Source of the DNA: Chitinophaga chungangae
GTDB lineage: Bacteria > Bacteroidota > Bacteroidia > Chitinophagales > Chitinophagaceae
NCBI RefSeq assembly: GCF_017742215.1
Contig: NZ_JAGHKP010000001.1
Coordinates: 62,001 to 126,000 of the forward strand
Length of the DNA: 64,000 nucleotides
Reading direction: 5' to 3'
Part shown: positions 1-64,000 of the stretch, in pieces
How the letters are laid out: every line of letters begins with the position of its first letter
Numbering within the stretch: position 1 is the first letter of the stretch
Program-made: the position numbers and the translations under genes
Notes under the pieces: generated by a model
Database searches by the model: none
The model's input: the letters and a program-made list of their open reading frames with translations, nothing else
What the model was told of the DNA's origin: nothing

Positions 1-488
1 TTTCCACTTTGCATAAGGGCGTTACCGTGTCGCGCGTGGTAACCGCCGCCGAGATGTTCGATCAATGCACGGCCTTCGCGCCGCAGTCGGACATTGTAGT
101 GATGGCCGCTGCCGTGGCGGATTACAGGCCGCGCAACGTAGCGGACAAAAAGATCAAGAAAAAAGAGGAGGACATGAACCTGGAGCTGGAAAAAACGGCG
201 GACATCGCGAAGGCGATCGGCGCCGCCAAAAAGAACGGCCAGCTGCTGGTGGGTTTTTCGCTGGAAACCAACAACGAAAAAGAATACGCGCTCAAAAAAC
301 TCCACGATAAGAACATGGACATGGTGGTGCTCAACTCCCTCAACGATCCCGGGGCGGGCTTCAACCACGATACCAATAAAGTGACGCTGCTCGCCCGCGA
401 CGGCAAGGAGCAGGCGCTGCCCCTGCAATCCAAGCAGGACGTGGCGCGTAATATCGTAAAGGTTATAATCGAATTGCAACATGTTTAG
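1..488 (+). CDS. coaBC: Phosphopantothenoylcysteine decarboxylase/synthetase, C-terminal part (CoaBC)
   Basis: Partial gene: the reading frame is open from base 3 and runs in from outside the window; only the C-terminal part of the CoaB (phosphopantothenate-cysteine ligase) domain is visible. CoaB joins cysteine to 4'-phosphopantothenate with CTP in coenzyme A synthesis, in the cytoplasm. Visible CoaB features are the GVTVSRVVTAAEM segment, the AAVADYRP segment, the KIKK lysine cluster and the VGFSLET motif, then the conserved LN.L.D...GF.....NKVTLL ending. The TTG at base 9 is internal, not a start. The stop overlaps the ATG of the next gene by 8 bases, so the two are probably cotranscribed. 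Pairing of coaBC with a DUF4835 gene is common in Bacteroidota. Confidence 0.93.
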   Translation, partial: STLHKGVTVSRVVTAAEMFDQCTAFAPQSDIVVMAAAVADYRPRNVADKKIKKKEEDMNLELEKTADIAKAIGAAKKNGQLLVGFSLETNNEKEYALKKLHDKNMDMVVLNSLNDPGAGFNHDTNKVTLLARDGKEQALPLQSKQDVARNIVKVIIELQHV

Positions 489-1404
489 AAAAACCGTGCT
501 TTGCTGCCTGTACCTGCTGGCTTGCTGCTTCAACGCCGGAGCGCAGGAGCTTCGCGCCAACGTTACCGTTCAGGCCAGCCCGCAATTGGGCAACAGTACA
601 GACAGGCGGGTGTTCAACACCCTGCAGACGGCCATGGCGGAGTTTATCAACAACCGCCGCTGGTCAGACGACGCCTACGCGCCCGGCGAGCGCATCGAAT
701 GCAATTACATGCTCACCATTTCCGAAGCCCTCGGCAACAATACGTTCAGGGGCTCGCTCACCGTGCAGGCTGCGCGGCCGGTGTACAATTCCTCCTACAA
801 TTCCAGCATCCTCAACATACAGGACGCCAACGTCGTGTTCCAGTACGTGGAATTCCAGCCGCTGGAGTTCAACGAACAGCGCATCGTGGGCAACAACCCG
901 CTGCAATCCAATCTCACCGCCATTCTCGCGTTCTACAATTACATTGTGATCGGTCTCGACGCCGATTCTTTCGCACCGCGCGGCGGCGACGTTTTTTTTA
1001 AAAAAGCGCTTAATATTGTGAACAATGCGCCCGACGGGAAAGACATTTCCGGGTGGAAGGCGTTTGAAGGCAACAGGAACCGTTACTGGATACAGGACAA
1101 CCTGCTCAACACCAAGTTCAGCGCCTTTCACGACGTGATGTACCAGTATCACCGCCTCGGGCTGGACATGATGTATGAAGACGTGAACAAAGGCCGCGCC
1201 GCGATCATGAACTGTCTGAACATGCTTACGGGCATCAATGCAGACCAGCCTAACTCCATGATCGTGCAGCAGTTTTTCCTCGCCAAAAGCGACGAGCTGC
1301 TGAAAGTGTTTTCCAAAGCGCCGCCGCAGGAAAAAGTGCGCGCCGGGCAGTTGCTCGCTTCGCTGGACGTGCCCAATGCCAATAAATATCAGCAATTAAG
1401 ATAA
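481..1404 (+). CDS. porD: DUF4835 family protein, PorD-like T9SS accessory protein
   Basis: Protein of 307 residues with an N-terminal signal peptide (FRKTVLCCLYLLACC...AGAQ) and a mature start ELRANVTVQASPQ typical of DUF4835. Members of this family are named PorD and linked to type IX secretion in Porphyromonas; the biochemical role is not defined. The family is periplasmic or envelope-associated. Visible family features are the V.I....L.N.D...F.TLQ.A..EFIN.R.W segment near residues 35-65 and the central FN(S/A)..YN.... region. The start ATG overlaps the coaBC stop. The next gene starts directly after this stop, so coaBC-porD-DUF4296 look like one operon. The family call is firm; the PorD function is by analogy. 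Confidence 0.8.
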   Translation: MFRKTVLCCLYLLACCFNAGAQELRANVTVQASPQLGNSTDRRVFNTLQTAMAEFINNRRWSDDAYAPGERIECNYMLTISEALGNNTFRGSLTVQAARPVYNSSYNSSILNIQDANVVFQYVEFQPLEFNEQRIVGNNPLQSNLTAILAFYNYIVIGLDADSFAPRGGDVFFKKALNIVNNAPDGKDISGWKAFEGNRNRYWIQDNLLNTKFSAFHDVMYQYHRLGLDMMYEDVNKGRAAIMNCLNMLTGINADQPNSMIVQQFFLAKSDELLKVFSKAPPQEKVRAGQLLASLDVPNANKYQQLR

Positions 1405-1872
1405 ATGAAGAACATGCGAAAAACGGCCGGGATATTTCTGTTCAGTTTGATGCTGGCCTGCGGAAATGCGGACCGTACGCCTCCTGACGTGCTGCCGAAA
1501 GCCAAGATGCGGGATATTTTGCTCGATATGAATTACGCCGATGTGGCCGGCCGCGACCAGATCGTGGATACCGCCAAAGTAAGCGACACCGTGCGGGAAG
1601 AAAGAGTGAAGGCCTATTACGTTCAGATCCTCCAGCTGCATGGCGTTACCCGTGAAGAGTTCATACGCAGCTATAAATTTTACGAAGCCCATCCCGACCG
1701 CTTCGAGGCCATTTACAAAGAAATGGGCGAGATCGTGCGGCGCAGGCGGGAAGTGATGGATTCTACCGATAATGCGCGGCGCGACCGCGAGGCGAGGGAA
1801 GCAGGCGTGAAAACCCGCCGTGATTCCCTGTTCTGGCCGAGCTCAGACAGCCTGAAACTGATTTTACCCTGA
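1405..1872 (+). CDS. DUF4296 domain lipoprotein
   Basis: A 155-residue protein with a short hydrophobic N-terminus ending in a lipobox (LMLAC, Cys near residue 19), so probably a lipidated envelope protein. After it comes the DUF4296 signature: P.VLPKAKMRDILLDMNYAD, then a helical part with VREERVKAYYVQILQLHGVTREEF and YKFYEAHPDRF, and a charged C-terminal helix rich in Arg/Glu. DUF4296 proteins occur across Bacteroidota and have no defined function. The ATG follows the previous stop with no gap, which points to translational coupling. A second Met at codon 4 is an alternative start. Confidence 0.8.
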   Translation: MKNMRKTAGIFLFSLMLACGNADRTPPDVLPKAKMRDILLDMNYADVAGRDQIVDTAKVSDTVREERVKAYYVQILQLHGVTREEFIRSYKFYEAHPDRFEAIYKEMGEIVRRRREVMDSTDNARRDREAREAGVKTRRDSLFWPSSDSLKLILP

Positions 1873-1902
1873 TTCCACAGATAACAGCTATAACACCAAA
1901 AC

Positions 1903-2595
1903 ATGAAGAAATTAGTTGCTAACGCCGATGAAGCCGTCGCCGGGATAACCGACGGCGCAACCCTGATGCTGGGGGGCTTTGGTCTTTGCGGCATTCCCGA
2001 AAACTGCATCTCCGCGCTCGTGCGCAGCGGCGCGAAAGATCTTACCTGCATTTCCAACAACGCCGGGGTAGATGATTTCGGCCTGGGCCTTTTGCTCAAA
2101 ACCCGGCAGATCAAAAAGATGATGGCTTCCTACGTTGGCGAAAACGCCGAGTTCGAAAGGCAATTGTTGTCCGGCGAATTGGAAGTGGACCTCATTCCGC
2201 AAGGCACGCTGGCTACGCGCATCGCCATGGCGGGCATGGGCATTCCCGCATTTTTCACGCCCGCCGGCTTCGGCACCGAGATCGCCGAAGGCAAGGAAAC
2301 GCGGCGTTTCAACGGGAAGGACTACCTGATGGAAATGGCGCTTCACGCCGATTTTTCCATTTTAAAAGCATGGAAAGGCGATACGATGGGCAACCTCGTG
2401 TTCCGCAAAACCACCCGCAATTTCAGCACATCCATGGCGAAAGCCGGCAACATCACCATCGTGGAAGTAGAGCACCTGGTGCAGCCCGGCGAGTTGGACC
2501 CTGATGCGGTCCATGTGCCGGGCATTTACGTGCACCGCATTTTCCAGGGAGATAAGTATGAAAAACGTATTGAAAGAAAAACCGTAAAAATCTAG
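1903..2595 (+). CDS. scoA: 3-oxoacid CoA-transferase subunit A
   Basis: Alpha subunit (230 aa) of a succinyl-CoA:3-ketoacid type CoA-transferase, which moves CoA from succinyl-CoA to acetoacetate or a related acid in ketone-body, butyrate or branched-chain use. The family signatures seen are [18 protein letters not shown] near residues 17-35, [26 protein letters not shown] and [23 protein letters not shown]-like sequence in the middle. The length is normal for subunit A. Subunit B begins 5 bases after the stop, so the pair is an operon and should form a heterotetramer in the cytoplasm. The exact acid substrate cannot be read from sequence. Confidence 0.93.
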
Positions 2596-2600
2596 ACACC

Positions 2601-3257
2601 ATGGCGCTCGATAAATATGGCATTGCGAAACGTATCGCGCAGGAATTGCGCGACGGGATGTATGTAAACCTCGGCATCGGGATACCCACCCTGGTGTCTA
2701 ACTTCGTGCCCGCGGGCATTTCCATTATGCTGCAAAGCGAAAACGGCATGCTGGGCATGGGGCCTTACCCCACCGAAGCAGAAATGGACGCCGACCTCAT
2801 CAACGCCGGCAAGGAAACAGTAACCGTTCTTCCGGGCGGCGCATTTTTCGATTCGGCGGAAAGTTTTGGCATGATACGCGCCGGCAAGGTAGACCTCACC
2901 GTGCTCGGCGCCATGGAAGTGGCAGACAACGGCGACATCGCCAACTGGAAAATTCCCGGTAAAATGGTAAAAGGCATGGGCGGTGCAATGGACCTGGTGG
3001 CTTCCGCCAAAAACATCATCGTGGCCATGATGCACACCAATCCCAAAGGAGAAAGCAAACTGCTGCCGCAATGCACGCTGCCGCTTACCGGCGTGCGCTG
3101 CGTGAAAAAAATAGTGACCGAACTGGCCGTGCTGGATGTAACGGACAATGGCTTCAGGCTCCTGGAACGCGCGCCGGGCGTGAGCGTGGAAGAGATCAAA
3201 GCTAAAACCGCCGGCCGGCTGATAGTTGAGGGAGATGTTCCCGAAATGGTTTTATAA
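2601..3257 (+). CDS. scoB: 3-oxoacid CoA-transferase subunit B
   Basis: Beta subunit (218 aa), carrying the catalytic residue of the enzyme. The SENG motif (residues 46-49) holds the Glu47 that forms the covalent glutamyl-CoA thioester in this family. Other family marks are [15 protein letters not shown], the [15 protein letters not shown] segment, [14 protein letters not shown] and the C-terminal R(A)PGVSVEEI. The gene follows subunit A at a 5-base gap and is itself followed 14 bases later by a class IV aminotransferase in the same direction. Confidence 0.94.
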
Positions 3258-3271
3258 TCGTAACTTTCAGT

Positions 3272-4102
3272 ATGCAATTGTGTTATAACGGAAAATTCAT
3301 GGCGGGAGACAAGCCCTTGCTGACCGTAGATAACCGCAGTTTCAGGTATGGCGACGGATGTTTTGAAACCATGAAAGTGTACCAGGGGCAACTGTTGTTG
3401 GCAGATCTTCATTTCGAAAGGCTGATCGCCAGTTTGCATCTCCTGCATTTTCACATACCCGCACACTTTACGAAAGATTATTTCACGGGCCTCATCAGGG
3501 AACTTTGCCGCCTCAACAGCGTCAGCGAGCTCGCGCGGGTGCGCCTTACCGTATGGAGGGCCGGCACCGGCCTCTACGATCCCGTAGACCATACGCCGCA
3601 CTTCATTATCCAGTGCTGGGAACTGCCGGAGCACATTTTTGAGCTGAACTCCGCCGGCCTGCTGCTGGACGTTTTCCCCGACGTGGTGAAAAGCTGCGAC
3701 AAGATCTCCAGCGTCAAATCCAACAACTGTCTGCCTTACGTACTGGCCGCCCTGTACGCCAAACAGCACCAGGTAAACGAAACCGTGCTGCTCAACCAGC
3801 ACGGCCGCGTGGCAGACACGACCATTGCAAATATTTTTATCGTCAGGAACAGCCACGTATACACGCCGCCCCTAACCGAAGGCGGTGTGTGCGGCGTGAT
3901 GCGGAAGTACCTGCTGCAAAAGGAATTTCCGTTCAGGATCAGCGAACAGCCGCTTTCCGTAAAAGACCTGCAGACCGCAGACGAGATCTTCCTGACCAAC
4001 GCCATCTTCGGCATCCGCTGGGTAGGCCGTTTCCGGAACAGCAGTTATGGCAACGCCACCGCCGCCATCCTGCACGAAATGCTGTTCGAATCCATGCTTT
4101 AA
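3272..4102 (+). CDS. Class IV aminotransferase (aminodeoxychorismate lyase / branched-chain aminotransferase fold)
   Basis: A 276-residue fold-type IV PLP enzyme. Visible marks are the N-terminal NRSFRYGDGCFETM motif, an Arg near residue 50 (FERL), Lys149 in SVKSNN as the likely PLP-binding lysine, the ETVLLNQHGRVADTTIANIF block with the phosphate-binding region, and a C-terminal GGVCGVMR segment. The family includes 4-amino-4-deoxychorismate lyase (PabC, folate), D-amino-acid and branched-chain aminotransferases. The size and the short FRYGDGCFET motif favour a PabC-like role, which would fit with folE and folD elsewhere in the window, but sequence alone does not decide. It is on the same strand just after the CoA-transferase pair. 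Confidence 0.85.
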   Translation: MQLCYNGKFMAGDKPLLTVDNRSFRYGDGCFETMKVYQGQLLLADLHFERLIASLHLLHFHIPAHFTKDYFTGLIRELCRLNSVSELARVRLTVWRAGTGLYDPVDHTPHFIIQCWELPEHIFELNSAGLLLDVFPDVVKSCDKISSVKSNNCLPYVLAALYAKQHQVNETVLLNQHGRVADTTIANIFIVRNSHVYTPPLTEGGVCGVMRKYLLQKEFPFRISEQPLSVKDLQTADEIFLTNAIFGIRWVGRFRNSSYGNATAAILHEMLFESML

Positions 4103-4127
4103 CGTATGCCCATGAAGGTAGTGGCTG

Positions 4128-4922
4128 TTAGCCCTGTTTCGCCGCCATTTCCTTCAGCTTCTCCACCGCTTCTTTTCCTTTTTCACCTAGATCGAGGCTG
4201 AACTCGTTCACATACAGGTCGATATGCTTGCGCATCACGTTTTCGTCCATTTCCTGCGCGTGTGATTTTACGTAAGGGGAGAGGGTAGGATACTGCGTGT
4301 AGGCGTGCTGAAGGCTTTCGTGGATCAGCCGGTCTACTTTCGCGCGGATGTCTGCCGCAATGTCTTTTTTTATAAAAATGCCGCCCAGCGGGATCGGCTG
4401 GCCGGTATGCATTTCCCAGAACTCGCCGAGGTCTGTCAGTTTTACGAGGCCTTTTTGCTGGTAAGTAAACCGGTTTTCGTGGATGATCACGCCGGCATCG
4501 GCTTCGCCGCTTAACACTGCCTGTTCGATGTCGGAAAATAACATCACCTGTTTGTTATGCGCCTCCGGGAAGGCGATGGAAAACAGCAGGTTGGCGGTCG
4601 TAAAAGCACCCGGGATAGCGATCTTCAGGTCTTTTACCTTTTCGAGCGGTACGGCTTCCCGCGCGATCAGCAACGGGCCGCAACCACGGCCGAGCGCGCT
4701 GCCGCTGTTAAGCAGTTCGTATTTATCGGATACTTTGAGGCCGGCGGCAAAACTGAGCTTCGTGATGTCCAGCTTGCCCTGAACGGCCCACTGGTTGAGG
4801 GTTTCAACATCTTCCAGCCGGGTGTCGAACCGAAGGCCGGCGGTGTCGATGGCGCCGTTTACCAGGGCGTCGAAAATAAAGGTGTCGTTCGGGCAGGGAG
4901 AAAATCCAAGGCTCAGGTTCAT
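4128..4922 (-). CDS. mqnD: 1,4-dihydroxy-6-naphthoate synthase (MqnD)
   Basis: A 264-residue enzyme of the futalosine route to menaquinone that converts cyclic dehypoxanthine futalosine to 1,4-dihydroxy-6-naphthoate. It has the periplasmic-binding-protein-like fold of the family. Signatures seen are LGFSPCPNDTFIFDAL at the N-terminus, TKLSFAA, the GSALGRGCGPLL block, and GVIIHENRFTY with His148, which matches the catalytic His of the family. A TANNTTTG promoter element lies just upstream. mqnB is encoded upstream on the same strand with a 58-base gap. The gene converges on the aminotransferase, with only about 25 bases between them. Confidence 0.95.
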   Translation of the reverse strand: MNLSLGFSPCPNDTFIFDALVNGAIDTAGLRFDTRLEDVETLNQWAVQGKLDITKLSFAAGLKVSDKYELLNSGSALGRGCGPLLIAREAVPLEKVKDLKIAIPGAFTTANLLFSIAFPEAHNKQVMLFSDIEQAVLSGEADAGVIIHENRFTYQQKGLVKLTDLGEFWEMHTGQPIPLGGIFIKKDIAADIRAKVDRLIHESLQHAYTQYPTLSPYVKSHAQEMDENVMRKHIDLYVNEFSLDLGEKGKEAVEKLKEMAAKQG

Positions 4923-4942
4923 CTGTCGTATTTTTTGCCGTA

Positions 4943-4950
4943 CAAATGTA
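4943..4950 (-). promoter_or_regulatory. Candidate -7 element of mqnD promoter
   Basis: On the minus strand this reads TACATTTG, a full match to the Bacteroidota -7 consensus TANNTTTG, placed about 20 bases upstream of the mqnD ATG. No clear TTTG -33 box was found, so this rests on one motif. Confidence 0.4.
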
Positions 4951-4980
4951 AGAAAAGGAGGCCATAGCCTTTGGCGGCGC

Positions 4981-5634
4981 TTACTTCGAGGTAAGCCCGG
5001 CGATCGTTTCCTTCAGCGTATCGTTCAGCATTTTCACCGCCAGCGGGATGTTCCATTTGCTTTTATCCCTGATTTCCACATAGTTAGAAACGGAGCGCAG
5101 CTGCAGGAAAGGAACGCCTTCCACCAGGCAGGCGTAGTGGAAAGCGGCGCCTTCCATACTCTCTATATCCGGCTGGTATAGCTGTTCGAGCCGGGCGATA
5201 GTGGCCGTTTCCCCGCTCACGGTATTGACGGTCACCCCGGTAACCTGCGGCAACGGTTGCAGGTTTTCAGGGAAAAGGGTCAACGGATTTATTAAATAGT
5301 GATGTGTAAAGGGATGCATGTCATGCTGCCAGAGACCGATTGTAAACAAGTCAGTGAACTGCCCGCGGTCTTCCGCGCCAAGGTCCCCGAAGATCTCGCG
5401 GGTAACCAGCAGCACCTCGCCGAGCGGCCTTTCGTGCCTGAAACTGCCCGCAATGCCCGCCTGTATGGCAATCCCGGGGCGGTTCTTCGCAAAATACTTC
5501 CCCAGCGAATACGCCGTGGCGGCCATGCCGATGCCCGTAACGAGCACTTCCACCTCCCGCGTTTTTGTTTCTTCCAGCCAGTCCAGCAGCGGTTTTACCT
5601 CCGCCTGCGTAGCTGCGGCAACAAGTACTTTCAT
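4981..5634 (-). CDS. mqnB: Futalosine hydrolase (MqnB)
   Basis: A 217-residue member of the purine nucleoside phosphorylase / MTA nucleosidase superfamily. MqnB splits futalosine to hypoxanthine and dehypoxanthine futalosine in menaquinone synthesis. Family marks: VLVAAATQAEVKPL at the N-terminus, VLVTGIGMAATAYSLGK, QAGIAGSF, and the ribose/purine-site block IESMEGAAFHYACL followed by LRSVSNYVE. The identity is strengthened by mqnD just downstream; MTA/SAH nucleosidase is the main alternative on fold alone. Other mqn genes (mqnA, mqnC, mqnE) are not in the window. Confidence 0.9.
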   Translation of the reverse strand: MKVLVAAATQAEVKPLLDWLEETKTREVEVLVTGIGMAATAYSLGKYFAKNRPGIAIQAGIAGSFRHERPLGEVLLVTREIFGDLGAEDRGQFTDLFTIGLWQHDMHPFTHHYLINPLTLFPENLQPLPQVTGVTVNTVSGETATIARLEQLYQPDIESMEGAAFHYACLVEGVPFLQLRSVSNYVEIRDKSKWNIPLAVKMLNDTLKETIAGLTSK

Positions 5635-5638
5635 GCGT

Positions 5639-5646
5639 CAAAAATA
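5639..5646 (-). promoter_or_regulatory. Candidate -7 element of mqnB promoter
   Basis: Reads TATTTTTG on the minus strand (TANNTTTG match), ending 4 bases from the mqnB ATG. If used, the transcript would be nearly leaderless; it could also be chance in an AT-rich gap shared with the divergent queD promoter. Confidence 0.3.
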
Positions 5647-5666
5647 CGGTTCTCATTGAATTGCTT

Positions 5667-5674
5667 TAAATTTG
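5667..5674 (+). promoter_or_regulatory. Candidate -7 element of queD-folE promoter
   Basis: TAAATTTG, a full TANNTTTG match, 22 bases upstream of the queD ATG. It lies in the divergent 62-base gap between mqnB and queD. Confidence 0.45.
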
Positions 5675-5696
5675 CAGAAATTTATATCAGACAAGC

Positions 5697-6110
5697 ATGA
5701 TCTATCTGACGCGCGTGGAGCATTTTAATGCGGCACACAAATTATTCAACCCGCAGTGGAGCAAGGAGCAAAACCTCGAAGTGTTCGGGAAATGCGCCAA
5801 TGATAACTGGCATGGCCATAATTATGAGCTGCACGTAACCATTAAAGGCGTGCCCGATCCTGAAACCGGGTTCGTATTCAATGCCAAAACCCTCGGCGTG
5901 CTGATCAAGGACGTAGTGGTGGAGAAGCTCGACCATAAAAACCTCAATCTCGACGTGGATTTTATGAAAGACAAATTCACTTCCGCCGAAAATGTCGCGA
6001 TCGCCATCTGGGAACAACTCGAAAAACACTTGCCGGGTACCGTTCAGCTGCATTGCATCAAACTGCACGAAACACCCAAGATCTACGTGGAGTACTACGG
6101 CGGCAAATAA
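5697..6110 (+). CDS. queD: 6-carboxy-5,6,7,8-tetrahydropterin synthase (QueD / PTPS family)
   Basis: A 137-residue 6-pyruvoyltetrahydropterin synthase family enzyme. QueD converts dihydroneopterin triphosphate to 6-carboxytetrahydropterin, the second step to queuosine. Zinc ligands are visible as His14 (FNAAH) and His39/His41 (NWHGHNYEL), and the catalytic Cys33 sits in FGKCAND. LDHKNLN and a C-terminal HETPKIYVEYY with the substrate-binding Glu complete the pattern. folE, which makes its substrate from GTP, starts 18 bases downstream. queE, the next enzyme in the pathway, is at 39.2-39.8 kb. Confidence 0.93.
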   Translation: MIYLTRVEHFNAAHKLFNPQWSKEQNLEVFGKCANDNWHGHNYELHVTIKGVPDPETGFVFNAKTLGVLIKDVVVEKLDHKNLNLDVDFMKDKFTSAENVAIAIWEQLEKHLPGTVQLHCIKLHETPKIYVEYYGGK

Positions 6111-6128
6111 CCGAATTAAAGCAAATTC

Positions 6129-6734
6129 ATGGCTTACAACAAGGAAGAATCGTACGACGAACAGGTAACCTCCGGCCTTATCAGGAATTATAAAGATGCG
6201 ATCGCGCTGCTGGGTGAAGACCCTGAGCGGGAAGGGCTGCTCAAAACGCCCGAAAGGGTTGCGAAAGCCATGCAGTTCCTCACCCAAGGCTACCAGCAGG
6301 ACGCAAGGGAAGTGCTCAACAGCGCCAAGTTCACCGAAGCATACAGCGAAATGGTGATCGTGAAAGATATCGAACTGTATTCCATGTGTGAGCATCATAT
6401 GCTGCCGTTCTTCGGCAAGGCGCATGTGGCGTATATCCCTAACGGTTATATCACCGGCCTCAGCAAGATCGCGCGCGTGGTAGACATTTACTCCCGCCGC
6501 ATGCAGGTGCAGGAGCGCCTCACCCACCAGATCCTGGACGCCATCCAGGAAACGCTGGAACCGCAGGGCGTGGCCGTGGTGATCGAAGCGCAGCACCTTT
6601 GTATGATGATGCGCGGCGTACAAAAACAAAACTCCGTGACCACCACCTCCGCTTTCAGCGGGCAGTTCGAGCACGGCGCCACCCGCGCGGAATTTATGAA
6701 GCTGATCAGTTCAGACCTCATGTACCGCCGTTAA
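6129..6734 (+). CDS. folE: GTP cyclohydrolase I (FolE)
   Basis: A 201-residue enzyme that opens GTP to dihydroneopterin triphosphate, the common start of folate and queuosine synthesis. Zinc ligands are visible: Cys87 and His90 in [10 protein letters not shown] and Cys158 in [10 protein letters not shown]. The [34 protein letters not shown] and VTTTSAFSG segments are standard for the family. It follows queD closely and is probably cotranscribed, giving the pair a shared substrate flow. A strong stem-loop terminator follows. Confidence 0.96.
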
Positions 6735-6760
6735 TGCACTGAATAACCAAAGATTTTAAT

Positions 6761-6798
6761 GGTTTAATCCGGCTGAAACACCGATGCCGGGTTAAACC
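6761..6798 (+). terminator. Rho-independent terminator after folE
   Basis: A 13-base-pair stem (6761-6773 with 6786-6798, one T-G wobble) around a 12-base loop, followed by a T run at 6802-6808. Confidence 0.8.
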
Positions 6799-6811
6799 AT
6801 AATTTTTTATA

Positions 6812-6819
6812 TATATTTG
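6812..6819 (+). promoter_or_regulatory. Candidate -7 element of fabD promoter
   Basis: TATATTTG, a full TANNTTTG match, 23 bases before the fabD ATG and directly behind the folE terminator, which makes it the natural start of the next transcript. Confidence 0.5.
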
Positions 6820-6842
6820 CCACCTGATAATTAATCATATCA

Positions 6843-7748
6843 ATGAAGCACGCATTCGTTTTTCCCGGTCAGGGAGCACAGTTTACCGGGATGGGTAAAA
6901 GTTTTTACGATAACCATCCCCGCGCCAAAGCGCTTTTCGAAAAAGCCAACGACATCCTGGGGTTCCGCATTTCAGACGTAATGTTTACCGGGTCTGACGA
7001 AGACCTGAAACAGACCAAAGTTACGCAGCCCGCTGTGTTCCTGCATTCCGTGATCGGCTTCCTGTGCCTGAACAATCCGAAGCCCGATATGACGGCCGGC
7101 CATTCGCTCGGCGAGTTCTCCGCCCTCGTGGCAAACGGCGCTATGGCGTTTGAAGACGCGCTGCGCCTCGTAAGCATCCGCGCCAACGCCATGCAGAAGG
7201 CCTGCGAACTGGTGCCCTCCACCATGGCCGTAGTGCTCGGGCTCGACGATGCGAAGGTGGAAGAAGCCTGCGCCAGCATTACCGACGATGTGGTGGTGCC
7301 CGCGAATTACAACTGTCCCGGCCAGCTGGTGATCTCCGGTACCAAAACCGGTATTGCCCGCGCCATGGAAATACTGAAGGCCGCCGGTGCGAAAAGAGTG
7401 ATGGAACTGGCCGTGGGCGGCGCTTTCCACTCACCGCTGATGGCGCCCGCGCAGGAAGAGCTGAAGGCCGCTATCGAAGCGACCGCTTTCAATACGCCAA
7501 ACTGCCCCGTTTACCAGAACGTGGTGGCCAAAGCCGTGACCGATCCCGCGGAGATCAAACAGAACCTGATCACGCAGCTCACCGGCGCCGTTCGCTGGAC
7601 GCAATGCGTACAGGCCATGATCGCCGACGGCGCAACACGTTTCACGGAAGTAGGCCCCGGTAAAGTATTGCAGGGCCTCATCGGCAAGATCGACAAAAAT
7701 GCGGCGACCGACGGCGTAAGCACCGGTTCTGAAGGAGGCCTGCAATAA
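6843..7748 (+). CDS. fabD: Malonyl-CoA:ACP transacylase (FabD)
   Basis: A 301-residue enzyme that loads malonyl groups on acyl carrier protein for fatty acid synthesis. Marks: FPGQGAQFTGMG at the N-terminus, the nucleophile Ser88 in GHSLGEF, Arg in VSIRANAMQ, His196 in GGAFHSPLM and NYNCPGQLVISG. The length is typical for a stand-alone FabD. The last residues are short and low in similarity to the core. It stands alone between a terminator/promoter pair and a small lipoprotein gene. Confidence 0.96.
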   Translation: MKHAFVFPGQGAQFTGMGKSFYDNHPRAKALFEKANDILGFRISDVMFTGSDEDLKQTKVTQPAVFLHSVIGFLCLNNPKPDMTAGHSLGEFSALVANGAMAFEDALRLVSIRANAMQKACELVPSTMAVVLGLDDAKVEEACASITDDVVVPANYNCPGQLVISGTKTGIARAMEILKAAGAKRVMELAVGGAFHSPLMAPAQEELKAAIEATAFNTPNCPVYQNVVAKAVTDPAEIKQNLITQLTGAVRWTQCVQAMIADGATRFTEVGPGKVLQGLIGKIDKNAATDGVSTGSEGGLQ

Positions 7749-7803
7749 TCTGTAACTATTCGCAGCGGGCAACCGTTTCACTGTTATAAAAATCCCGATC
7801 CCG

Positions 7804-8178
7804 ATGCGTGTTTTATTTTTAGGCCTGGCGGCGGCAGGGCTTTGTGCCTGCAGCAAGTCCGATTCGGCAGGCGAAGAACGATGGCTGGAAACTTCACAGC
7901 GGCAGGAAGTAATCGTGTTCAAAGACGGTTTGCCGGACAAAGACCTGCCGGAAGAAAAAAGTTTTTATTTTCAATCGCGCAAGCTCAGCCCTACTTCCGG
8001 ACAGGTGAACGAATCGGGGATCTATTTTTACAAGCTGGAAGGAGACAGCATTTCGCTGCGCTCCCGCGATGAAAGATATTATTTCAAAATGGGCAACGAC
8101 AGCAAGTCGTTCATCATCGGCAGGTTCTTCCATGATGTAGGCGGGTTGCCGGAGAAACTGGAATTTGAAAGACAATAA
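7804..8178 (+). CDS. Small lipoprotein of unknown function
   Basis: A 124-residue protein with a short N-terminal hydrophobic stretch and a lipobox (GLCAC, Cys at residue 16), so probably exported and lipidated. The mature part is charged, with KSFYFQSRKLSPTSG, a likely beta-rich middle (ESGIYFYKLEGDSISL, RYYFKMGNDSKSFIIGRFF) and no motif I recognise. The gene begins 55 bases after fabD and ends before two terminator hairpins. Codon use looks like the neighbours. Confidence 0.75.
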   Translation: MRVLFLGLAAAGLCACSKSDSAGEERWLETSQRQEVIVFKDGLPDKDLPEEKSFYFQSRKLSPTSGQVNESGIYFYKLEGDSISLRSRDERYYFKMGNDSKSFIIGRFFHDVGGLPEKLEFERQ

Positions 8179-8199
8179 ACGCCCGGAAAAATAAAATAT

Positions 8200-8230
8200 A
8201 GCGGGACTGGCCGGCATGGTCGGTCCCGCT
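8200..8230 (+). terminator. Rho-independent terminator after the lipoprotein gene
   Basis: Eight-base stem AGCGGGAC / GTCCCGCT (8200-8207, 8223-8230), followed by TTTGTTTTC. Confidence 0.75.
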
Positions 8231-8242
8231 TTTGTTTTCAAC

Positions 8243-8272
8243 AAAAAAGCCGCTCTCTCAGGCGGCTTTTTT
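8243..8272. terminator. Bidirectional terminator between convergent genes
   Basis: An A run, a GCCGC/GCGGC stem with an 8-base loop and a T run form a symmetric hairpin (8243-8253 with 8262-8272). It can end transcripts from both sides and sits directly behind the stop of the minus-strand acetyltransferase gene. Confidence 0.75.
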
Positions 8273-8273
8273 T

Positions 8274-8720
8274 TTATAAGTCGATGCTGGCGTTCCACCA
8301 TTCGGGGTCGAACTTTGCGTTGTATTTTTTGTAGAAATTGATCGCCGGTTCGTTCCATTCCAGTACCTGCCACACCATGCCGGAGAATTTTTTTTCTTTC
8401 GCTTCCACGATCAGCCGGTCGAACAACAATTTGCCGATCCCTTTCCCGCGGAAACTTTCCGTAACCACAATGTCTTCCAGGAACATCCTGCTGCCTTTCC
8501 AGGTGGAATAACGGATGTAATACAGTGCAATGCCCGTGACCACTCCATCTGATTCTGCTACAAACGCCCACCACACGGGGTTTGGGCCGAAGCCGCTTTC
8601 CTCGAAATGTTCCAGCGTAACGGTTACCTGTTCCGGCGCTTTTTCGTACAATGCCAGTTCCCGCACCAGTTCCATCATGCGCGGGCAATCCTTTTTTTCT
8701 GCTCTCCTGATCGTGATCAT
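8274..8720 (-). CDS. GNAT family N-acetyltransferase (SAT-like)
   Basis: A 148-residue single-domain GNAT acetyltransferase. The acetyl-CoA binding motif A is RGKGIGK (residues 91-97), preceded by FLEDIVV on beta-strand 4 and followed by the usual WNEPAINFYKKY segment. The N-terminal ELALYEKAPEQV is typical of the diamine/thialysine acetyltransferase (SAT) subgroup, so a polyamine or lysine-analogue substrate is a reasonable guess but not shown. The next gene upstream on the same strand lies 18 bases away, so they may be cotranscribed. Confidence 0.9.
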   Translation of the reverse strand: MITIRRAEKKDCPRMMELVRELALYEKAPEQVTVTLEHFEESGFGPNPVWWAFVAESDGVVTGIALYYIRYSTWKGSRMFLEDIVVTESFRGKGIGKLLFDRLIVEAKEKKFSGMVWQVLEWNEPAINFYKKYNAKFDPEWWNASIDL

Positions 8721-8738
8721 ATCGTTTGTTCGTGTGTT

Positions 8739-9959
8739 TTATTGTAAAGCCTGGTCGAGGTCGTTGAGAATGTCTGTCACCGATTCGATGCCCACGCTTA
8801 CGCGGATGAGGCCGTCGGTGATGTCGTATTTTTCGCGCAGTTCTTTCGGTACGCTGTAATGCGTCATGGATGCGGGGTGACAGATCAGCGTATCGCAGGT
8901 GCCGAGTGAAACGGCGCGCAGGCACATCTTCAGCCGGTCGATGAAACGTTTGCCCGCTTCCAGCCCGTCTTTCAGTTCAAAACTCATCATTGCGCCGGCA
9001 TGTTTCATCTGCCTGCTGGCAATCGCGAAATCAGGGTGCTCCGTAAGGCCGAGGTAATTCACTTTCGACACGGCCGGGTGCCCGTCCAGGAAACCGGCGA
9101 CTTCCATCGCGTTGTGGCAATGGCGTTCCATGCGTACTTCCAGCGTTTTGATGCCTTGTGTGAGCAGGAAAGCATCGAAGGGATTGCTGTTGGCGCCGAG
9201 CAGGCGGTGTACTTTTTCCACCGGGCCTTTCATCAGCTCAATATCGCGCCCGATCAGCACGCCGCCGATAGCGGTGCCATGGCCGTTGAGGAATTTGGTG
9301 GTGCTGTGAAACACATAATCCGCCCCGTAAGCAAAAGGTTGCTGCAGGTAAGGCGTGGCAAAAGTGTTGTCTACGGCGGAAACAAGCTCGTGCTCCCGCG
9401 CGATGCCAATGAGCGCCTCCAGGTCTACACAGCGAAGCGTAGGATTGGCGGGCGTTTCGAGGTACATCATTTTGATGGACGGATCGGCCTTGATGGCGGC
9501 GGCGGTTTTATCGGGGTCGCGCATGTCTATGATCACGGCTTCGATGCCGAGCGGGGGCAATATTTTGCGGAAAAGCTCTTCCGTGCCGCCGTACAACGAA
9601 TAATGCGAGATCACCTTGTCGCCCGACTTGAGATGGGAGAGGAACAGCGTGGAAAGCGCGCCCATGCCGGAGGAATGAAGCTTGGCCTTGGCCTGTAGCG
9701 GTGCGCCGTCCGGCCCGGTTAGACCGAAGGTTTCCAGCGCGGCGATCTTTTCTTCCGCTTCGCGGAAATTGGGACTGTCCCAGCGGGTGTAAATATAACC
9801 GTCTTCTTCCCCGGAAAAGCGGCGCATGCCCTGCTCGGCGGAATCGTACACGTAGGTGGAAGAAGCGTAAATGGGTGTGAGATGGGAGTATCTCGGGTCC
9901 TGCTCGTGACCGGCGTGCACGCATACGGAACTGAACCCTGAGAGCGGTGATTGTTTCAT
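8739..9959 (-). CDS. Trans-sulfuration PLP enzyme (cystathionine gamma-synthase / methionine gamma-lyase family)
   Basis: A 406-residue Cys/Met metabolism PLP-dependent enzyme. Lys222 in FHSTTKFLNGHG is the PLP Schiff-base lysine. Other marks are YIYTRWDSPNFREAEEKIAALE, SSGMGALSTL, the YGGTEELF phosphate-binding block, YLETPANPTLRCVDL and VDNTFATPYLQQP with the Asp that binds the PLP nitrogen. The C-terminal SLGTCDTLICHPASMTH is the family's substrate-end motif. Members differ in reaction (cystathionine synthesis or lysis, O-acetylhomoserine sulfhydrylation, methionine lysis); the sequence does not settle which. It shares a strand with the GNAT gene just downstream. Confidence 0.92.
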   Translation of the reverse strand: MKQSPLSGFSSVCVHAGHEQDPRYSHLTPIYASSTYVYDSAEQGMRRFSGEEDGYIYTRWDSPNFREAEEKIAALETFGLTGPDGAPLQAKAKLHSSGMGALSTLFLSHLKSGDKVISHYSLYGGTEELFRKILPPLGIEAVIIDMRDPDKTAAAIKADPSIKMMYLETPANPTLRCVDLEALIGIAREHELVSAVDNTFATPYLQQPFAYGADYVFHSTTKFLNGHGTAIGGVLIGRDIELMKGPVEKVHRLLGANSNPFDAFLLTQGIKTLEVRMERHCHNAMEVAGFLDGHPAVSKVNYLGLTEHPDFAIASRQMKHAGAMMSFELKDGLEAGKRFIDRLKMCLRAVSLGTCDTLICHPASMTHYSVPKELREKYDITDGLIRVSVGIESVTDILNDLDQALQ

Positions 9960-10032
9960 GAATGGGCTATTTGAATGTTTTCCTGTTATGAGTATCTTGT
10001 TAGTGAAATTACCTTGTAAAAATAAGAATTAG

Positions 10033-10527
10033 ATGAAGGAACTCCTACTGCGGTTCGCGATGTACAACATGTGGGCAAACCAGCGGCTGCTGGCGGTACT
10101 GAACGGGCTTACGGAAGAACAGCTGGACAGGGACCTCGGCAGCAGTTTCCCCAGCCTTCGCGCCACGGCCTATCACATGTGGAACTCGGAAGGCATATGG
10201 CTGCAGCGTTTGCAGCTGCTCAGCCCGGTGTTGCCCCCGGCCCGGGACTTCAGCGGCAGCTGGCAGGAATTCGCGCAGCGTTACAGCAGGCAGAACGAAC
10301 AGGTGAAAGATCTCATCGCAACGGCTTCGGATGCGAAGCTGGCCCATACCATTGAGTACATTCACCCGGTGAAAGGCGTATGCAAATCGTCTGTGGTGGA
10401 TACGCTTTTGATGATATTCAACCATACCACCTATCACCGCGGCCAGCTGGTTACCATGCTGCGCCGGCTGGGCGTTTCGAAGATCCCTTCCACTGATTTC
10501 ATCGAATACACCCTGATAAAAAAATAA
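10033..10527 (+). CDS. DinB-like four-helix-bundle protein
   Basis: A 164-residue DinB/YfiT-type protein, predicted as a four-helix bundle that holds a divalent metal through a His triad. His48 (ATAYHMWNSE) and His131/His135 (FNHTTYHRGQL) fit that triad. The family includes metal-dependent thiol transferases and damage-induced proteins; no specific reaction can be assigned. The following Nudix-like gene is 23 bases away on the same strand. A related but different four-helix protein (DUF1569) is at 36.8-37.3 kb. Confidence 0.88.
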   Translation: MKELLLRFAMYNMWANQRLLAVLNGLTEEQLDRDLGSSFPSLRATAYHMWNSEGIWLQRLQLLSPVLPPARDFSGSWQEFAQRYSRQNEQVKDLIATASDAKLAHTIEYIHPVKGVCKSSVVDTLLMIFNHTTYHRGQLVTMLRRLGVSKIPSTDFIEYTLIKK

Positions 10528-10550
10528 AATACCCTTATTTTACGGATATT

Positions 10551-11246
10551 ATGAGCCCTGCATCCTTTTACGCGAACGTACCCAGGCACCTGGTAGCAGT
10601 AGACTGCATCATTTTCGGCTTCGAAGATGGGAAGTTAAAGCTCCTCATTATCAAACGGAAAGTAGACCCGATGGAAGGCGCATGGTCGCTGGTGGGCGGT
10701 TTTGTGCAGGAAGGGGAAAGTACGGACAATGCGGCTATCAGGGTGTTGCGGCAGACCACCGGCATCCAGGACATTTACATGGACCAGCTGCAGAGTTACG
10801 GCGATACGGACAGGGATACGGGCGCGCGGGTGATTTCCATCGCGTATTACGCGTTGATCCGCATCAGCGAGCACGACCGGCTGCTGGCCAATGCGCACGG
10901 CGCGCACTGGCTCAGCCTGCACCAAATCCCCGAGCTGATCTTCGACCATAACAAGATGCTGAACGACGCAATGGCCCGTTTGCGTGACCAGGCGCATTTC
11001 CACCCGATCGGTTTCGAGCTGCTGCCGGAAAAGTTCACGCTGCCGCAGCTGAGAAATTTGTACGAGGAAATCTATCAGCGTCCGCTGGATAAACGCAACT
11101 TCAGGAAGAAGATACTGGCAATGGACATCCTGGAAAAACTGGAGGAAAAAGACAAAAGCTCGTCCAAAAAAGGCGCGCACCTCTACCGGTTCGACAGGCT
11201 GAAGTACGACGCGCTAACCCAGCACGGGCTTGTATTCGAGATATAG
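10551..11246 (+). CDS. Nudix-related transcriptional regulator (NrtR/AraR-like)
   Basis: A 231-residue protein with an N-terminal Nudix fold (residues about 10-145) and a C-terminal winged-helix part (about 155-231, with LPQLRNLYEEIYQRPLDKRNFRKKIL). The Nudix box (residues 50-72) keeps the G and first E but lacks the catalytic REUXEE glutamates: positions expected to be E are V65, Q68 and T69. This loss is known in the Nudix-derived regulators NrtR and Bacteroides AraR, which bind ADP-ribose or sugars instead of hydrolysing. It is therefore more likely a repressor than a hydrolase. No NAD or sugar genes are adjacent, so the regulon is unknown. Confidence 0.85.
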   Translation: MSPASFYANVPRHLVAVDCIIFGFEDGKLKLLIIKRKVDPMEGAWSLVGGFVQEGESTDNAAIRVLRQTTGIQDIYMDQLQSYGDTDRDTGARVISIAYYALIRISEHDRLLANAHGAHWLSLHQIPELIFDHNKMLNDAMARLRDQAHFHPIGFELLPEKFTLPQLRNLYEEIYQRPLDKRNFRKKILAMDILEKLEEKDKSSSKKGAHLYRFDRLKYDALTQHGLVFEI

Positions 11247-11356
11247 TTTTCCCGGTTGCCGTTCCGTTTTCGTTATCCCAATTACGCTTGAGGCGGACTT
11301 GATCGGGTGTTGATGCGGGTAAAATACCATTAACGAATGCTTTGTTGTATGCAAAA

Positions 11357-11388
11357 AAAAGTGCAGACCGCATCCGGCCTGCACTTTT
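11357..11388. terminator. Bidirectional terminator between Nudix regulator and fabH
   Basis: Ten-base stem AAAAGTGCAG / CTGCACTTTT (11357-11366, 11379-11388) between two convergent genes, with A and T runs on both sides. Confidence 0.75.
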
Positions 11389-11414
11389 GTATGAATAGTT
11401 TGCGCTGAAGTTCT

Positions 11415-12419
11415 TTAATTAGCTGAGCCGTCGTAAGCCCATTTCACGTAGCAGGCGCCCCAGGTGAACCCGCCGCCGAAGGCCGCCAGTACGAGGTTGT
11501 CGCCTTTTTTTAATCGATTTTCCCAATCCCAGAGGCATAAAGGAATGGTGCCGGCGGTGGTGTTGCCATACCGCTGGATGTTGATCATTACCTTTTCGGG
11601 AGACATGCCCATATAGTCCGCCGTGGCGCTGATGATGCGCAGGTTGGCCTGGTGGGGCACCAGCCATGCGATATCGTCTGCGGAGAGGTGGTTGCGCTCC
11701 ATGATGCTGCGGGCGGCGTCTGCCATGTTGGCTACGGCGTATTTGAATACGGTCTTGCCTTCCTGGAACACGTAATGTTCGCGCGCGGCAACGGTTTCGG
11801 CGGAAGCGGGGCGGGCGGAGCCGCCGGCTTTCATGTTCAGGAATTCCCTGCCGTGGCCGTCGCTTTTAAGCACAGCGTCGAGCACGCCGAAACCTTCGGT
11901 GTTGGGCTCCAGCAGCACGCCGCCGGCGCCGTCGCCAAAGATGATGCAGGTGGCGCGGTCTGTATAGTCGATGATGGAGCTCATTTTATCGGCCCCGATG
12001 ATCATTACTTTTTTGTAGCGGCCGCTTTCGATGAAGCGGGCGCCGGTATCGAGCGCGTAGAGGAAGCCGGAGCAGGCTGCGCCGATATCGAACCCGAAGG
12101 CGTTTTTGGCGCCGATCTTATCCGTAACAACATTGGCGGTGGCGGGAAACACCATGTCGGGCGTAACGGTGGCCACGATCAGCAGATCGATCTCTTCCGG
12201 CCTGATCCCCCTTTTTTTGCATATTTCAAGAGCTACCGGCACACACAGCTCTGAAGTGCCTTTCCCTTCCCCCTTCAATATCCTCCGCTCTTTAATGCCC
12301 GTCCTGGTCGTTATCCATTCATCTGTCGTCTCTACGAGTTTCTCCAATTCCTGGTTAGTCAGTACATAGTCGGGAACATACCCACCCACCGCCGTGATAG
12401 CGGCTGTAATTTTGCTCAT
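11415..12419 (-). CDS. fabH: 3-oxoacyl-ACP synthase III (FabH)
   Basis: A 334-residue ketoacyl-ACP synthase III that starts fatty acid chains by condensing acyl-CoA with malonyl-ACP. The catalytic triad is visible: Cys116 in [11 protein letters not shown], His in [11 protein letters not shown] and Asn in [12 protein letters not shown]. The N-terminal [12 protein letters not shown] and the [14 protein letters not shown] motif are standard. In Bacteroidota FabH commonly uses branched starters. The gene is divergent from ruvA, with 93 bases between them. Confidence 0.96.
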
Positions 12420-12512
12420 ATTGTTCGGATAAGTTATAAAATGGGCGTAAAAATACGACTTAAACGAATAATTATATTTATAAGTTAAATTCGCCGGCAG
12501 ATAATTTTCAAT

Positions 12513-13100
12513 ATGATCGCATACCTGAATGGCAAATTAGCCCTGAAAACGCCCACCCTCGTGCACCTCGACGTAAACGGGGTAGGTTACGAGGTGCATA
12601 TCAGTCTTCATACCTGGAGCCAGATCCAGGGAATGGACAACTGTAAGCTGCTCACTTACGTACATATCAAGGAAGACGCGCATACCATGTTCGGCTTTTT
12701 TTCCGATGCGGAAAGGACCGTATTCCTGCAGTTGATCAGCGTTTCAGGGGTAGGGGCCGCCACTGCCCGGGTGATGCTCAGCTCCCTGCAGCCGGAAGAC
12801 GTGCAGCGGGCCATCCTGATGGAAAACGAAAAAATGCTCGAAGGCGTGAAGGGCATCGGCGCGAAAACCGCCAAGCGCATCATTCTCGAGCTAAAAGACA
12901 AAATGAAGAAACACCGCGAAGATGTAGTACATTTATCGCTTAATACCCACAATACAATACAGGATGATGCGTTAAATGCTTTGGTAACCCTGGGGATAGC
13001 TCGGAATGTGGCAGAACAGGCGATACAAAGGGTGTTGAAAACCGAGCCACAATTGAATGAATTGGAGGCACTTATCAAAAAATCCCTTAAAAATTTATAA
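12513..13100 (+). CDS. ruvA: Holliday junction branch migration protein RuvA
   Basis: A 195-residue RuvA, which binds four-way DNA junctions and loads the RuvB helicase. An OB-fold N-terminus ([28 protein letters not shown]) is followed by two helix-hairpin-helix motifs, [12 protein letters not shown] and [19 protein letters not shown], then a flexible linker and a C-terminal three-helix domain ([11 protein letters not shown]...AIQRVL). ruvA directly upstream of sprA is a common Bacteroidota arrangement. Confidence 0.96.
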
Positions 13101-13136
13101 TTTTAAGTCCTTGACCTCTATAAAACCTAAGATCGC

Positions 13137-16100
13137 TTGGCAAGAAAGAAATACTATGGTGCACTTGCAGTAATAGGTGTTGTATCTTTTATCATTGTTG
13201 ATTCGGCCGCCAGAAACAAAACCAGTTCGGGATATACCTATAGAAATTTAAGCGGGCTTGCGGAGGGGAAAATTGATATAACCAACGTTACCAACGTTCC
13301 AGATACGACTACTAAACCGGATACACTGAAGTATCCCATCCGCGACAGGAGGGGCACTTCCGTAACGGACCCCGTGCGCAATGCCATCGACCTGAAAGAT
13401 CCCGCAAACATCAAGAAAAACGTTGAATACGACCCCGTTACCAAACAATACATCGTTACCGAAAAAATAGGCGACCGGTTCTACCGCCAGCCCACCGTAA
13501 TGAGCTTCGGCGACTTTTACCGCCTCCAGGCCGCCCAAAGCGAAAACGAATACTGGCAGAAACGCGCCGGCACCATCGGTAACCTCAACCAGCGCGCCGG
13601 CGCCCCGCAGCTTTATTACGGCGATAAACTCTTCGACCGTGTGTTCGGCGGCACCAAGGTAGACATCAAGCCGCAGGGTAGCCTCGGGCTTACTTTTGGT
13701 TACCAGGGGCAGAACGTGAAAAACCCCGTACTGGTGGAAAGAGCCCGTAAAAACGGCGGCTTCGACTTCGACATCGACATCAACATGAACGTGACGGGCA
13801 AGATCGGGGACAAACTCAAACTCATCACCAACTATAACACCCAGTCTACCTTCGACTTCGAAAACCAGGTAAAACTGGAATATACCGGCTACCAGGACGA
13901 GATCATCAAAAAAATAGAAGCGGGCAACGTGAGCTTCCCCCTGAGCAGTTCGCTTATTCCCGGCGTACAAAGCCTTTTCGGCGTGAAGACCCAGCTGCAG
14001 TTCGGCCGCCTTACCATGACCAGCGTGCTTAGCAACCAGAAATCGCAAAAGCAGAACATGGTGCTGCGGGGAGGCAACAGCGTAACGGATTTCGTGCGCC
14101 GGGCGGACGAGTATGAAGACAACCGGCACTTCCTGCTGTCCCAGTACTTCCGCGATACCTTCAACTACGCCATGGCCACCCTGCCCGCCATCCGCACGCA
14201 GGCAAACATTACCCGCATCGAGGTGTGGGTAACCAACAAATCCGGCGCTACTACAGACACGAGGGACATCGTGGGCCTCATGGACCTCGGCGAAAACCGA
14301 CCGTATAATACCGCCATCACCAGTCTTACCAGCAGCCGCCTGCCGAACAACGGCTCCAACGACCTTTACCAGAACCTGGCGAGCGACGCCGGTGCCCGCA
14401 ACACCGGCACCGTGGTAAGCCGCCTGCTGGGCCTCGGTCTTCAGCCGGTGCAGGATTTCGAAAAAACCTTCGCCCGCAAACTGGATTCCACGGACTACAT
14501 CCTCAACCGCCAGATCGGTTTTATCTCCCTGGTGCAGCAGCTGCAGCCGGACGAAGTGCTGGCCGTGGCTTATGAATACACTTACAACGGCAAGGTTTTT
14601 AAAGTGGGCGAGTTCTCGCAGGACGTGCCGCCCGACCAGAACAACTCCGCCAACCAGCGCATCCTGTTCCTGAAAATGCTGAAAGCCACCTCCGCGAGGC
14701 CGGCTTTGCCGATTTGGGACCTGATGATGAAAAATATTTATTCTACGGACGCGTTCCAGATCAACCGCGCAGACTTCAAGCTGGACGTGCTGTACAAAGA
14801 CCCGGGCACCGATACCCGCGCCCCCAGCGAAAAACGTTACCTGCCCGATGCGCAGGGCCAGTATTCCGGCGCGCCCATCATTACCCTGCTGAACCTCGAC
14901 CGTTTGAATAACCAGAACGATCCCCAGCCGGACGGTGTGTTCGATTACGTGGAAGGTTTCACCATCTTCCCGCAGAACGGCAAGATCATGTTCCCCGTGC
15001 TGGAGCCTTTCGGCGAATCGCTGCGGCCCGTGTTCGGCGGAAATCCCGCGCTGGAGAAACAGTACATGTACACCATGCTGTACGATTCCATCAAAGTGAT
15101 CGCCCAGCAGTTTCCCAACCTCAACCGGTACCTGCTGCGCGGCTCTTATAAATCCGCCAATTCCTCCGAAATTTCCCTCAACGCGCTCAACATCCCCAGG
15201 GGATCGGTGACCGTTACGGCCGGCGGGCAGCAGCTGCGTGAAGACGTGGACTTTGTTATCGACTACAACCTGGGCCGTATCAAGATCATCAACGGCGGGG
15301 TGCTCAGCTCCGGCGTGCCGATCAACGTACAGTTCGAGAACAATGCGCTGTTTGGCCAGCAGGTGCGCAACTACATGGGCACCCGTCTCGATTATTACGT
15401 GAACGACAAGCTGAACCTGGGCGGTACCGTGGTGAGAATGAGCGAAAGGCCCTATTACCAGAAAGTGAATTATGGCGACGACCCGATCAAAAACACCGTG
15501 GTGGGGCTGGACGCGAACTATATTTCCGAATGGCGCGGTCTTTCCCGGATGCTGGATAAACTGCCCAATTACCAGACGCAGCAGCCCGCCACCATCAACT
15601 TCACGGGCGAGGTAGCGCGGCTCTTCCCCGGGCACAGCAAACTGGTGAACGAGCCCGGCAGCAAACAGGGTCAGGTAATGATCGACGATTTCGAAGGCGC
15701 CCGCAACGGCTACGACCTGAAGTTCCCTGCCACCGCCTGGAGCCTGGCCTCCACCCCACGCGACGCGACGGACGCGGCCGGCAACATCCTCTTCCCCGAA
15801 GCCGCTTTCAACGATACGCTGGCATACGGCAAAAACAGGGCGCTGCTGGCCTGGTACATCATCGAGCCCACGCTGCAGATCCCGCGTTCGCCGAACCTGC
15901 CGCCGGGCGTAACGGACGCATCGCAGTCCGACCCGCGCACCAGGCTGATCTATCAAAGAGACGTGTTCCCCAACCGCTCCACCGACTTCGGCCAGAGCCA
16001 GCTGAGCACGCTCGACCTCGCTTATTATCCTGAAGAAAAAGGCCCGTATAACTTCGAAAGCACCGCGGGCGCGCTCACGCCGCAAGGCAGGCTGCGCAAC

Positions 16101-19100
16101 CCGGCGTCCCGCTGGGGCGGCATCATGCGCGCGATCGACAACAGCGACTTCGAAACGGCCAATATCGAGTTCATCGAGTTCTGGATACCCGATCCGTTCT
16201 TCAATAATCCAAGCAGCTCCGGCGGTTCTTTGTATTTCAACCTCGGCAACGTGTCTGAAGACGTATTGAAAGATTCCCGCAAATCATTCGAGAACGGCCT
16301 GCCCGACCCGAACACCGGCCTGAACAAAGTGGATTCCACCAAATGGGGCCGCGTGCCGAAGTTCCAGCAGCAGATCACCCAGGCGTTCGACAACGATCCC
16401 GCCATCCGCCGTTACCAGGACGTTGGTTTCGACGGTCTCGAAAACAACGATGAAAAGAATTTCCGCGCACAATACCTGCAGGACCTCGCCGCCGTATTCG
16501 GTGCCTCGTCGCCCGCTTACCAGGACGTAGCCAACGACCCGTCCAACGACGACTACAAATGGTACCGCGACCCTTCGTACGACGCGGCGAGAACGGACAT
16601 CCTGGGCCGTTACAAAAGGATCAACGGGCCGGACGGCAACTCCCCCGTGTCCAACGACAACTCCCAGTTCTCCAACGCAGCCACCAACTATCCCGAATCG
16701 GAAGACCTGAACCGGGACAACACCATGAACGAAACGGAAGAATATTTCCAGTACCGCGTAGACCTGAAGCCGGATATGCAGGTGGGCAGCAATTACGTGG
16801 TAGACCGCTTCGTGACCCGCGTAACGCTTCCCAACGGCCAGCAGGCGGACCAGACCTGGTACCAGTTCAAGGTGCCGGTAACGCAATACGACCGGAAAGT
16901 GGGCAACATCCCCGACTTCAAGAGCATCCGTTTTATGCGTATGTTCCTCACCGGTTTCGAAGATTCCGTCGTGCTGCGTTTCGCCAAGCTCGATCTCGTG
17001 CGCAATCAATGGCGCCGTTATTTATACGAACTGCGCCCCGGCGACCCGGTGCCGGTAGATCAAAACACGGTGTTCAACGCTTCCGCCGTGAACATCGAGG
17101 AAAACTCCAAGCGCCAGCCCGTTCCATACGTGCTGCCTCCCGGCATCCTGCGGCAGAACACGTTGAGCACCAACAGCACGAACATTTTGCTGAACGAACA
17201 GGCACTGTCTGCACAGATCTGCAACCTGAAAGACGGCGAAGTGCGCGCCATGTACAAAAACGTGCCGCTCGACCTGCGCCAGTACAAACGCCTCCAGATG
17301 TTCCTGCACTCCGAGGCCGTAAGCGACCCGCTGTCTCTCAAAGACGGTCAGCTTCAGGCCATCATCCGCGTGGGCAGCGACTTCACCGAAAACTACTACG
17401 AATACCGCATCCCGCTGAAAGTAACGCCCTGGGGCTCTGCGCGCGACACGGAAATATGGCCCGTTGAAAACGACGTGGACCTCGACCTGGACAAATTCGC
17501 CCAGCTGAAGCAAAAACGTAACATGAGCGGCGCCAGCCCGCTGGTACCTTATGAAGAAACCGAAGGCGCGAACGTGCTTTCCGTGGTGGGCAACCCCAGT
17601 CTCGGCGACGTTCGCAACATTATGATCGGCGTGCTGAACCCGAAAGACGACGGCCTGCCCAAATGCACGGAAGTCTGGTTCAACGAGCTTCGCCTTACCG
17701 GTCTTGACGAAAAAGGCGGCTATGCCGCGCTTGCCAGGGTAGACCTTGGCCTGAGCGACCTCGGTACGGTCACCTTCAGCGGCAACATGCACACTTCGGG
17801 CTTCGGTAATATCGACCAGCGCGTGAACGACCGTTTCCGCGACAACTACCTGCAATACGATATCGCCGCCAACATCGACCCGGGTAAATTGCTGCCGAAG
17901 AACCTGGGCATTACCATCCCCGTGTACGCCGGTTATTCGCAAACCACCAGCAACCCGGAATACGATCCGTACGACCTGGACATTAAGCTGAAAGACAAGC
18001 TGGCGCTGGCACGCGACCGGGAAGCCCGTGATTCCATCAAAAAAGACGCGCAGGACTTTACGTCCATCACCAGCCTCAACTTTACCAACGTGCGCAAGCT
18101 GGCGCTGGACAAAAAGAAGAACCGTCTCTGGGACATCGAGAACTTCGACGTAAGTTATTCTTATTCGCAGATCAGCCGTCATAACCCGCAGATACAAAGC
18201 GACGTGCTCACCCGCCACCGCGGCGGCCTGGGTTACAACTATGCCGGCCAGCAGAAATTCCTCGAGCCGCTGAAAGGCCTTATCAAAAGCAAAAGCCCGT
18301 GGCTGGCGTTGCTGCGCGATTTCAACGTGAACTACGTTCCCACGCTCATCAGCTTCAGGGCGGACATCACGCGGCAATTCGGCGCCACCCGCATGCGCAA
18401 CATCGGCGGCGGCGGGTTCCTGCTGCAGGAAACGTACGATAAATATTTCCGTTTCGACCGGTATTATTCATTCAAGTGGGACCTTTCCCGCAGCCTGTCT
18501 GTCGACTTCAACGCCGTGAACAATTCACGCATCGACGAACCGGCGGGAAGGATCAACACCGGGCCGAAAAAAGATACCGTGAGCCACAACTTCTGGAACG
18601 GCGGCCGCACCACCAACTATTTCCAGAACGCGAACGTGACCTATACGCTGCCCACCACCAAAGTGCCGGCCCTGAGCTGGACGAACGTGGCGCTGAGCTA
18701 CGCAACGGAATACCGCTGGATCGGCGCGTCAAGGCTGGCGACTTACCTCGGCAACGCCATCGAGAACTCGAACCAGAAAACGCTGAACGCGGAATTCAAA
18801 TTCAATGAACTGTACAACCGCAGCAAATGGTTGCGGAAAATAAACGCCACCTCCGGTTCGTCGAGCGAATATGTGCCGCCGATGATGAACAATACGCCCG
18901 CCGCGCAAAAACAGCAGCAGGCTAAAAAAGAAGAGGAAGGCGATGGCATGTCGCCGGTCGTGAAAGGACTGATGCGTGTCGTGATGGCGCTGAAACGCGT
19001 GAACGTGAACTATTCCGAGAATGCCGGCACGCGTATGCCGGGCTACCTGGACAGTACGAAGCTGCTGGGCATGAACTGGCAGTCTATGGCGCCGGGCCTC

Positions 19101-20396
19101 GCCTTTACCTTCGGAAAGCAGCCAGACAAAGCGTTTATGGACGAGTTCTCCAAAAAAGGACTGCTCAGCCCGGACACGCTGTTCAACATCCAGTTCCAGC
19201 AGCAGTTCACCCAAAAGCTGGACGTACAGGCGCAGCTGGAACCGGTACGCGATCTGCGGATCGATCTCAACCTGACCAAATCCTTCTCCAAAACGCATAC
19301 GGAACTGTTCAAAGACACCATCGGCAACGGCATCTTCAATCACCTGAACCCGTACGACGCGGGCGGTTTCGAGATCACTTTCATCGCGATCAAAACCATG
19401 TGGGGCAAGATCAATACGGAAGACGGCGTATCGCAAACCTTCCGCGACTTTGAAGCTTTCCGCAAACGCGTTTCCGAGCGCCTCGGCGATGCGAACCCGT
19501 ACAATAACAATCCAAACCTGCCGAAATACGATCCGAAAGATCCGGAGTACCGTTATGGGTACGGCCGTTATGCGCAGGACGTGATCATTCCCGCATTCCT
19601 CGCGGCCTACACCGGCTCCACGCCCGAAGATGTGCCGCTGATCAAGAACTACGCGAAAAATGTAAGGTCCAATCCGTTCAAAGACATATTGCCCAGGCCT
19701 AACTGGCGCATCAGCTACAACGGGCTGAGCCGCATCAAACCGTTCTCCGACTTCCTGACCAACTTCACGCTTACGCATCAGTACACCGGCCTGCTGAGCA
19801 TGAACTCCTACAATACAGCGCTTGTGTTCTACGATCCGCTGATACTCGGTTACCCCGCGTTCAGGGACAGTGTGAGCGGCAACTACGTGCCTTATTTCCT
19901 CGTGCCGAACCTCACCATTACGGAGCAGTTTGTGCCATTGCTGGAGGCGGACATGACCTTCACCAATTCCCTGAACCTGCGCGTGGGTTTCCGCAGAAGC
20001 CGCACGCTCAGCCTTAGCCTGATCGATTACCAGCTGAGCGAAATGCGCTCCAGCGAAATAACTGTAGGCGGCGGCTACCGTGTGCGCGGCCTGCCTATGC
20101 CGATAAGGATCGGGAAAGACGGCGGGAAACGCCTGGAGAATGATCTCAACTTCCGGCTCGACCTCAGCTTCCGCGACGACAAAACCGTGAACAACAGGCT
20201 GGACGCAGACCTGGTGATACCCACCAGCGGCCAGAAAGTAGTGAGTATCGCGCCGTCTATCGACTATGTGGTGAACAACCGCCTCAACATCAAATTCTTC
20301 TACGACCGCCGCCAGACCATACCGGTGATCTCCACCGCGTACCCGGTCACCAATACGCGCGGCGGCATCACGCTCCGGTTCATGCTGGCGCAATAA
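13137..20396 (+). CDS. sprA: T9SS outer-membrane translocon SprA
   Basis: A 2419-residue SprA, the giant beta-barrel that forms the pore of the type IX secretion system and is needed for gliding in motile members. The N-terminus has a hydrophobic export segment (YGALAVIGVVSFIIVDSAA), then alternating domains such as LYYGDKLFDRVFGGTKVDI, GSLGLTFGYQGQN and NVTGKIGDKLKLITNYNTQ, which are SprA hallmarks, and ends in a beta-rich RGGITLRFMLAQ typical of a barrel C-terminus. An in-frame stop at 13119-13121 and no upstream ATG make TTG at 13137 the only sensible start. The length fits the family, and the frame is intact. Confidence 0.95.
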   Translation: MARKKYYGALAVIGVVSFIIVDSAARNKTSSGYTYRNLSGLAEGKIDITNVTNVPDTTTKPDTLKYPIRDRRGTSVTDPVRNAIDLKDPANIKKNVEYDPVTKQYIVTEKIGDRFYRQPTVMSFGDFYRLQAAQSENEYWQKRAGTIGNLNQRAGAPQLYYGDKLFDRVFGGTKVDIKPQGSLGLTFGYQGQNVKNPVLVERARKNGGFDFDIDINMNVTGKIGDKLKLITNYNTQSTFDFENQVKLEYTGYQDEIIKKIEAGNVSFPLSSSLIPGVQSLFGVKTQLQFGRLTMTSVLSNQKSQKQNMVLRGGNSVTDFVRRADEYEDNRHFLLSQYFRDTFNYAMATLPAIRTQANITRIEVWVTNKSGATTDTRDIVGLMDLGENRPYNTAITSLTSSRLPNNGSNDLYQNLASDAGARNTGTVVSRLLGLGLQPVQDFEKTFARKLDSTDYILNRQIGFISLVQQLQPDEVLAVAYEYTYNGKVFKVGEFSQDVPPDQNNSANQRILFLKMLKATSARPALPIWDLMMKNIYSTDAFQINRADFKLDVLYKDPGTDTRAPSEKRYLPDAQGQYSGAPIITLLNLDRLNNQNDPQPDGVFDYVEGFTIFPQNGKIMFPVLEPFGESLRPVFGGNPALEKQYMYTMLYDSIKVIAQQFPNLNRYLLRGSYKSANSSEISLNALNIPRGSVTVTAGGQQLREDVDFVIDYNLGRIKIINGGVLSSGVPINVQFENNALFGQQVRNYMGTRLDYYVNDKLNLGGTVVRMSERPYYQKVNYGDDPIKNTVVGLDANYISEWRGLSRMLDKLPNYQTQQPATINFTGEVARLFPGHSKLVNEPGSKQGQVMIDDFEGARNGYDLKFPATAWSLASTPRDATDAAGNILFPEAAFNDTLAYGKNRALLAWYIIEPTLQIPRSPNLPPGVTDASQSDPRTRLIYQRDVFPNRSTDFGQSQLSTLDLAYYPEEKGPYNFESTAGALTPQGRLRNPASRWGGIMRAIDNSDFETANIEFIEFWIPDPFFNNPSSSGGSLYFNLGNVSEDVLKDSRKSFENGLPDPNTGLNKVDSTKWGRVPKFQQQITQAFDNDPAIRRYQDVGFDGLENNDEKNFRAQYLQDLAAVFGASSPAYQDVANDPSNDDYKWYRDPSYDAARTDILGRYKRINGPDGNSPVSNDNSQFSNAATNYPESEDLNRDNTMNETEEYFQYRVDLKPDMQVGSNYVVDRFVTRVTLPNGQQADQTWYQFKVPVTQYDRKVGNIPDFKSIRFMRMFLTGFEDSVVLRFAKLDLVRNQWRRYLYELRPGDPVPVDQNTVFNASAVNIEENSKRQPVPYVLPPGILRQNTLSTNSTNILLNEQALSAQICNLKDGEVRAMYKNVPLDLRQYKRLQMFLHSEAVSDPLSLKDGQLQAIIRVGSDFTENYYEYRIPLKVTPWGSARDTEIWPVENDVDLDLDKFAQLKQKRNMSGASPLVPYEETEGANVLSVVGNPSLGDVRNIMIGVLNPKDDGLPKCTEVWFNELRLTGLDEKGGYAALARVDLGLSDLGTVTFSGNMHTSGFGNIDQRVNDRFRDNYLQYDIAANIDPGKLLPKNLGITIPVYAGYSQTTSNPEYDPYDLDIKLKDKLALARDREARDSIKKDAQDFTSITSLNFTNVRKLALDKKKNRLWDIENFDVSYSYSQISRHNPQIQSDVLTRHRGGLGYNYAGQQKFLEPLKGLIKSKSPWLALLRDFNVNYVPTLISFRADITRQFGATRMRNIGGGGFLLQETYDKYFRFDRYYSFKWDLSRSLSVDFNAVNNSRIDEPAGRINTGPKKDTVSHNFWNGGRTTNYFQNANVTYTLPTTKVPALSWTNVALSYATEYRWIGASRLATYLGNAIENSNQKTLNAEFKFNELYNRSKWLRKINATSGSSSEYVPPMMNNTPAAQKQQQAKKEEEGDGMSPVVKGLMRVVMALKRVNVNYSENAGTRMPGYLDSTKLLGMNWQSMAPGLAFTFGKQPDKAFMDEFSKKGLLSPDTLFNIQFQQQFTQKLDVQAQLEPVRDLRIDLNLTKSFSKTHTELFKDTIGNGIFNHLNPYDAGGFEITFIAIKTMWGKINTEDGVSQTFRDFEAFRKRVSERLGDANPYNNNPNLPKYDPKDPEYRYGYGRYAQDVIIPAFLAAYTGSTPEDVPLIKNYAKNVRSNPFKDILPRPNWRISYNGLSRIKPFSDFLTNFTLTHQYTGLLSMNSYNTALVFYDPLILGYPAFRDSVSGNYVPYFLVPNLTITEQFVPLLEADMTFTNSLNLRVGFRRSRTLSLSLIDYQLSEMRSSEITVGGGYRVRGLPMPIRIGKDGGKRLENDLNFRLDLSFRDDKTVNNRLDADLVIPTSGQKVVSIAPSIDYVVNNRLNIKFFYDRRQTIPVISTAYPVTNTRGGITLRFMLAQ

Positions 20397-20420
20397 ACTT
20401 AACAGCAGCCAATGCAGCAG

Positions 20421-20445
20421 CGGGGGCCCGGTTCACGGGCTCCCG
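20421..20445 (+). terminator. Rho-independent terminator after sprA
   Basis: Ten-base GC-rich stem (20421-20430 with 20436-20445, one G-T wobble), followed by TTTGTTTTTTC. Confidence 0.8.
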
Positions 20446-20498
20446 TTTGTTTTTTCAGCGGAATGACTGAAATCATATCAAGGGATCGCCTTAAGCCG

Positions 20499-20506
20499 TA
20501 CTTTTG
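20499..20506 (+). promoter_or_regulatory. Candidate -7 element before the Cys-rich small gene
   Basis: TACTTTTG, a full TANNTTTG match, 9 bases before the ATG at 20515 and behind the sprA terminator. Confidence 0.4.
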
Positions 20507-20514
20507 AGCGACAT

Positions 20515-20877
20515 ATGAGGTATTTATTCGTCATAACCGTTCTTGCAGGGCTGATGTTGCAAACATTCGGCAAGGGCCTGGTATTGGCTGAATTTATGCT
20601 GAACCAGGACTACATTGCAAGAGTGCTTTGTATCAACAAGGCCAAACCAAAACTCGCGTGTAACGGTCAATGCCAGCTCATGAAAAAGATGGAGCAGGAA
20701 ACCAAAAAGGAACAGAGCGGTAACGCGGTGAAGGACAAATACGAGGTTATTTTCTCCGAAACCGCCGCCAGCTTTAATTTCACGCCCGCCGTTACAGCAG
20801 TGAAACTTTATTCAGCCGGTACCGGCTACATTCCCGCCCGCCCGCTTTATGCGGTATTTCACCCACCCCGGGCCTGA
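20515..20877 (+). CDS. Small membrane-anchored or exported Cys-rich protein, unknown function
   Basis: A 120-residue protein with an N-terminal hydrophobic segment (residues 2-28) and the motif C39-INKAKPKLA-C49-NGQ-C53 followed by a Lys/Glu-rich helix. I recognise this Cys pattern as typical of a small conserved Bacteroidota family without assigned function. Three closely placed cysteines after an export signal suggest a metal or disulfide role in the envelope. The TonB receptor gene follows on the same strand after 211 bases. The C-terminus is hydrophobic and weakly conserved in appearance. Confidence 0.7.
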   Translation: MRYLFVITVLAGLMLQTFGKGLVLAEFMLNQDYIARVLCINKAKPKLACNGQCQLMKKMEQETKKEQSGNAVKDKYEVIFSETAASFNFTPAVTAVKLYSAGTGYIPARPLYAVFHPPRA

Positions 20878-21088
20878 TTCTCTTCAATTCATACAAGACA
20901 TGCTTACCCGCCTGAAGGGTAAAGCGCAACTTTGCACAACGTTGCACGGAAATTGTGTTCCCGTACGATGTGGAATGAGCGGCCGAATGCCCTTTAACCG
21001 GGCCGGTTATCCGCTATCGTTCCGCTTATGCGGTGCATGAACCGGCAACGGAACTGTGCCCCAATACGTAAACGTTTAAAGCAAACCC

Positions 21089-23377
21089 ATGCATCGCATA
21101 TCCTTCTTTATATGCCTGACGCTTTGCAGCTTTTCGACATTTGCGCAGGAGGCTTTGCAGGGAAGGGTGATCGATGCCCAAACCCGCGAAGCGCTTCCCG
21201 GCGTAAGCATCCGGTCGGCCGGCGGCGGCTGCCTGTCTGACCGCCAGGGGAAATTTTCCCTGGAGGCAGTTAACACCAGCGATTCCATCCGTATTTCCAT
21301 CATTGGTTATGCGCCGCTGCAAATGGCCGTGAACGGCGAAAAGAACATGACCATTTACCTGGAACCGCTGCCCACGCGGCTCAACGAAGTGATCGTTTCC
21401 GCCGGGCGCGACAAACAATACCGAACCGGCGCGCCCGTGGCCATCAGCACCATTTCGACGCAAATGCTGCGCGAAACGAAAGCCACTTCGCTGGACCAGC
21501 TGCTCAACAAAGTGAGCGGCGTGTATATGGTAGACCTCGGCAACGAACAGCATACCATGGCCATCCGCCAGCCTATCGGGTACCGCAGTCTTTTCCTGTA
21601 TCTCGAAGACGGCATTCCCATCCGCACCACCGGCGACTTCAATCACAACGCGCTCATAGAAATAAATATGGCGGCGCTGAAAACGATAGAAGTGATACGC
21701 GGCCCGGCGTCTTCGTTGTACGGCAGCGAAGCCGTTGGCGGCGCCGTTAATTTTATCACCGCATCGCCCACCTTGCTGCCCACGGGTAAAATACAGGCGG
21801 AAATGAGCGACCAGGGATATAAAAGAACGGACTTCACCTTGTCTACTACTACCGGGAAGCTCGGTTTGCTCCTGGGCGGTTATTATGCGGACCAGCGCAA
21901 TGGTTATATCGATCACAGCGATTTCCGCAAGCTGGCGCTCACCGCAAAAGCGCAGTACAACATCAGCGACCGCAGCACCTGGACGAACACCGTATCGTAT
22001 GTGGATTACAAAACAGACCAGACGGGCGGCGTGGACAGCGCGAATTTTTATTCCCGCAACTACAAAAGTTTTCACACGTTTTCGTACCGGCTGGTAAAAG
22101 CGTTCCGCGTGCGCAGCACGTTCGGCCATCGCTGGAACGGCAGCAACCACACGAGTTTCACCGCTTTTTACCGCAACAACGAAATAGGCCAGAACCCTTT
22201 TTACGCCATTAAAACCACCAGCGACCCGCTGAAAGCGAGAGGTGAGATCAATAGCGACCAGTTCAACAGCTACGGACTGCTGGTGCAGCATAAAAAAGAG
22301 TTCGGCTGGAAGAAAACTTCGCTGATCGCGGGGCTAAGCATGGATTACAGCCCTGCTGATTATTTCGCGCAGTACATCGGCGTAGACCGCAATGCGGAAG
22401 GTTATTTCACAGGTTTCACGCCCACCGATTCCGTATTGACCGATTACCGCGCGGGATTGCTGAACACCGCCGCCTATGTACAGGCGGAAATGAGCCCTGT
22501 CGATCGGCTGAAACTCGTGGCCGCTTTGCGTTACGACCGCATGGATTACAATTTCGACAATCACCTGCTGCCCTCCGCATTCACCGGTTCGCCGGACGAG
22601 CGCAATCACTTCAAGGCATGGAGCCCTAAAGCAGGCGTTACGTACGATTTCGGCCGCGACCGCGGGCTGTATGCCAATTATAGCGTAGGTTTCGCGCCGC
22701 CGAATATTTCGGAGCTGTACCGCGGCGTGAAAGTGCCCGTGCTCAAACCCGCCACTTACAACAACTACGAAGCCGGCGGCTGGTTTGCCTTTGCGGGCAA
22801 TAAAGGATACGTAGACGTAAGCGTTTACCGCATGGACGGCGTCAACGAAATTGTAAGCGTGCGGCTGGCGGACAATTCATCCGAAAACAGGAACGCCGGC
22901 AAAACCCGCCACAGCGGCGTGGAAGGGAACCTCCGGTATGCGCCGGTGAAAAGCCTTTTATTTCGTATAGGCGGCACCGTGGCAAGGCATGAGTTTATTG
23001 AATATGAAGACAAAGGCAAACAGTACGGCGGCAACCGGATGAACGGCGCGCCCAATCTCATTACCAATACGGAACTGACCTACAAACCCGCGTATCTTAA
23101 AGGCCTGCGCCTGGGCGTGGAATGGCAGCACATCGGTAAATATTTTATGGACCCTGCCAACACTGAAGAGTATGGCGGTTACGAACTGTTCAACGCGCGT
23201 GCGGGTTATGCTTTCGGCGGGTTTGAATGCTGGGTGAACTGTCGCAATGTGGGCAACGTGATGTACGCTACCACCGCGGAAAAAACCGCCTTCGGCAAAA
23301 GTTACCGGCCCGGCCCCATCCGTACGTTCAACGTGGGACTGGCTTATACCTTCACCTGCAAGCAAAGTAAAAATTGA
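21089..23377 (+). CDS. TonB-dependent outer-membrane receptor
   Basis: A 762-residue receptor: signal peptide (FFICLTLCSFSTFAQ), a carboxypeptidase-D regulatory-like domain (about residues 22-105: LQGRVIDAQTREALPGVSI, GYAPLQMAVNG), a plug domain (about 115-225: ETKATSLDQLLNKVSGVYM, VIRGPASSLYGSEAVGGAVNF) and a beta-barrel ending in FNVGLAYTF. It takes up a ligand across the outer membrane with TonB energy. The ligand is unknown; there is no SusD partner, so a metal chelate or small molecule is likelier than a polysaccharide. The stop overlaps the next start (TGATG), showing tight coupling to the BNR lipoprotein. Confidence 0.9.
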   Translation: MHRISFFICLTLCSFSTFAQEALQGRVIDAQTREALPGVSIRSAGGGCLSDRQGKFSLEAVNTSDSIRISIIGYAPLQMAVNGEKNMTIYLEPLPTRLNEVIVSAGRDKQYRTGAPVAISTISTQMLRETKATSLDQLLNKVSGVYMVDLGNEQHTMAIRQPIGYRSLFLYLEDGIPIRTTGDFNHNALIEINMAALKTIEVIRGPASSLYGSEAVGGAVNFITASPTLLPTGKIQAEMSDQGYKRTDFTLSTTTGKLGLLLGGYYADQRNGYIDHSDFRKLALTAKAQYNISDRSTWTNTVSYVDYKTDQTGGVDSANFYSRNYKSFHTFSYRLVKAFRVRSTFGHRWNGSNHTSFTAFYRNNEIGQNPFYAIKTTSDPLKARGEINSDQFNSYGLLVQHKKEFGWKKTSLIAGLSMDYSPADYFAQYIGVDRNAEGYFTGFTPTDSVLTDYRAGLLNTAAYVQAEMSPVDRLKLVAALRYDRMDYNFDNHLLPSAFTGSPDERNHFKAWSPKAGVTYDFGRDRGLYANYSVGFAPPNISELYRGVKVPVLKPATYNNYEAGGWFAFAGNKGYVDVSVYRMDGVNEIVSVRLADNSSENRNAGKTRHSGVEGNLRYAPVKSLLFRIGGTVARHEFIEYEDKGKQYGGNRMNGAPNLITNTELTYKPAYLKGLRLGVEWQHIGKYFMDPANTEEYGGYELFNARAGYAFGGFECWVNCRNVGNVMYATTAEKTAFGKSYRPGPIRTFNVGLAYTFTCKQSKN

Positions 23378-24576
23378 TGAAACAACTCGTTACGATATTA
23401 GTCTTGTTCCTGGCCGCCTGCCATGGCCCGCAGTTTTCGGGCGGGGTGGAAACGGCCGTGTCAGACACCACGCGCATCGCATCGTGCACCTATCTTACCC
23501 GCGACGCTTCCGGCAAAGTAGTGTTGAGCTGGGTAGAGCAGCAGGTGGGGGAAGAAACGGGCACGCTCTTCTACGCCGTTTCCCCGGACGAAGGCAAAAC
23601 TTTCCCGGCGGGCAAACTGGTGCCGACGGCGCAGGGCATTCTTCCCCACGGCGAAAATATGCCTAAGATGATCTTCCGGCCAAACGGGGAAGTGATCGCC
23701 ATGTACGGCGCGCAAAGCAACGACCCGCGCAATAAATACGCCGGCAAAGTATTCTACACCATCTCCCCGGACGGCGGCGCCACCTGGCAGCCTTCCGTTC
23801 CATTGGTGACGGATCCCGCGGGCTACGACCAGCGTTATTTCGACATGGTCGTACTGCCCTCCGGCGAAGCGGCGGTCATCTGGCTGGATAACCGGAAACT
23901 TGTTCAAAAGGAGGGCTCTACGCTGTACATCGCCACCACCGGCGGCACGCCCGGCTTCCACCGGGAACGGCCCATCGTGCAAACGGTTTGCCAGTGCTGC
24001 CGCACCGCTTTGTACGTAGACGCGCAGGGCGGCCTTCACGCCGCTTTCCGCGACATCATCCAGGATACCATCCGCGATATGGTGCATATTTTTTCGAAAG
24101 ACGGCGGGGAAACCTTCACGCAGCCGGTGCGCATCAGTGCAGACAACTGGGCCATCAACGGCTGCCCTCACACGGGGCCCGCCATGGTACGTAACGCCAA
24201 TGGCCTTCATTTTGCCTGGTTCACCATGGGCGGCGGCGAAGGTGTGTTTTACTGCCAAAGCCCGGACAATGGCATCACTTATACCCGCAAAGAAAATATC
24301 AGCGCGCTGCCTACCGCCAAACACCCGCAACTTGCCGTGCTCGGAAAAGGAGACCTGGCCCTGGTGTGGGACGAAGCGGCCGATACCAGCGGCAACCGCA
24401 TCGGCATTCTGCATAAATCGGCGGACGGGAAAACGCTCAACCGCGACTTCCTGACCGCGGAAACGGAATTTGCCGGTTTCCCCGTGCTGGAACAAACCGC
24501 GGAAGGCGTGCTGGTGGCTTACAAAAAAAGAAGGAACGGGAAAGAAGGAGTGTATGTAAAAAGCCTCAGATTATAA
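23377..24576 (+). CDS. BNR/Asp-box repeat lipoprotein with CxCC motif
   Basis: A 399-residue lipoprotein (lipobox LAAC, Cys15) with a six-bladed-propeller look and four Asp boxes: SPDEGKTF (69-76), SPDGGATW (130-137), SKDGGETF (240-247) and SPDNGITY. It also has an unusual CQCC cluster (205-208) and NGCPHTGP (262-268). Automated calls would say sialidase, but Asp boxes occur in many propellers and I see no sialidase RIP arginine motif, so I do not assign that activity. The cysteine clusters suggest metal or disulfide binding. I chose ATG at 23377 over TTG at 23374 because it gives the clean lipoprotein signal; it shares one base with the receptor stop. Confidence 0.82.
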   Translation: MKQLVTILVLFLAACHGPQFSGGVETAVSDTTRIASCTYLTRDASGKVVLSWVEQQVGEETGTLFYAVSPDEGKTFPAGKLVPTAQGILPHGENMPKMIFRPNGEVIAMYGAQSNDPRNKYAGKVFYTISPDGGATWQPSVPLVTDPAGYDQRYFDMVVLPSGEAAVIWLDNRKLVQKEGSTLYIATTGGTPGFHRERPIVQTVCQCCRTALYVDAQGGLHAAFRDIIQDTIRDMVHIFSKDGGETFTQPVRISADNWAINGCPHTGPAMVRNANGLHFAWFTMGGGEGVFYCQSPDNGITYTRKENISALPTAKHPQLAVLGKGDLALVWDEAADTSGNRIGILHKSADGKTLNRDFLTAETEFAGFPVLEQTAEGVLVAYKKRRNGKEGVYVKSLRL

Positions 24577-24606
24577 TGGCAGACACCAAACGGAAACCAT
24601 GTAAAT

Positions 24607-24639
24607 AAAAAAGGCCTTCGGATTCCGAAGGCCTTTTTT
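24607..24639. terminator. Strong bidirectional terminator
   Basis: A perfect 15-base-pair stem (24607-24621 with 24625-24639) with loop ATT and A/T runs at both ends. It lies between the BNR lipoprotein gene (+) and a small minus-strand ORF. Confidence 0.85.
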
Positions 24640-24658
24640 ATGAAAAAACCTGGTTTTT

Positions 24659-24820
24659 TCAGTTATAACCGAAAGAGTATTGTTCTTTACCCTTCCAGGT
24701 TTGACGCATGGCCCAGCGGCCATAGTTGTTTCTGCGTGAGCTGTCGAAGTAGAAGCTCAGAAATTCTTTGATTCTAGGATAGTACAGCCGGAGCATGTAC
24801 ATAGTAACAAATGTTAGCAT
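24659..24820 (-). CDS. Small basic aromatic-rich protein, 53 residues
   Basis: An intact minus-strand ORF of 53 codons, shorter than usual gene-finder limits. The N-terminal half is hydrophobic and aromatic (LTFVTMYMLRLYYPRIKEF), and the C-terminal half is basic and Trp/Tyr-rich (SSRRNNYGRWAMRQTWKGK, ending YSFGYN). This makes it non-random in composition; I do not recognise a family. It has a candidate promoter about 165 bases upstream, a palindromic hairpin over its stop codon (24642-24660) and a strong terminator beyond it. The 213 bases between it and the SDR gene contain no other ORF. It could be a small membrane-associated or nucleic-acid-binding protein, but that is a guess. Confidence 0.6.
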   Translation of the reverse strand: MLTFVTMYMLRLYYPRIKEFLSFYFDSSRRNNYGRWAMRQTWKGKEQYSFGYN

Positions 24821-25032
24821 AGGGATATGGTTATAGGATTATAGGATTCCAAAATAAGGTCGTCGTTGACTTACGCCCTTTTGGCGTAAGGAATTTCTTA
24901 TCACAATCTGCTTCGGGTGGTATTTATAAGGCATCCGGCGCCGCTACAAGAGATCGATTCTCACTTAAATTGGCCGGGATTTCAAATATAGATAATTAAT
25001 ATATCTAATTTGATAACACGTATGTGTAATTT
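24821..25032. other. AT-rich intergenic leader region
   Basis: Non-coding stretch between the 53-residue ORF and the SDR gene (with the ORF it makes up a 456-base gap between annotated-size genes). It holds an 8-base-pair inverted repeat with a 5-base loop (24870-24890, CTTACGCC / GGCGTAAG) without a T run, so it is not an obvious terminator, and a TANNTTTG element at 24983-24990. No other feature was seen. Confidence 0.5.
24983..24990 (-). promoter_or_regulatory. Candidate -7 element for the small ORF
   Basis: Reads TATATTTG on the minus strand (TANNTTTG match) in a very AT-rich stretch. It would give a leader of roughly 155 bases that includes the 24870-24890 hairpin. Confidence 0.35.
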
Positions 25033-25794
25033 TTACCGCTGGATGTAATATGCGTTCGCCTGTGCCGTTGGCGTGAGCACCAGGTCGTTGATACATACAT
25101 GCGGGGGCAGGGAGCAGCAATAATAGACCACTTCCGCCACGTCTGCCGCGCTCAGCGGGGTAAATCCCTTATACACGTCTTTCGCCCGGCTTTCATCCCC
25201 TTTGAACCGCACCAGTGAAAATTCCGTTTCCGCCGCGCCGGGATGTACCGCGGTGACTTTGATGCCATAAGGCAGCAGGTCGATGCGCATGCCCTGGGAA
25301 AGCGCGTCTACCGCCGCTTTGCTGGCACAGTACACATTGCCTTTGGCATACACGGTTTTGGCCGCGGTGGAACCGATATTCACGATCTGCCCCTGTTTTC
25401 TTTCCTTCATCCAGGGTATTATCACGCGGGACACATACAGCAGGCCTTTTACGTTGGTATCGATCATCGTGTCCCAATCCTCCGTATTTCCTTCGTCGAT
25501 GGTGGAAAGGTCCAGCGCGAGACCGGCGTTGTTCACCAGCACGTCGATCGATTTCCAGTTATCTTCCAGTGAGTTGAGCGCGGTTTGCACGGCTTCGTTG
25601 TTCCGCACGTCAAACGCCAGGGTCTTCACCTCTACGCCGTATTCCTTTTCCAGCGCCGCTTTCAGCGTTTCCAGTCTTTCCGCCCTGCGGCCGGTAATAA
25701 TGAGACGGTATCCTTCTTTTGCGAACCGCGTTGCGCAGGCTTCTCCGAAACCGGCGGTAGCGCCGGTAATAAGGGCTGTTTTTCCAGTCTTCAT
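25033..25794 (-). CDS. SDR family oxidoreductase (YdfG-like)
   Basis: A 253-residue short-chain dehydrogenase/reductase. The NADP-binding TGATAGFG motif is at 10-17, with GRRAERL following strand 2 (NADPH preference by the arginines), NNAG at 88-91, Ser142, Tyr155 and Lys159 as the catalytic set (YCASK), and a PG motif after the HPGAAETEF segment. The pattern resembles YdfG-type 3-hydroxy acid / serine dehydrogenases. The substrate is not known. It is downstream of the two cargo genes on the minus strand with a 9-base gap from the nearer one. Confidence 0.9.
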   Translation of the reverse strand: MKTGKTALITGATAGFGEACATRFAKEGYRLIITGRRAERLETLKAALEKEYGVEVKTLAFDVRNNEAVQTALNSLEDNWKSIDVLVNNAGLALDLSTIDEGNTEDWDTMIDTNVKGLLYVSRVIIPWMKERKQGQIVNIGSTAAKTVYAKGNVYCASKAAVDALSQGMRIDLLPYGIKVTAVHPGAAETEFSLVRFKGDESRAKDVYKGFTPLSAADVAEVVYYCCSLPPHVCINDLVLTPTAQANAYYIQR

Positions 25795-25803
25795 GTTTGC
25801 TGT

Positions 25804-27729
25804 TTATCGCAGTAAAGTTACCGTTCCTTTTTTGGAAATCCGCTGCCCGTTAAGGTCGGTTCCCTCGAGTATCCAAAGGTAGGTGTCAATGGCGGCGGGG
25901 TGGCCTCTCACCGTACCGTCCCATCCGTGGCGGAAATCGAGCGAGTTGTATACCACTTCGCCCCAGCGGTTGAATATCCTGAAGTAGTGATATTCTTTGA
26001 TGCCCACGGGTATGAACCGGAAAAAGTCGTTCGTGCCGTCGCCGTTCGGGGTGAATGCGTTTGGAATGTAAAATTCCGGGCCGGTGTAATATTTCACGTT
26101 AATGGAATCGAAGCCGAAGCAGCCCTGCTGGTTGCTGACGCGCAGGGTGAACGTGATCTCGTCGTTCCAGGTAAGCAACGGGTCCCTGATATTGGGATCG
26201 TTCAGCCCTGTGCCCGGGCTCCAGGCATAGGTTTCCCCGCCTGCGCCCTGCAGCCGAAGGGTTTGGCCGCGCGCCAATATCGTGTCGTTCCCCGCGAAGG
26301 GGTTCACTTCATACAGGCGCATGTTCTGTGTAATCGTGGCTTCGCAGCCGCGGTTCGTTCGGAGCGTGAGGTTCACGGTGTATACGCCGCCCGTCGGGAA
26401 GCGGTAATCGGCGCTTACCGCGTTACTTGTGTCCGACGAAATATCGGGCACGCCAAAGTCCCATCGCCGGTATACAATGTTGCCATACCGGTACGAGGAA
26501 GTGTCGGTGAAGAGAACCGGGTTTTCCCTGCAAAGGCCGCTCAGCGTAAATCCCGACCGCAGGCCGGGGTAGTTGTTGATGCGGCCCGTCATGCTGTCCG
26601 TACAAGGCAATCCCGGGTTCACCACGAGTTTTACGGTGTATACGCCGGTGTCGGGGAATTGGTGGAAAAAAACGTCGCGGGTAGTGGTAACGGTGTCTGT
26701 GCCGTCGCTGAAGCTCCATTGGTAGGCAGACGTGAAACCCGCCACGCTGTTGTTCGTAATGGGCACGTTAAGGCCGAGCGAATCGTTGCAATGGTTCAGC
26801 AGGGCAGGGGTAGACGCGGTGATGCGCGTCTCGCAATTATACACGGTAATGAGAATGTCTTTATGATGCACGCCCAGCAACCGCCCGGTGTGCCGGTCGT
26901 ATTCAGACACGCACACCGATACCACGAATTTCCCGGACCGGTCCGGCGTGCCGGTAATAAGTCCTGTGTTGTCTATGGCGATAGACCCGCCCATCGGCGA
27001 ACCGCCGTGATAAGGCGGAATGTAACTCACGGTGGTGGTGTACGGCGGCGGGCTCACGGCTTCGTTCGAGCGGCTGTTGCCGCCTGCCAGCGCGCTGCAA
27101 AGCGAATACGTTAAACTATCGCCGTCAGGATCGGTGGCGCGGTAATTATAACGCAAAGGGAGGCCGGAGCAGATCACGGGCGCTTCGTCTATCCCGAAAT
27201 ACGCACTGTTGTTGCCAGGGCGGCTTTCGGAACCGGGTATCCAGGTGTAAAAAGTAGAGCCTTCCCTTTCGGAATTGTAAATGTTGCTGAGCGCTTCGCC
27301 GCGGCAGCAGCGTTGGTAGGAAATATAATACCCGCCGGCCATGGGCGGCAGTTCAACGGTGTCACTTTCATAAAATGCCACTTCAAGATAAATGGTTTGC
27401 GGGGCAAGACAGGGATTCTTTAACGTATCGCGGATCGGCATCGTGTTTTTGATCTCCATCAGCCGTGAAGGCCCCACGCGATTGCCGGCTGCGTTGAATA
27501 TGTTGATGGGCACGGGATTTTCGAAGTAATCCAAACAACCCTGCCGGCTTCCGCACACAAAATCGCCGTCGCGGTACAACTTCAGAATAAACACGTAACG
27601 GTAATTGCCGGTTGCCTGGTTAAAGCTGATGGTACGGTAATAGAGTTCCCCTCCGATAATGTGGTATGCGTTCACTGTCCCGTAGAGCGAGCAGGCCAGA
27701 AATAGAAGCAGGATAACAGATTTGCCCAT
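25804..27729 (-). CDS. Secreted PKD-domain protein with T9SS type-B sorting domain
   Basis: A 641-residue exported protein. A signal peptide (VILLLFLACSLYGTVNA) precedes the mature start YHIIGGELYYRT. The middle has PKD-like domains (YQWSFSDGTDTV near 340, RRWDFGVPDISSDTSN near 425). The C-terminal about 90 residues are a gliding-motility-associated type-B sorting domain: FYIPNAFTPNGDGTNDFFRF, YFRIFNRWGEVVYNS, HGWDGTVRG and a YLWILEG strand. Such domains direct proteins through SprA-type translocons to the surface. It is a smaller paralogue of the gene upstream; the likely role is an adhesin or surface-layer protein. Confidence 0.9.
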   Translation of the reverse strand: MGKSVILLLFLACSLYGTVNAYHIIGGELYYRTISFNQATGNYRYVFILKLYRDGDFVCGSRQGCLDYFENPVPINIFNAAGNRVGPSRLMEIKNTMPIRDTLKNPCLAPQTIYLEVAFYESDTVELPPMAGGYYISYQRCCRGEALSNIYNSEREGSTFYTWIPGSESRPGNNSAYFGIDEAPVICSGLPLRYNYRATDPDGDSLTYSLCSALAGGNSRSNEAVSPPPYTTTVSYIPPYHGGSPMGGSIAIDNTGLITGTPDRSGKFVVSVCVSEYDRHTGRLLGVHHKDILITVYNCETRITASTPALLNHCNDSLGLNVPITNNSVAGFTSAYQWSFSDGTDTVTTTRDVFFHQFPDTGVYTVKLVVNPGLPCTDSMTGRINNYPGLRSGFTLSGLCRENPVLFTDTSSYRYGNIVYRRWDFGVPDISSDTSNAVSADYRFPTGGVYTVNLTLRTNRGCEATITQNMRLYEVNPFAGNDTILARGQTLRLQGAGGETYAWSPGTGLNDPNIRDPLLTWNDEITFTLRVSNQQGCFGFDSINVKYYTGPEFYIPNAFTPNGDGTNDFFRFIPVGIKEYHYFRIFNRWGEVVYNSLDFRHGWDGTVRGHPAAIDTYLWILEGTDLNGQRISKKGTVTLLR

Positions 27730-27969
27730 GGGGTAGAGGCTTTTCTTGTTACTCTGAATTTACGGAAAATAAAGGGCTTGCTGAAATATAAAAGGGCCGC
27801 GAATGAATATGAAAAAGATAATAAAGTGTAATGCTTTAGTAGTTAGAATTATCGTTTTTCAGGCCTCCAAACTTTTGTCTTACCGGTACGTCCTTTAGGC
27901 CGTTTATACCCTCCGGAAGCGGGAAAACGAAGATTTCGTACAGGCTTTTCCGTGCATATCGCGGCGGTT

Positions 27970-30558
27970 TTAGCGGATGAGCGTTACTGTTCCGCGCTTC
28001 TCCACCATCTGCCCCGCGACGTTCGTGCCGCCGACGATCCAAACGTAGGTGTCCGCCGCGGCGGGACTGCCTTTCTTTTTACCGTCCCAACCTTTCAGGT
28101 ATTCCACGGAGCTGTAGATCTCTTCGCCCCAGCGGTTGTAGATCCTGAAATATTCCATCCTGGTGAAACCCACCGGCATCGGGCGGAACACGTCGTTCAC
28201 CCCGTCGCCGTTCGGCGTGAAAGCGTTCGGGATATAGATCTCCGGGCCGGTCATAAAACGGACATGGATATCGTCTTCACCCATACAACCCTCTCGTGTA
28301 TATACTTTCACGCGATAGGTGATGTCGCGGTTGTAACCGGTAACGGGATCGGGAATGGTGGTGCTGCTGAGGCCGTCTGCAGGAGACCAGCGGTATTGCA
28401 CGCCGCCGCTGGCGTGCAGCTGGAAAGGCTGGCCTTTGATGATGATGGTGTCGTTGCCCGCAAACGCAGGCACAGGCGGCACCACGGCGATCGTTCTTTG
28501 GGCGGTAACAGGTTTTGGGCAACCCAGTGTATCCGTTACCGTTACCATGTAAGTGGTGGTGTCTTTGGGCCAGGCAGTGGTGGTAGCTTTACGCGGACTG
28601 GTGAGCGTTTCCGTCGGCGACCAGCTGTAATACGCGCCACCGCTGGCTTGCAGTAATACTTTTTCGCCGAAGCAGATCGTGGTGTCGAGCCCGGCGAATG
28701 CCTTGGGCGGGTCTACCGTTCTGAAAAAAATGGAATCGCGGGAATTGCAGCTGCCGAGATCGACCTGCACATAATACGCCCCGGTGCCCACGGGCGTTAC
28801 GGTCACGGTGTTCGCGCGGCTGATGATCTGCCTTGTGTCCAGGTTCACCCAGGTGAACGCGTAATTGCCGTCGGCCTCCGCGGCGAGGTCTACCGGGTCG
28901 CCGGTGCAGATCAGGCTGTCTGCCGAGGTTTTTACAAGTACCGTATCGCGCACGTCGATGCGTACGCGTTTGGTGTTCACGCAGCCGGTGAGGTCGGTGA
29001 AAGTAACGTTGTACGCGGTATCTTTTTTAGGTGAAACGAAAGGATCGGCCGTGTTCTCGTTGCGGATATTGTACAAAGGCGCCCAGCTGAAGCTCCCTGC
29101 CATTGTGCTTTCCGCGTGAAGCTGCAATTCGTCTTTGATGCATTGCAGCGTATCTCCCGTGGCGGTGAACGGCGGCTTGTCGTATATCTCGATCGTTTTG
29201 GTGATCTCTTTTTCGCAGCCTTTGGTGGTGCTCATGAAGAATTTGACCGTGTAGCTGCCCGGCGTGGTGTATTGCCAGGTGGGCGACTGGTTGTTGGAAG
29301 TATCGCTGGTGACGGCGGTTACGCCGAAATCCCATTTGAAATAATCGAACGTGCCCACGTCGTTGGTGGAAGTATTGAGGAATTGCGTAGGCTTGGTAGT
29401 GCAAAGACCGTTGAAGTCGAAAGACGGCAGTAATTGCGGGTATACCCTGACGGTGGAGAACGCGCTGTCCCCGCAACTGCTGGACGGGTCTACGGTAAGT
29501 TTCACGCGGTAGGTGCCCGTGTCCGCATAGCGGTGCGGGAAGCTAGCGAGGTTGTTGGTGGTGAAGGTATTGCCGTCCCCGAAGTCCCAAACATATTCTT
29601 TGTTGGGCGTGCTGTTGTTGATGAAGTTGATCACGAAGCCATCGCAGTCCGCGAATTTATCCGGTAAAGCCGCTACAACCTGCCGCACGCAGTTTTCCAC
29701 GGTAAACTGGAATTCTTTTTTATGTTCCCCGATAAAAACGCCGTTCCTGTATTCGTTCACCGAAACGGTCACGATATACAATCCCGCGCGCGGCGCAATG
29801 CCGGAAATAACGCCGGTCTTCGGGTCGATGGTAGCTTTGTCTCCCAACGGCTGCGAGGCGGAAAACGGGGCGTTATAACTTACCGGTGTGTAAGGCGGCG
29901 CGGCGGAAACGTTGGGTTTGGGATTGTCGCGGTCCCCGCCGGTATACGCGGTGGAAAAGGAATACACGAGCGAATCCCCTTCCGGGTCCGTTGCCGCGTA
30001 ATCGTACCTGAATTTGTTGTTGGCGCACACGATGGTGCCTTTCTCCGCGCTGAAACGCGGACCGCTGTTGCGGTCGAAGCCGTTGGCCGTGCCGGGTATT
30101 TTGGTGAAATAACTGCCGCCCACGTTGTTGTCGTCCGAAAAGATATTGGTAAGCCTCGTGCGGCGGCAACACCGCTGAAAGGTGGCGTAATAACCTCTCG
30201 GGTTAAAGGGCAGCGTTACCTGTGTGGTGTAATACGCGATCTGGTAGCAGACGTAGGGCGGGTTCACGATGCAGGGATCGATGTCTGTAGCGGTATATTG
30301 TTCCAGGTTGTTGCGGGTGATCTCACGGAGCGTGGTGTAATAATTTCCCGCGCCATCGTAAATGGCGATGTTCACGTCGGGGTCTATCTGCCCGATAGCA
30401 GCGTCGCAACGCACGAAAAGTTTGAGCGTCACCTGGTAATTATTACCGGTGCCGGTAGCGTTCAGCCAGGTGTAATACATCTCTCCGCCGATGATATGGT
30501 CGGCCCTCGAAGCCAGAGATACCAGGCCCAGGATGGTTATCAAAAAGACGATCCGCAA
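27970..30558 (-). CDS. Secreted PKD-domain protein with T9SS type-B sorting domain (larger paralogue)
   Basis: An 862-residue paralogue of the 641-residue protein downstream. Signal peptide RIVFLITILGLVSLASRA, mature start DHIIGGEMYYTW, then a shared block of about 300 residues with YYATFQRCCRRTRLTNI. PKD-like domains follow (EYVWDFGDGNTFTTN near 325, FKWDFGVTAVTSDTSN near 420), then Ig-like repeats that each carry the pattern LCxG..V.L.A.. (D..ICTGDPVDLAAEA, D..ICFGEKVLLQASG). The last 90 residues are the type-B sorting domain (IYIPNAFTPNGDGVNDVFRP, IYNRWGEEIYSS). It differs from the smaller copy mainly by extra repeats. Surface location via T9SS is inferred. Confidence 0.9.
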   Translation of the reverse strand: MRIVFLITILGLVSLASRADHIIGGEMYYTWLNATGTGNNYQVTLKLFVRCDAAIGQIDPDVNIAIYDGAGNYYTTLREITRNNLEQYTATDIDPCIVNPPYVCYQIAYYTTQVTLPFNPRGYYATFQRCCRRTRLTNIFSDDNNVGGSYFTKIPGTANGFDRNSGPRFSAEKGTIVCANNKFRYDYAATDPEGDSLVYSFSTAYTGGDRDNPKPNVSAAPPYTPVSYNAPFSASQPLGDKATIDPKTGVISGIAPRAGLYIVTVSVNEYRNGVFIGEHKKEFQFTVENCVRQVVAALPDKFADCDGFVINFINNSTPNKEYVWDFGDGNTFTTNNLASFPHRYADTGTYRVKLTVDPSSSCGDSAFSTVRVYPQLLPSFDFNGLCTTKPTQFLNTSTNDVGTFDYFKWDFGVTAVTSDTSNNQSPTWQYTTPGSYTVKFFMSTTKGCEKEITKTIEIYDKPPFTATGDTLQCIKDELQLHAESTMAGSFSWAPLYNIRNENTADPFVSPKKDTAYNVTFTDLTGCVNTKRVRIDVRDTVLVKTSADSLICTGDPVDLAAEADGNYAFTWVNLDTRQIISRANTVTVTPVGTGAYYVQVDLGSCNSRDSIFFRTVDPPKAFAGLDTTICFGEKVLLQASGGAYYSWSPTETLTSPRKATTTAWPKDTTTYMVTVTDTLGCPKPVTAQRTIAVVPPVPAFAGNDTIIIKGQPFQLHASGGVQYRWSPADGLSSTTIPDPVTGYNRDITYRVKVYTREGCMGEDDIHVRFMTGPEIYIPNAFTPNGDGVNDVFRPMPVGFTRMEYFRIYNRWGEEIYSSVEYLKGWDGKKKGSPAAADTYVWIVGGTNVAGQMVEKRGTVTLIR

Positions 30559-30597
30559 TGTGCTTGAACTGCTGTGGGGCAGTAATCTAAGTGTTTT

Positions 30598-31401
30598 CTA
30601 AACAGCCCGCTGGCAAAATTCGACAAACTGGTAAAGTATCAGGTTAGATTCCTCGTATACTTCAAGATGGCCGGTATGGCCTACCTGGTCTATAATGTGA
30701 ATGCTGGCGACGGCCGGCATGGTTACCTGTGATAAAATGTTGTCCAGCGGCACGGCCTGGTCTTCTTTCCCGATAAAAAACAAAACCGGCACTTTGATCT
30801 CTTTCAGCACTGCCGTGCGGTCGGGCCGCTCCATCATCGCTTCGTAATAGGCGATCAGGGTTTCCTGCGGTATTTTAATGGCCTGCTGGATGAAATTGTC
30901 TACCCGTGCGCCCTGGTTGATCCTGAACGTAGGGGCGAACATATTCGGGAGCAGCTGCCGGAGGAATTGTTCCACCCCGTACTGTTTCAGCATGCGGATC
31001 GATTTCCGGCGGCCTTCTTTTTTCTCTTCGGTGTCCGGCTTTGCGGTGGAGCTGAACAGTCCCAGCCCTTCCAGCAGGTGCGGGTATTTTTCCGCGAAGG
31101 CCAGCGCCACGTATCCGCCCATGCTATGCCCGATCACCGTCGCCTGGCTGATGCCTTCGGCGGTCATCATGCCGTAGATAAATTCTCCCATGCTTTCCAT
31201 GGAAAGGGGATGGGTGATGGCGGACTGCCCTGTTCCGGGAAGGTCCGGCACCAGCACGCGGTAATGAACGCGGAGAAAAGCGGTCTGATGTTCCCAAACT
31301 GATTGATCTTCCCCGTAACCATGGATCAGGATCACGGCTTTGCCTTCTCCTTCTGCCCAATAAGCGCCGTTTTGGCCTCCGTTGTTAAATGTTTTCCACA
31401 T
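30598..31401 (-). CDS. Alpha/beta hydrolase
   Basis: A 267-residue alpha/beta-fold hydrolase. The oxyanion-hole motif HGYGED (27-32), the nucleophile Ser93 in GHSMGGY, an Asp in FIGKEDQAVP and a His in VGHTGHLE complete the catalytic set. Substrate unknown; esterase, C-C hydrolase and dehalogenase relatives share this pattern. It overlaps lnt by 17 bases on the same strand, so the two are translationally coupled and probably share a promoter. Confidence 0.9.
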   Translation of the reverse strand: MWKTFNNGGQNGAYWAEGEGKAVILIHGYGEDQSVWEHQTAFLRVHYRVLVPDLPGTGQSAITHPLSMESMGEFIYGMMTAEGISQATVIGHSMGGYVALAFAEKYPHLLEGLGLFSSTAKPDTEEKKEGRRKSIRMLKQYGVEQFLRQLLPNMFAPTFRINQGARVDNFIQQAIKIPQETLIAYYEAMMERPDRTAVLKEIKVPVLFFIGKEDQAVPLDNILSQVTMPAVASIHIIDQVGHTGHLEVYEESNLILYQFVEFCQRAV

Positions 31402-33004
31402 ATTGCTTGCGAATTACCCGTAATACAATGGTGTATGCCACCAGCAATATACAAAAGATCAGGGGAGCTTTGGCCGCGAGGCTGCCATATTTTACGTAGA
31501 ACGTTTGATGATAATAAGGTGTTACAGCATGTTCGATAACGGCGGGCTGCCAATATGATTGGGCATCTATCACTTCGCCACGCGGCGAGATGAAGGCGGA
31601 TATGCCGGTATTGGCGCTGCGCGCAACCCAGCGGCGCGTTTCGATGGCCCGCAGGCGCGCGTACTGCAAATGCTGTCGATGGCCTTCCGTATCGCCCCAC
31701 CAGCCGTCGTTTGTGCACACTACCAGCAGGTTGGCGCCCTGCCGCACTTTCTCCGCCACAAAATCGCCGTAAACGGATTCGTAACAGATCGCCGTGAAAA
31801 TGTTGCATTGTTCGTCCGGGTTAAAAAAGATCGGCACGCCCGGCGTAAGGCCGTAGCTGCCGGAAATGCCGCCCATATCCAGCGCGAGTTTTTTCATGAA
31901 CGGGAGGTAACGCATGTAAGGCGTCAATTCCACGCCCGGTACCAGCTTCGCTTTATGGTACACCTGTATGTTCAGTGATGTGTCGATCTGTATGGATGAA
32001 TTAAATGCGTCGTAATAAATTTCCCCGTTCAATACCCGCGCGGTAGACGGCACTTCGTCCGACGGCAGGTAACGCCTGAAAGTAGAGGCCCCTGTCACGA
32101 TCTTCACCTTCGGGTAACGGGCGAGGAAAGCGCGGACCGCCATGATCTCGGGCTGGTCGTTCAGCAGGTGCTCCCACGCACCCTGCGGGAAAAGCGCGGT
32201 TTCAGGCCATATCACGAAACGGGTGCCGGTGTCGATCTTTGCCTGCGTCAGCGCCAGGAATTTATGCAGCTGGTCCATGGCCGCGCCATCGGAGAATTTT
32301 TCGTCGTACGGGTCGATGTTGGGCTGCACGATCACTACTTTTTTCGAAGGCTCGGAGGTCTCCGATTCGCCCGTGATAACAAAAAAGGACGCGGCCAGCG
32401 GGAGGATCAGCAGCAGCAAGGGCTTCCAGCCTTCCTTCCAGAGAAAGAACCAGCCCGGCTCGTGCTGCCCGCGGCGCCAGGCCTGGTAAACAAGGATGTT
32501 CATAAGCAACACCCAAAGACTGCCCCCCATTGTGCCGGTATATTCATACCATTGCACCCATCCCGGGCGCATGGCGAAAGCATTGCCCAGCGTAAGCCAG
32601 GGCCAGCTCAGTTCCCATTGCTGGTGGATATATTCAAAGGTCAGCCAGTAAACCACCAGGGCGAAATAACCGGTAAGACGGCCCGCCCGGGCGATGGCGC
32701 GTTTGTAGCCCCACCATGGGATGGTCATCAGCAGCGCGTTGAATGCATTCGCAAAAATGCCGCTGGCGGGAACGGTGGTATTGCCTACCCACCATGTGGT
32801 ACCGGTATTCCAGATCCAGAAGGCGAGGAAGACCAGCCCGAAATACGTGCGCCCGTCCTTCACCCGGTCGGTAACGGCCAGCAGCGGTACCAGCCCGATA
32901 AAAACGAGAAAGGTCAGGGGAGAGGTAGGCCATCCGGCCCACATGAGTAACCCTGATAAAATACTGAGCAACAGGGGGAAACGTTTTCGCAGGAATGCAT
33001 TCAT
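31385..33004 (-). CDS. lnt: Apolipoprotein N-acyltransferase (Lnt)
   Basis: A 539-residue inner-membrane enzyme that adds the third acyl chain to lipoproteins. The N-terminal half has several hydrophobic membrane segments (FPLLLSILSGLLMWAGW, FLVFIGLVPLLAV and others), and the C-terminal half is a nitrilase domain. The Glu-Lys-Cys triad is visible as IWPETALFP, YHKAKLVPGVE and ICYESVYGD. This fits the many lipoproteins predicted in this window. The last residues form a C-terminal membrane helix. Confidence 0.95.
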   Translation of the reverse strand: MNAFLRKRFPLLLSILSGLLMWAGWPTSPLTFLVFIGLVPLLAVTDRVKDGRTYFGLVFLAFWIWNTGTTWWVGNTTVPASGIFANAFNALLMTIPWWGYKRAIARAGRLTGYFALVVYWLTFEYIHQQWELSWPWLTLGNAFAMRPGWVQWYEYTGTMGGSLWVLLMNILVYQAWRRGQHEPGWFFLWKEGWKPLLLLILPLAASFFVITGESETSEPSKKVVIVQPNIDPYDEKFSDGAAMDQLHKFLALTQAKIDTGTRFVIWPETALFPQGAWEHLLNDQPEIMAVRAFLARYPKVKIVTGASTFRRYLPSDEVPSTARVLNGEIYYDAFNSSIQIDTSLNIQVYHKAKLVPGVELTPYMRYLPFMKKLALDMGGISGSYGLTPGVPIFFNPDEQCNIFTAICYESVYGDFVAEKVRQGANLLVVCTNDGWWGDTEGHRQHLQYARLRAIETRRWVARSANTGISAFISPRGEVIDAQSYWQPAVIEHAVTPYYHQTFYVKYGSLAAKAPLIFCILLVAYTIVLRVIRKQYVENI

Positions 33005-33008
33005 CTTT

Positions 33009-33016
33009 CAAATGTA
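33009..33016 (-). promoter_or_regulatory. Candidate -7 element of lnt promoter
   Basis: Reads TACATTTG on the minus strand, a full TANNTTTG match, 4 bases before the lnt ATG. Confidence 0.4.
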
Positions 33017-33188
33017 TAAAGGAAAAATGTAAACAATAAAACGGGATTTCCGCCTGCAGCGTATGTGAGGAGATGAATAAACCGCTTTTAACCGGCGCCG
33101 AAGCCGTAAAAAGAGGCTTTCCCGCGCAAAATGCCCGTGGGGAGCGCAGAAGGGCGATATAAAATCGTATAGCCGTTTGCATGAAAAA

Positions 33189-33211
33189 GGGCGCGCCGTG
33201 CTGGCGCGCCC
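33189..33211 (-). terminator. Terminator after guaB
   Basis: Nine-base GC-rich stem GGGCGCGCC / GGCGCGCCC with a 5-base loop; read on the minus strand it is followed by TTTTTC. Confidence 0.75.
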
Positions 33212-33239
33212 CTGTATCTGCGGATTATGTTTATGTAAA

Positions 33240-34718
33240 TTACCTGCTGTAGTTCGGTGCTTCTTTGGTGATCACCACGTCGTGCGGGTGGTTTTCCTTC
33301 ACGGTTGCGGAAGTGATCTTTACGAACTGCGCGTCCTGAAGGGCTTTGATGTCTTTTGCGCCAACGTAGCCCATACCTGCGCGAAGACCGCCCACAAATT
33401 GCTGCACCACTTCGTTCAGCTGGCCTTTGTAAGGCACGCGGCCCACAATGCCTTCCGGAACCAGTTTTTTGATGTCTGCTTCCACATCCTGGAAATAACG
33501 GTCTTTGCTGCCTTCGGCCATCGCTTCGATGGAGCCCATGCCGCGGTAGGATTTGAATTTACGGCCTTCGTAAATGATGGTTTCTCCGGGGCTTTCTTCC
33601 ACGCCGGCGAAAATGGAACCGGCCATGATGGTGGATGCGCCTGCCGCCAGTGCTTTCACCATATCGCCGGTGTAGCGGATGCCGCCGTCTGCGATCACGG
33701 GGATGCCTGATTTTTTCAGGGCCTGCGCCGCATTGAGGATGGCGGACAGCTGCGGGAAACCAGCGCCGGTCACTACGCGGGTGGTGCAGATGGAACCGGG
33801 GCCAACGCCTACCTTCACCGCGTCTGCGCCTGCGGCAGCGAGTGCCAGCGCGCCTTCGGCCGTAGCCACGTTACCGCCGATCACCTGCAGTTTCGGGAAT
33901 GATTTTTTGAGTTTTTTGAGCGCTTCGAGCACATATATGGAGTGGCCATGCGCACTGTCTAGGGTTACCACGTCTACGCCAACGTGCAGCAGCGCGGATG
34001 CGCGATCCTGCAGGTCGTGCGTGATGCCCAGCGCGGCGCCTACCAGCAGCCTGCCGTAGTTGTCTTTGGCGGCGTTGGGGAAGCTGGTGAGCTGGATGAT
34101 GTCGCGGTAAGTGATAAGGCCTACCAGTTTGCCCTGTTTGTTCACCACCGGCAGTTTCTCGATGCGGTGCTGCTGCAGGATCTTTTCGGCTTTTTTCAGA
34201 TCGGTGCCTTCGGGCGCGGTGATCAGGTTGTCTTTGGTCATTACTTCGCTGATCAGCCTTTTGGTATTGGTTTTTTCGAAGCGGAGGTCGCGGTTGGTGA
34301 GGATGCCGATGAGTTTTTTGTCGCCGTCTACGATGGGAATGCCGCCGATGCCGTTTTCTCTCATCATGCGGAGGGCCTGGCCTACGGTGGAATCTGCGCT
34401 GAGGGTAAGCGGGTCGAGGATCATGCCGCTTTCGCTGCGTTTCACTTTCCTTACCAGTTCAGCCTGTTTTTCCACGCTCATGTTCTTGTGCAGGATGCCG
34501 ACACCGCCTTCACGTGCAAGCGCAATGGCCAGCGTGGCTTCGGTTACGGTATCCATGGCGGCAGATACCATGGGAATGTTGATGCGTATGTTTTTGGTAA
34601 GTTGTGAGGAGATGTTCACTTCTCTTGGCAGTACTTCTGAATAAGCTGGCACAAGTAAAACATCGTCGAAGGTGAGACCGTCAGCTACAAATTTCTGTTT
34701 AGATTTTCCCGCAGGCAT
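33240..34718 (-). CDS. guaB: IMP dehydrogenase (GuaB)
   Basis: A 492-residue IMP dehydrogenase that oxidises IMP to XMP with NAD, the committed step to GMP. The catalytic Cys is in [15 protein letters not shown], with the flap arginine region RYFQDVEA and the YRGMGS motif. Two CBS domains (about residues 95-205: [49 protein letters not shown]) are inserted in the barrel and usually bind purine nucleotides. Length and order are standard. A minus-strand terminator lies downstream. Confidence 0.97.
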
Positions 34719-34757
34719 ATTGCAATTATTTTGATAAGTTTCTTAAATAATTGCACG

Positions 34758-34765
34758 CAAATGTA
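34758..34765 (-). promoter_or_regulatory. Candidate -7 element of guaB promoter
   Basis: Reads TACATTTG on the minus strand, a TANNTTTG match, about 40 bases upstream of the guaB ATG in an AT-rich gap. Confidence 0.4.
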
Positions 34766-34797
34766 CGACTTTTCCCCGTATTCCAATCAGCCCAAAT

Positions 34798-35907
34798 TCA
34801 TGTGCTGATTAATTGATATGTATGCCCCGGCATGGCGCGCACCAGCCCCAGCATTTCCAGCTGCATCAGTTCCGCCGCCATGGTGCTGCGGGGAATGCCG
34901 CTGTGGTATTGCAATTCGTCGATGTCCAGCTGGCCGTGGCTGGACAATATCTGCAAAATATCCTGCTGGGCGGGCTCCAGGGAATGGAACAGGCTGCTTT
35001 GCGCCGCGGGCCGGGCCACCGGTGCGGCGGGCCGCCAGTCCAGCATCCGCAGCACGTCTTCCGGTTCGCTTACCAGCGCCGCTTTGTTTTGTTTGATAAG
35101 ATCGAGGCAGCCGGCGGAAGAAAGATCGTTCACACGGCCCGGAATGGCCAGCACATCTCGGTTGTAGCCGCAGGCAATGTCTGCCGTGATCAGCGAGCCG
35201 CCCGTGCGCCCGCTTTCCACCACCAGCACCGCATCGCAAAGCCCCGCCACAATACGGTTCCGCCTCGGGAAATTCTGCCGGTTCAGTTCGGCGCCGCTGC
35301 TGAAGTCGGACAATAAACCGCCCTGCTCCAGCATCCGCGCGGCCGTTCGCGCATGCGCGGCGGGGTACAAACGGTTCAGCCCGTGCGCCAGCACGCCGAT
35401 GGTGGGCAAGCCATTGTCCAGCGCGGCCTCATGCGCCGTTATATCGATGCCGTACGCCATGCCGCTCACGATGGTAATGCCATGCGGCGCGAACGCTTTC
35501 ACAAAATCGCGGCAGATGCCGGCGCCGTAATCCGTCGGCCTGCGCGTGCCTACGATGCCAAGCATTTTTTCGGGCTGCAGGCCGCCTTTGCCTTTGTAAT
35601 ATAAAAGCACCGGGCTGTCGTAACAATGCTGCAAACGTTTCGGGTAATCTTCATCCGTAAAAAACACGGGCCTGATGCCATGCCGCTGAAGAAAACGCGC
35701 TTCCGCCTCCACGCGGTAAAAATCACGGAACTGTTTGATCGCCGCGGCTTTTACTTTCCCGATGCCGGGAATACATTCCAGCTCGCGCCTGCGGGCATGA
35801 AAAACAGCGGATGCGGAACCAAATGTTTCTATCAGGCTTTTGGCCGCCACATCGCCCACCAGCGGCAGGAACGTAAGGGCGATACGGTAGTGAAGCTCTT
35901 CGCGCAT
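34798..35907 (-). CDS. dprA: DNA-processing protein DprA
   Basis: A 369-residue DprA, which binds single-stranded DNA and loads RecA during natural transformation. A helix-hairpin-helix-like start (ETFGSASAVF...LECIPGIGKVKAAAI) precedes the Rossmann-like core with GTRRPTDYG, TIVSGMAYGIDITAHEAAL, FPRRNRIVAGL and ESGRTGGSLITA. A C-terminal winged helix (QQDILQILSSHGQLDIDEL...) ends the protein. It is widely conserved, also in species not known to be competent, so it is not proof of competence. Confidence 0.95.
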   Translation of the reverse strand: MREELHYRIALTFLPLVGDVAAKSLIETFGSASAVFHARRRELECIPGIGKVKAAAIKQFRDFYRVEAEARFLQRHGIRPVFFTDEDYPKRLQHCYDSPVLLYYKGKGGLQPEKMLGIVGTRRPTDYGAGICRDFVKAFAPHGITIVSGMAYGIDITAHEAALDNGLPTIGVLAHGLNRLYPAAHARTAARMLEQGGLLSDFSSGAELNRQNFPRRNRIVAGLCDAVLVVESGRTGGSLITADIACGYNRDVLAIPGRVNDLSSAGCLDLIKQNKAALVSEPEDVLRMLDWRPAAPVARPAAQSSLFHSLEPAQQDILQILSSHGQLDIDELQYHSGIPRSTMAAELMQLEMLGLVRAMPGHTYQLIST

Positions 35908-35995
35908 GGGTTAACAATTTTATCTAATTTCACCAAAATTTCCCGGTTCTTCAAATTTTTAAACCCGCTTTTTTCCACATCCAAAAACATCGTAT

Positions 35996-36766
35996 ATGCG
36001 TTATAGTTACCTGCTTGCCGTAACGGTTCTTTTCGCCTGCAAAACCACGCAACCACCCGCGGCATCGCATGTTTCAACCGGCGGTCCCGCATGGGCGGCC
36101 CTCTGGCAGCAGCGCGCGGCGGAATACAGGGCGCTGTGCCTCCAGGCTTACCGCATCGCCGGTGAAAGAGTGGAAGAAATGATCCATCAGCAAACGCTCC
36201 GGCCGAGAGCGATCGTGACGGACATAGACGAGACCGTGCTGGATAACAGCCCCTACACCGCAAAAACAACCCTCGAAGGAAAATCCTGGAGCCAGGCCAC
36301 CTGGGAAGAATGGACGGCTAAAGCCGCCTGCGACACGGTGCCCGGCGCGCCTTCGTTTTTTAAATATGCCGCGCAAACCGGCCTCACCGTTTATTACGTC
36401 ACCAACCGCCTCGAAAACGAGCGCGCCGCTACGCTTAAAAACCTGCAGCGCTACAATTTCCCGTTTGCAGACAACGAACATCTCATCATGTCGTCCGGCA
36501 ATTCCAATAAAGAAGAACGCCGCGCCGCGATCGCGAAAAAATATGAAATTGCGATGCTGGTTGGCGATAACCTCGGCGATTTCGCGGAAGATTTTTACAA
36601 AAAGACACCTGAAGAACGGAGTTTGGCCGTAGACCGCCTGCGGGATCAGTTCGGCCGCCGTTTTATCATCATTCCCAACGCCATGTACGGCGACTGGCTG
36701 AGCGCACTGGTGCCGCGCGGCGCCGATGCGGACAGCACGTTCCGGAAAGTATTGAGAACTGAATAA
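35996..36766 (+). CDS. Acid phosphatase, P4-type lipoprotein (5'-nucleotidase)
   Basis: A 256-residue class C acid phosphatase of the lipoprotein e(P4) family, a HAD-fold enzyme that removes phosphate from nucleotides outside the cytoplasm. The lipobox is VLFAC (Cys15). The two catalytic aspartates are Asp76 and Asp78 in TDIDETVLDN, with YYVTNR as motif II and LVGDNLGDF as the metal-binding motif IV. It is the only plus-strand gene between dprA and the DUF1569 gene and ends in a hairpin terminator. Confidence 0.93.
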   Translation: MRYSYLLAVTVLFACKTTQPPAASHVSTGGPAWAALWQQRAAEYRALCLQAYRIAGERVEEMIHQQTLRPRAIVTDIDETVLDNSPYTAKTTLEGKSWSQATWEEWTAKAACDTVPGAPSFFKYAAQTGLTVYYVTNRLENERAATLKNLQRYNFPFADNEHLIMSSGNSNKEERRAAIAKKYEIAMLVGDNLGDFAEDFYKKTPEERSLAVDRLRDQFGRRFIIIPNAMYGDWLSALVPRGADADSTFRKVLRTE

Positions 36767-36773
36767 AAAACGC

Positions 36774-36793
36774 GCCCCGGATATTTCCGGGGC
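36774..36793. terminator. Terminator between phosphatase and DUF1569 gene
   Basis: Stem GCCCCGG / CCGGGGC (36774-36780, 36787-36793) with a 6-base loop, preceded by an A run and followed by GTTTT; it can serve both convergent genes. Confidence 0.7.
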
Positions 36794-36808
36794 GTTTTCA
36801 TTTGTATC

Positions 36809-37270
36809 TTATGATCCGAGCAAACCGAACTGTGTAAAGTGGTGCCGGAAATGTTTCTGATGAAACCGCAGCCAGCCTTCGTAATCGAGATATCCGAAAA
36901 CCGGGTGCGGGGAAGTGTGTTCGGGCGCCTCGGCAAACGTTTCGTGAAAAAGTGCAATCCCTTCATGCAGCGAACGGATGGCGGCATCGAGATCAGGATG
37001 AACACATGGTTCGTTATTGAACAGCGGGTTGCGAATGTTGCGTTGCAACGGTTTGTCTGTATCCAGCCACTGGCGGAGCTTTGGGAGCATTTCCGCAGGC
37101 GAGCTCACGGCTATCTCCTTGTCACTGGCCGAGTGCCGCACGATCACATCGAGATGTTCGACCATTTGCTGCGCGCTCATGCCGCCCCACAGCGGCGCCG
37201 TACCCGGCTGCAGTTTCTCCAGCACTACGCCCAGCGTAGCAGGCTGCGATAAAGGAAACAAAACGATCAT
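36809..37270 (-). CDS. DUF1569 family protein
   Basis: A 153-residue protein with the DinB-superfamily four-helix layout. GGMSAQQMVEHLDVIVRHSAS near residues 30-50 and the ending YEGWLRFHQKHFRHHFTQFGL, rich in His and aromatics, are typical of DUF1569. Metal binding is plausible from the conserved His residues; the reaction is unknown. It lies 12 bases downstream of the OmpA-domain gene on the same strand and may be cotranscribed with it. Confidence 0.8.
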   Translation of the reverse strand: MIVLFPLSQPATLGVVLEKLQPGTAPLWGGMSAQQMVEHLDVIVRHSASDKEIAVSSPAEMLPKLRQWLDTDKPLQRNIRNPLFNNEPCVHPDLDAAIRSLHEGIALFHETFAEAPEHTSPHPVFGYLDYEGWLRFHQKHFRHHFTQFGLLGS

Positions 37271-37282
37271 GCCGCTAAATTA

Positions 37283-39154
37283 TTACAAACTGATCACTTT
37301 CAGCTCCGTGCGCCTGTTCTGCGCGCGGCCCGTTTCCGTGTCGTTGTTGTCTATCGCCTTGGTTTCTCCGTACCCTTTCGCTTTCAGGCGCTGCGCCGGG
37401 ATGCCGTGCTGCACGAGGTATTCAACCACAGACTTGGCGCGGTTTTCAGACAATTGCTGATTGGCTGCGTCGCTGCCCACATTGTCCGTATGCCCGCTGA
37501 TCTCCGCCACCATCGTGGGATTGTCTTTCAGCAGCGCCACCAGTTTATCCAGCTCGGTTGCCGAAGCAGGATCGAGCGTGAACTGGTTGGATGGGAAAAA
37601 TATATTGCGGAGCACCGCCACCGCATTGGGCTCCAGCGGCGTAAGCGGGATGTTTTTCTCGAATGGCTGACCGTTCTGTGTTTCTTTCAGCGAAAAATTT
37701 TCGGAATAAAAAAGATACCCTTTCCGGTTCACGGAAAACGCATAATCCTTACCAACTGGCAAGGGCACGAGATAATCCCCGCTGTCGTTGGCGCGGATGG
37801 TGGCGATGGTAAGTTTGGTCTGCAGATCGATCAGGTCGAGGCTGGCGGCGAGGCGCTGATTGGTTTTAACATCATACACATATCCCTTGAGATACAGCGT
37901 GGGCATGGGCCGCGCGCTTTCGTACAGCTCGAAGCTGTAGATGTCGAGCGAGCCTTTCGAATCGGAACGGTCCGAAGCGTAATACGCGGTTTTGCCGTCG
38001 GCCGCTACGGTAAGACTGCCTTCTTCTTCGATCGTGTTGATGGGATAACCGAGATTCACGGCCGGTCCCCAGCTGCCGTCCGCCTGTTTGCGTGAATAAA
38101 ATATATCGAGCCCGCCAAAGCCGGGGTGGCCGTCTGAAGCAAAGAACAGCGTTTGCCCGTCCGCGTGCAGGAAAGGCGTGGTTTCGCGGCCTTTGGTATT
38201 GATCTGCGGGCCGAGCCTTTCAGCAGGCATCCATTGCCCCGCGGCGTTGCGCGTGCTCACGAAAATGTCCGCGCCGGCGTCCTGCGTTTGGCGCGCGAAA
38301 TACAGGGTTTGTTTATCGGGGGAAAGACAGGGCTGCGATTCCCAAACTTCCGTATTGATAGCGGGACCGATGTTTTTCGGCGGTTGCCAGCCCTGCGGTG
38401 TTTTGATGGCATAATAAATGTCGCAGCTGCCGCGGCCGTTAGGGAAATCACAGCCGGTGAACACGAGCATTTCACCGTCCTGTGAAATATTTTGCGCGCC
38501 TTCGTTGAAAGCGGTATTGATGGGCTCGCCCATATCGCGGCTGGCATTCCATTGCAGGCTGTCCCGGTCGGCAATGTAAAAGTCCTCGTCGCGGCCGCGC
38601 ACGCGGCGGGTGTACACGAGGGTTTTACCGTCGATGGTGGGGGAAGGGAAATATTCGGGATCGGGGGAATTGATCTGGTCGCCGAGGTTCTGCGGCTGGA
38701 AAGGCACAGCTTGCGTGGTAACAGCGAATTCCATGTTCTTTTTCAGCTGAACGGCTTTGGGCGAAGGGTTCCTCGCGGTTTGCATGTAATCGGTAAGCAT
38801 GGCGAGCGCTTCTTTGAACTGGCCGTTGCCGGCGAAGGCGCGTGCGTGGGAAGGGCGGATGCTGCGCGCGCCGTCCGGATCGAGCTTTTCAAGTTGTGTA
38901 AAGGCCTCTATCGCGGAGGAATATTGTTTCATGGCGATATAGGTAAGCCCCAGCTGGCCGTACGCATCCGGGAAATCCGGCTTCACCTGGATGGCTTCTT
39001 TCAGGAATTTGACCGCATCGTTGTATTCATACACCCGCATGGCGTCCATGCTTTGTTCGAGCAGGGACATGGCCTTCTGGTCGGCCTTGCCGGGCTTTTG
39101 GGCCATCAGCGGCAGGCTGCAGGCGCAGCAGAGAAATAACAGGAGTTTTTTCAT
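37283..39154 (-). CDS. PorE-like TPR / beta-propeller / OmpA protein
   Basis: A 623-residue envelope protein: signal peptide (LLLFLCCACSLPLMAQ), TPR repeats (about 30-140, YGQLGLTYIAMKQYSSAIEAF), a PD40/WD40-like propeller (about 170-400, with SPTIDGKTLVYTRR, LSPDKQTLYFARQTQ, AADGKTAYYASDRS), a carboxypeptidase-regulatory-like domain (about 415-490, LKGYVYDVKTNQRL) and a C-terminal OmpA domain (about 510-623, ISGHTDNVGSDAANQQLSENRA) that should bind peptidoglycan. This domain order is that of PorE, a T9SS protein of Porphyromonas. Bacteroidota have several such paralogues, so a specific PorE role is uncertain. Confidence 0.85.
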   Translation of the reverse strand: MKKLLLFLCCACSLPLMAQKPGKADQKAMSLLEQSMDAMRVYEYNDAVKFLKEAIQVKPDFPDAYGQLGLTYIAMKQYSSAIEAFTQLEKLDPDGARSIRPSHARAFAGNGQFKEALAMLTDYMQTARNPSPKAVQLKKNMEFAVTTQAVPFQPQNLGDQINSPDPEYFPSPTIDGKTLVYTRRVRGRDEDFYIADRDSLQWNASRDMGEPINTAFNEGAQNISQDGEMLVFTGCDFPNGRGSCDIYYAIKTPQGWQPPKNIGPAINTEVWESQPCLSPDKQTLYFARQTQDAGADIFVSTRNAAGQWMPAERLGPQINTKGRETTPFLHADGQTLFFASDGHPGFGGLDIFYSRKQADGSWGPAVNLGYPINTIEEEGSLTVAADGKTAYYASDRSDSKGSLDIYSFELYESARPMPTLYLKGYVYDVKTNQRLAASLDLIDLQTKLTIATIRANDSGDYLVPLPVGKDYAFSVNRKGYLFYSENFSLKETQNGQPFEKNIPLTPLEPNAVAVLRNIFFPSNQFTLDPASATELDKLVALLKDNPTMVAEISGHTDNVGSDAANQQLSENRAKSVVEYLVQHGIPAQRLKAKGYGETKAIDNNDTETGRAQNRRTELKVISL

Positions 39155-39226
39155 AGTGGTTGCTAAATAACGAAAAAAGAAGGGTTTTATGATGCGGGAG
39201 AGCGGTATGGGGGAAACAACAACCGT

Positions 39227-39847
39227 TTACGGAACGTTGATATACTTGTGGATCTGCAGCGAGATCTGCCACTGCGGGTTGCCTTTGATATAATCCACGA
39301 TCAGCGGGGTCATTTCCGCGGCGCGGCTCCATTCCGGCTGAAGATATAGCTTACAATGTTTACCGGCCATGGCGGCGTATTTTTCCGCCCATGCAAAGTC
39401 GGACTTATTGTAGATGATGATCTTCAGCTCATGTGCCTGTTGGCAGACCTCCGGAAGCGGCGATTTGAATTTTTTAGGGGAAAGCGTGATCCAGTCCCAG
39501 TTCCCGCTGAGCGGCGAAGAACCGGACGTTTCGATATGATTGCGGAAACCCGCTTTGTGAAGGGCTTTGGTAAGTGCGTCAAGATTATGCATCAGCGGTT
39601 CGCCGCCGGTGATCACGGCGATGCGGCCGGGGTGGGCCGATGCTTCGTTCACCAGGTCGCCAACAGCTATTTGCGGATGTTTGTCCGCATCCCAGCTTTC
39701 TTTTACATCGCACCATACGCAGCCCACGTCGCACCCGCCGAGGCGGATGAAATACGCGGCTTTCCCCTGGTGGAACCCCTCACCCTGGATAGTGTAAAAA
39801 GATTCCATCACGGGCAGCGCTGCTGTTTGTATGATGGTGGCCTGCAT
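39227..39847 (-). CDS. queE: 7-carboxy-7-deazaguanine synthase (QueE)
   Basis: A 206-residue radical SAM enzyme that rearranges 6-carboxytetrahydropterin to 7-carboxy-7-deazaguanine, the third step to queuosine. The [4Fe-4S] ligands are Cys39, Cys43 and Cys46 (GGCDVGCVWCDV). The N-terminal ESFYTIQGEGFHQGK and the VITGGEPLMH motif are family marks. Its partners queD and folE are at 5.7-6.7 kb. It follows folD by 20 bases on the same strand. Confidence 0.94.
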   Translation of the reverse strand: MQATIIQTAALPVMESFYTIQGEGFHQGKAAYFIRLGGCDVGCVWCDVKESWDADKHPQIAVGDLVNEASAHPGRIAVITGGEPLMHNLDALTKALHKAGFRNHIETSGSSPLSGNWDWITLSPKKFKSPLPEVCQQAHELKIIIYNKSDFAWAEKYAAMAGKHCKLYLQPEWSRAAEMTPLIVDYIKGNPQWQISLQIHKYINVP

Positions 39848-39867
39848 TCTGCAAAGTTAGCTTAAAA

Positions 39868-40755
39868 TCAGTTCTGGTTGCCTTTCTGGCCGATGGCGGC
39901 GTGATAGGTGTTTTTCAGCAAAGCCGCGATAGTCATGGGCCCAACGCCACCCGGCACGGGAGTGATAAAGCTGCATTTGGGCGCTACTTCGGCGTAGTTC
40001 ACGTCGCCCACCAGGCGGAAACCACTCTTTTTGGAAGCGTCCGGCACGCGGTTGATGCCCACGTCCACCACTACCGCGCCTTCTTTCACCATGTCTCCGG
40101 TCACAAAATCGGGACGGCCGATGGCTGCCACGATGATGTCTGCCTGCAGGCACAATTCTTTCAGGTTATGCGTATGACTGTGGCAAAGCGTTACGGTGCA
40201 GTTGCCGGGATTGGTGTTGCGGCTCAGCAAAATGCTCACGGGCGTACCTACGATGTGGCTGCGGCCGATCACTACGGCGTGTTTGCCTTTGGTGTCGATC
40301 TTGTAATGCTCCAGCATCAGCATAATGCCGAAAGGAGTGGCGGGTATGAAGGCGGGAAGACCGGCCACCATTTTGCCCACGTTCATGGGATGGAAACCGT
40401 CTACGTCTTTACTGGGGTCGATGGTGTTGATCACCAGTTCTTCGTTGATATGTTTGGGAAGGGGAAGCTGTACCAGGATGCCGTCGATGTCCACATTTTC
40501 GTTGAGCATGTTGATATGATCGAGCAGGTGTTTCTCTGAAATGGTATCTTCAAAACGCAGCAGGGTAGAGTTGTACCCGATCTCCGCGCAGGATTTTACC
40601 TTGGAAGCCACGTAAGTTTCGCTTGCGCCGTTGTTGCCAACGAGGATGGCCGCCAGGTGGGGTACTTTTTTGCCCTGGGCTTTTAATTCGGCCGTTTTGA
40701 TGGCCAACTGGTCTTTGATGGCCTGTGAGGTGAGTTTGCCGTCTAAAATTTGCAT
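39868..40755 (-). CDS. folD: Methylenetetrahydrofolate dehydrogenase/cyclohydrolase (FolD)
   Basis: A bifunctional folate enzyme of about 295 residues that interconverts methylene-, methenyl- and formyl-tetrahydrofolate. Marks: [16 protein letters not shown] with the catalytic Lys, [44 protein letters not shown] and [13 protein letters not shown] start at ATG 40753-40755 (MQILDGKLT), which matches the family's N-terminus; the open frame continues 22 codons further upstream but that extension looks non-native and would overlap a promoter element and a hairpin. Confidence 0.95.
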
Positions 40756-40758
40756 GCG

Positions 40759-40766
40759 CAAAGGTA
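40759..40766 (-). promoter_or_regulatory. Candidate -7 element of folD-queE promoter
   Basis: Reads TACCTTTG on the minus strand (TANNTTTG match), ending 3 bases before the chosen folD ATG. It supports that start but would leave almost no leader. Confidence 0.35.
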
Positions 40767-40790
40767 TGGAAAATGACGGACAAATGGAAA

Positions 40791-40816
40791 GGGACCGCCC
40801 TAGCCCGAGCGGTCCC
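40791..40816 (-). terminator. Stem-loop after pckA
   Basis: Eight-base stem GGGACCGC / GCGGTCCC with a 10-base loop in the gap after pckA. The T run that follows on the minus strand is short, so termination strength is uncertain. Confidence 0.5.
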
Positions 40817-40871
40817 CTCAACCAGATTGATAAATGAACGTTGGAATCTAAAAAGGAATTAATAAAGGCAA

Positions 40872-42470
40872 TTAAACTTTAGGCGCGGCTTCCAGGATTT
40901 CCGGATCGGCTTTGCCTGCATATTTTTCGAAGTTCTTAACAAATTGTGCGGCCAGGTCGGCGGCCTGCGCATCGTACGCTGCGCCGTCTGCCCAGGTGTT
41001 GCGGGGGTCCAGTAATTCGGTAGGCACGCCCGGAACGGCTTCCGGTATGGCTACGCCAAACACTGCATCGTTTTTATAAGCCACTTTGTCCAGCTCGCCT
41101 TTCAGCGCCGCGCTGATCATGGCGCGGGTATAGTTCAGCTTGATGCGGCTGCCGGTGCCGTAAGGCCCGCCGGTCCACCCGGTGTTGATCAGCCATACGT
41201 TCACGTTGTGTTTCCGCATTTTTTCACCGAGCATCTGCGCGTAACGTGTAGGGTGCAACGGCAGGAAGGGCGCGCCGAAACATGCGCTGAACGTGGATTT
41301 TGGCTCGGTGATGCCTGTTTCCGTACCTGCTACTTTGGCGGTGTACCCCGAAATGAACTGGTACATGGCCTGCCCAGGCGTGAGCCTGGAAATGGGCGGC
41401 AATACGCCGTAAGCGTCGCAGGTGAGGAAAAAGAGGTTCTTCGGCGTAGCGCCGGTGGAAGGTTCCTTGGCATTGCCGATGTAATGCAGGGGGTAAGACA
41501 CGCGGGTGTTTTCCGTGATCGTTTTGTCCCCATAATTCACCGTGTTGGTGCCGGGGAAGAAGTTAACGTTTTCCAGCAATGCGCCGTCGCGGATGGCATG
41601 GAAAATGGCTGGTTCTTTTTCTTCGCTGAGGTCGATGGTTTTGGCATAACAGCCGCCTTCGAAATTGAAGACGGAAGAAGGCGTCCAGCCGTGCTCGTCG
41701 TCGCCGATGAGCTTGCGCTCGGGATCGGCGCTGAGCGTGGTTTTACCGGTACCGCTGAGGCCGAAGAAAACAGCGGTATCGCCGTTTTTGCCTTCATTGG
41801 CGGAACAGTGCATGCTGAGCACGTTTTTGGTGTGCGGCAGCAGGTAATTGAGAATGCTGAACACGCCTTTTTTGATCTCGCCGGTGTAGGCGGAGCCGCC
41901 GATAAGGATCATTTTCCTGGTGAAGCTGACCACGGCGAAATTGTGCTGGCGGGTACCGTCGGCGCCTGGATCGGCATGCAGGCCGGGAGCCTGGATAACG
42001 GTCCAGTCGGGGTCGATGTTTTCCAGCTCTTCTTCGGAGGGGCGGATAAACATGTTGTAGGCGAAAAGGTTGGCCCAGGGTGTTTCCGTGATCACACGGA
42101 TGTTGATGCGATAGTCAGGGTCGGCGCAGGCTTGGCAATCCCTTACCCAAACAGGCTTCCCGTTGAAATAACGGGTGATCTTGTCTTGCAGCCTGTCGAA
42201 GTTTTCGGGCGTGAACGGCAGGTTAAAGTCGTTCCAGTTCACGGTATCAGCGGTGATACTGTCTTTTACAATGAATTTGTCTTTGGGCGAACGGCCGGTA
42301 AACTCCCCCGTATTGACCACCAGGGCCCCGGTGTCTGCCAGGCAGCCCTGCTTCAGCGCAAGGGTCTGCTCCGTCAGTTCTTCCGGCGGGAGTTGGTAAT
42401 GTACGTCGGCGTTCTCTATGCCCAATGCCCGCAATTCCCTGAGTGTATCTCTGACACTGCTGATTTGCAT
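40872..42470 (-). CDS. pckA: ATP-dependent phosphoenolpyruvate carboxykinase (PckA)
   Basis: A 532-residue enzyme that converts oxaloacetate and ATP to phosphoenolpyruvate in gluconeogenesis. The P-loop GLSGTGKT is at 237-244, followed by the metal-binding LIGDDEHGW, and the [14 protein letters not shown] block with substrate-binding Arg is at 53-66. [12 protein letters not shown] and [12 protein letters not shown] are further family marks. It has the best-formed promoter in the window upstream (42497-42526). Confidence 0.97.
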
Positions 42471-42786
42471 AAAGAAAGATTGTTTTGGTGTATTGGCAAA
42501 ACTATGATTTTTTTGATACTATCAAATTTTATGGGTGTTGTAACCTTTAAATTTATAGAAATATATACATTTGAGGGGTCTTTTTTAGATATTATTTAAA
42601 TGCATCGATTTCAATTTGCCGGAAAATCAAAGGAATTGCTAAATATTTAGCGGCGAATACTGCATCAGTTTGAGCGAATACAACATAACTTTTGTGTTAC
42701 TGTCCGCCGCTGTACCGTAAAGCGCCTGTTTTTGCCGGTTCCTGATTTTCCGGTAAGTTTGATCCTCCAAGACAAAAAAAACAGCA
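42471..42786. other. Divergent intergenic region pckA / aminopeptidase P
   Basis: 316 AT-rich non-coding bases. Besides the pckA promoter there is a plus-strand TACATTTG (42566-42573) that could drive the aminopeptidase gene with a leader of about 200 bases. I see no ORF, RNA gene or clear operator. Confidence 0.55.
42497..42526 (-). promoter_or_regulatory. Promoter of pckA
   Basis: On the minus strand TTTG (42523-42526), 18 bases, then TAGTTTTG (42497-42504): both halves of the Bacteroidota consensus TTTG-N19-TANNTTTG at near-ideal spacing, about 27 bases before the pckA ATG. Confidence 0.65.
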
Positions 42787-44079
42787 ATGAAGTACCTGCC
42801 ACTCGATCAGAAGATCTTTATCAAGAACCGTGCACGCTTTACCGCGAAAATGCAGCCAGATTCAATCGCCATCTTCAATTCCAACGACGAACTGCCCACC
42901 AACGGCGACGCACTTCATCCTTTCCGACAGAATGCCGACCTGTACTGGCTTACCGGTATAGACCAGGAAGATTCCATGCTGGTGCTTTTCCCCGACAACC
43001 CGGACCCGAAATACCGCGAAGTGCTCGTGCTCGTACGGCCCAACGAACTGAAAGAAAAATGGGACGGCCACCGCCTCCGCCGCGAAGAAGCACAGGCCAT
43101 TTCAGGCGTGGAAACCATCGTATGGCTCGACGCGCTCGACGGCCTCCTGCAACCCTGGATCCACGAAGCGGTCAATATTTACCTCAACAGCAATGAAAAT
43201 AACCGTAAGTCCAATCTCGTGCCCGTGCGCGATTACCGCTACGCCCAGGAGCTGCGCAGCCGTTACCCGCTGCACAATTTTCTCCGGGCCGCACGCATCC
43301 TTAAAGAACTGCGCGCCGTAAAAACGGAGGAAGAAATAGCCGTGATGCAAACCGCCATCGACATCACCGAAAAAACGTTCCGCCGCCTCCTGCAATTCAT
43401 TCAACCAGGCGTGTACGAACATGAAATTCACGCGGAGATCCTGCACGAATTCCTGCGCAACCGCGCTACAGGAGAGGCTTACGGCTCCATCATCGCGTCG
43501 GGCGACAGGGCGCGCACGCTTCATTATGTAAGCAACAACCAGGAGTGTAAAGACGGCGAGCTGATCCTGATGGACTTCGGCGCGGCGTACGGCGGTTACA
43601 ATGCTGACCTCACGCGCACCGTGCCCGTCAGCGGCAAGTTCACCGACCGCCAGCGCGAAGTGTACAACGCCTGCCTGCACCTGCACAATTACGCCAAATC
43701 CATTCTCAAACCGGGCGTTACCATCGCCAAATATCATGAAATGGTCGGCGTGGAAGCAGGCAAACAATTCGTAAAACTGGGGCTGCTCACGGAAGCGGAC
43801 ATCAAAAACCAGGACCCTGAAACGCCCGCCTACCGCAAATATCTCTATCATGGTATTTCCCATCACCTTGGCGTGGACGTGCACGACCTCGGCCCTTCCT
43901 TCTACCAGCCGATCCCCGATGGCGCGGTGCTGACCGTGGAGCCGGGCATTTACATCGAGGAGGAAAAAATGGGCATCCGCATCGAAAACAACGTGTGGGT
44001 GAAGTCCGGCGGCAACGTGGACCTCATGAAGAACATTCCCATCACGGCGGAGGAGATCGAGGCCCTGATGAAAAAATAA
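42787..44079 (+). CDS. pepP: Xaa-Pro aminopeptidase (aminopeptidase P)
   Basis: A 430-residue M24-family metallopeptidase that removes N-terminal residues next to proline. N-terminal aminopeptidase-P domain (about 5-140, LYWLTGIDQEDSMLVLF), then the pita-bread catalytic domain. Metal ligands are seen in LMDFGAAYGGYNADLTRT (two Asp), GISHHLGVDVHD (His), VEPGIYI (Glu) and GIRIENN (Glu). No signal peptide, so cytoplasmic. A strong terminator follows. Confidence 0.94.
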   Translation: MKYLPLDQKIFIKNRARFTAKMQPDSIAIFNSNDELPTNGDALHPFRQNADLYWLTGIDQEDSMLVLFPDNPDPKYREVLVLVRPNELKEKWDGHRLRREEAQAISGVETIVWLDALDGLLQPWIHEAVNIYLNSNENNRKSNLVPVRDYRYAQELRSRYPLHNFLRAARILKELRAVKTEEEIAVMQTAIDITEKTFRRLLQFIQPGVYEHEIHAEILHEFLRNRATGEAYGSIIASGDRARTLHYVSNNQECKDGELILMDFGAAYGGYNADLTRTVPVSGKFTDRQREVYNACLHLHNYAKSILKPGVTIAKYHEMVGVEAGKQFVKLGLLTEADIKNQDPETPAYRKYLYHGISHHLGVDVHDLGPSFYQPIPDGAVLTVEPGIYIEEEKMGIRIENNVWVKSGGNVDLMKNIPITAEEIEALMKK

Positions 44080-44102
44080 TAACGCGCACAGCAGATAACT
44101 GG

Positions 44103-44132
44103 CCGGCCGGAAGGTGCAAACTTCCCGGCCGG
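44103..44132 (+). terminator. Rho-independent terminator after aminopeptidase P
   Basis: Stem CCGGCCGG-AAG / CTT-CCGGCCGG (44103-44113, 44121-44132, one bulged C), followed by TCTTTTTTT. Confidence 0.85.
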
Positions 44133-44190
44133 TCTTTTTTTCAACCGGCCAAAATGTATAACTTGGCCTCTGCTGAAGAAAATCCGATCA

Positions 44191-44958
44191 ATGAAACAGA
44201 TTCCTAATATCCTTACGCTTTCCAATCTTTTTTGCGGCACGCTGGCCATTATTTTTATTCTGCATGCGCCGGAATATATCGCGGAGTTCAACGGCACGGA
44301 GTACACCGTGACCAACCCGGAGCCCGTCTACTGGGCGTCTGCGCTGGTAGTGCTGGCCGGCATCATCGATTTTTTTGACGGATTTGTGGCCCGTTTGCTG
44401 AAAGTTTCGTCTCCCCTGGGCAAGGAGCTGGATTCGCTGGCAGACGTTGTTTCGTTTGGCGTAGTGCCCGGCATGATCCTTTTCCGCCTGCTGCGCAGCG
44501 CCTATCTGCAAACGCCGGATGTGTTCGACGTTTCTTATTTCAACCTGGCGCCGGCCTTGCTGGTGCCCTGTTTTGCCGCATACCGCCTCGCCGTGTTTAA
44601 CCTGGACACGCGGCAGAGCGAACATTTTATCGGCGTGCCTACGCCGGCCGTGGGTTTCCTCGTCGCGTCGTTTCCCCTTATCATGCTGTATAACCCTTAC
44701 AACCTGGCGCACTTGCTGGAAAACGTGTGGGTCCTGTACGGCATTATCGCCGTGTTATGTTACCTGATGGTCAGCCCGCACCCCATGATCAGCCTGAAGT
44801 TCAAAAACTTCTCCGTGAAAGACAACTGGCCGCGTTTTTTGCTCGTGCTGCTTACACTGGCGAGCATTCCCGTGCTGGGCTATGCCGCGGTGCCTTTTGT
44901 GTTCATCGCCTATGTGGGCCTATCCCTGCTGGTGCCTCCAAAGGCCAGCCATGGCTGA
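44191..44958 (+). CDS. pssA: CDP-diacylglycerol--serine O-phosphatidyltransferase (PssA)
   Basis: A 255-residue membrane enzyme of phosphatidylserine/phosphatidylethanolamine synthesis. The CDP-alcohol phosphotransferase signature D-x2-DG-x2-AR-x8-G-x3-D-x3-D fits exactly with Asp60, Asp63, Gly64, Ala67, Arg68, Gly77, Asp81 and Asp85. Several membrane helices surround it (IPNILTLSNLFCGTLAIIFIL at the N-terminus and more at the C-terminus). An insert after residue 28 (EYIAEFNGTEYTVTNPEP) lies between the first two helices. Confidence 0.92.
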   Translation: MKQIPNILTLSNLFCGTLAIIFILHAPEYIAEFNGTEYTVTNPEPVYWASALVVLAGIIDFFDGFVARLLKVSSPLGKELDSLADVVSFGVVPGMILFRLLRSAYLQTPDVFDVSYFNLAPALLVPCFAAYRLAVFNLDTRQSEHFIGVPTPAVGFLVASFPLIMLYNPYNLAHLLENVWVLYGIIAVLCYLMVSPHPMISLKFKNFSVKDNWPRFLLVLLTLASIPVLGYAAVPFVFIAYVGLSLLVPPKASHG

Positions 44959-44996
44959 TCTTCGAAATTGATCCGGTGGAATTGCCAAGAAATTGC

Positions 44997-45004
44997 TAGG
45001 TTTG
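44997..45004 (+). promoter_or_regulatory. Candidate -7 element of purS promoter
   Basis: TAGGTTTG, a TANNTTTG match, 20 bases before the chosen purS ATG at 45025; it would lie inside the longer ORF starting at 44968, which argues for the shorter start. Confidence 0.4.
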
Positions 45005-45024
45005 CGTCTAAATTTTTCAGACAA

Positions 45025-45270
45025 ATGACATTTACTGCGCATATCAACGTGATGCCGTTGAAAGAACTGCTGGACCCTCAAGGCAAAGCTGTATTGGGCG
45101 GATTAAAAAACCTGGGCCTCGGAAATGTACACGACGTACGCATTGGCAAACACATCACCCTTCAAATTGAAGCTTCCAGCCGCGAAGAAGCGCAACAGAT
45201 CGCTGAAAACGCCTGCCAGAAACTGCTGGCCAACCAGGTAATGGAATTTTACGAAGTTAATATTCAATAA
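45025..45270 (+). CDS. purS: Phosphoribosylformylglycinamidine synthase subunit PurS
   Basis: An 81-residue PurS, the small bridging subunit of the three-part FGAM synthase of purine synthesis (with PurL and PurQ). It has the family pattern INVMPLKELLDPQGKAV, LKNLGLGNVHDVRIGKHITLQI and a helix ending CQKLLANQVMEFYEV. The frame stays open back to 44968, but the 19 extra codons do not resemble the family and contain a promoter element, so ATG 45025 is chosen. purL and purQ are not in the window. rsmI follows after 2 bases. Confidence 0.92.
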   Translation: MTFTAHINVMPLKELLDPQGKAVLGGLKNLGLGNVHDVRIGKHITLQIEASSREEAQQIAENACQKLLANQVMEFYEVNIQ

Positions 45271-45272
45271 AA

Positions 45273-45941
45273 TTGTCCAGGCTTTACCTCATTCCTTCAC
45301 CGATCGGCAACCTGGCGGATATCACCTACCGGGCCGTGAAAGTATTGGAGAGCGTGGAGCTGGTGCTGGCGGAAGATACCCGTACATCGGGTGTTCTACT
45401 CAGGCATTACAATATCAACAAGCCTGTAACACCTTATCATCAGCACAACGAACATAAGGTGTTGCAGCATCTTGTACAGCAGCTGCAAAGCGGCAAACAA
45501 ATGGCGCTGCTCACCGACGCGGGCACGCCGGGCGTTTCAGACCCGGGTTTCCTGCTGGTGCGCGAATGCATCCGCGAAGGCGTGCCGGTGGAGTGCCTCC
45601 CCGGCGCCACGGCTTTTGTTCCCGCGCTCGTCAACAGCGGCATCCCCATGAACCGCTTTGCCTTTGAAGGTTTTCTTCCCCCCAAAAAAGGCCGCCACAC
45701 TTTACTCACCCAATTATCCACCGAAGAACGCTGCATGGTGTTCTACGAATCGCCGCACCGCCTCGTGAAAACGCTGGAAGATTTTATCCAGTATTTCGGC
45801 GGCGAAAGGCAATGCTGCGTATCGCGCGAGCTCACCAAAATGTTCGAGGAAAACAAACGCGGCACTTTGCAGGAAGTGCGCGATCATTTTTCCGAAAAAG
45901 GCGTGAAAGGAGAGATCGTTATTGTAGTGGAGGGCGTATGA
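45273..45941 (+). CDS. rsmI: 16S rRNA (cytidine-2'-O)-methyltransferase RsmI
   Basis: A 222-residue tetrapyrrole-methylase-fold enzyme that methylates the 2'-OH of C1402 in 16S rRNA with SAM. Marks: YLIPSPIGNLADITYRA, VLAEDTRTSGVLLRHY, LLTDAGTPGVSDPG, CLPGATAFVPALVNSG and FEGFLPPKKGRH. The start is TTG, 2 bases after the purS stop; no ATG is available in the right place and the family N-terminus begins here. It closes the housekeeping block before the injection-system operon. Confidence 0.95.
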   Translation: MSRLYLIPSPIGNLADITYRAVKVLESVELVLAEDTRTSGVLLRHYNINKPVTPYHQHNEHKVLQHLVQQLQSGKQMALLTDAGTPGVSDPGFLLVRECIREGVPVECLPGATAFVPALVNSGIPMNRFAFEGFLPPKKGRHTLLTQLSTEERCMVFYESPHRLVKTLEDFIQYFGGERQCCVSRELTKMFEENKRGTLQEVRDHFSEKGVKGEIVIVVEGV

Positions 45942-46039
45942 TGAAAGCATCGCATGTATGTTTTCAGTTTATTGAATTTTTTTGCAGAATGAATTTTATT
46001 GTCTAATATTACACTGAGCAATTACAGAATTGTAGCATA

Positions 46040-46089
46040 GTAGCATTACCCCAAAGGAAAAAAGAGCATACAAAGAGTAGCATAACCCC
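46040..46089 (+). repeat. Two 13-base direct repeats upstream of the injection-system operon
   Basis: GTAGCATTACCCC (46040-46052) and GTAGCATAACCCC (46077-46089) differ at one base and start 37 bases apart; a third partial GTAGCAT sits at 46032-46038. They lie 44-93 bases before the first gene of the operon in a 191-base gap with no ORF. Paired direct repeats in front of a large operon are a usual layout for regulator binding sites; that role is inference. Confidence 0.65.
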
Positions 46090-46132
46090 GGTTTCATTTA
46101 ACATAGAGAAGGACCCCATAAATCTTAAATCA

Positions 46133-46726
46133 ATGATTGATCAGGTATTGAGTGCAATCATTAGTAAGCTGAATACGTATATCGGTACCCTAGACCCCGA
46201 GGTAACTCCCGGGAACATATCTTTTGCCGATGCTTTCCAGGATACGCCCTCGCAAAACCTGACCGACAAGATCGTAGTGTCCGTCGTGAACATCCAGCAG
46301 GAAGAAAGCCTGCGCAACATCCCGTTCCGCCGCACCGTAACCGTGGCGGGCCTTCCGCAGGGCGTTGAGCAGCAGGCGGAGATCTATCTCAATGTGTATG
46401 TGCTGTTCAGCGCGAACAAAAACAATTATCTCACGGCGCTGCAACGCATTTCACAGGTGATCGCGTTTTTCCAGCGGCAGTTCGTTTTTACCCCGGCGGA
46501 CACGCCCGTGCTTTCGGCGCTGAATCTCAACAAACTCATCTTCGACCTGTACAGCACGCGTTTTGAAGAACTGAACCAATTGTGGAGCGTGATGGGAGGG
46601 AAATACATTCCTTCCGTTATCTACAAAATGCGCATGGCCGTGATACAAGACGCACCGGTGAGCGATGCGGGCATTATTACCGAGATCAATCTGCAATCCC
46701 AGATACTGAGTACACAATCCGAATAA
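46133..46726 (+). CDS. eCIS tail terminator/cap protein (Pvc16-like, DUF4255)
   Basis: A 197-residue DUF4255 protein, the family of Pvc16/Afp16, which caps the distal end of the sheath-tube complex in extracellular contractile injection systems. Marks are MIDQVLSAIISKLN at the N-terminus, the central VVSVVNIQQEESLRN followed by a QQAEIYLNVYVLFSANK strand pair, and YLTALQRISQVIAFFQRQ. Many Bacteroidota eCIS loci begin with this gene, as here. It is the first of at least 15 co-directional genes with short gaps. Confidence 0.88.
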   Translation: MIDQVLSAIISKLNTYIGTLDPEVTPGNISFADAFQDTPSQNLTDKIVVSVVNIQQEESLRNIPFRRTVTVAGLPQGVEQQAEIYLNVYVLFSANKNNYLTALQRISQVIAFFQRQFVFTPADTPVLSALNLNKLIFDLYSTRFEELNQLWSVMGGKYIPSVIYKMRMAVIQDAPVSDAGIITEINLQSQILSTQSE

Positions 46727-46735
46727 CCTTCCGTC

Positions 46736-47491
46736 ATGGAAAAAATTGTTTGGCGATACATCCCCGAATTCAGGATCAGTATCCGTATAAACGGCGCCGA
46801 TCCCGGAGAAACTTTCCGCCTGCGCCCTTCACCGGCAAGCGCGGAAACGGTCCGCAACTACGGCCTGCTCACGCGCACCGTGCCCGGCGGGCTGGTAGCA
46901 TACATGAAACAGCACCACAACGGCGTAACCTGGGTGCCGGCGGCGCCCATCACGCAGCCCATTCTTTTTTCTTTCTGGTTAACCGTCAACAGCGGCCAGC
47001 CTTTTCCCTCGATAGATTTTTTTGAAACGGGCGCGCAGCAACTGGGAAGAAAAATATTCTACGCCAATAATCTTTCCGCCGCCGGCGCGATAGACGCCAA
47101 CCTTGCCGCTAACACCGTGGTGCTTACCGCAGCCGCGGCGGCCGGAAACGCCGAGCAGGGCGCGCTGAGCGGCCTGTTGTTGTCCAAACGCGTAACGCCC
47201 GGCGCATTCACGCAGATAAGAGCGGGAAAGATCGCGGCGGGCGCGCCGGTGAGCTTTACGCTGAACGATCCTATCGCCGCCACCCAGGAATCGGTGGGGC
47301 TGGACCTTCGCCTGTTGCCCGGAGGCGCATACGTGGTGCGGCTCGAAGGCGGCGCACCGGTGGAAGAACGTGTGGTGTTCGACCAGCGCGCGGCGGGCGG
47401 GGAAGTGAGCGGCATGATCGACATCTATAAAAATGTATGGCATATGGCTCCGCAGCCGCGGGAATACAGCATTAATTTCTTAAGTACTTGA
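46736..47491 (+). CDS. Uncharacterised eCIS operon protein
   Basis: A 251-residue protein between the Pvc16-like gene and the first sheath, 9 bases from the former. It starts MEKIVWRYIPEFRISIRING and contains TQPILFSFWLTVNSGQPFPSIDFF, an Ala-rich middle (ANTVVLTAAAAAGNAEQGAL) and a beta-rich end with YKNVWHMAPQPREYSINFL. No signal peptide or membrane segment, and no motif I can name. Position next to the cap protein suggests an accessory part of the distal end, comparable to the cap adaptor described in the Algoriphagus system; this is inference from gene order only. Confidence 0.75.
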   Translation: MEKIVWRYIPEFRISIRINGADPGETFRLRPSPASAETVRNYGLLTRTVPGGLVAYMKQHHNGVTWVPAAPITQPILFSFWLTVNSGQPFPSIDFFETGAQQLGRKIFYANNLSAAGAIDANLAANTVVLTAAAAAGNAEQGALSGLLLSKRVTPGAFTQIRAGKIAAGAPVSFTLNDPIAATQESVGLDLRLLPGGAYVVRLEGGAPVEERVVFDQRAAGGEVSGMIDIYKNVWHMAPQPREYSINFLST

Positions 47492-47506
47492 TTAAACTGA
47501 TTGCAA

Positions 47507-48952
47507 ATGTTAAACCTAGCAAACCTCAAAACACCCGGCGTTTATATCGACGAGGTGCCCAAATTTCCGCCCTCCGTGGCGCAGGTCGAAACGGCCATTC
47601 CCGCATTTATCGGGTACACGCGTTTAACCACTCTCAACGGTGAATCGCTGATCAACAAGCCCGTGCGCATCACTTCCCTCGTGGAATACGAAGCTATTTT
47701 CGGCGCCCGGCTCGAAACGTTCACCGCCGCCGTGAACACCGTTACCGGCGTGAACGTGGTGGCTACGCCGCCCGCCGCGCCCACGGCTTTGTACAGGATG
47801 TATTATGCCCTGCAGATGTATTTCTCCAACGGCGGTGGCCCCTGCTACATCGTTTCCATCGGAGCTGACACTACCAATCCCACCACGTTGCTGAACCATA
47901 CCGCCGGGCTGGCCGCCATCGGCAAGGAAGACGAGCCCACGCTGCTCGTATTCCCCGACGCGCTTTCGCTTGCCCGCGGCGATTTTTATAATCTTTACAG
48001 TCTTGCCCTCGCGCAATGCGCCGATCTCAAAGACCGCTTCGCCATCATCGACGTTTTCAACGGTCACCTCGACTACACCATTCCCGCCGGCGACAACGTG
48101 ATAGACGACAATACCAACGGTTTCCGGACGCTCATCGGCAACAGCAACCTGCCTTACGGCGCGGCCTATTACCCGCAGCTGGAAACTTCATTGTCCTTTA
48201 ACTACAATGAAGAAGCCGTAGCCATCACCGGTACGCTCAACGGCGCGCCCGTTGTGGCCAACTCCGTGCTGCGTTTATTCGAACCGGCGGATGCGGCGGC
48301 CGAAGCGCGTTCGTTGTATCATGTTTCCAACAAACTGTATCACGAAATAAAAAACGCCATCACGGCAATGCCGCTGGTGCTTCCGCCGAGCTCCGCCATC
48401 GCGGGCGTTTACGCGACGGTAGACAGTACGCGCGGCGTGTGGAAAGCGCCCGCCAACGTAAGCCTGCGTTTTGTGCGCCGCCCGATGGTGGCGGTAGACG
48501 ACGCTTCGCAGGAGAACCTGAACGTGCACACCACCGGCAAATCCGTGAACGCGATACGCACCTTTAGCGGGAAAGGCATACTGGTATGGGGCGCGCGCAC
48601 GCTGGCCGGCAACGATAACGAATGGCGTTATGTGAGCGTTCGCCGTTTCTTCAACATGGTGGAAGAATCCACCAAAAAAGCGACCGAGCCTTTTGTGTTC
48701 GAGCCGAACGACGCCAATACCTGGATCAAGGTGCGCGCGATGATCGAGAATTTCCTCATCCTGCAATGGCGCGCGGGCGCATTGGCCGGCGCAAAACCGG
48801 AGCACGCCTTTTATGTGAGCGTGGGGCTTGGCCAAACCATGACCGCGCTGGACATACTCGAAGGAAGGATGATCGTGGAGATCGGCATGGCGGTTGTTCG
48901 CCCGGCTGAGTTCATCGTACTCCGCTTCAGTCATAAAATGCAGGAATCTTAA
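47507..48952 (+). CDS. Contractile tail sheath protein 1
   Basis: A 481-residue sheath subunit (Pvc2-4 family). The N-terminus LKTPGVYIDEVPKFPPSVAQVETAIPAF is the sheath family entry, needed for strand exchange between subunits; the C-terminus has GVWKAPANVSL, the GKGILVWGARTLAGND block and RPAEFIVLRFSHKMQES, the core handshake region. I start at ATG 47507 rather than TTG 47501. A second, longer sheath gene follows 21 bases later and shares long stretches of identical sequence in the core. Confidence 0.95.
   Translation: MLNLANLKTPGVYIDEVPKFPPSVAQVETAIPAFIGYTRLTTLNGESLINKPVRITSLVEYEAIFGARLETFTAAVNTVTGVNVVATPPAAPTALYRMYYALQMYFSNGGGPCYIVSIGADTTNPTTLLNHTAGLAAIGKEDEPTLLVFPDALSLARGDFYNLYSLALAQCADLKDRFAIIDVFNGHLDYTIPAGDNVIDDNTNGFRTLIGNSNLPYGAAYYPQLETSLSFNYNEEAVAITGTLNGAPVVANSVLRLFEPADAAAEARSLYHVSNKLYHEIKNAITAMPLVLPPSSAIAGVYATVDSTRGVWKAPANVSLRFVRRPMVAVDDASQENLNVHTTGKSVNAIRTFSGKGILVWGARTLAGNDNEWRYVSVRRFFNMVEESTKKATEPFVFEPNDANTWIKVRAMIENFLILQWRAGALAGAKPEHAFYVSVGLGQTMTALDILEGRMIVEIGMAVVRPAEFIVLRFSHKMQES
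48426..48465 (+). repeat. 40-base tract shared between the two sheath genes, copy 1
   Basis: Identical without mismatch to 50472-50511; both encode TRGVWKAPANVSL. Marks recent duplication or gene conversion between the sheath genes. Confidence 0.85.
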
Positions 48953-48973
48953 TCATCAATAATCTGAACGATC

Positions 48974-50998
48974 ATGGATTATAAAACCCCGGGCGTATTC
49001 GTAGAGGAGCTGCAGCTCATTCCGCCGTCTGTAGCCTCCGTTGCCACGGCCATCCCTGCCTTTATCGGCCACACCGCCGTAACGGCCGATCCCAAAGGCG
49101 CCACGCTGGTGAATGTGCCCATCCGCATCACTTCCATGCTGGAATACACCACCGTTTTCGGCGGCGGTTATTCGCCCGCTTCGTATTCCATCAGAACGGA
49201 CGCGCAATTCAACATCACCAGGGTTACGCCGGTGAACGGCAGGAGATACCACCTCTTCGACGCCATGCAACATTATTTCGATAATGGCGGCGGCCCCTGT
49301 TACATCGTGACCGTAGGCGACTATGCGGCGGACATCATCCTGGGAACTGCTACCACCGGTCTTTTGGGCGGGCTCAGGGCGCTGGAGAAAGTAGACGAGC
49401 CTACGCTGCTCGTTGCTCCGGACAGCGTGTCCCTTCACCTGCCGGACGGCGGCGCCGATTATACCAACGGCGGCAACTTCCACCAGGCGGTGATCGAACA
49501 ATGCGCGCGTTTGCAGGACCGCTTCGGCATACTCGATATGCTGGGCGGCGGCCTTCCGCTGAACCATGCCGACGATCCGATCACCCGGTTCAGAACGGGC
49601 GTGGGCAACCAGGAATTAAAATATGCGGCGGGTTATTATCCCTGGCTGCAGACCTCTTACCTGAAAGACGTCAGTTTTTCGCAGCTCAATATCGTAGACA
49701 ATGCGGACGTTGCCGTGCCGGACGCCACCATCGATACCATGACCGGCAACCCCGTGCTGGATGCGCTGGTGACCGATCTGCGCGCACGTTTGCTGGAAGA
49801 GAACCGGGTATTCGGAAAGATCGCGGCGCCGGTGCTGAACCGGGGAAATTACAACCCGATGTCTGCCCACCTCACGCGATTGCGTGCGGACGTAGCCGCC
49901 GCGGGCACTCCCGCACAGGCGCGCACTGCTTTTTCCGCCCTCATGACATTTGTGCGCAGCCTCGCGCTTTCCCTCCGCGACCTGGAAGACGATGCCGGCA
50001 ATTCCCCCGCCATGGTGCATGTGATCGAAGGGCTGAAAGCCAGTACGGCGTTGCGTACGCAGATCATCAACCTGGTCGCTTTTGAAAAGAACCAGCATGT
50101 GCGTGCGTCTATCGCCGCCGCCCGCAGCGAAGCGAACGTGGATACGGATTATACGCCGTTCGATCTGCAGGACTGGGTGGCCGGCGCGGCCATCAACACG
50201 ATCGGCGCGAACGCCACCAACTTCGACGGCGGCACCGTGCCGGCCACGGCCATCAACGCCGCCAATGCGGCCATGCTGCAAACCGCTTTCGAAGCGATCT
50301 CCGGCGCGTACGTCGCCATACTGCAGGACGCGATCTTCAGAACGGACCAGGCGCAGCAGCTGCTGTTCCTCAAACACCCGTTCTTCAAAGCCGTATACGA
50401 ACGCGTACGCGCGGAAATGAGCCTGCTGCCGCCTTCCGGAGCCGTGGCCGGCATTTACGCCGCAACAGACCGTACGCGCGGCGTGTGGAAAGCGCCCGCC
50501 AACGTAAGCCTCCGCTCCGTGATAACGCCCGCCTACAAACTGACGGACCAGGAACAAAGTTCGCTCAACGTGCATGAAACAGGCAAATCCATCAACGCCA
50601 TCCGCGCGTTCACCGGCAAAGGCATTTTAGTGTGGGGCGCGCGCACGCTGGCTGGCAACGACAACGAATGGCGCTACATCAACGTAAGGCGTTTCTTCAA
50701 TTACGTGGAAGAATCCACCAAAAAAGCGTCTGAGCCGTTCGTGTTCGAAGGCAACGACGCCAATACCTGGGTTCGCATCCGCGCGATGATAGAAAATTTC
50801 CTGACGCTGCAATGGCGGCAGGGAGCGCTGGCCGGGGCTACCACCAAACAGGCTTTTTATGTGAAAGTGGGGCTGAACGAAACGATGACCGCATTGGATA
50901 TTCTCGAAGGAAGACTGATCGTCGAAATAGGCATGGCGGCCGTTCGCCCTGCCGAATTCATCGTGCTGCGTTTCAGCCACAAAATGCAGGAATCCTGA
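48974..50998 (+). CDS. Contractile tail sheath protein 2 (long form)
   Basis: A 674-residue sheath subunit, about 190 residues longer than sheath 1. The N-terminus (YKTPGVFVEELQLIPPSVASVATAIPAF) and the last about 200 residues (from GVWKAPANVSLRSV to RPAEFIVLRFSHKMQES) match sheath 1 closely. The extra length lies between roughly residues 255 and 460 and is predicted helical and Ala-rich (LVTDLRARLLEENRVFGKI, SALMTFVRSLALSLRDLED, LQTAFEAISGAYVAILQDA). In sheath folds this place is the outer, surface-exposed domain. It may form a specialised ring (for example at the baseplate) while sheath 1 makes the body. Confidence 0.94.
   Translation: MDYKTPGVFVEELQLIPPSVASVATAIPAFIGHTAVTADPKGATLVNVPIRITSMLEYTTVFGGGYSPASYSIRTDAQFNITRVTPVNGRRYHLFDAMQHYFDNGGGPCYIVTVGDYAADIILGTATTGLLGGLRALEKVDEPTLLVAPDSVSLHLPDGGADYTNGGNFHQAVIEQCARLQDRFGILDMLGGGLPLNHADDPITRFRTGVGNQELKYAAGYYPWLQTSYLKDVSFSQLNIVDNADVAVPDATIDTMTGNPVLDALVTDLRARLLEENRVFGKIAAPVLNRGNYNPMSAHLTRLRADVAAAGTPAQARTAFSALMTFVRSLALSLRDLEDDAGNSPAMVHVIEGLKASTALRTQIINLVAFEKNQHVRASIAAARSEANVDTDYTPFDLQDWVAGAAINTIGANATNFDGGTVPATAINAANAAMLQTAFEAISGAYVAILQDAIFRTDQAQQLLFLKHPFFKAVYERVRAEMSLLPPSGAVAGIYAATDRTRGVWKAPANVSLRSVITPAYKLTDQEQSSLNVHETGKSINAIRAFTGKGILVWGARTLAGNDNEWRYINVRRFFNYVEESTKKASEPFVFEGNDANTWVRIRAMIENFLTLQWRQGALAGATTKQAFYVKVGLNETMTALDILEGRLIVEIGMAAVRPAEFIVLRFSHKMQES
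50472..50511 (+). repeat. 40-base tract shared between the two sheath genes, copy 2
   Basis: Identical to 48426-48465. A second shared tract of 24 bases is at 48659-48682 and 50705-50728. Confidence 0.85.
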
Positions 50999-51034
50999 TC
51001 ACCATTGATAATTAACATCCAAAAACCATAAGTT

Positions 51035-51466
51035 ATGGCGAATTATCCGCTTCCCAAATTCCACTTCCAGGTTGAATGGGGTGGTGCAAGCATCGGGTTC
51101 ACAGAAGTGTCCGGGCTTGACGTACAGACCGATCCCATCGAATACCGCGACGGCGCTAACCCCGAATATGTGAAGACCAAAATGCCCGGCATGCAGAAGT
51201 TCAGCAACATCACCATGAAACGCGGCACCTTCAAAGGCGACAACGAATTTTACACCTGGTGGAATACCGTGGCCCTCAATACCATCGAACGCCGCAACGT
51301 GACCATCAGCCTGCTTAACGAAAACCACGAGCCGGTGGTGGTATGGAAAGTCAAGAACGCCTGGCCTATCAAGGTGCAAAGCACCGATCTGAAGGCGGAC
51401 GGCAACGAAGTGGCGATCGAGTCGATCGAGCTGGTACATGAAGGTCTTGTGATCCAAAACGAATAA
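51035..51466 (+). CDS. Inner tube protein 1 (gp19-like, Pvc1/5 family)
   Basis: A 143-residue phage tail tube family protein. FHFQVEWGGASIGFTEVSGLDVQTDPIEYRDG at the N-terminus, the PGMQKFSNITMKRGTF segment and the C-terminal strands IKVQSTDLKADGNEVAIESIELVHEGL are the gp19/Hcp-like tube pattern. Such subunits stack as hexamers inside the sheath. It is followed 5 bases later by a second, longer tube gene. Confidence 0.94.
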   Translation: MANYPLPKFHFQVEWGGASIGFTEVSGLDVQTDPIEYRDGANPEYVKTKMPGMQKFSNITMKRGTFKGDNEFYTWWNTVALNTIERRNVTISLLNENHEPVVVWKVKNAWPIKVQSTDLKADGNEVAIESIELVHEGLVIQNE

Positions 51467-51471
51467 CGGTT

Positions 51472-51984
51472 ATGTCTGCATTCGACACCCCGCAGGTCGG
51501 GTTCCATTTCCTGGTGCTGTTCGAAATACTGCCCCAGTTTCCCAACGATGTGCGTTTCCAGGAGGTATCCGGGCTGAGCGTGGACATCGAGATGGAAACG
51601 AAGCCCGAAGGCGGCGAGCACCGTTTCGTGCACAACCTGCCCGTGCGCACCAAATACAGCGACGTAACGCTGAAGCGCGGGAAATTCCTGGGCTCCGGCA
51701 TCCTGCACTGGGCGCGGCAGGCGATAGACGAATTTAAGTTCAAACCGAGCAACGTCATGATCTCCCTCATGAATGCCGATCATGTGCCTTTATATAACTG
51801 GTACCTGGTCAACGCCATTCCCAAAAAACTGGAGATCAGCGGCATCAACGCCGGCAGCAATGAGATCGTGGTGGAAACGCTGGTATTGTCTTACCAGTAC
51901 TTCAAATACTACGACCCCGTAAGCGTGGCGCTCGACCTGGCCGCGGGGCTTACTGCTTCGGCAGACATTGGTATCAGCATCTAA
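51472..51984 (+). CDS. Inner tube protein 2 (gp19-like, tube initiator candidate)
   Basis: A 170-residue relative of tube protein 1. It keeps FHFLVLFEILPQFPNDVRFQEVSGLSVDIEME, KYSDVTLKRGKFLG and the end KKLEISGINAGSNEIVVETLVLSYQYF, and has extra residues at the C-terminus. In PVC-type systems one tube paralogue (Pvc5) forms the layer next to the spike; size and position make this one the likely counterpart. Confidence 0.92.
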   Translation: MSAFDTPQVGFHFLVLFEILPQFPNDVRFQEVSGLSVDIEMETKPEGGEHRFVHNLPVRTKYSDVTLKRGKFLGSGILHWARQAIDEFKFKPSNVMISLMNADHVPLYNWYLVNAIPKKLEISGINAGSNEIVVETLVLSYQYFKYYDPVSVALDLAAGLTASADIGISI

Positions 51985-51996
51985 AAAACGCAACAC

Positions 51997-52185
51997 ATGC
52001 CCATCGAAATTCGTGAACTGGTGATCCGCGCACGCGTGGAAGAAAAAACGCCGCAAACCGCATCTGGCGGCAGCGGCGGCTCCGCGTCCCCTTCACGGGG
52101 AATGAACGCCGCCGACATGCAGCGGATCGTGGCCATGTGCGCGGAAGAAGTGATCAAAGCGCTCAAACAACAAAAAGAACGATAA
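51997..52185 (+). CDS. DUF5908 family small eCIS protein
   Basis: A 62-residue protein that begins MPIEIRELVIRARVEE, the hallmark of DUF5908, has a Gly/Ser/Pro-rich linker (TASGGSGGSASPSRG) and ends in an amphipathic helix (ADMQRIVAMCAEEVIKAL). DUF5908 genes are found in Bacteroidota injection loci between tube and LysM genes, as here, at the place of pvc6. Function is not known. The next gene starts 3 bases after the stop. Confidence 0.85.
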   Translation: MPIEIRELVIRARVEEKTPQTASGGSGGSASPSRGMNAADMQRIVAMCAEEVIKALKQQKER

Positions 52186-52188
52186 ACA

Positions 52189-52965
52189 ATGTTTGATTCC
52201 TTATTTGGCACCGGCAAACTGGAGAAGATGATCATCGTCGCCTTCCAGCCCGTTCAGAACGCGGGCGATACGCCTGTGCTGAGCAACGCCGATGAGGACA
52301 AGTACAGCGTGCAGGTAAACCCGGACAATTACACCATTAATTACCAGGTGAACTACGACCACTCGCCCGCGCCCGGCGACGCGGGCAGCGAAGCGAAATA
52401 TGTAAGCACCTCGCCCCCCGCGCTGGAATTTACTTTCCTGTTTGACGGCACCGGCGTGATACCCCCGCCTGCCGGCCCTCTGGACAACGTGCCCATCGCG
52501 GGCGCCGTGGCAGGGCTGTTCAGCGGCGACGAACCGTACGACGTGAGCAAGGAGCTGTACAAGTTCGCACATGTTGTTTACACGTACGACGGCACTGGCC
52601 ATTCGCCGCGCAGGGTACAGCTTACCTGGGGCAAACTGGTGTTCGAAGGCGTGCTTAGCAGCCTGAGCCTCAACTATAAACTGTTCGGGCCAGACGGTTC
52701 GCCGCTGCGGGTGGAAGCCCGCGTTACCTTCGACGGCTCTATTGCAGACAGGCTGCGCGAGCTGGAACAAAACAACTCTTCGCCAGACCTTACGCATGTG
52801 CGGAAAGTGGTGGCGGGAGACAATATCCTGCTGATGAGCCACGGCATTTACGGCACGCCCAATTATTATATCGAAGTGGCGAAAGTGAACAAGTTGTACA
52901 ATTTCAGGCAACTGCGGGAAGGACGGGAAATTTTCTTCCCCCCCGCTAAAAAAACCAAAACATGA
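52189..52965 (+). CDS. LysM-containing tube-spike adaptor (Pvc7-like)
   Basis: A 258-residue contractile-injection tube protein. The N-terminal part (YSVQVNPDNYTINYQVNYDHS and the long strand-rich middle ending LRVEARVTFDGSIADRL) is the CIS tube domain, and the last 50 residues are a LysM module (RKVVAGDNILLMSHGIYGTPNYYIEVAKVN...). In PVC and Afp this protein links the tube to the spike hub. Its stop overlaps the spike gene start by 4 bases (ATGA), as expected for subunits made together. Confidence 0.92.
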   Translation: MFDSLFGTGKLEKMIIVAFQPVQNAGDTPVLSNADEDKYSVQVNPDNYTINYQVNYDHSPAPGDAGSEAKYVSTSPPALEFTFLFDGTGVIPPPAGPLDNVPIAGAVAGLFSGDEPYDVSKELYKFAHVVYTYDGTGHSPRRVQLTWGKLVFEGVLSSLSLNYKLFGPDGSPLRVEARVTFDGSIADRLRELEQNNSSPDLTHVRKVVAGDNILLMSHGIYGTPNYYIEVAKVNKLYNFRQLREGREIFFPPAKKTKT

Positions 52966-54698
52966 GCAGCGCCGGATTATTACCGATAGAACAGGATACC
53001 AGCCTGGTGACCTTCACGGTGAACGTGAACGGGCAGCCTATTCCCGGCGATATTCCCGTGCATGCCATTTCCATTTACAACGAGGCCAACCGCATTCCTT
53101 CCGCGCGCCTGGTGATCACAGACGGCAGCGCCGCGCTCGGCGACTGGCCCGTCAGCAACCAGGGGTTTTTCCTTCCCGGCAACGAGATCGAAATACTGGC
53201 GGGGTATCATAGCGTGGAAGAAGTGATCTTCAAAGGCATCGTTACCCGCCATTCCCTGCGCGTGCGCCAGCAGCGGTCTGAGCTGATAGTGGAATGTAAA
53301 GACAAAGCGGTGATGCTCACCATCGGCCGCAACAGCGCGGTGTACGAAGAAATGAAAGACAGCGGCATCGCTTCAGCCATTCTCGATAAAGAAGGGCTCA
53401 CCGGCGACGTGGAAGACACGCCCGTAACGCACGCCGAAATGGTGCAGTACGACTGCACGGACTGGGACTTCCTCATCAGCCGCATCGAATCTGTGGGCTT
53501 TATTACCATCGCCCATGAAGGAAAGATCGATGTCAAAAAACCCGTGGTAGACGCCGCAGGCCTGGCCACGCTACGTTACGGCACGAACCTCATCGAGTTC
53601 GACGCGGAGATAGACGGCAACCACCAATACGGCAGCGTAAAAGCGCAGGCCTGGGACCCCGCGGGGCAGGCCCTGCTGGAAGCGGAAAGCAACGATCCCG
53701 GATGGGTCACGCCCGGCGATCTCGATCCCGCTGAATTCGGCATCCCGCTGTTTACCGTGCGGCAAACCGGCAGGATGAGCGAAGAAGAAGTGCAGCACTG
53801 GGCCGACGCGCGCGCCTTGCGCAGCCGCATGGCATTCATGTGCGGAAGAGCGCGGGTGCAGGGTTTCGCGAAAGCGCTGCCCAACATTACCGTGACGCTC
53901 GAAGGCCTGGGCACGCGTTTTAACGGCATGGGCTGGGTGAGCGGCGTGCGCCACGAGATCAGCTACGGCAACTGGCTGTGCGATCTTCAACTGGGCATGA
54001 CGCCCGAACTGCACGCCGAAAAGTTCGACCTGCAGGCGAAGCCCGCGGGCGCATTATTGCCCGGCATCAACGGTTTGCACATCGGCGTGGTTACCGCGCT
54101 GGAAGGCGATCCCGACGGCGAAGGGCGCATCCGCGTAAAAGTGGCTTCCGTAGACATGGAAGGCGAAGGCATCTGGGCGCGCATTTCCACGCTCGATGCA
54201 GGCAGCTCGCGCGGCAGTTTTTTCCTGCCCGAGGTAAACGATGAAGTGATCGTAGGTTTCCTCGACGACGACCCGCGTTACCCCGTAGTGCTCGGATCGC
54301 TCAACAGCAGCGCAAAAGCCGCGCCCCTCACGGCGGCGGACGATAACCACGAAAAAGGTTTCATCACCCGCAGCGGTATGCGCATCCTTTTCAACGACGA
54401 CAAAAAAATACTCACGATAGATACGCCCGGCGGCAACATGGTGGTGATGGACGAAGACGCGAAGGAGATCAAACTGGAAGATCTGAACGGCAACAAGATC
54501 GTTTTGTCCGCAGACGGCATTACGGTCGAAAGCGCGAAAGACCTGGTAATGAAAGCCGGCGGCAGCGTGAAGCTCGAAAGCTCCACCGGGTTTGAAGTAA
54601 AAGCCGGCACACAGTTCAAAGCCGAAGGCTCGGCCGGCATGGAGATCAGCTCGAGCGCCATTACGGTGATCAAAGGTTCGCTGGTACAAATAAACTAA
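52962..54698 (+). CDS. Central spike protein (VgrG/Pvc8-like)
   Basis: A 578-residue spike protein. The N-terminal part (to about 365) is the gp27-like hub fold (VTFTVNVNGQPIPGDI, LVITDGSAALGDWP, LIVECKDKAVMLTIGRNS). A gp5-like OB domain follows (about 365-460: IGVVTALEGDPDGEGRIRVKV, LPEVNDEVIVGFLDDDPRYPVVLGS). The C-terminal part is a repetitive strand region (KKILTIDTPGGNMVVMDED, DLVMKAGGSVKLESS) that should form the trimeric needle shaft. It sits on the LysM protein and below the PAAR tip encoded next. Confidence 0.94.
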   Translation: MSSAGLLPIEQDTSLVTFTVNVNGQPIPGDIPVHAISIYNEANRIPSARLVITDGSAALGDWPVSNQGFFLPGNEIEILAGYHSVEEVIFKGIVTRHSLRVRQQRSELIVECKDKAVMLTIGRNSAVYEEMKDSGIASAILDKEGLTGDVEDTPVTHAEMVQYDCTDWDFLISRIESVGFITIAHEGKIDVKKPVVDAAGLATLRYGTNLIEFDAEIDGNHQYGSVKAQAWDPAGQALLEAESNDPGWVTPGDLDPAEFGIPLFTVRQTGRMSEEEVQHWADARALRSRMAFMCGRARVQGFAKALPNITVTLEGLGTRFNGMGWVSGVRHEISYGNWLCDLQLGMTPELHAEKFDLQAKPAGALLPGINGLHIGVVTALEGDPDGEGRIRVKVASVDMEGEGIWARISTLDAGSSRGSFFLPEVNDEVIVGFLDDDPRYPVVLGSLNSSAKAAPLTAADDNHEKGFITRSGMRILFNDDKKILTIDTPGGNMVVMDEDAKEIKLEDLNGNKIVLSADGITVESAKDLVMKAGGSVKLESSTGFEVKAGTQFKAEGSAGMEISSSAITVIKGSLVQIN

Positions 54699-54704
54699 CC
54701 GAAT

Positions 54705-54995
54705 ATGTCTTTAGCAGCAAGAGTAGGCGATATGCACGTTTGCCCGATGGTGACGGGAACGGTGCCCCACGTGGGCGGCCCGGCCCTTCCGCCCGGCGGC
54801 GCAACGGTGCTGATCGGCGGCGCGCCCGCTCTCCGCGTGGGCGATATGTGCACCTGCACCGGCCCGCCGGACATAGTGATCAAAGGCTCCGCGACGGTCT
54901 TGATCGGAGGGATGCCGGCGGCCAGGATGGGCGACAGCACCGCGCACGGCGGTTCCATCATATTAGGCTGCCCCACCGTGCTGATCGGCGGATAA
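54705..54995 (+). CDS. PAAR-domain spike tip
   Basis: A 96-residue PAAR protein that sharpens the spike and normally holds a metal ion at its tip. The repeated pattern ..G.ATVLIGG.PA.R.GD (33-47 and 61-77) and CP.V..G.....GGP at the start are typical, and Cys residues (CP, CTC, GCP) and His (MHVC, AHGG) are candidate metal ligands. It has no C-terminal extension, so it carries no toxin fused to it. Pvc10 is the positional counterpart. Confidence 0.95.
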   Translation: MSLAARVGDMHVCPMVTGTVPHVGGPALPPGGATVLIGGAPALRVGDMCTCTGPPDIVIKGSATVLIGGMPAARMGDSTAHGGSIILGCPTVLIGG

Positions 54996-55112
54996 CGAAC
55001 CGACGATGTGACGAAGCCCTTGCCATGTGCCCCGAAACCTGAAAGAAGAAAAACAGAAGAACCGATTTGTGAGCCCCGGAACGTGACCCTGAAAAAATAA
55101 AATTGTTTTGCG

Positions 55113-55514
55113 ATGCCCCAGGAAAATGCTTTTCTCGGAAGAGGATGGAGCTTCCCGCCCGTCTTTTCCAAACTGGACAAAGAAGTGAAAATGCTCGAAG
55201 CGGAAGAAGACATCCGCAGCAGCATCTCCCTGATCCTCTCCACGGAACTGGGCGAACGCGTTATGCAGCCCGGCTTCGGCTGGAAGCGCGACCGCTGGCT
55301 GTTCGAATCGCTCGGCACCACCACCGCCACCGCCATCCAGCATGAGATCAGGACCGCATTGCTGCTGTACGAGCCGCGCATCGACCTCAACGAAGTGAAG
55401 CTGCTGCCCGAAGACCGCGAGAACGGAAAAGTGAGCATTCATGTGGATTATACCGTTCGAAGCACCAACAGCCGCAGCAACCTGGTATTTCCTTTCTATT
55501 TAACCGAGAAGTAA
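55113..55514 (+). CDS. Baseplate wedge protein (gp25/gpW family, Pvc9-like)
   Basis: A 133-residue gp25-like protein. DIRSSISLILSTELGERVMQPGFGWK is the family's central motif (with the ERVM.PGFG block), followed by TATAIQHEIRTALLLYEPRIDLNEV and the beta-strand end VSIHVDYTVRSTNS. In T4, T6SS and eCIS this small subunit nucleates sheath assembly on the baseplate. A 117-base gap with no ORF separates it from the PAAR gene, the largest gap inside the operon. Confidence 0.94.
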   Translation: MPQENAFLGRGWSFPPVFSKLDKEVKMLEAEEDIRSSISLILSTELGERVMQPGFGWKRDRWLFESLGTTTATAIQHEIRTALLLYEPRIDLNEVKLLPEDRENGKVSIHVDYTVRSTNSRSNLVFPFYLTEK

Positions 55515-55515
55515 C

Positions 55516-58500
55516 ATGAGCCTTGCCAGTAAAAATATTCTCCAGTACCTGCTGTCTACCGACGGCGTGAACCAGAACGCGCGCGTGCAGCCCGCGCTGG
55601 ACCCCGCCACCGTGAAGATAGACGGGCGCAATACGAGTGAACTGGTACGCTTTGTTCACCAGATGGCGGCGCAGGTTAATTATTACGACGAAAACAAAAT
55701 GCCGCAGGGCGACTGGCAGGCTTTTTTCGATCTCGTAAAAAACATGGGAGAGAACGAGCTGCAAACCTTTCTCGCCGCCACCCGCGACCTCAGCCCGCAC
55801 CTCGCTTTGCTGATGGCTTATCTCCGAGTGTATGCCATTGCGCGGGACGATATGAACCTGCTCACCAAAAAACGCCTCGATTATTATTACGAAGAAGTAT
55901 TGCAGCTCAAAAGGAATACCGCAACGCCAGACCAGGTGCATGTGCTGTTTGAGCTTGCCAAAAACGCCGCGCCGCTGCCCATAGAATCAGGCACGCTGTT
56001 CGATGGCGGGAAAACCGCTACGGGACTGCCTTTGCATTATTCTCTCAACAACGACCTGGTGATCACTCAGGCGCAGGTGGGCATGCTGCGCAGCAGTTTT
56101 ACCGAATATTCCCCCAACAACAAAGGCATCGTTTTCGCCGCGGCGGACGCAACGAAAGTATTGAACACTACCGCCACGGCATTCAGGCCCTTCGGCGCGC
56201 GGCAGCTCTCTTCCCCGGTGGAATCGAGGCGGATGCAAACCGCTTCTCTCGGCTGGGCCGTTGCTTCACCCAACTTATTCCTCGCCGAAGGACTGCGGGA
56301 AATTTCCATGAAGCTGCGCCTGAAATCCCTGGCGGGATTTAAACACCCGCTGCAGATCTTTTCCCCTTTCTTCGAAATACAACTGACCACCGAAAAAGAA
56401 TGGCTCAAAACCGGGATGGTAACAAAAGTGGAACTGAAACCAGACCTCCCGGTGCCCAGCCAGTCAGACATATTGCAAAACGATTTTACGCTGGAAGTGA
56501 CCTGCACGCTCAACGAATCGCTGCCCGCGGTAACGGCTTACAACGAAGCGGTGCACGCGGGATCGTTCATCACCGCATGGCCCGTGATGAAAGTGCTGCT
56601 GCTGCCGGACAGTTACCTGATGGAAACCTTCAGGAATTTTACGGTGGAAAACGTTTCGCTCGGCGTAAACGTAAGAGGAGTAAAAAACCTGGTGCTGCAA
56701 AACGACCAGGCCCTGCAGCCGTCGGACAAACCGGTGATTCCCTTTACGGCGCAGCCGCTGATCGGTTCCAATTTTTACATCGGCAATTACGAGATCTTCA
56801 GCAAAACGTTGAAGTCGCTCAACATACGGCTGGAATGGCAGGATGCGCCGGCCGACTTCGGTTCGCATTACGCCAATTACGGCAGCGAGGAAGTACCCAG
56901 CGCCAGCAGTTTTCACGTAGCGGTGGACCTGCTCAGCAACCGCAACTGGAACACGCGGCTGCTGCATACTTTCCCGATTTTCGACGCTGCCAGTACCGCG
57001 AACCCGAAAGACCTCACGATCAATGAATTTACGTTCTCGCTCAGGACCGCCGCCGCGCCTTTCGTGCGCGACCCGGCGCTGCAGCTGGGCGCAGGTTTTA
57101 CCAATACGGTGAACCAGGGTTTCCTGCGCGTGGTGCTTACCGGCCCCACCAAAGCAGAACTTGGCAACACCGCGTCTGAAGCGCCTTTTGAAGCCTTCGG
57201 CCACAAAGCGTTTTCGGCGGCTTACACCAAACAGGTGATCGCATTGAGCAAACATACGGGCAGCAGCCTCACTGCGCCGAAACTGCCCAAGCCGCCGTAT
57301 ACGCCTACGCTGAAGTCCGTAAACATGAGCTACTCCGCGCTGGACGTTTTCCGCCCGGACGCGCCCAACGGCATCGACCAGTTCTTTTTGCAGGACGTGT
57401 TCGGTCCCGCCGAATCGCAGAAAAGCGACGTTGCCCCGCTGATGCCCGTGCAATCGGGAGACGGCGCGCTGTACATCGGGCTGGAGAACGCCAATGCACC
57501 GCAATCCGTGTCGTTATTGTTCCAGGTGGAAGAAGGCAGTGTGGACAGCGATGCGCTGCTCAACAGCAACGATCTTCACTGGAGCTACCTGGCCGGTCAC
57601 CGCTGGCAACCCGTGGCGGTGGCGGATATTCTCGAAGAAAGCACCGCCGGTTTCCAGAAGCCGGGCATCATCCGGCTCAACATGGGCGGCGATGCATCCG
57701 TTCAGCACAGCCTGATGCCCGCGGGCATGCGCTGGTTGCGCGTGCATGTGACCGACAATCCCGGCGGCGCGGCGGCCATCGGTAAAATAATGACCCAGGC
57801 CGGCACGGCCACGCTGGTGCTGCCCGGGACCGGCGCGGAAGGATATGAAGCACATCTCGCATCGCCGCTGGCGCCGAATGTTGTCAGCAAACTGGTGCGC
57901 AAGGTGCCCGCTTTGAAAAAAGTATTGCAGCCTTATCCGTCTTTCGGGGGGCAGCACCCCGAGGCGGACACCGCATTTTACCGCCGCGTGAGCGAAAGGC
58001 TGCGGCATAAGAACCGCGCGTCTTCCGGGTGGGACTACGAAAAATTATTGCTCGAATATTTCCCGGAGATATTCAAAGTGAAATGCCTGCCGCATACGGA
58101 TACCGAAGACTGGTTCAGGCCCGGCAACGTGCGCCTGGTAGTGGTGCCGGACTGGCGGAAACGCCCTACCGGCGATCCGCTCCAGCCGAAGGTCAATCTG
58201 CAGCGCCTGCGCGAGATCGGTACGTACATGAACGAAACTTTCACTTCCCCCTTCGTAAAACTGCACGTTACCAATCCCGTATACGAAACGTTGCTGGTGG
58301 ATTGTAAAGTGAGTTTCCACCCAGAGTTCGATCCGGGTTATTACGCCGTTGTGCTCGAAGAAGAGATCAAAAAATTTCTCAGCCCCTGGGCGTACCGCGA
58401 AGGGCAGGACATTATGTTCGGCGGCAAACTGCACGCTTCCGAAATTCTTGCATTCATCGAAGGGCGAGGGTATGTGGACTTCATCGTCGATTTCGAATTG

Positions 58501-58812
58501 TACCACCGGCATAACAGCAACATCGGCGGCGGCATCGGCGAAATGCAGATCGGAACAGATTTTATCATCGGTTTTTCGCTGGAGCCATCCGTGTCCGACA
58601 CGGCGACCGGTCTTGGCGGAAAGGCCATCGGCGTGGATTTCGTGATCGGCGAGCCGGTGGATGTGGCGGCGGCTACCAGGCCAGATACTATCCTGGTGTC
58701 CAACACGGAGCATCGTATCGAAGCGTTGCAGGCGGGCGCGTCTGTTTGCCAGGGCACCCAGATCGGCATCGGGCAAATGATCATAGGACTTGATTTCATC
58801 ATTATTTCATAA
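55516..58812 (+). CDS. Baseplate J-like wedge protein (Pvc11-like)
   Basis: A 1098-residue large baseplate protein, beginning 1 base after the gp25-like stop. The N-terminal part has DPATVKIDGRNTSELVRFVHQMAAQVNYYDENK and VLFELAKNAAPLPIESGTLFDGG. The C-terminal part carries the J family signature: YEKLLLEYFPEIFKVKCLPH, LVVVPDWRKRP, LREIGTYMNETFTSPFVKLHVTNPVYE and LSPWAYREGQDIMFGG. After this come about 95 residues with three copies of G-x-DF-[IV]-I (GTDFIIG, GVDFVIG, GLDFIII). Together with the Pvc12-like protein it should form the baseplate wedges. Confidence 0.92.
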   Translation: MSLASKNILQYLLSTDGVNQNARVQPALDPATVKIDGRNTSELVRFVHQMAAQVNYYDENKMPQGDWQAFFDLVKNMGENELQTFLAATRDLSPHLALLMAYLRVYAIARDDMNLLTKKRLDYYYEEVLQLKRNTATPDQVHVLFELAKNAAPLPIESGTLFDGGKTATGLPLHYSLNNDLVITQAQVGMLRSSFTEYSPNNKGIVFAAADATKVLNTTATAFRPFGARQLSSPVESRRMQTASLGWAVASPNLFLAEGLREISMKLRLKSLAGFKHPLQIFSPFFEIQLTTEKEWLKTGMVTKVELKPDLPVPSQSDILQNDFTLEVTCTLNESLPAVTAYNEAVHAGSFITAWPVMKVLLLPDSYLMETFRNFTVENVSLGVNVRGVKNLVLQNDQALQPSDKPVIPFTAQPLIGSNFYIGNYEIFSKTLKSLNIRLEWQDAPADFGSHYANYGSEEVPSASSFHVAVDLLSNRNWNTRLLHTFPIFDAASTANPKDLTINEFTFSLRTAAAPFVRDPALQLGAGFTNTVNQGFLRVVLTGPTKAELGNTASEAPFEAFGHKAFSAAYTKQVIALSKHTGSSLTAPKLPKPPYTPTLKSVNMSYSALDVFRPDAPNGIDQFFLQDVFGPAESQKSDVAPLMPVQSGDGALYIGLENANAPQSVSLLFQVEEGSVDSDALLNSNDLHWSYLAGHRWQPVAVADILEESTAGFQKPGIIRLNMGGDASVQHSLMPAGMRWLRVHVTDNPGGAAAIGKIMTQAGTATLVLPGTGAEGYEAHLASPLAPNVVSKLVRKVPALKKVLQPYPSFGGQHPEADTAFYRRVSERLRHKNRASSGWDYEKLLLEYFPEIFKVKCLPHTDTEDWFRPGNVRLVVVPDWRKRPTGDPLQPKVNLQRLREIGTYMNETFTSPFVKLHVTNPVYETLLVDCKVSFHPEFDPGYYAVVLEEEIKKFLSPWAYREGQDIMFGGKLHASEILAFIEGRGYVDFIVDFELYHRHNSNIGGGIGEMQIGTDFIIGFSLEPSVSDTATGLGGKAIGVDFVIGEPVDVAAATRPDTILVSNTEHRIEALQAGASVCQGTQIGIGQMIIGLDFIIIS

Positions 58813-58831
58813 TTGTTTAAAAACTTTCATC

Positions 58832-59884
58832 ATGGCCGAACGTAGCAAAACCCATTTAAAACAGGAGTTCAGAGATGGAGAACGCCCAACCGGAGCAGAT
58901 TTTGGAGACCTCATAGATTCCTTCATCAACAAACTTGATGATGCGGTAACCGTTGACCCGGTGAACAGAAACCTCAATATTCCCGCAGGCCTCAACCTGG
59001 CGGACGCCACAGTGGGCAAACCCGGCACCTTGCGTTTCAACGGCGGCAATGTGCAGTTCTTCAACGGCGCAGTTTGGGGAAATGTGGGCGGAAACAGCGG
59101 TCCTTTCCTGCCTGTATCCGGCGGCCCGCACTTCGCTTACGCGGGCGGCAACATCGGCATCGGCAATTTCCCGGCGCCGCCGCTGAACCGGCTGGACATC
59201 AATCTCGGCAGCAACGAACTGGCCGGCGAGCGCGTACGCTTCGGTTCCGCGGCAATCGCCAACGGGCAGGGCGGCTCCGTGAATATGGCGCAGTTTTCCC
59301 ACATCAATATGGCGCAGGGCAACAACACCTTCGCGCTGCGGCAGGGCCCCGGCGGAGATGTGAACATCAACGCACCGACCGGCCAGCCCATCGCTTTCAC
59401 GCACAACCGCCTTACTGCCCGCATGTTCATCAATACAGACGGCATCGTGATCATAGGCAACAGCCAGGCTACCATCGCGGATAATACGCATACGCTGCAG
59501 GTACACGGCCATGCCGCAAAAAACGTGGGCGGCGGCACCTGGTTCGCCGTGTCTGACGAACGCGCCAAACAGAACGTGCGCGATTTCGAGGACGGGCTGG
59601 AAAAACTCATGAAAGTGCGGACCGTACGTTTCAACTATAACGGGAAATACAATACCAATCCCGAATTGGAAGAATTTGGCGTGATAGGGCAGGAGATCCG
59701 CGAGATATTCCCCTACATGACGGCCACCGGCGCTATTTCGGACGACGGTTCCAAAAAAGAGGAAGCCCCGGTGATGTTCAACAGCAGCCCGCTCATCTTC
59801 GTAATGGTGAACGCTATACAGGAGCTGACGCAGCGCGTGCAAAACCTTGAAGGCCGGCTGAAAAAGCTGGAAGGAAAAAAATAG
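58832..59884 (+). CDS. Tail fibre with S74 intramolecular chaperone
   Basis: A 350-residue fibre protein. The N-terminus (RSKTHLKQEFRDGERPTGADFGDLIDSFINKLDD) is a motif used in Bacteroidota fibre proteins for attachment; the middle is Gly/Asn-rich and strand-like. The C-terminal part is a peptidase S74 chaperone: SDERAKQNVRDF with catalytic Ser241 and Lys246 (spaced as in phage endosialidase), EEFGVIGQEIREIFPYM and a final coiled coil (QELTQRVQNLEGRLKKLE). The chaperone trimerises the fibre and then cuts itself off before Ser241. The frame extends upstream to 58790, but ATG 58832 fits the family and avoids a 23-base overlap. Confidence 0.9.
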   Translation: MAERSKTHLKQEFRDGERPTGADFGDLIDSFINKLDDAVTVDPVNRNLNIPAGLNLADATVGKPGTLRFNGGNVQFFNGAVWGNVGGNSGPFLPVSGGPHFAYAGGNIGIGNFPAPPLNRLDINLGSNELAGERVRFGSAAIANGQGGSVNMAQFSHINMAQGNNTFALRQGPGGDVNINAPTGQPIAFTHNRLTARMFINTDGIVIIGNSQATIADNTHTLQVHGHAAKNVGGGTWFAVSDERAKQNVRDFEDGLEKLMKVRTVRFNYNGKYNTNPELEEFGVIGQEIREIFPYMTATGAISDDGSKKEEAPVMFNSSPLIFVMVNAIQELTQRVQNLEGRLKKLEGKK

Positions 59885-59887
59885 ACC

Positions 59888-62800
59888 ATGGACGAAGCAA
59901 CCCACATCTTTGCCGGGCCGCCGGAGATGAAGAGCCAGGATTTCGCCTTTCTCCGCGAAGAAGGCATGCAGTTCCTGCGCAATGTGGCAGCCCTCAGCTG
60001 GACGGACCACAACCTGCACGACCCCGGCATTACGCTCCTGGAAGCGTGCTGTTACGCCATTACCGAAATGGGCCTGCGCAGCGGTATGCCTATGCGCGAC
60101 CTGCTTGCCAGCGATGCGAACGGCCGCCCGCAGGACTTCGTGACCGCAGCCAGCATCCTGCCGGTGGCGCCTGTCACGCAAAAAGATATACGAAAGATCC
60201 TGATCGACCACCCGATGGTGCAAAACGCCTGGGTATTCCCGCTGGAATCCGAGCCAGCCGGCAAGATCAAAGTATTGCTGGAGTTTGCGGAAAAACAGCT
60301 CAACAATAACAACTTCGCCGTTACCGTACTGCCCCCGATGCTCGGCTTCAACGTGGAAGCGGATATCGCGCTGCCGTTCTGGGACGAGGAAGACGCCCGC
60401 CCCTTCGCCGAGAACGTTACGCTGCAGAACGTGACCTTCCAGGCATTCGCTCCCGGCGTGTTCTGGACGCCTATCGAAGGCACCACTTCCTTTTTCGCGC
60501 GCATCACCGTGCAATACCAGCCGCCCGTGGGGCCAGTGGCCAACCGCGACCTTTCCGTGGTGGCGCAGATCAATACCGCGCTGCCGGACCCGCTCACGCA
60601 GAACCCGCTCGTGCTCGACGAATTGATGACCCTCATCGGTACGCTGGGCGACAATTCGCCGGCAGACCAAACGCTGCTGAAAGAATACAACCGATGGGTG
60701 ACGCGCGCCAACACCGCCGTCCGTACCATCCAGCGGCATATGACCGCGTATCGCAACCTCTGCGAAGACTTTTCCGCGTTCAAAGCCGTGCGCCTGCAGG
60801 AAGTGGCCGTTACTGCCAATATCGACGTGAACGCCGGCGTGCTGCTCGAAGACCTGCTCGCCGATATTTTCCTCAGCATCGACCGATACATCACGCCCGT
60901 AAACCTGTTCCGCAGTCTTACCGATCTGCAGCCTGAACTGGGAGCAGATGAGATCTTCGAAGGCCCGCAGATGGCTTCAGGCTTTTTGCCGGACGATGCG
61001 CTTACCGCTACCAACCTGCCCGAGCACGTATTCACTTCAGACATCCTGCGCCTCATTCTCCAGCACCGCGACCAGCGCATCACGGACGTGGAGCAGCGCG
61101 AAGACGTGACCAGCCGCCGCATCAGCGCCGTGCGCAATCTCAGCCTCGCCCTGTTTATGGACAACCGCGTGATCACCACCAATGCGCGCGATGCGCTTTG
61201 CCTCATCAACAGCCAGCAGCATGTGCCGCATCTCAGTCCTACCAAATCGAAGATCGTTTTTTACCGGAACGGGCTCATGGTGCCTTACGATCTCGGCCTT
61301 GCCATCACACTGTTCGAAGAACGCAAGCTGGAACAGCTCAACCAGCCCGTGACCGGCCCGGACGATATTGCACTGCCCACCGGGGACAACTATCCCGTAT
61401 CATCTTATTATCCCATCCAGGAAGACCTGCCGGTGGTGTACGGCGTCGGCTCCGCCGGCCTGCCCGATTCCGCCACGCTTGCGCGGCGCGCGCAGGCTTT
61501 GCAGCTGCAGGGGTATCTTTTCTTTTTTGAACAGCTCACGGCGGGGCTGGCCAGTCAGCTCGGCAACCTGAACGCATTTTTTTCCGCCGCGCCGGATGAG
61601 GAAAGGACCATTTTCCAGCAGCCGCTGTACAACCTGCCGCAGGCGGCGCAATTGCTGCGCGCGTATAATCCGGCTACCAGTTTCGACACATTTAAAAACG
61701 ACGAGAACAATAACTACCGTACTGCGCTGCGGCAGGCATCCGAAAACAAAGACCAGTTCCTCGCGCGGCGCAACCGCGTGCTGAACCATTTGCTGGCGAT
61801 GTTCGGCGAAGACATGTACGATACCATTTCGCTGGCGTACCACGAAGCGTCGATAGTGCCCAATGCCGCATCGTTATTGCTGCCGCAGCTGTTGCAAATA
61901 CAGCAGGCGCAGCGCGACCAGGCTTCGCAGCAGCTGATCCGCGAGAAGTCCGCTTTTTTCCGCGACCTGCCTTCGCTCAGCAGGCACAGGGCGCAATCGT
62001 TCGGCAATCCCGTGTGGAATGCCGCGCATCTTTTGCAGGTATTCCCGTTGCAGGGCGCATTCGGCTGGCATTTGCGGGACGCTTCCGGCGGGCCGGTGCT
62101 GCGCCATGCAATGCCGGTTTCTTCTGAGGCCGTTGCGAGGATGAATGCCGCCACCACTATGGCGCTTGCTAAATTCAGCGCCAATTTCAGCACGGTACCG
62201 GAGCCCGACGGTGTGAACCTGCGCGTGCAGCTCAAGCCGCATCCAGATGAAGACGCAGTGGCAGTAACGCTTGCCGTGTTTGCGAATCCCGCTGCCGCCG
62301 CCACGGCCATCACCGGCATTGTGGACACGATGTTGCAGCATTGGAGAACGTATTCCTACACCCCGCTCGAGCGCCGCCTGCAGCATTTGCTGGAAGTAGC
62401 GGTGAAAGAACGCAGGCCTTTGCTGACCGACCCGGGCGTTTACTTTGAAATTTACGACGAACCGCCGCCGATCCAGAAGATGTTCCGGTTGTGGTCGCTG
62501 CCGGGATTTACCGGCGCGGAACTGCTGCGCAGCACGAACGGCTACGTTGCCGCTACGGACCCGCTGGCCGTTGCAGCCGCCGAAGCGGCCATTCAAACCA
62601 CCATCAGCCGCGGTTTGCATTACGATAATTTTACGATCACGCAGTCCGGCCCGAACTTTTTCGGGGTGGAGCTGCGCCTGCAAGACGGTACGCCGATCGC
62701 TGAAGCGCCGGCGGTATTTGCAAGCCAGGCACAGGCTAAAGCCGCGGTGATGCAGATCTGGCTGCACCTGCACCGTTTTATGAGCGCGGAAGGTTTTTAT

Positions 62801-63229
62801 ATGACGGAGCACCTGTTGCTTGCGCCGAAAGATCCGCCGGTAACGGAGTTGCAGATCAGGGAAGTGAAAGACCCGTATTCTTTCCAGGTCACTTTTATAT
62901 TTCCTTCGGGATATGCGCAAAATTTCAGCGGAGGGCCGCAGGAGCTTTCCCGCCCGGAAAAATACCGCGACCCGGAGTTCCGCAAACATGCGGAGCAGCA
63001 GGTGCGTAAAAGCTGTCCTTCCCACATTTTGCCGCGTGTGTTGTGGGTAGACCGTGAGCTGCCCGGCGCACCGCCCGATTCCCCCAGCTTTGAGAATTTC
63101 GAAACCAGGTACCGGCTCTGGCAGGAAGCGTGGATCACGGACGAAACGAATGAAACGGCGATCAGGCCGTTGCGTAATTCGCTGGTAACGATGCTCAATC
63201 TTATTTACGAAGATTTTGAAAACGAATAA
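59888..63229 (+). CDS. Large baseplate protein (Pvc12-like)
   Basis: A 1113-residue protein, 3 bases after the fibre gene. The segment [35 protein letters not shown] near residues 35-65 is the family's mark; similar loci name the gene Pvc12-like or baseplate. No enzyme motif or membrane segment is seen. The C-terminal part has [14 protein letters not shown] and [14 protein letters not shown] near residues 980-1030. In PVC-type systems this and the J-like protein interlock to make the baseplate. Confidence 0.85.
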   Translation: [1113 protein letters not shown]

Positions 63230-64000
63230 ACATATCATCCAGAAACAGGTGTTCGAAATGCGGGGCTACAGCAAACGTCCCGGTTTTGAATGGGAGCAGT
63301 CTGTGGCGGACCATTACAGGTCGGTGATCGCGCCGGGCATTGAAGAATGTTTCGACGCATTGCCTGTTACGGACGAGCACCTGGTGATCGATTCGATCGA
63401 CATCGACCTGGGCGTGTTTACGCATGAAAGTTTTGTGAACGAAGGGCGGGAACGGCTGGTGAGCTTGCTGGGCGAACATCTGCTGGAATGCCGCAGGAAG
63501 GCGGTTGCGGAGAAGGAAAAGCAGTTGCGCGAAATGGAAGAAAATCCAAAAGAAAATGTCTTTCAAAAAACAGCACCCGAAACATTGCCCGGCGAACAGG
63601 TGCTGGAATTGGAAATGGCGGAGGGAGAGGCGTTGTTGTATTTTCTGAAGGAAGGCAACTTGCCCTGGTGGTTTACCGCGCCGGAGAACCTTTTCACCCC
63701 TTCCGTTCTCTCCAATAAAAGTATTATTCCCCGTTTGCAGCAATTACTGCGTCGCGAAGAAGCCGCCATGATCCGTGCCAGCAGGCATTTTCCGGACGAA
63801 ACGATGTTGGCGCTGCTGGAACATTTTGTGAAAGATTCCGCCATCGCAAAACGCGGGTGGGAAATATTTTCGAAAACCGCGCAACAATATCCGGCCGTCT
63901 TTCCCTTCTTCCGGCAGCGCTTCTGGACGATGTGGCTGCGCGCTAAAGAGGAAATTCCGCACCAGGAAGCGATCACGCATTTGTTCGCGCCATTCGATGA
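63216..64000 (+). CDS. Contractile injection system tape measure protein, N-terminal part (Pvc14-like)
   Basis: Partial gene running off the window; 261 codons are visible without a stop. It starts at TTG 63216, overlapping the previous gene by 14 bases, giving KTNKHIIQKQVFEMRG, the usual start of this Bacteroidota family. Then come LVIDSIDIDLGVFTHESF, a charged helix (LECRRKAVAEKEKQLREME) and YFLKEGNLPWWFTAPE, the most typical motif of the family. The tape measure sets the tube length. Its total length cannot be judged here. ATG 63257 is an alternative start, but it would lose the conserved N-terminus. Confidence 0.85.
   Translation, partial: MKTNKHIIQKQVFEMRGYSKRPGFEWEQSVADHYRSVIAPGIEECFDALPVTDEHLVIDSIDIDLGVFTHESFVNEGRERLVSLLGEHLLECRRKAVAEKEKQLREMEENPKENVFQKTAPETLPGEQVLELEMAEGEALLYFLKEGNLPWWFTAPENLFTPSVLSNKSIIPRLQQLLRREEAAMIRASRHFPDETMLALLEHFVKDSAIAKRGWEIFSKTAQQYPAVFPFFRQRFWTMWLRAKEEIPHQEAITHLFAPFD

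What the first reader, a model, noticed from the sequence alone, without database searches (positions are those of the whole stretch)
46133..64000. Extracellular contractile injection system operon, cut by the window edge
Fifteen co-directional genes with tiny gaps or overlaps encode every structural layer of an eCIS: cap (DUF4255), two sheaths, two tubes, DUF5908, LysM adaptor, VgrG-like spike, PAAR, gp25, baseplate J, self-processing fibre, Pvc12-like protein and the start of a tape measure. Seen directly from sequence and order; PVC, Afp and AlgoCIS are the known relatives. No T6SS membrane complex genes are present. The AAA+ ATPase and toxin cargo must lie beyond base 64000 or elsewhere.
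Basis: partly seen in the sequence, partly recalled or inferred. Interest (0 to 1): 0.85.

Follow-up and report, generated by a model that had tools for sequence, protein, structure and literature searches.

The report
Complete syringe operon in Chitinophaga
This soil bacterium carries an intact gene set for a phage-tail-like protein syringe of a kind already known to be common in its genus; the one unusual part is an operon gene for a protein that looks anchored in the cell envelope.

Summary
Fifteen co-directional genes (46133-64000) and four past the window edge form a 19-gene extracellular contractile injection system (eCIS). All 19 genes are under purifying selection against one sister genome. 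The host is a Chitinophaga by inference; 74 of 79 same-genus genomes searched have the CIS_tube marker, and published work already reports eCIS in 89% of Chitinophaga. The closest solved systems are Anabaena tCIS and AlgoCIS. So this is a new member of a known kind. The less ordinary part is a VWA protein with a signal-like start, conserved MIDAS residues, Ig-like domains and a C-terminal membrane helix (helix and DxSGS in 15 of 15 linked copies read). Print files VWA in eCIS loci as toxin or fibre domain; the topology here suggests an envelope partner. Its role is inferred, its topology rests on hydropathy, and a Micromonospora relative beside CIS genes shows neither feature.

The parts
46133..46726 (+). 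Cap, Pvc16/Alg16A-like, 197 aa
   Evidence: Pvc16_N E 2.6e-32; Alg16A is also 197 aa (PMC8894135, passage)
46736..47491 (+). Probable cap adaptor (Cis16B/Alg16B-like), 251 aa
   Evidence: No Pfam, NCBIfam or PHROG family and no PDB sequence hit below E 0.1; profile match to the genes in the same slot of 7 other loci, probability 94, E 1.3e-7, 20% identity, whose profile matches All3326 5.7e-48 and the AlgoCIS cap adaptor 5.1e-27. AlphaFold model unusable, pLDDT 35
47501..48952 (+). Sheath 1, 483 aa
   Evidence: Phage_sheath_1C; All3325 547 bits, AlgoCIS sheath 523 bits
48974..50998 (+). Sheath 2, longer, 674 aa
   Evidence: Phage_sheath_1C and Phage_sheath_1
51035..51466 (+). Inner tube 1
   Evidence: Phage_T4_gp19 E 3.7e-50
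51472..51984 (+). Inner tube 2
   Evidence: Phage_T4_gp19 E 2.3e-34
51997..52185 (+). DUF5908, Cis6-like (spike plug by analogy)
   Evidence: DUF5908 E 1.4e-17; plug role of Cis6 from PMC8894136 (passage); equating DUF5908 with Cis6 is recalled
52189..52965 (+). CIS_tube/LysM adaptor, Pvc7-like
52962..54698 (+). VgrG-like spike, Pvc8
   Evidence: Phage_base_V E 3.2e-21
54705..54995 (+). PAAR tip
   Evidence: PAAR_motif E 2e-23
55113..55514 (+). gp25 baseplate wedge, Pvc9
   Evidence: GPW_gp25 E 1.6e-23
55516..58812 (+). Baseplate J, Pvc11-like, 1098 aa
   Evidence: Baseplate_J E 1.2e-5; Alg11 410 bits, All3317 405 bits
58790..59884 (+). Short tail fibre with S74 (intramolecular chaperone) domain; likely start 58832
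   Evidence: Peptidase_S74 E 1.5e-11; tail fibre PHROGs
59888..63229 (+). Pvc12/Cis12-like baseplate protein, 1113 aa
   Evidence: All3315 7.5e-64, Alg12 2.9e-55, Pvc12 6.4e-15
63216..64000 (+). Tape measure; continues 751 bases past the window (L002:1216-2751)
   Evidence: CIS_TMP E 4.5e-101 on the full 511 aa
64000..64000 (+). Window edge. Past it (window coordinate = 62000 + L002 coordinate): VWA/Ig/TM protein 64776-67109, eCIS_core protein 67129-68523, AAA+ ATPase 68516-69880, GH46 protein 69906-70580, then M1 peptidase 70745-72622 (flank)

Best explanation
A complete, maintained 19-gene eCIS operon of the tCIS/AlgoCIS-like branch in a Chitinophaga. By analogy with characterised relatives, the particle assembles in the cytoplasm with the AAA+ ATPase, is loaded with the eCIS_core protein (which carries a second HExxH motif, HEFGH, in its C-terminal part) and is closed by a two-part cap. 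On contact through the S74-type fibre the sheath contracts and drives spike and cargo into a target. Shown here by sequence: gene content, order, intactness, selection, and fold and hydropathy of the VWA protein. Inferred: assembly, loading, release, target and cargo activity. The VWA protein is most likely an envelope-anchored accessory (docking, gating or self-protection) rather than cargo; this last step is the least certain.
Against: No expression, imaging or secretion data. Fibre target, release and cargo activity are untested; in AlgoCIS the growth effect of Cgo1 did not depend on its metalloprotease motifs (PMC8894135, passage), so the motif here proves no activity. The cap-adaptor model failed. 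The VWA protein has about 5 residues after its helix, so it cannot reach cytoplasmic particles the way CisA is proposed to. A Micromonospora relative beside CIS genes shows no signal or helix by eye.
Confidence: 0.9

Rival explanations
1. A membrane-attached system like T6SSiv or tCIS: the particle stays docked in the producer's own membrane, with the VWA protein or a Cis12 extension as the dock, and is not set free.
For: Best matches of sheath 1 and Cis12 are Anabaena tCIS proteins. AlgoCIS was classed in subtype Ib with MACs and T6SSiv, and T6SSiv attaches to the inner membrane (PMC8894135, passages). The operon encodes a protein with a C-terminal membrane helix.
Against: The S74 fibre has no hydrophobic segment, unlike tCIS Cis13. 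The VWA protein has almost no cytoplasmic part. AlgoCIS, about as close in sequence, is extracellular.
Confidence: 0.2
2. The VWA protein is an injected effector or a tail fibre, as eCIS surveys would file it.
For: Geller 2021 names PF00092 among presumed anti-eukaryotic effector domains (PMC8213781, passage). A 2026 fibre catalogue links VWA to eBAP4 fibres (PMC12923769, passage). The Micromonospora copy lies next to a DUF6519 gene (DUF6519 = eBAP5 in that paper) and shows no signal or helix.
Against: Hydrophobic C-terminal helix with basic tail in 15 of 15 and signal-like start in 14 of 15 linked copies. Profile A3 finds no CIS component in the PDB set at E 0.01. The operon already has an S74 fibre gene.
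Confidence: 0.15
3. A tailocin or remnant prophage rather than an eCIS.
For: Tail-like sheath, tube, baseplate and S74 fibre.
Against: eCIS_core, CIS_TMP, CIS_tube and the AAA+ ATPase are present; flanking genes are metabolic genes found at the same site in other species; no capsid, portal or terminase domain in the 29 proteins scanned around the operon.
Confidence: 0.01

Closest known systems
Anabaena tCIS (All3315-All3326)
   Same: Best PDB match for sheath 1 and Cis12 and, through the neighbour profile, for the cap adaptor; two-part cap (PMC8894136, passage)
   Different: S74-type fibre without a hydrophobic segment; two sheath genes; a VWA gene in the operon
AlgoCIS of Algoriphagus machipongonensis
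   Same: Cap of 197 aa plus cap adaptor, best Cis11 match, eCIS_core cargo with a predicted metalloprotease C-terminus in Cgo1
   Different: Two sheath genes here, whereas the passages read describe one (Alg2); Alg19 Ig-type fibre there, S74 fibre here; the passages read mention no VWA protein
PVC and Afp
   Same: Same set of layers, several sheaths, AAA+ ATPase (partly recalled)
   Different: Much weaker match (Pvc12 6.4e-15, Afp12 7.5e-6); adenovirus-type fibre domains (PMC12923769, passage); one-piece cap
CisA of the Streptomyces CIS
   Same: A membrane protein encoded in a CIS gene cluster, there needed for firing in the cell (PMC12237407, passages)
   Different: CisA has a cytoplasmic N-terminus that may meet the particle; the VWA protein is predicted the other way round, with a large outside part and about 5 residues inside. 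No sequence comparison was made

Membership tests
eCIS | Contractile sheath and T4 gp19-type tubes | tested here: met
eCIS | Baseplate: spike, PAAR, gp25, J-type and Pvc12-type proteins | tested here: met
eCIS | Pvc16-type cap, CIS_tube adaptor, CIS tape measure | tested here: met
eCIS | Pvc15-like AAA+ ATPase in the operon | tested here: met
   AAA E 4.1e-28, past the window
eCIS | eCIS_core (DUF4157) protein | tested here: met
   E 2.1e-33
eCIS | Tail fibre | tested here: met
   S74 fibre
eCIS | Particles released outside the cell | not testable with these tools
   Needs imaging
T6SS | TssB/TssC sheath | tested here: not met
   No VipB match in the whole genome; E. coli control rings. TssB not searched
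T6SS | TssJLM or Bacteroidota membrane complex | not tested
   Not searched genome-wide; none among the operon genes scanned
tCIS | Cis13 fibre with transmembrane helix | tested here: not met
   The S74 fibre has no segment over the hydropathy threshold; hydropathy only
tCIS | Cis12 extension and Cis19 crown | tested here: inconclusive
   Cis12 matches All3315 in three stretches, the extension was not examined; no search for Cis19 was made
CisA-type membrane adaptor | Cytoplasmic N-terminal region before one membrane helix | tested here: not met
   VWA protein: signal-like start, helix at 754-772 of 777; orientation inferred from hydropathy
T6SSiv | Aasi_0556-type inner-membrane anchor | not tested
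   No sequence compared

The most novel reading that the evidence does not exclude
VWA-Ig proteins are an unrecognised eCIS accessory family that works in the producer's own envelope in Gram-negative hosts: inner-membrane anchored in Chitinophaga, perhaps barrel-anchored in a Thermoanaerobaculia eCIS locus. There they dock, gate or shield against the particle rather than being injected, as print supposes for VWA domains.
Probability: 0.3. Interest if true: 0.6.

Novelty: new member of a known kind. Interest (0 to 1): 0.4.

Why it matters
As an eCIS it adds an intact locus to a genus where eCIS is known to be near-universal. If the VWA protein is an envelope partner, a domain now filed among eCIS toxins or fibres would need re-filing in these loci, and how a producer holds, releases or survives its own particles could be tested by deleting one gene. 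The chromosomal site shared by different eCIS types would also suit a study of eCIS replacement.

Tried and rejected
Cap adaptor by structure: AlphaFold on 12 homologues gave pLDDT 35, so no fold search was made; the assignment rests on profiles alone. Direct PDB sequence searches with the protein and its alignment gave only chance-level hits.

C-terminal GLPxWxxW helix as a genome-wide sorting signal: the DNA pattern gave 4 matches, one of them the VWA gene, against 5 for the backward control, so not supported; looser forms of the motif were not searched.

VWA family outside the genus: profile A3 over 79 handles of eCIS-positive genomes outside the genus gave hits at E 1e-8 in 25 of 79. By the coordinates none lies within 20 kb of a CIS_tube hit on the same contig (nearest: 56 kb in G344); many of these genomes are in many contigs, which limits the test. 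Most open frames there are 333-344 aa (BatA-like is my label); others are 363, 374, 504, 692, 1082 and 2023 aa and were not followed up.

Of its 19 loci, 5 lie by CIS genes (L091, L092, L093, L094, L099). The other 14 gave no match to this operon's other proteins, but several are too short to judge and divergent CIS genes could be missed. The VWA match of L094 was reported (24%, residues 151-720, E 3e-12 relative to candidates); my own tblastn did not list it at E 1e-4, so that kinship is weak.

VIA-align rows span mainly residues 148-497, so the Ig-like domains were barely tested. Foldseek's top row, pilin PitA (E 4.9e-12), has a TM-score of only 0.20.

GH46 as an eCIS component: not accepted; see the full report.
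Full report
Where it lies. The window is C1:62001-126000 of a 6.04 Mb, 14-contig genome. Handle G003, a same-genus genome, has its locus on a contig of 277,938 bases; the same length, and the same place of the VWA match, belongs to Chitinophaga barathri YLT18. The genus is therefore Chitinophaga, by inference.

Content. L002 (C1:124001-144000) carries the operon on: tape measure of 511 aa, VWA protein of 777 aa, eCIS_core protein of 464 aa, AAA+ ATPase of 454 aa, GH46 protein of 224 aa. Spacing is -23 to +36 bases apart from 117 between PAAR and gp25; 164 bases separate GH46 from the next gene, an M1 peptidase. Rfam gave no match at gathering score in 40000-64000.

Is it maintained? Against G003 all 19 genes give dN/dS of 0.02 to 0.20; tape measure (0.196), DUF5908 (0.188), LysM adaptor (0.112) and VWA (0.108) are highest (Nei-Gojobori in my own script, one pair of genomes). 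I fetched 11 other loci of this type (G003, G025, G033, G036, G040, G050, G056, G059, G061, G062, G070) and the shared genes have the same order. Departures: G050 has two VWA genes and no GH46 there; G033 and G040 have an extra unassigned gene and G062 an extra eCIS_core-like gene after VWA; G061 has several extra cargo genes; DUF5908 in G062 and PAAR in G033, G036 and G059 were not called separately by the script.

How common is eCIS here? CIS_tube is found in 83 of 148 genomes searched, 74 of the 79 same-genus ones, own included (my count of its rows). In an even phylum sample it is in 73 of 395, 72 of them above the cut-off. Geller 2021 reports eCIS in 89% of sequenced Chitinophaga (PMC8213781, passages only). 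So an eCIS in this genus is expected.

Closest systems. Sheath 1: All3325 547 bits, AlgoCIS 523. Cis11: Alg11 410, All3317 405. Cis12: All3315 219, Alg12 191. The second gene sits where 7 fetched loci of other types have a 389-414 aa gene (G001 has one of 425 aa, not used), whose profile matches All3326 and the AlgoCIS cap adaptor. The two families match each other at probability 94, E 1.3e-7, 20% identity. It is thus a probable, shorter cap adaptor.

Cargo. The 464-aa protein has eCIS_core at 119-195 and two HExxH motifs, HELTH at 185 and HEFGH at 356. In eight relatives of the same type the match runs on through the C-terminal part (64-87%; the G075 copy carries a stop), while in G033, G040 and G062 it ends at residue 196 and in G050 at 204, so C-terminal modules differ between species. 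It has no PDB sequence match at E 0.1. That it is a protease is inferred from the motif alone.

Is it particular to these loci? Among 20 fetched loci, only VWA proteins have a segment of hydropathy 2.6 or more near an end. Other segments over 1.9 are internal or weaker: in the large eCIS_core proteins of G033, G040 and G062 (2.3-2.6), ATPase (G003, G050), tape measure (G043, G054), Cis12 (G043, G074, G021), an unassigned gene in G061 and eCIS_core of G068. Of the 5 loci without a linked VWA gene, G072, G084 and G001 have none at all. The short S74 fibre is present in 15 of 15 VWA loci; G068 has an S74 hit without linked VWA, and G072, G021, G084 and G001 have neither. These loci are related to one another, so this is not independent evidence.

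Beyond the genus. In a Thermoanaerobaculia contig (L094) a VWA protein with a weak outer-membrane-barrel match (OMP_b-brl E 2.4e-4, under the Pfam cut-off) lies between a collagen-bearing gene and an AAA+ gene followed by an eCIS_core gene; its kinship to the present family is weak (one search lists it, one search does not). In a Micromonospora contig (L099) a VWA protein follows spike, gp25, baseplate J and DUF6519 genes and shows no signal or helix by eye (its true start is unsure). The first supports, the second opposes, an envelope role for the family as a whole.

What print says. Searches for contractile injection with von Willebrand and operon (3 papers), with VWA domain (1) and with von Willebrand factor and membrane (5) list no title about an envelope VWA protein of an eCIS; of these papers I read passages of two only. 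Those two treat VWA as effector or fibre domain. Chen 2019 is not held, nor are preprints. For CisA, tCIS and AlgoCIS I read passages only.

GH46. Relatives are in 23 of 148 genomes: 18 beside eCIS genes, 2 (G012, G032) beside only a tape-measure-like gene of 385 and 377 aa, and 3 (G050, G047, G024) with no other match to this operon's proteins within the 14 kb fetched (G075 by coordinates only). It matches chitosanases in the PDB set (E 2.3e-13). Because it stays at the site with either eCIS type and after loss, I treat it as a resident of the site that may serve the particle, not as a proven part.

The site. AmpP, CDP-alcohol transferase and TP-methylase genes on the left and M1 and patatin genes on the right bracket this eCIS type, a divergent type (G072, G021), or just the tape-measure-like gene plus GH46 (G032, G012). 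For this type the left side was seen in the window itself and, as TP-methylase, in G036 and G056; elsewhere the fetched stretch ends short. ATPase trees group G072, G053 and G021 apart (100/99), while the M1 tree places G021 and G053 with carriers of the present type (83/89) but leaves G072 outside on a long, unsure branch; the GH46 tree does the reverse, with G072 and G015 among carriers and G021, G053, G032 and G012 apart (96/97). This suggests exchange of eCIS cassettes at one site, but the trees do not agree and support is moderate.

Judgement. The eCIS identity is secure and its novelty low. The VWA protein is the part worth following; its location is argued from sequence, its role is not shown.

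Noticed in passing
Window 42787-45941 and L002:8745-11679: The same chromosomal site holds this eCIS, a divergent eCIS (G072, G021) or only a tape-measure-like gene plus GH46 (G032, G012) in other Chitinophaga, suggesting cassette exchange or loss; gene trees are partly in conflict.
   Followed up: partly
L002:8581-8744 (between GH46 and M1): The 10 other fetched loci of this type that have GH46 all carry a 1280-1549 aa eCIS_core protein after it; the window's genome does not.
   Followed up: no
G000 C1:1862970-1863494 (in L090) and C8:1292800-1293327: Two further eCIS_core-like genes lie far from the operon in the same genome, possible orphan cargo; only the first was confirmed by Pfam.
   Followed up: partly
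L062:8237-10498 (G050): A second VWA gene in tandem lacks the C-terminal membrane helix.
   Followed up: no
L068 (G061): Cargo array: six genes matching the eCIS_core protein in one eCIS locus.
   Followed up: no
Window 13137-20396 and 25804-30558: 2419-aa SprA-like gliding/type IX secretion protein (SprA_N E 1.3e-194) and two proteins with CHU_C type IX secretion signals.
   Followed up: no
G075 C1:4603095-4626939 and G077 C1:5884388-5898521: eCIS-locus genes appear split into several pieces in these two genomes, which are scored only 65 and 80% complete; real decay or sequencing error was not decided.
   Followed up: no
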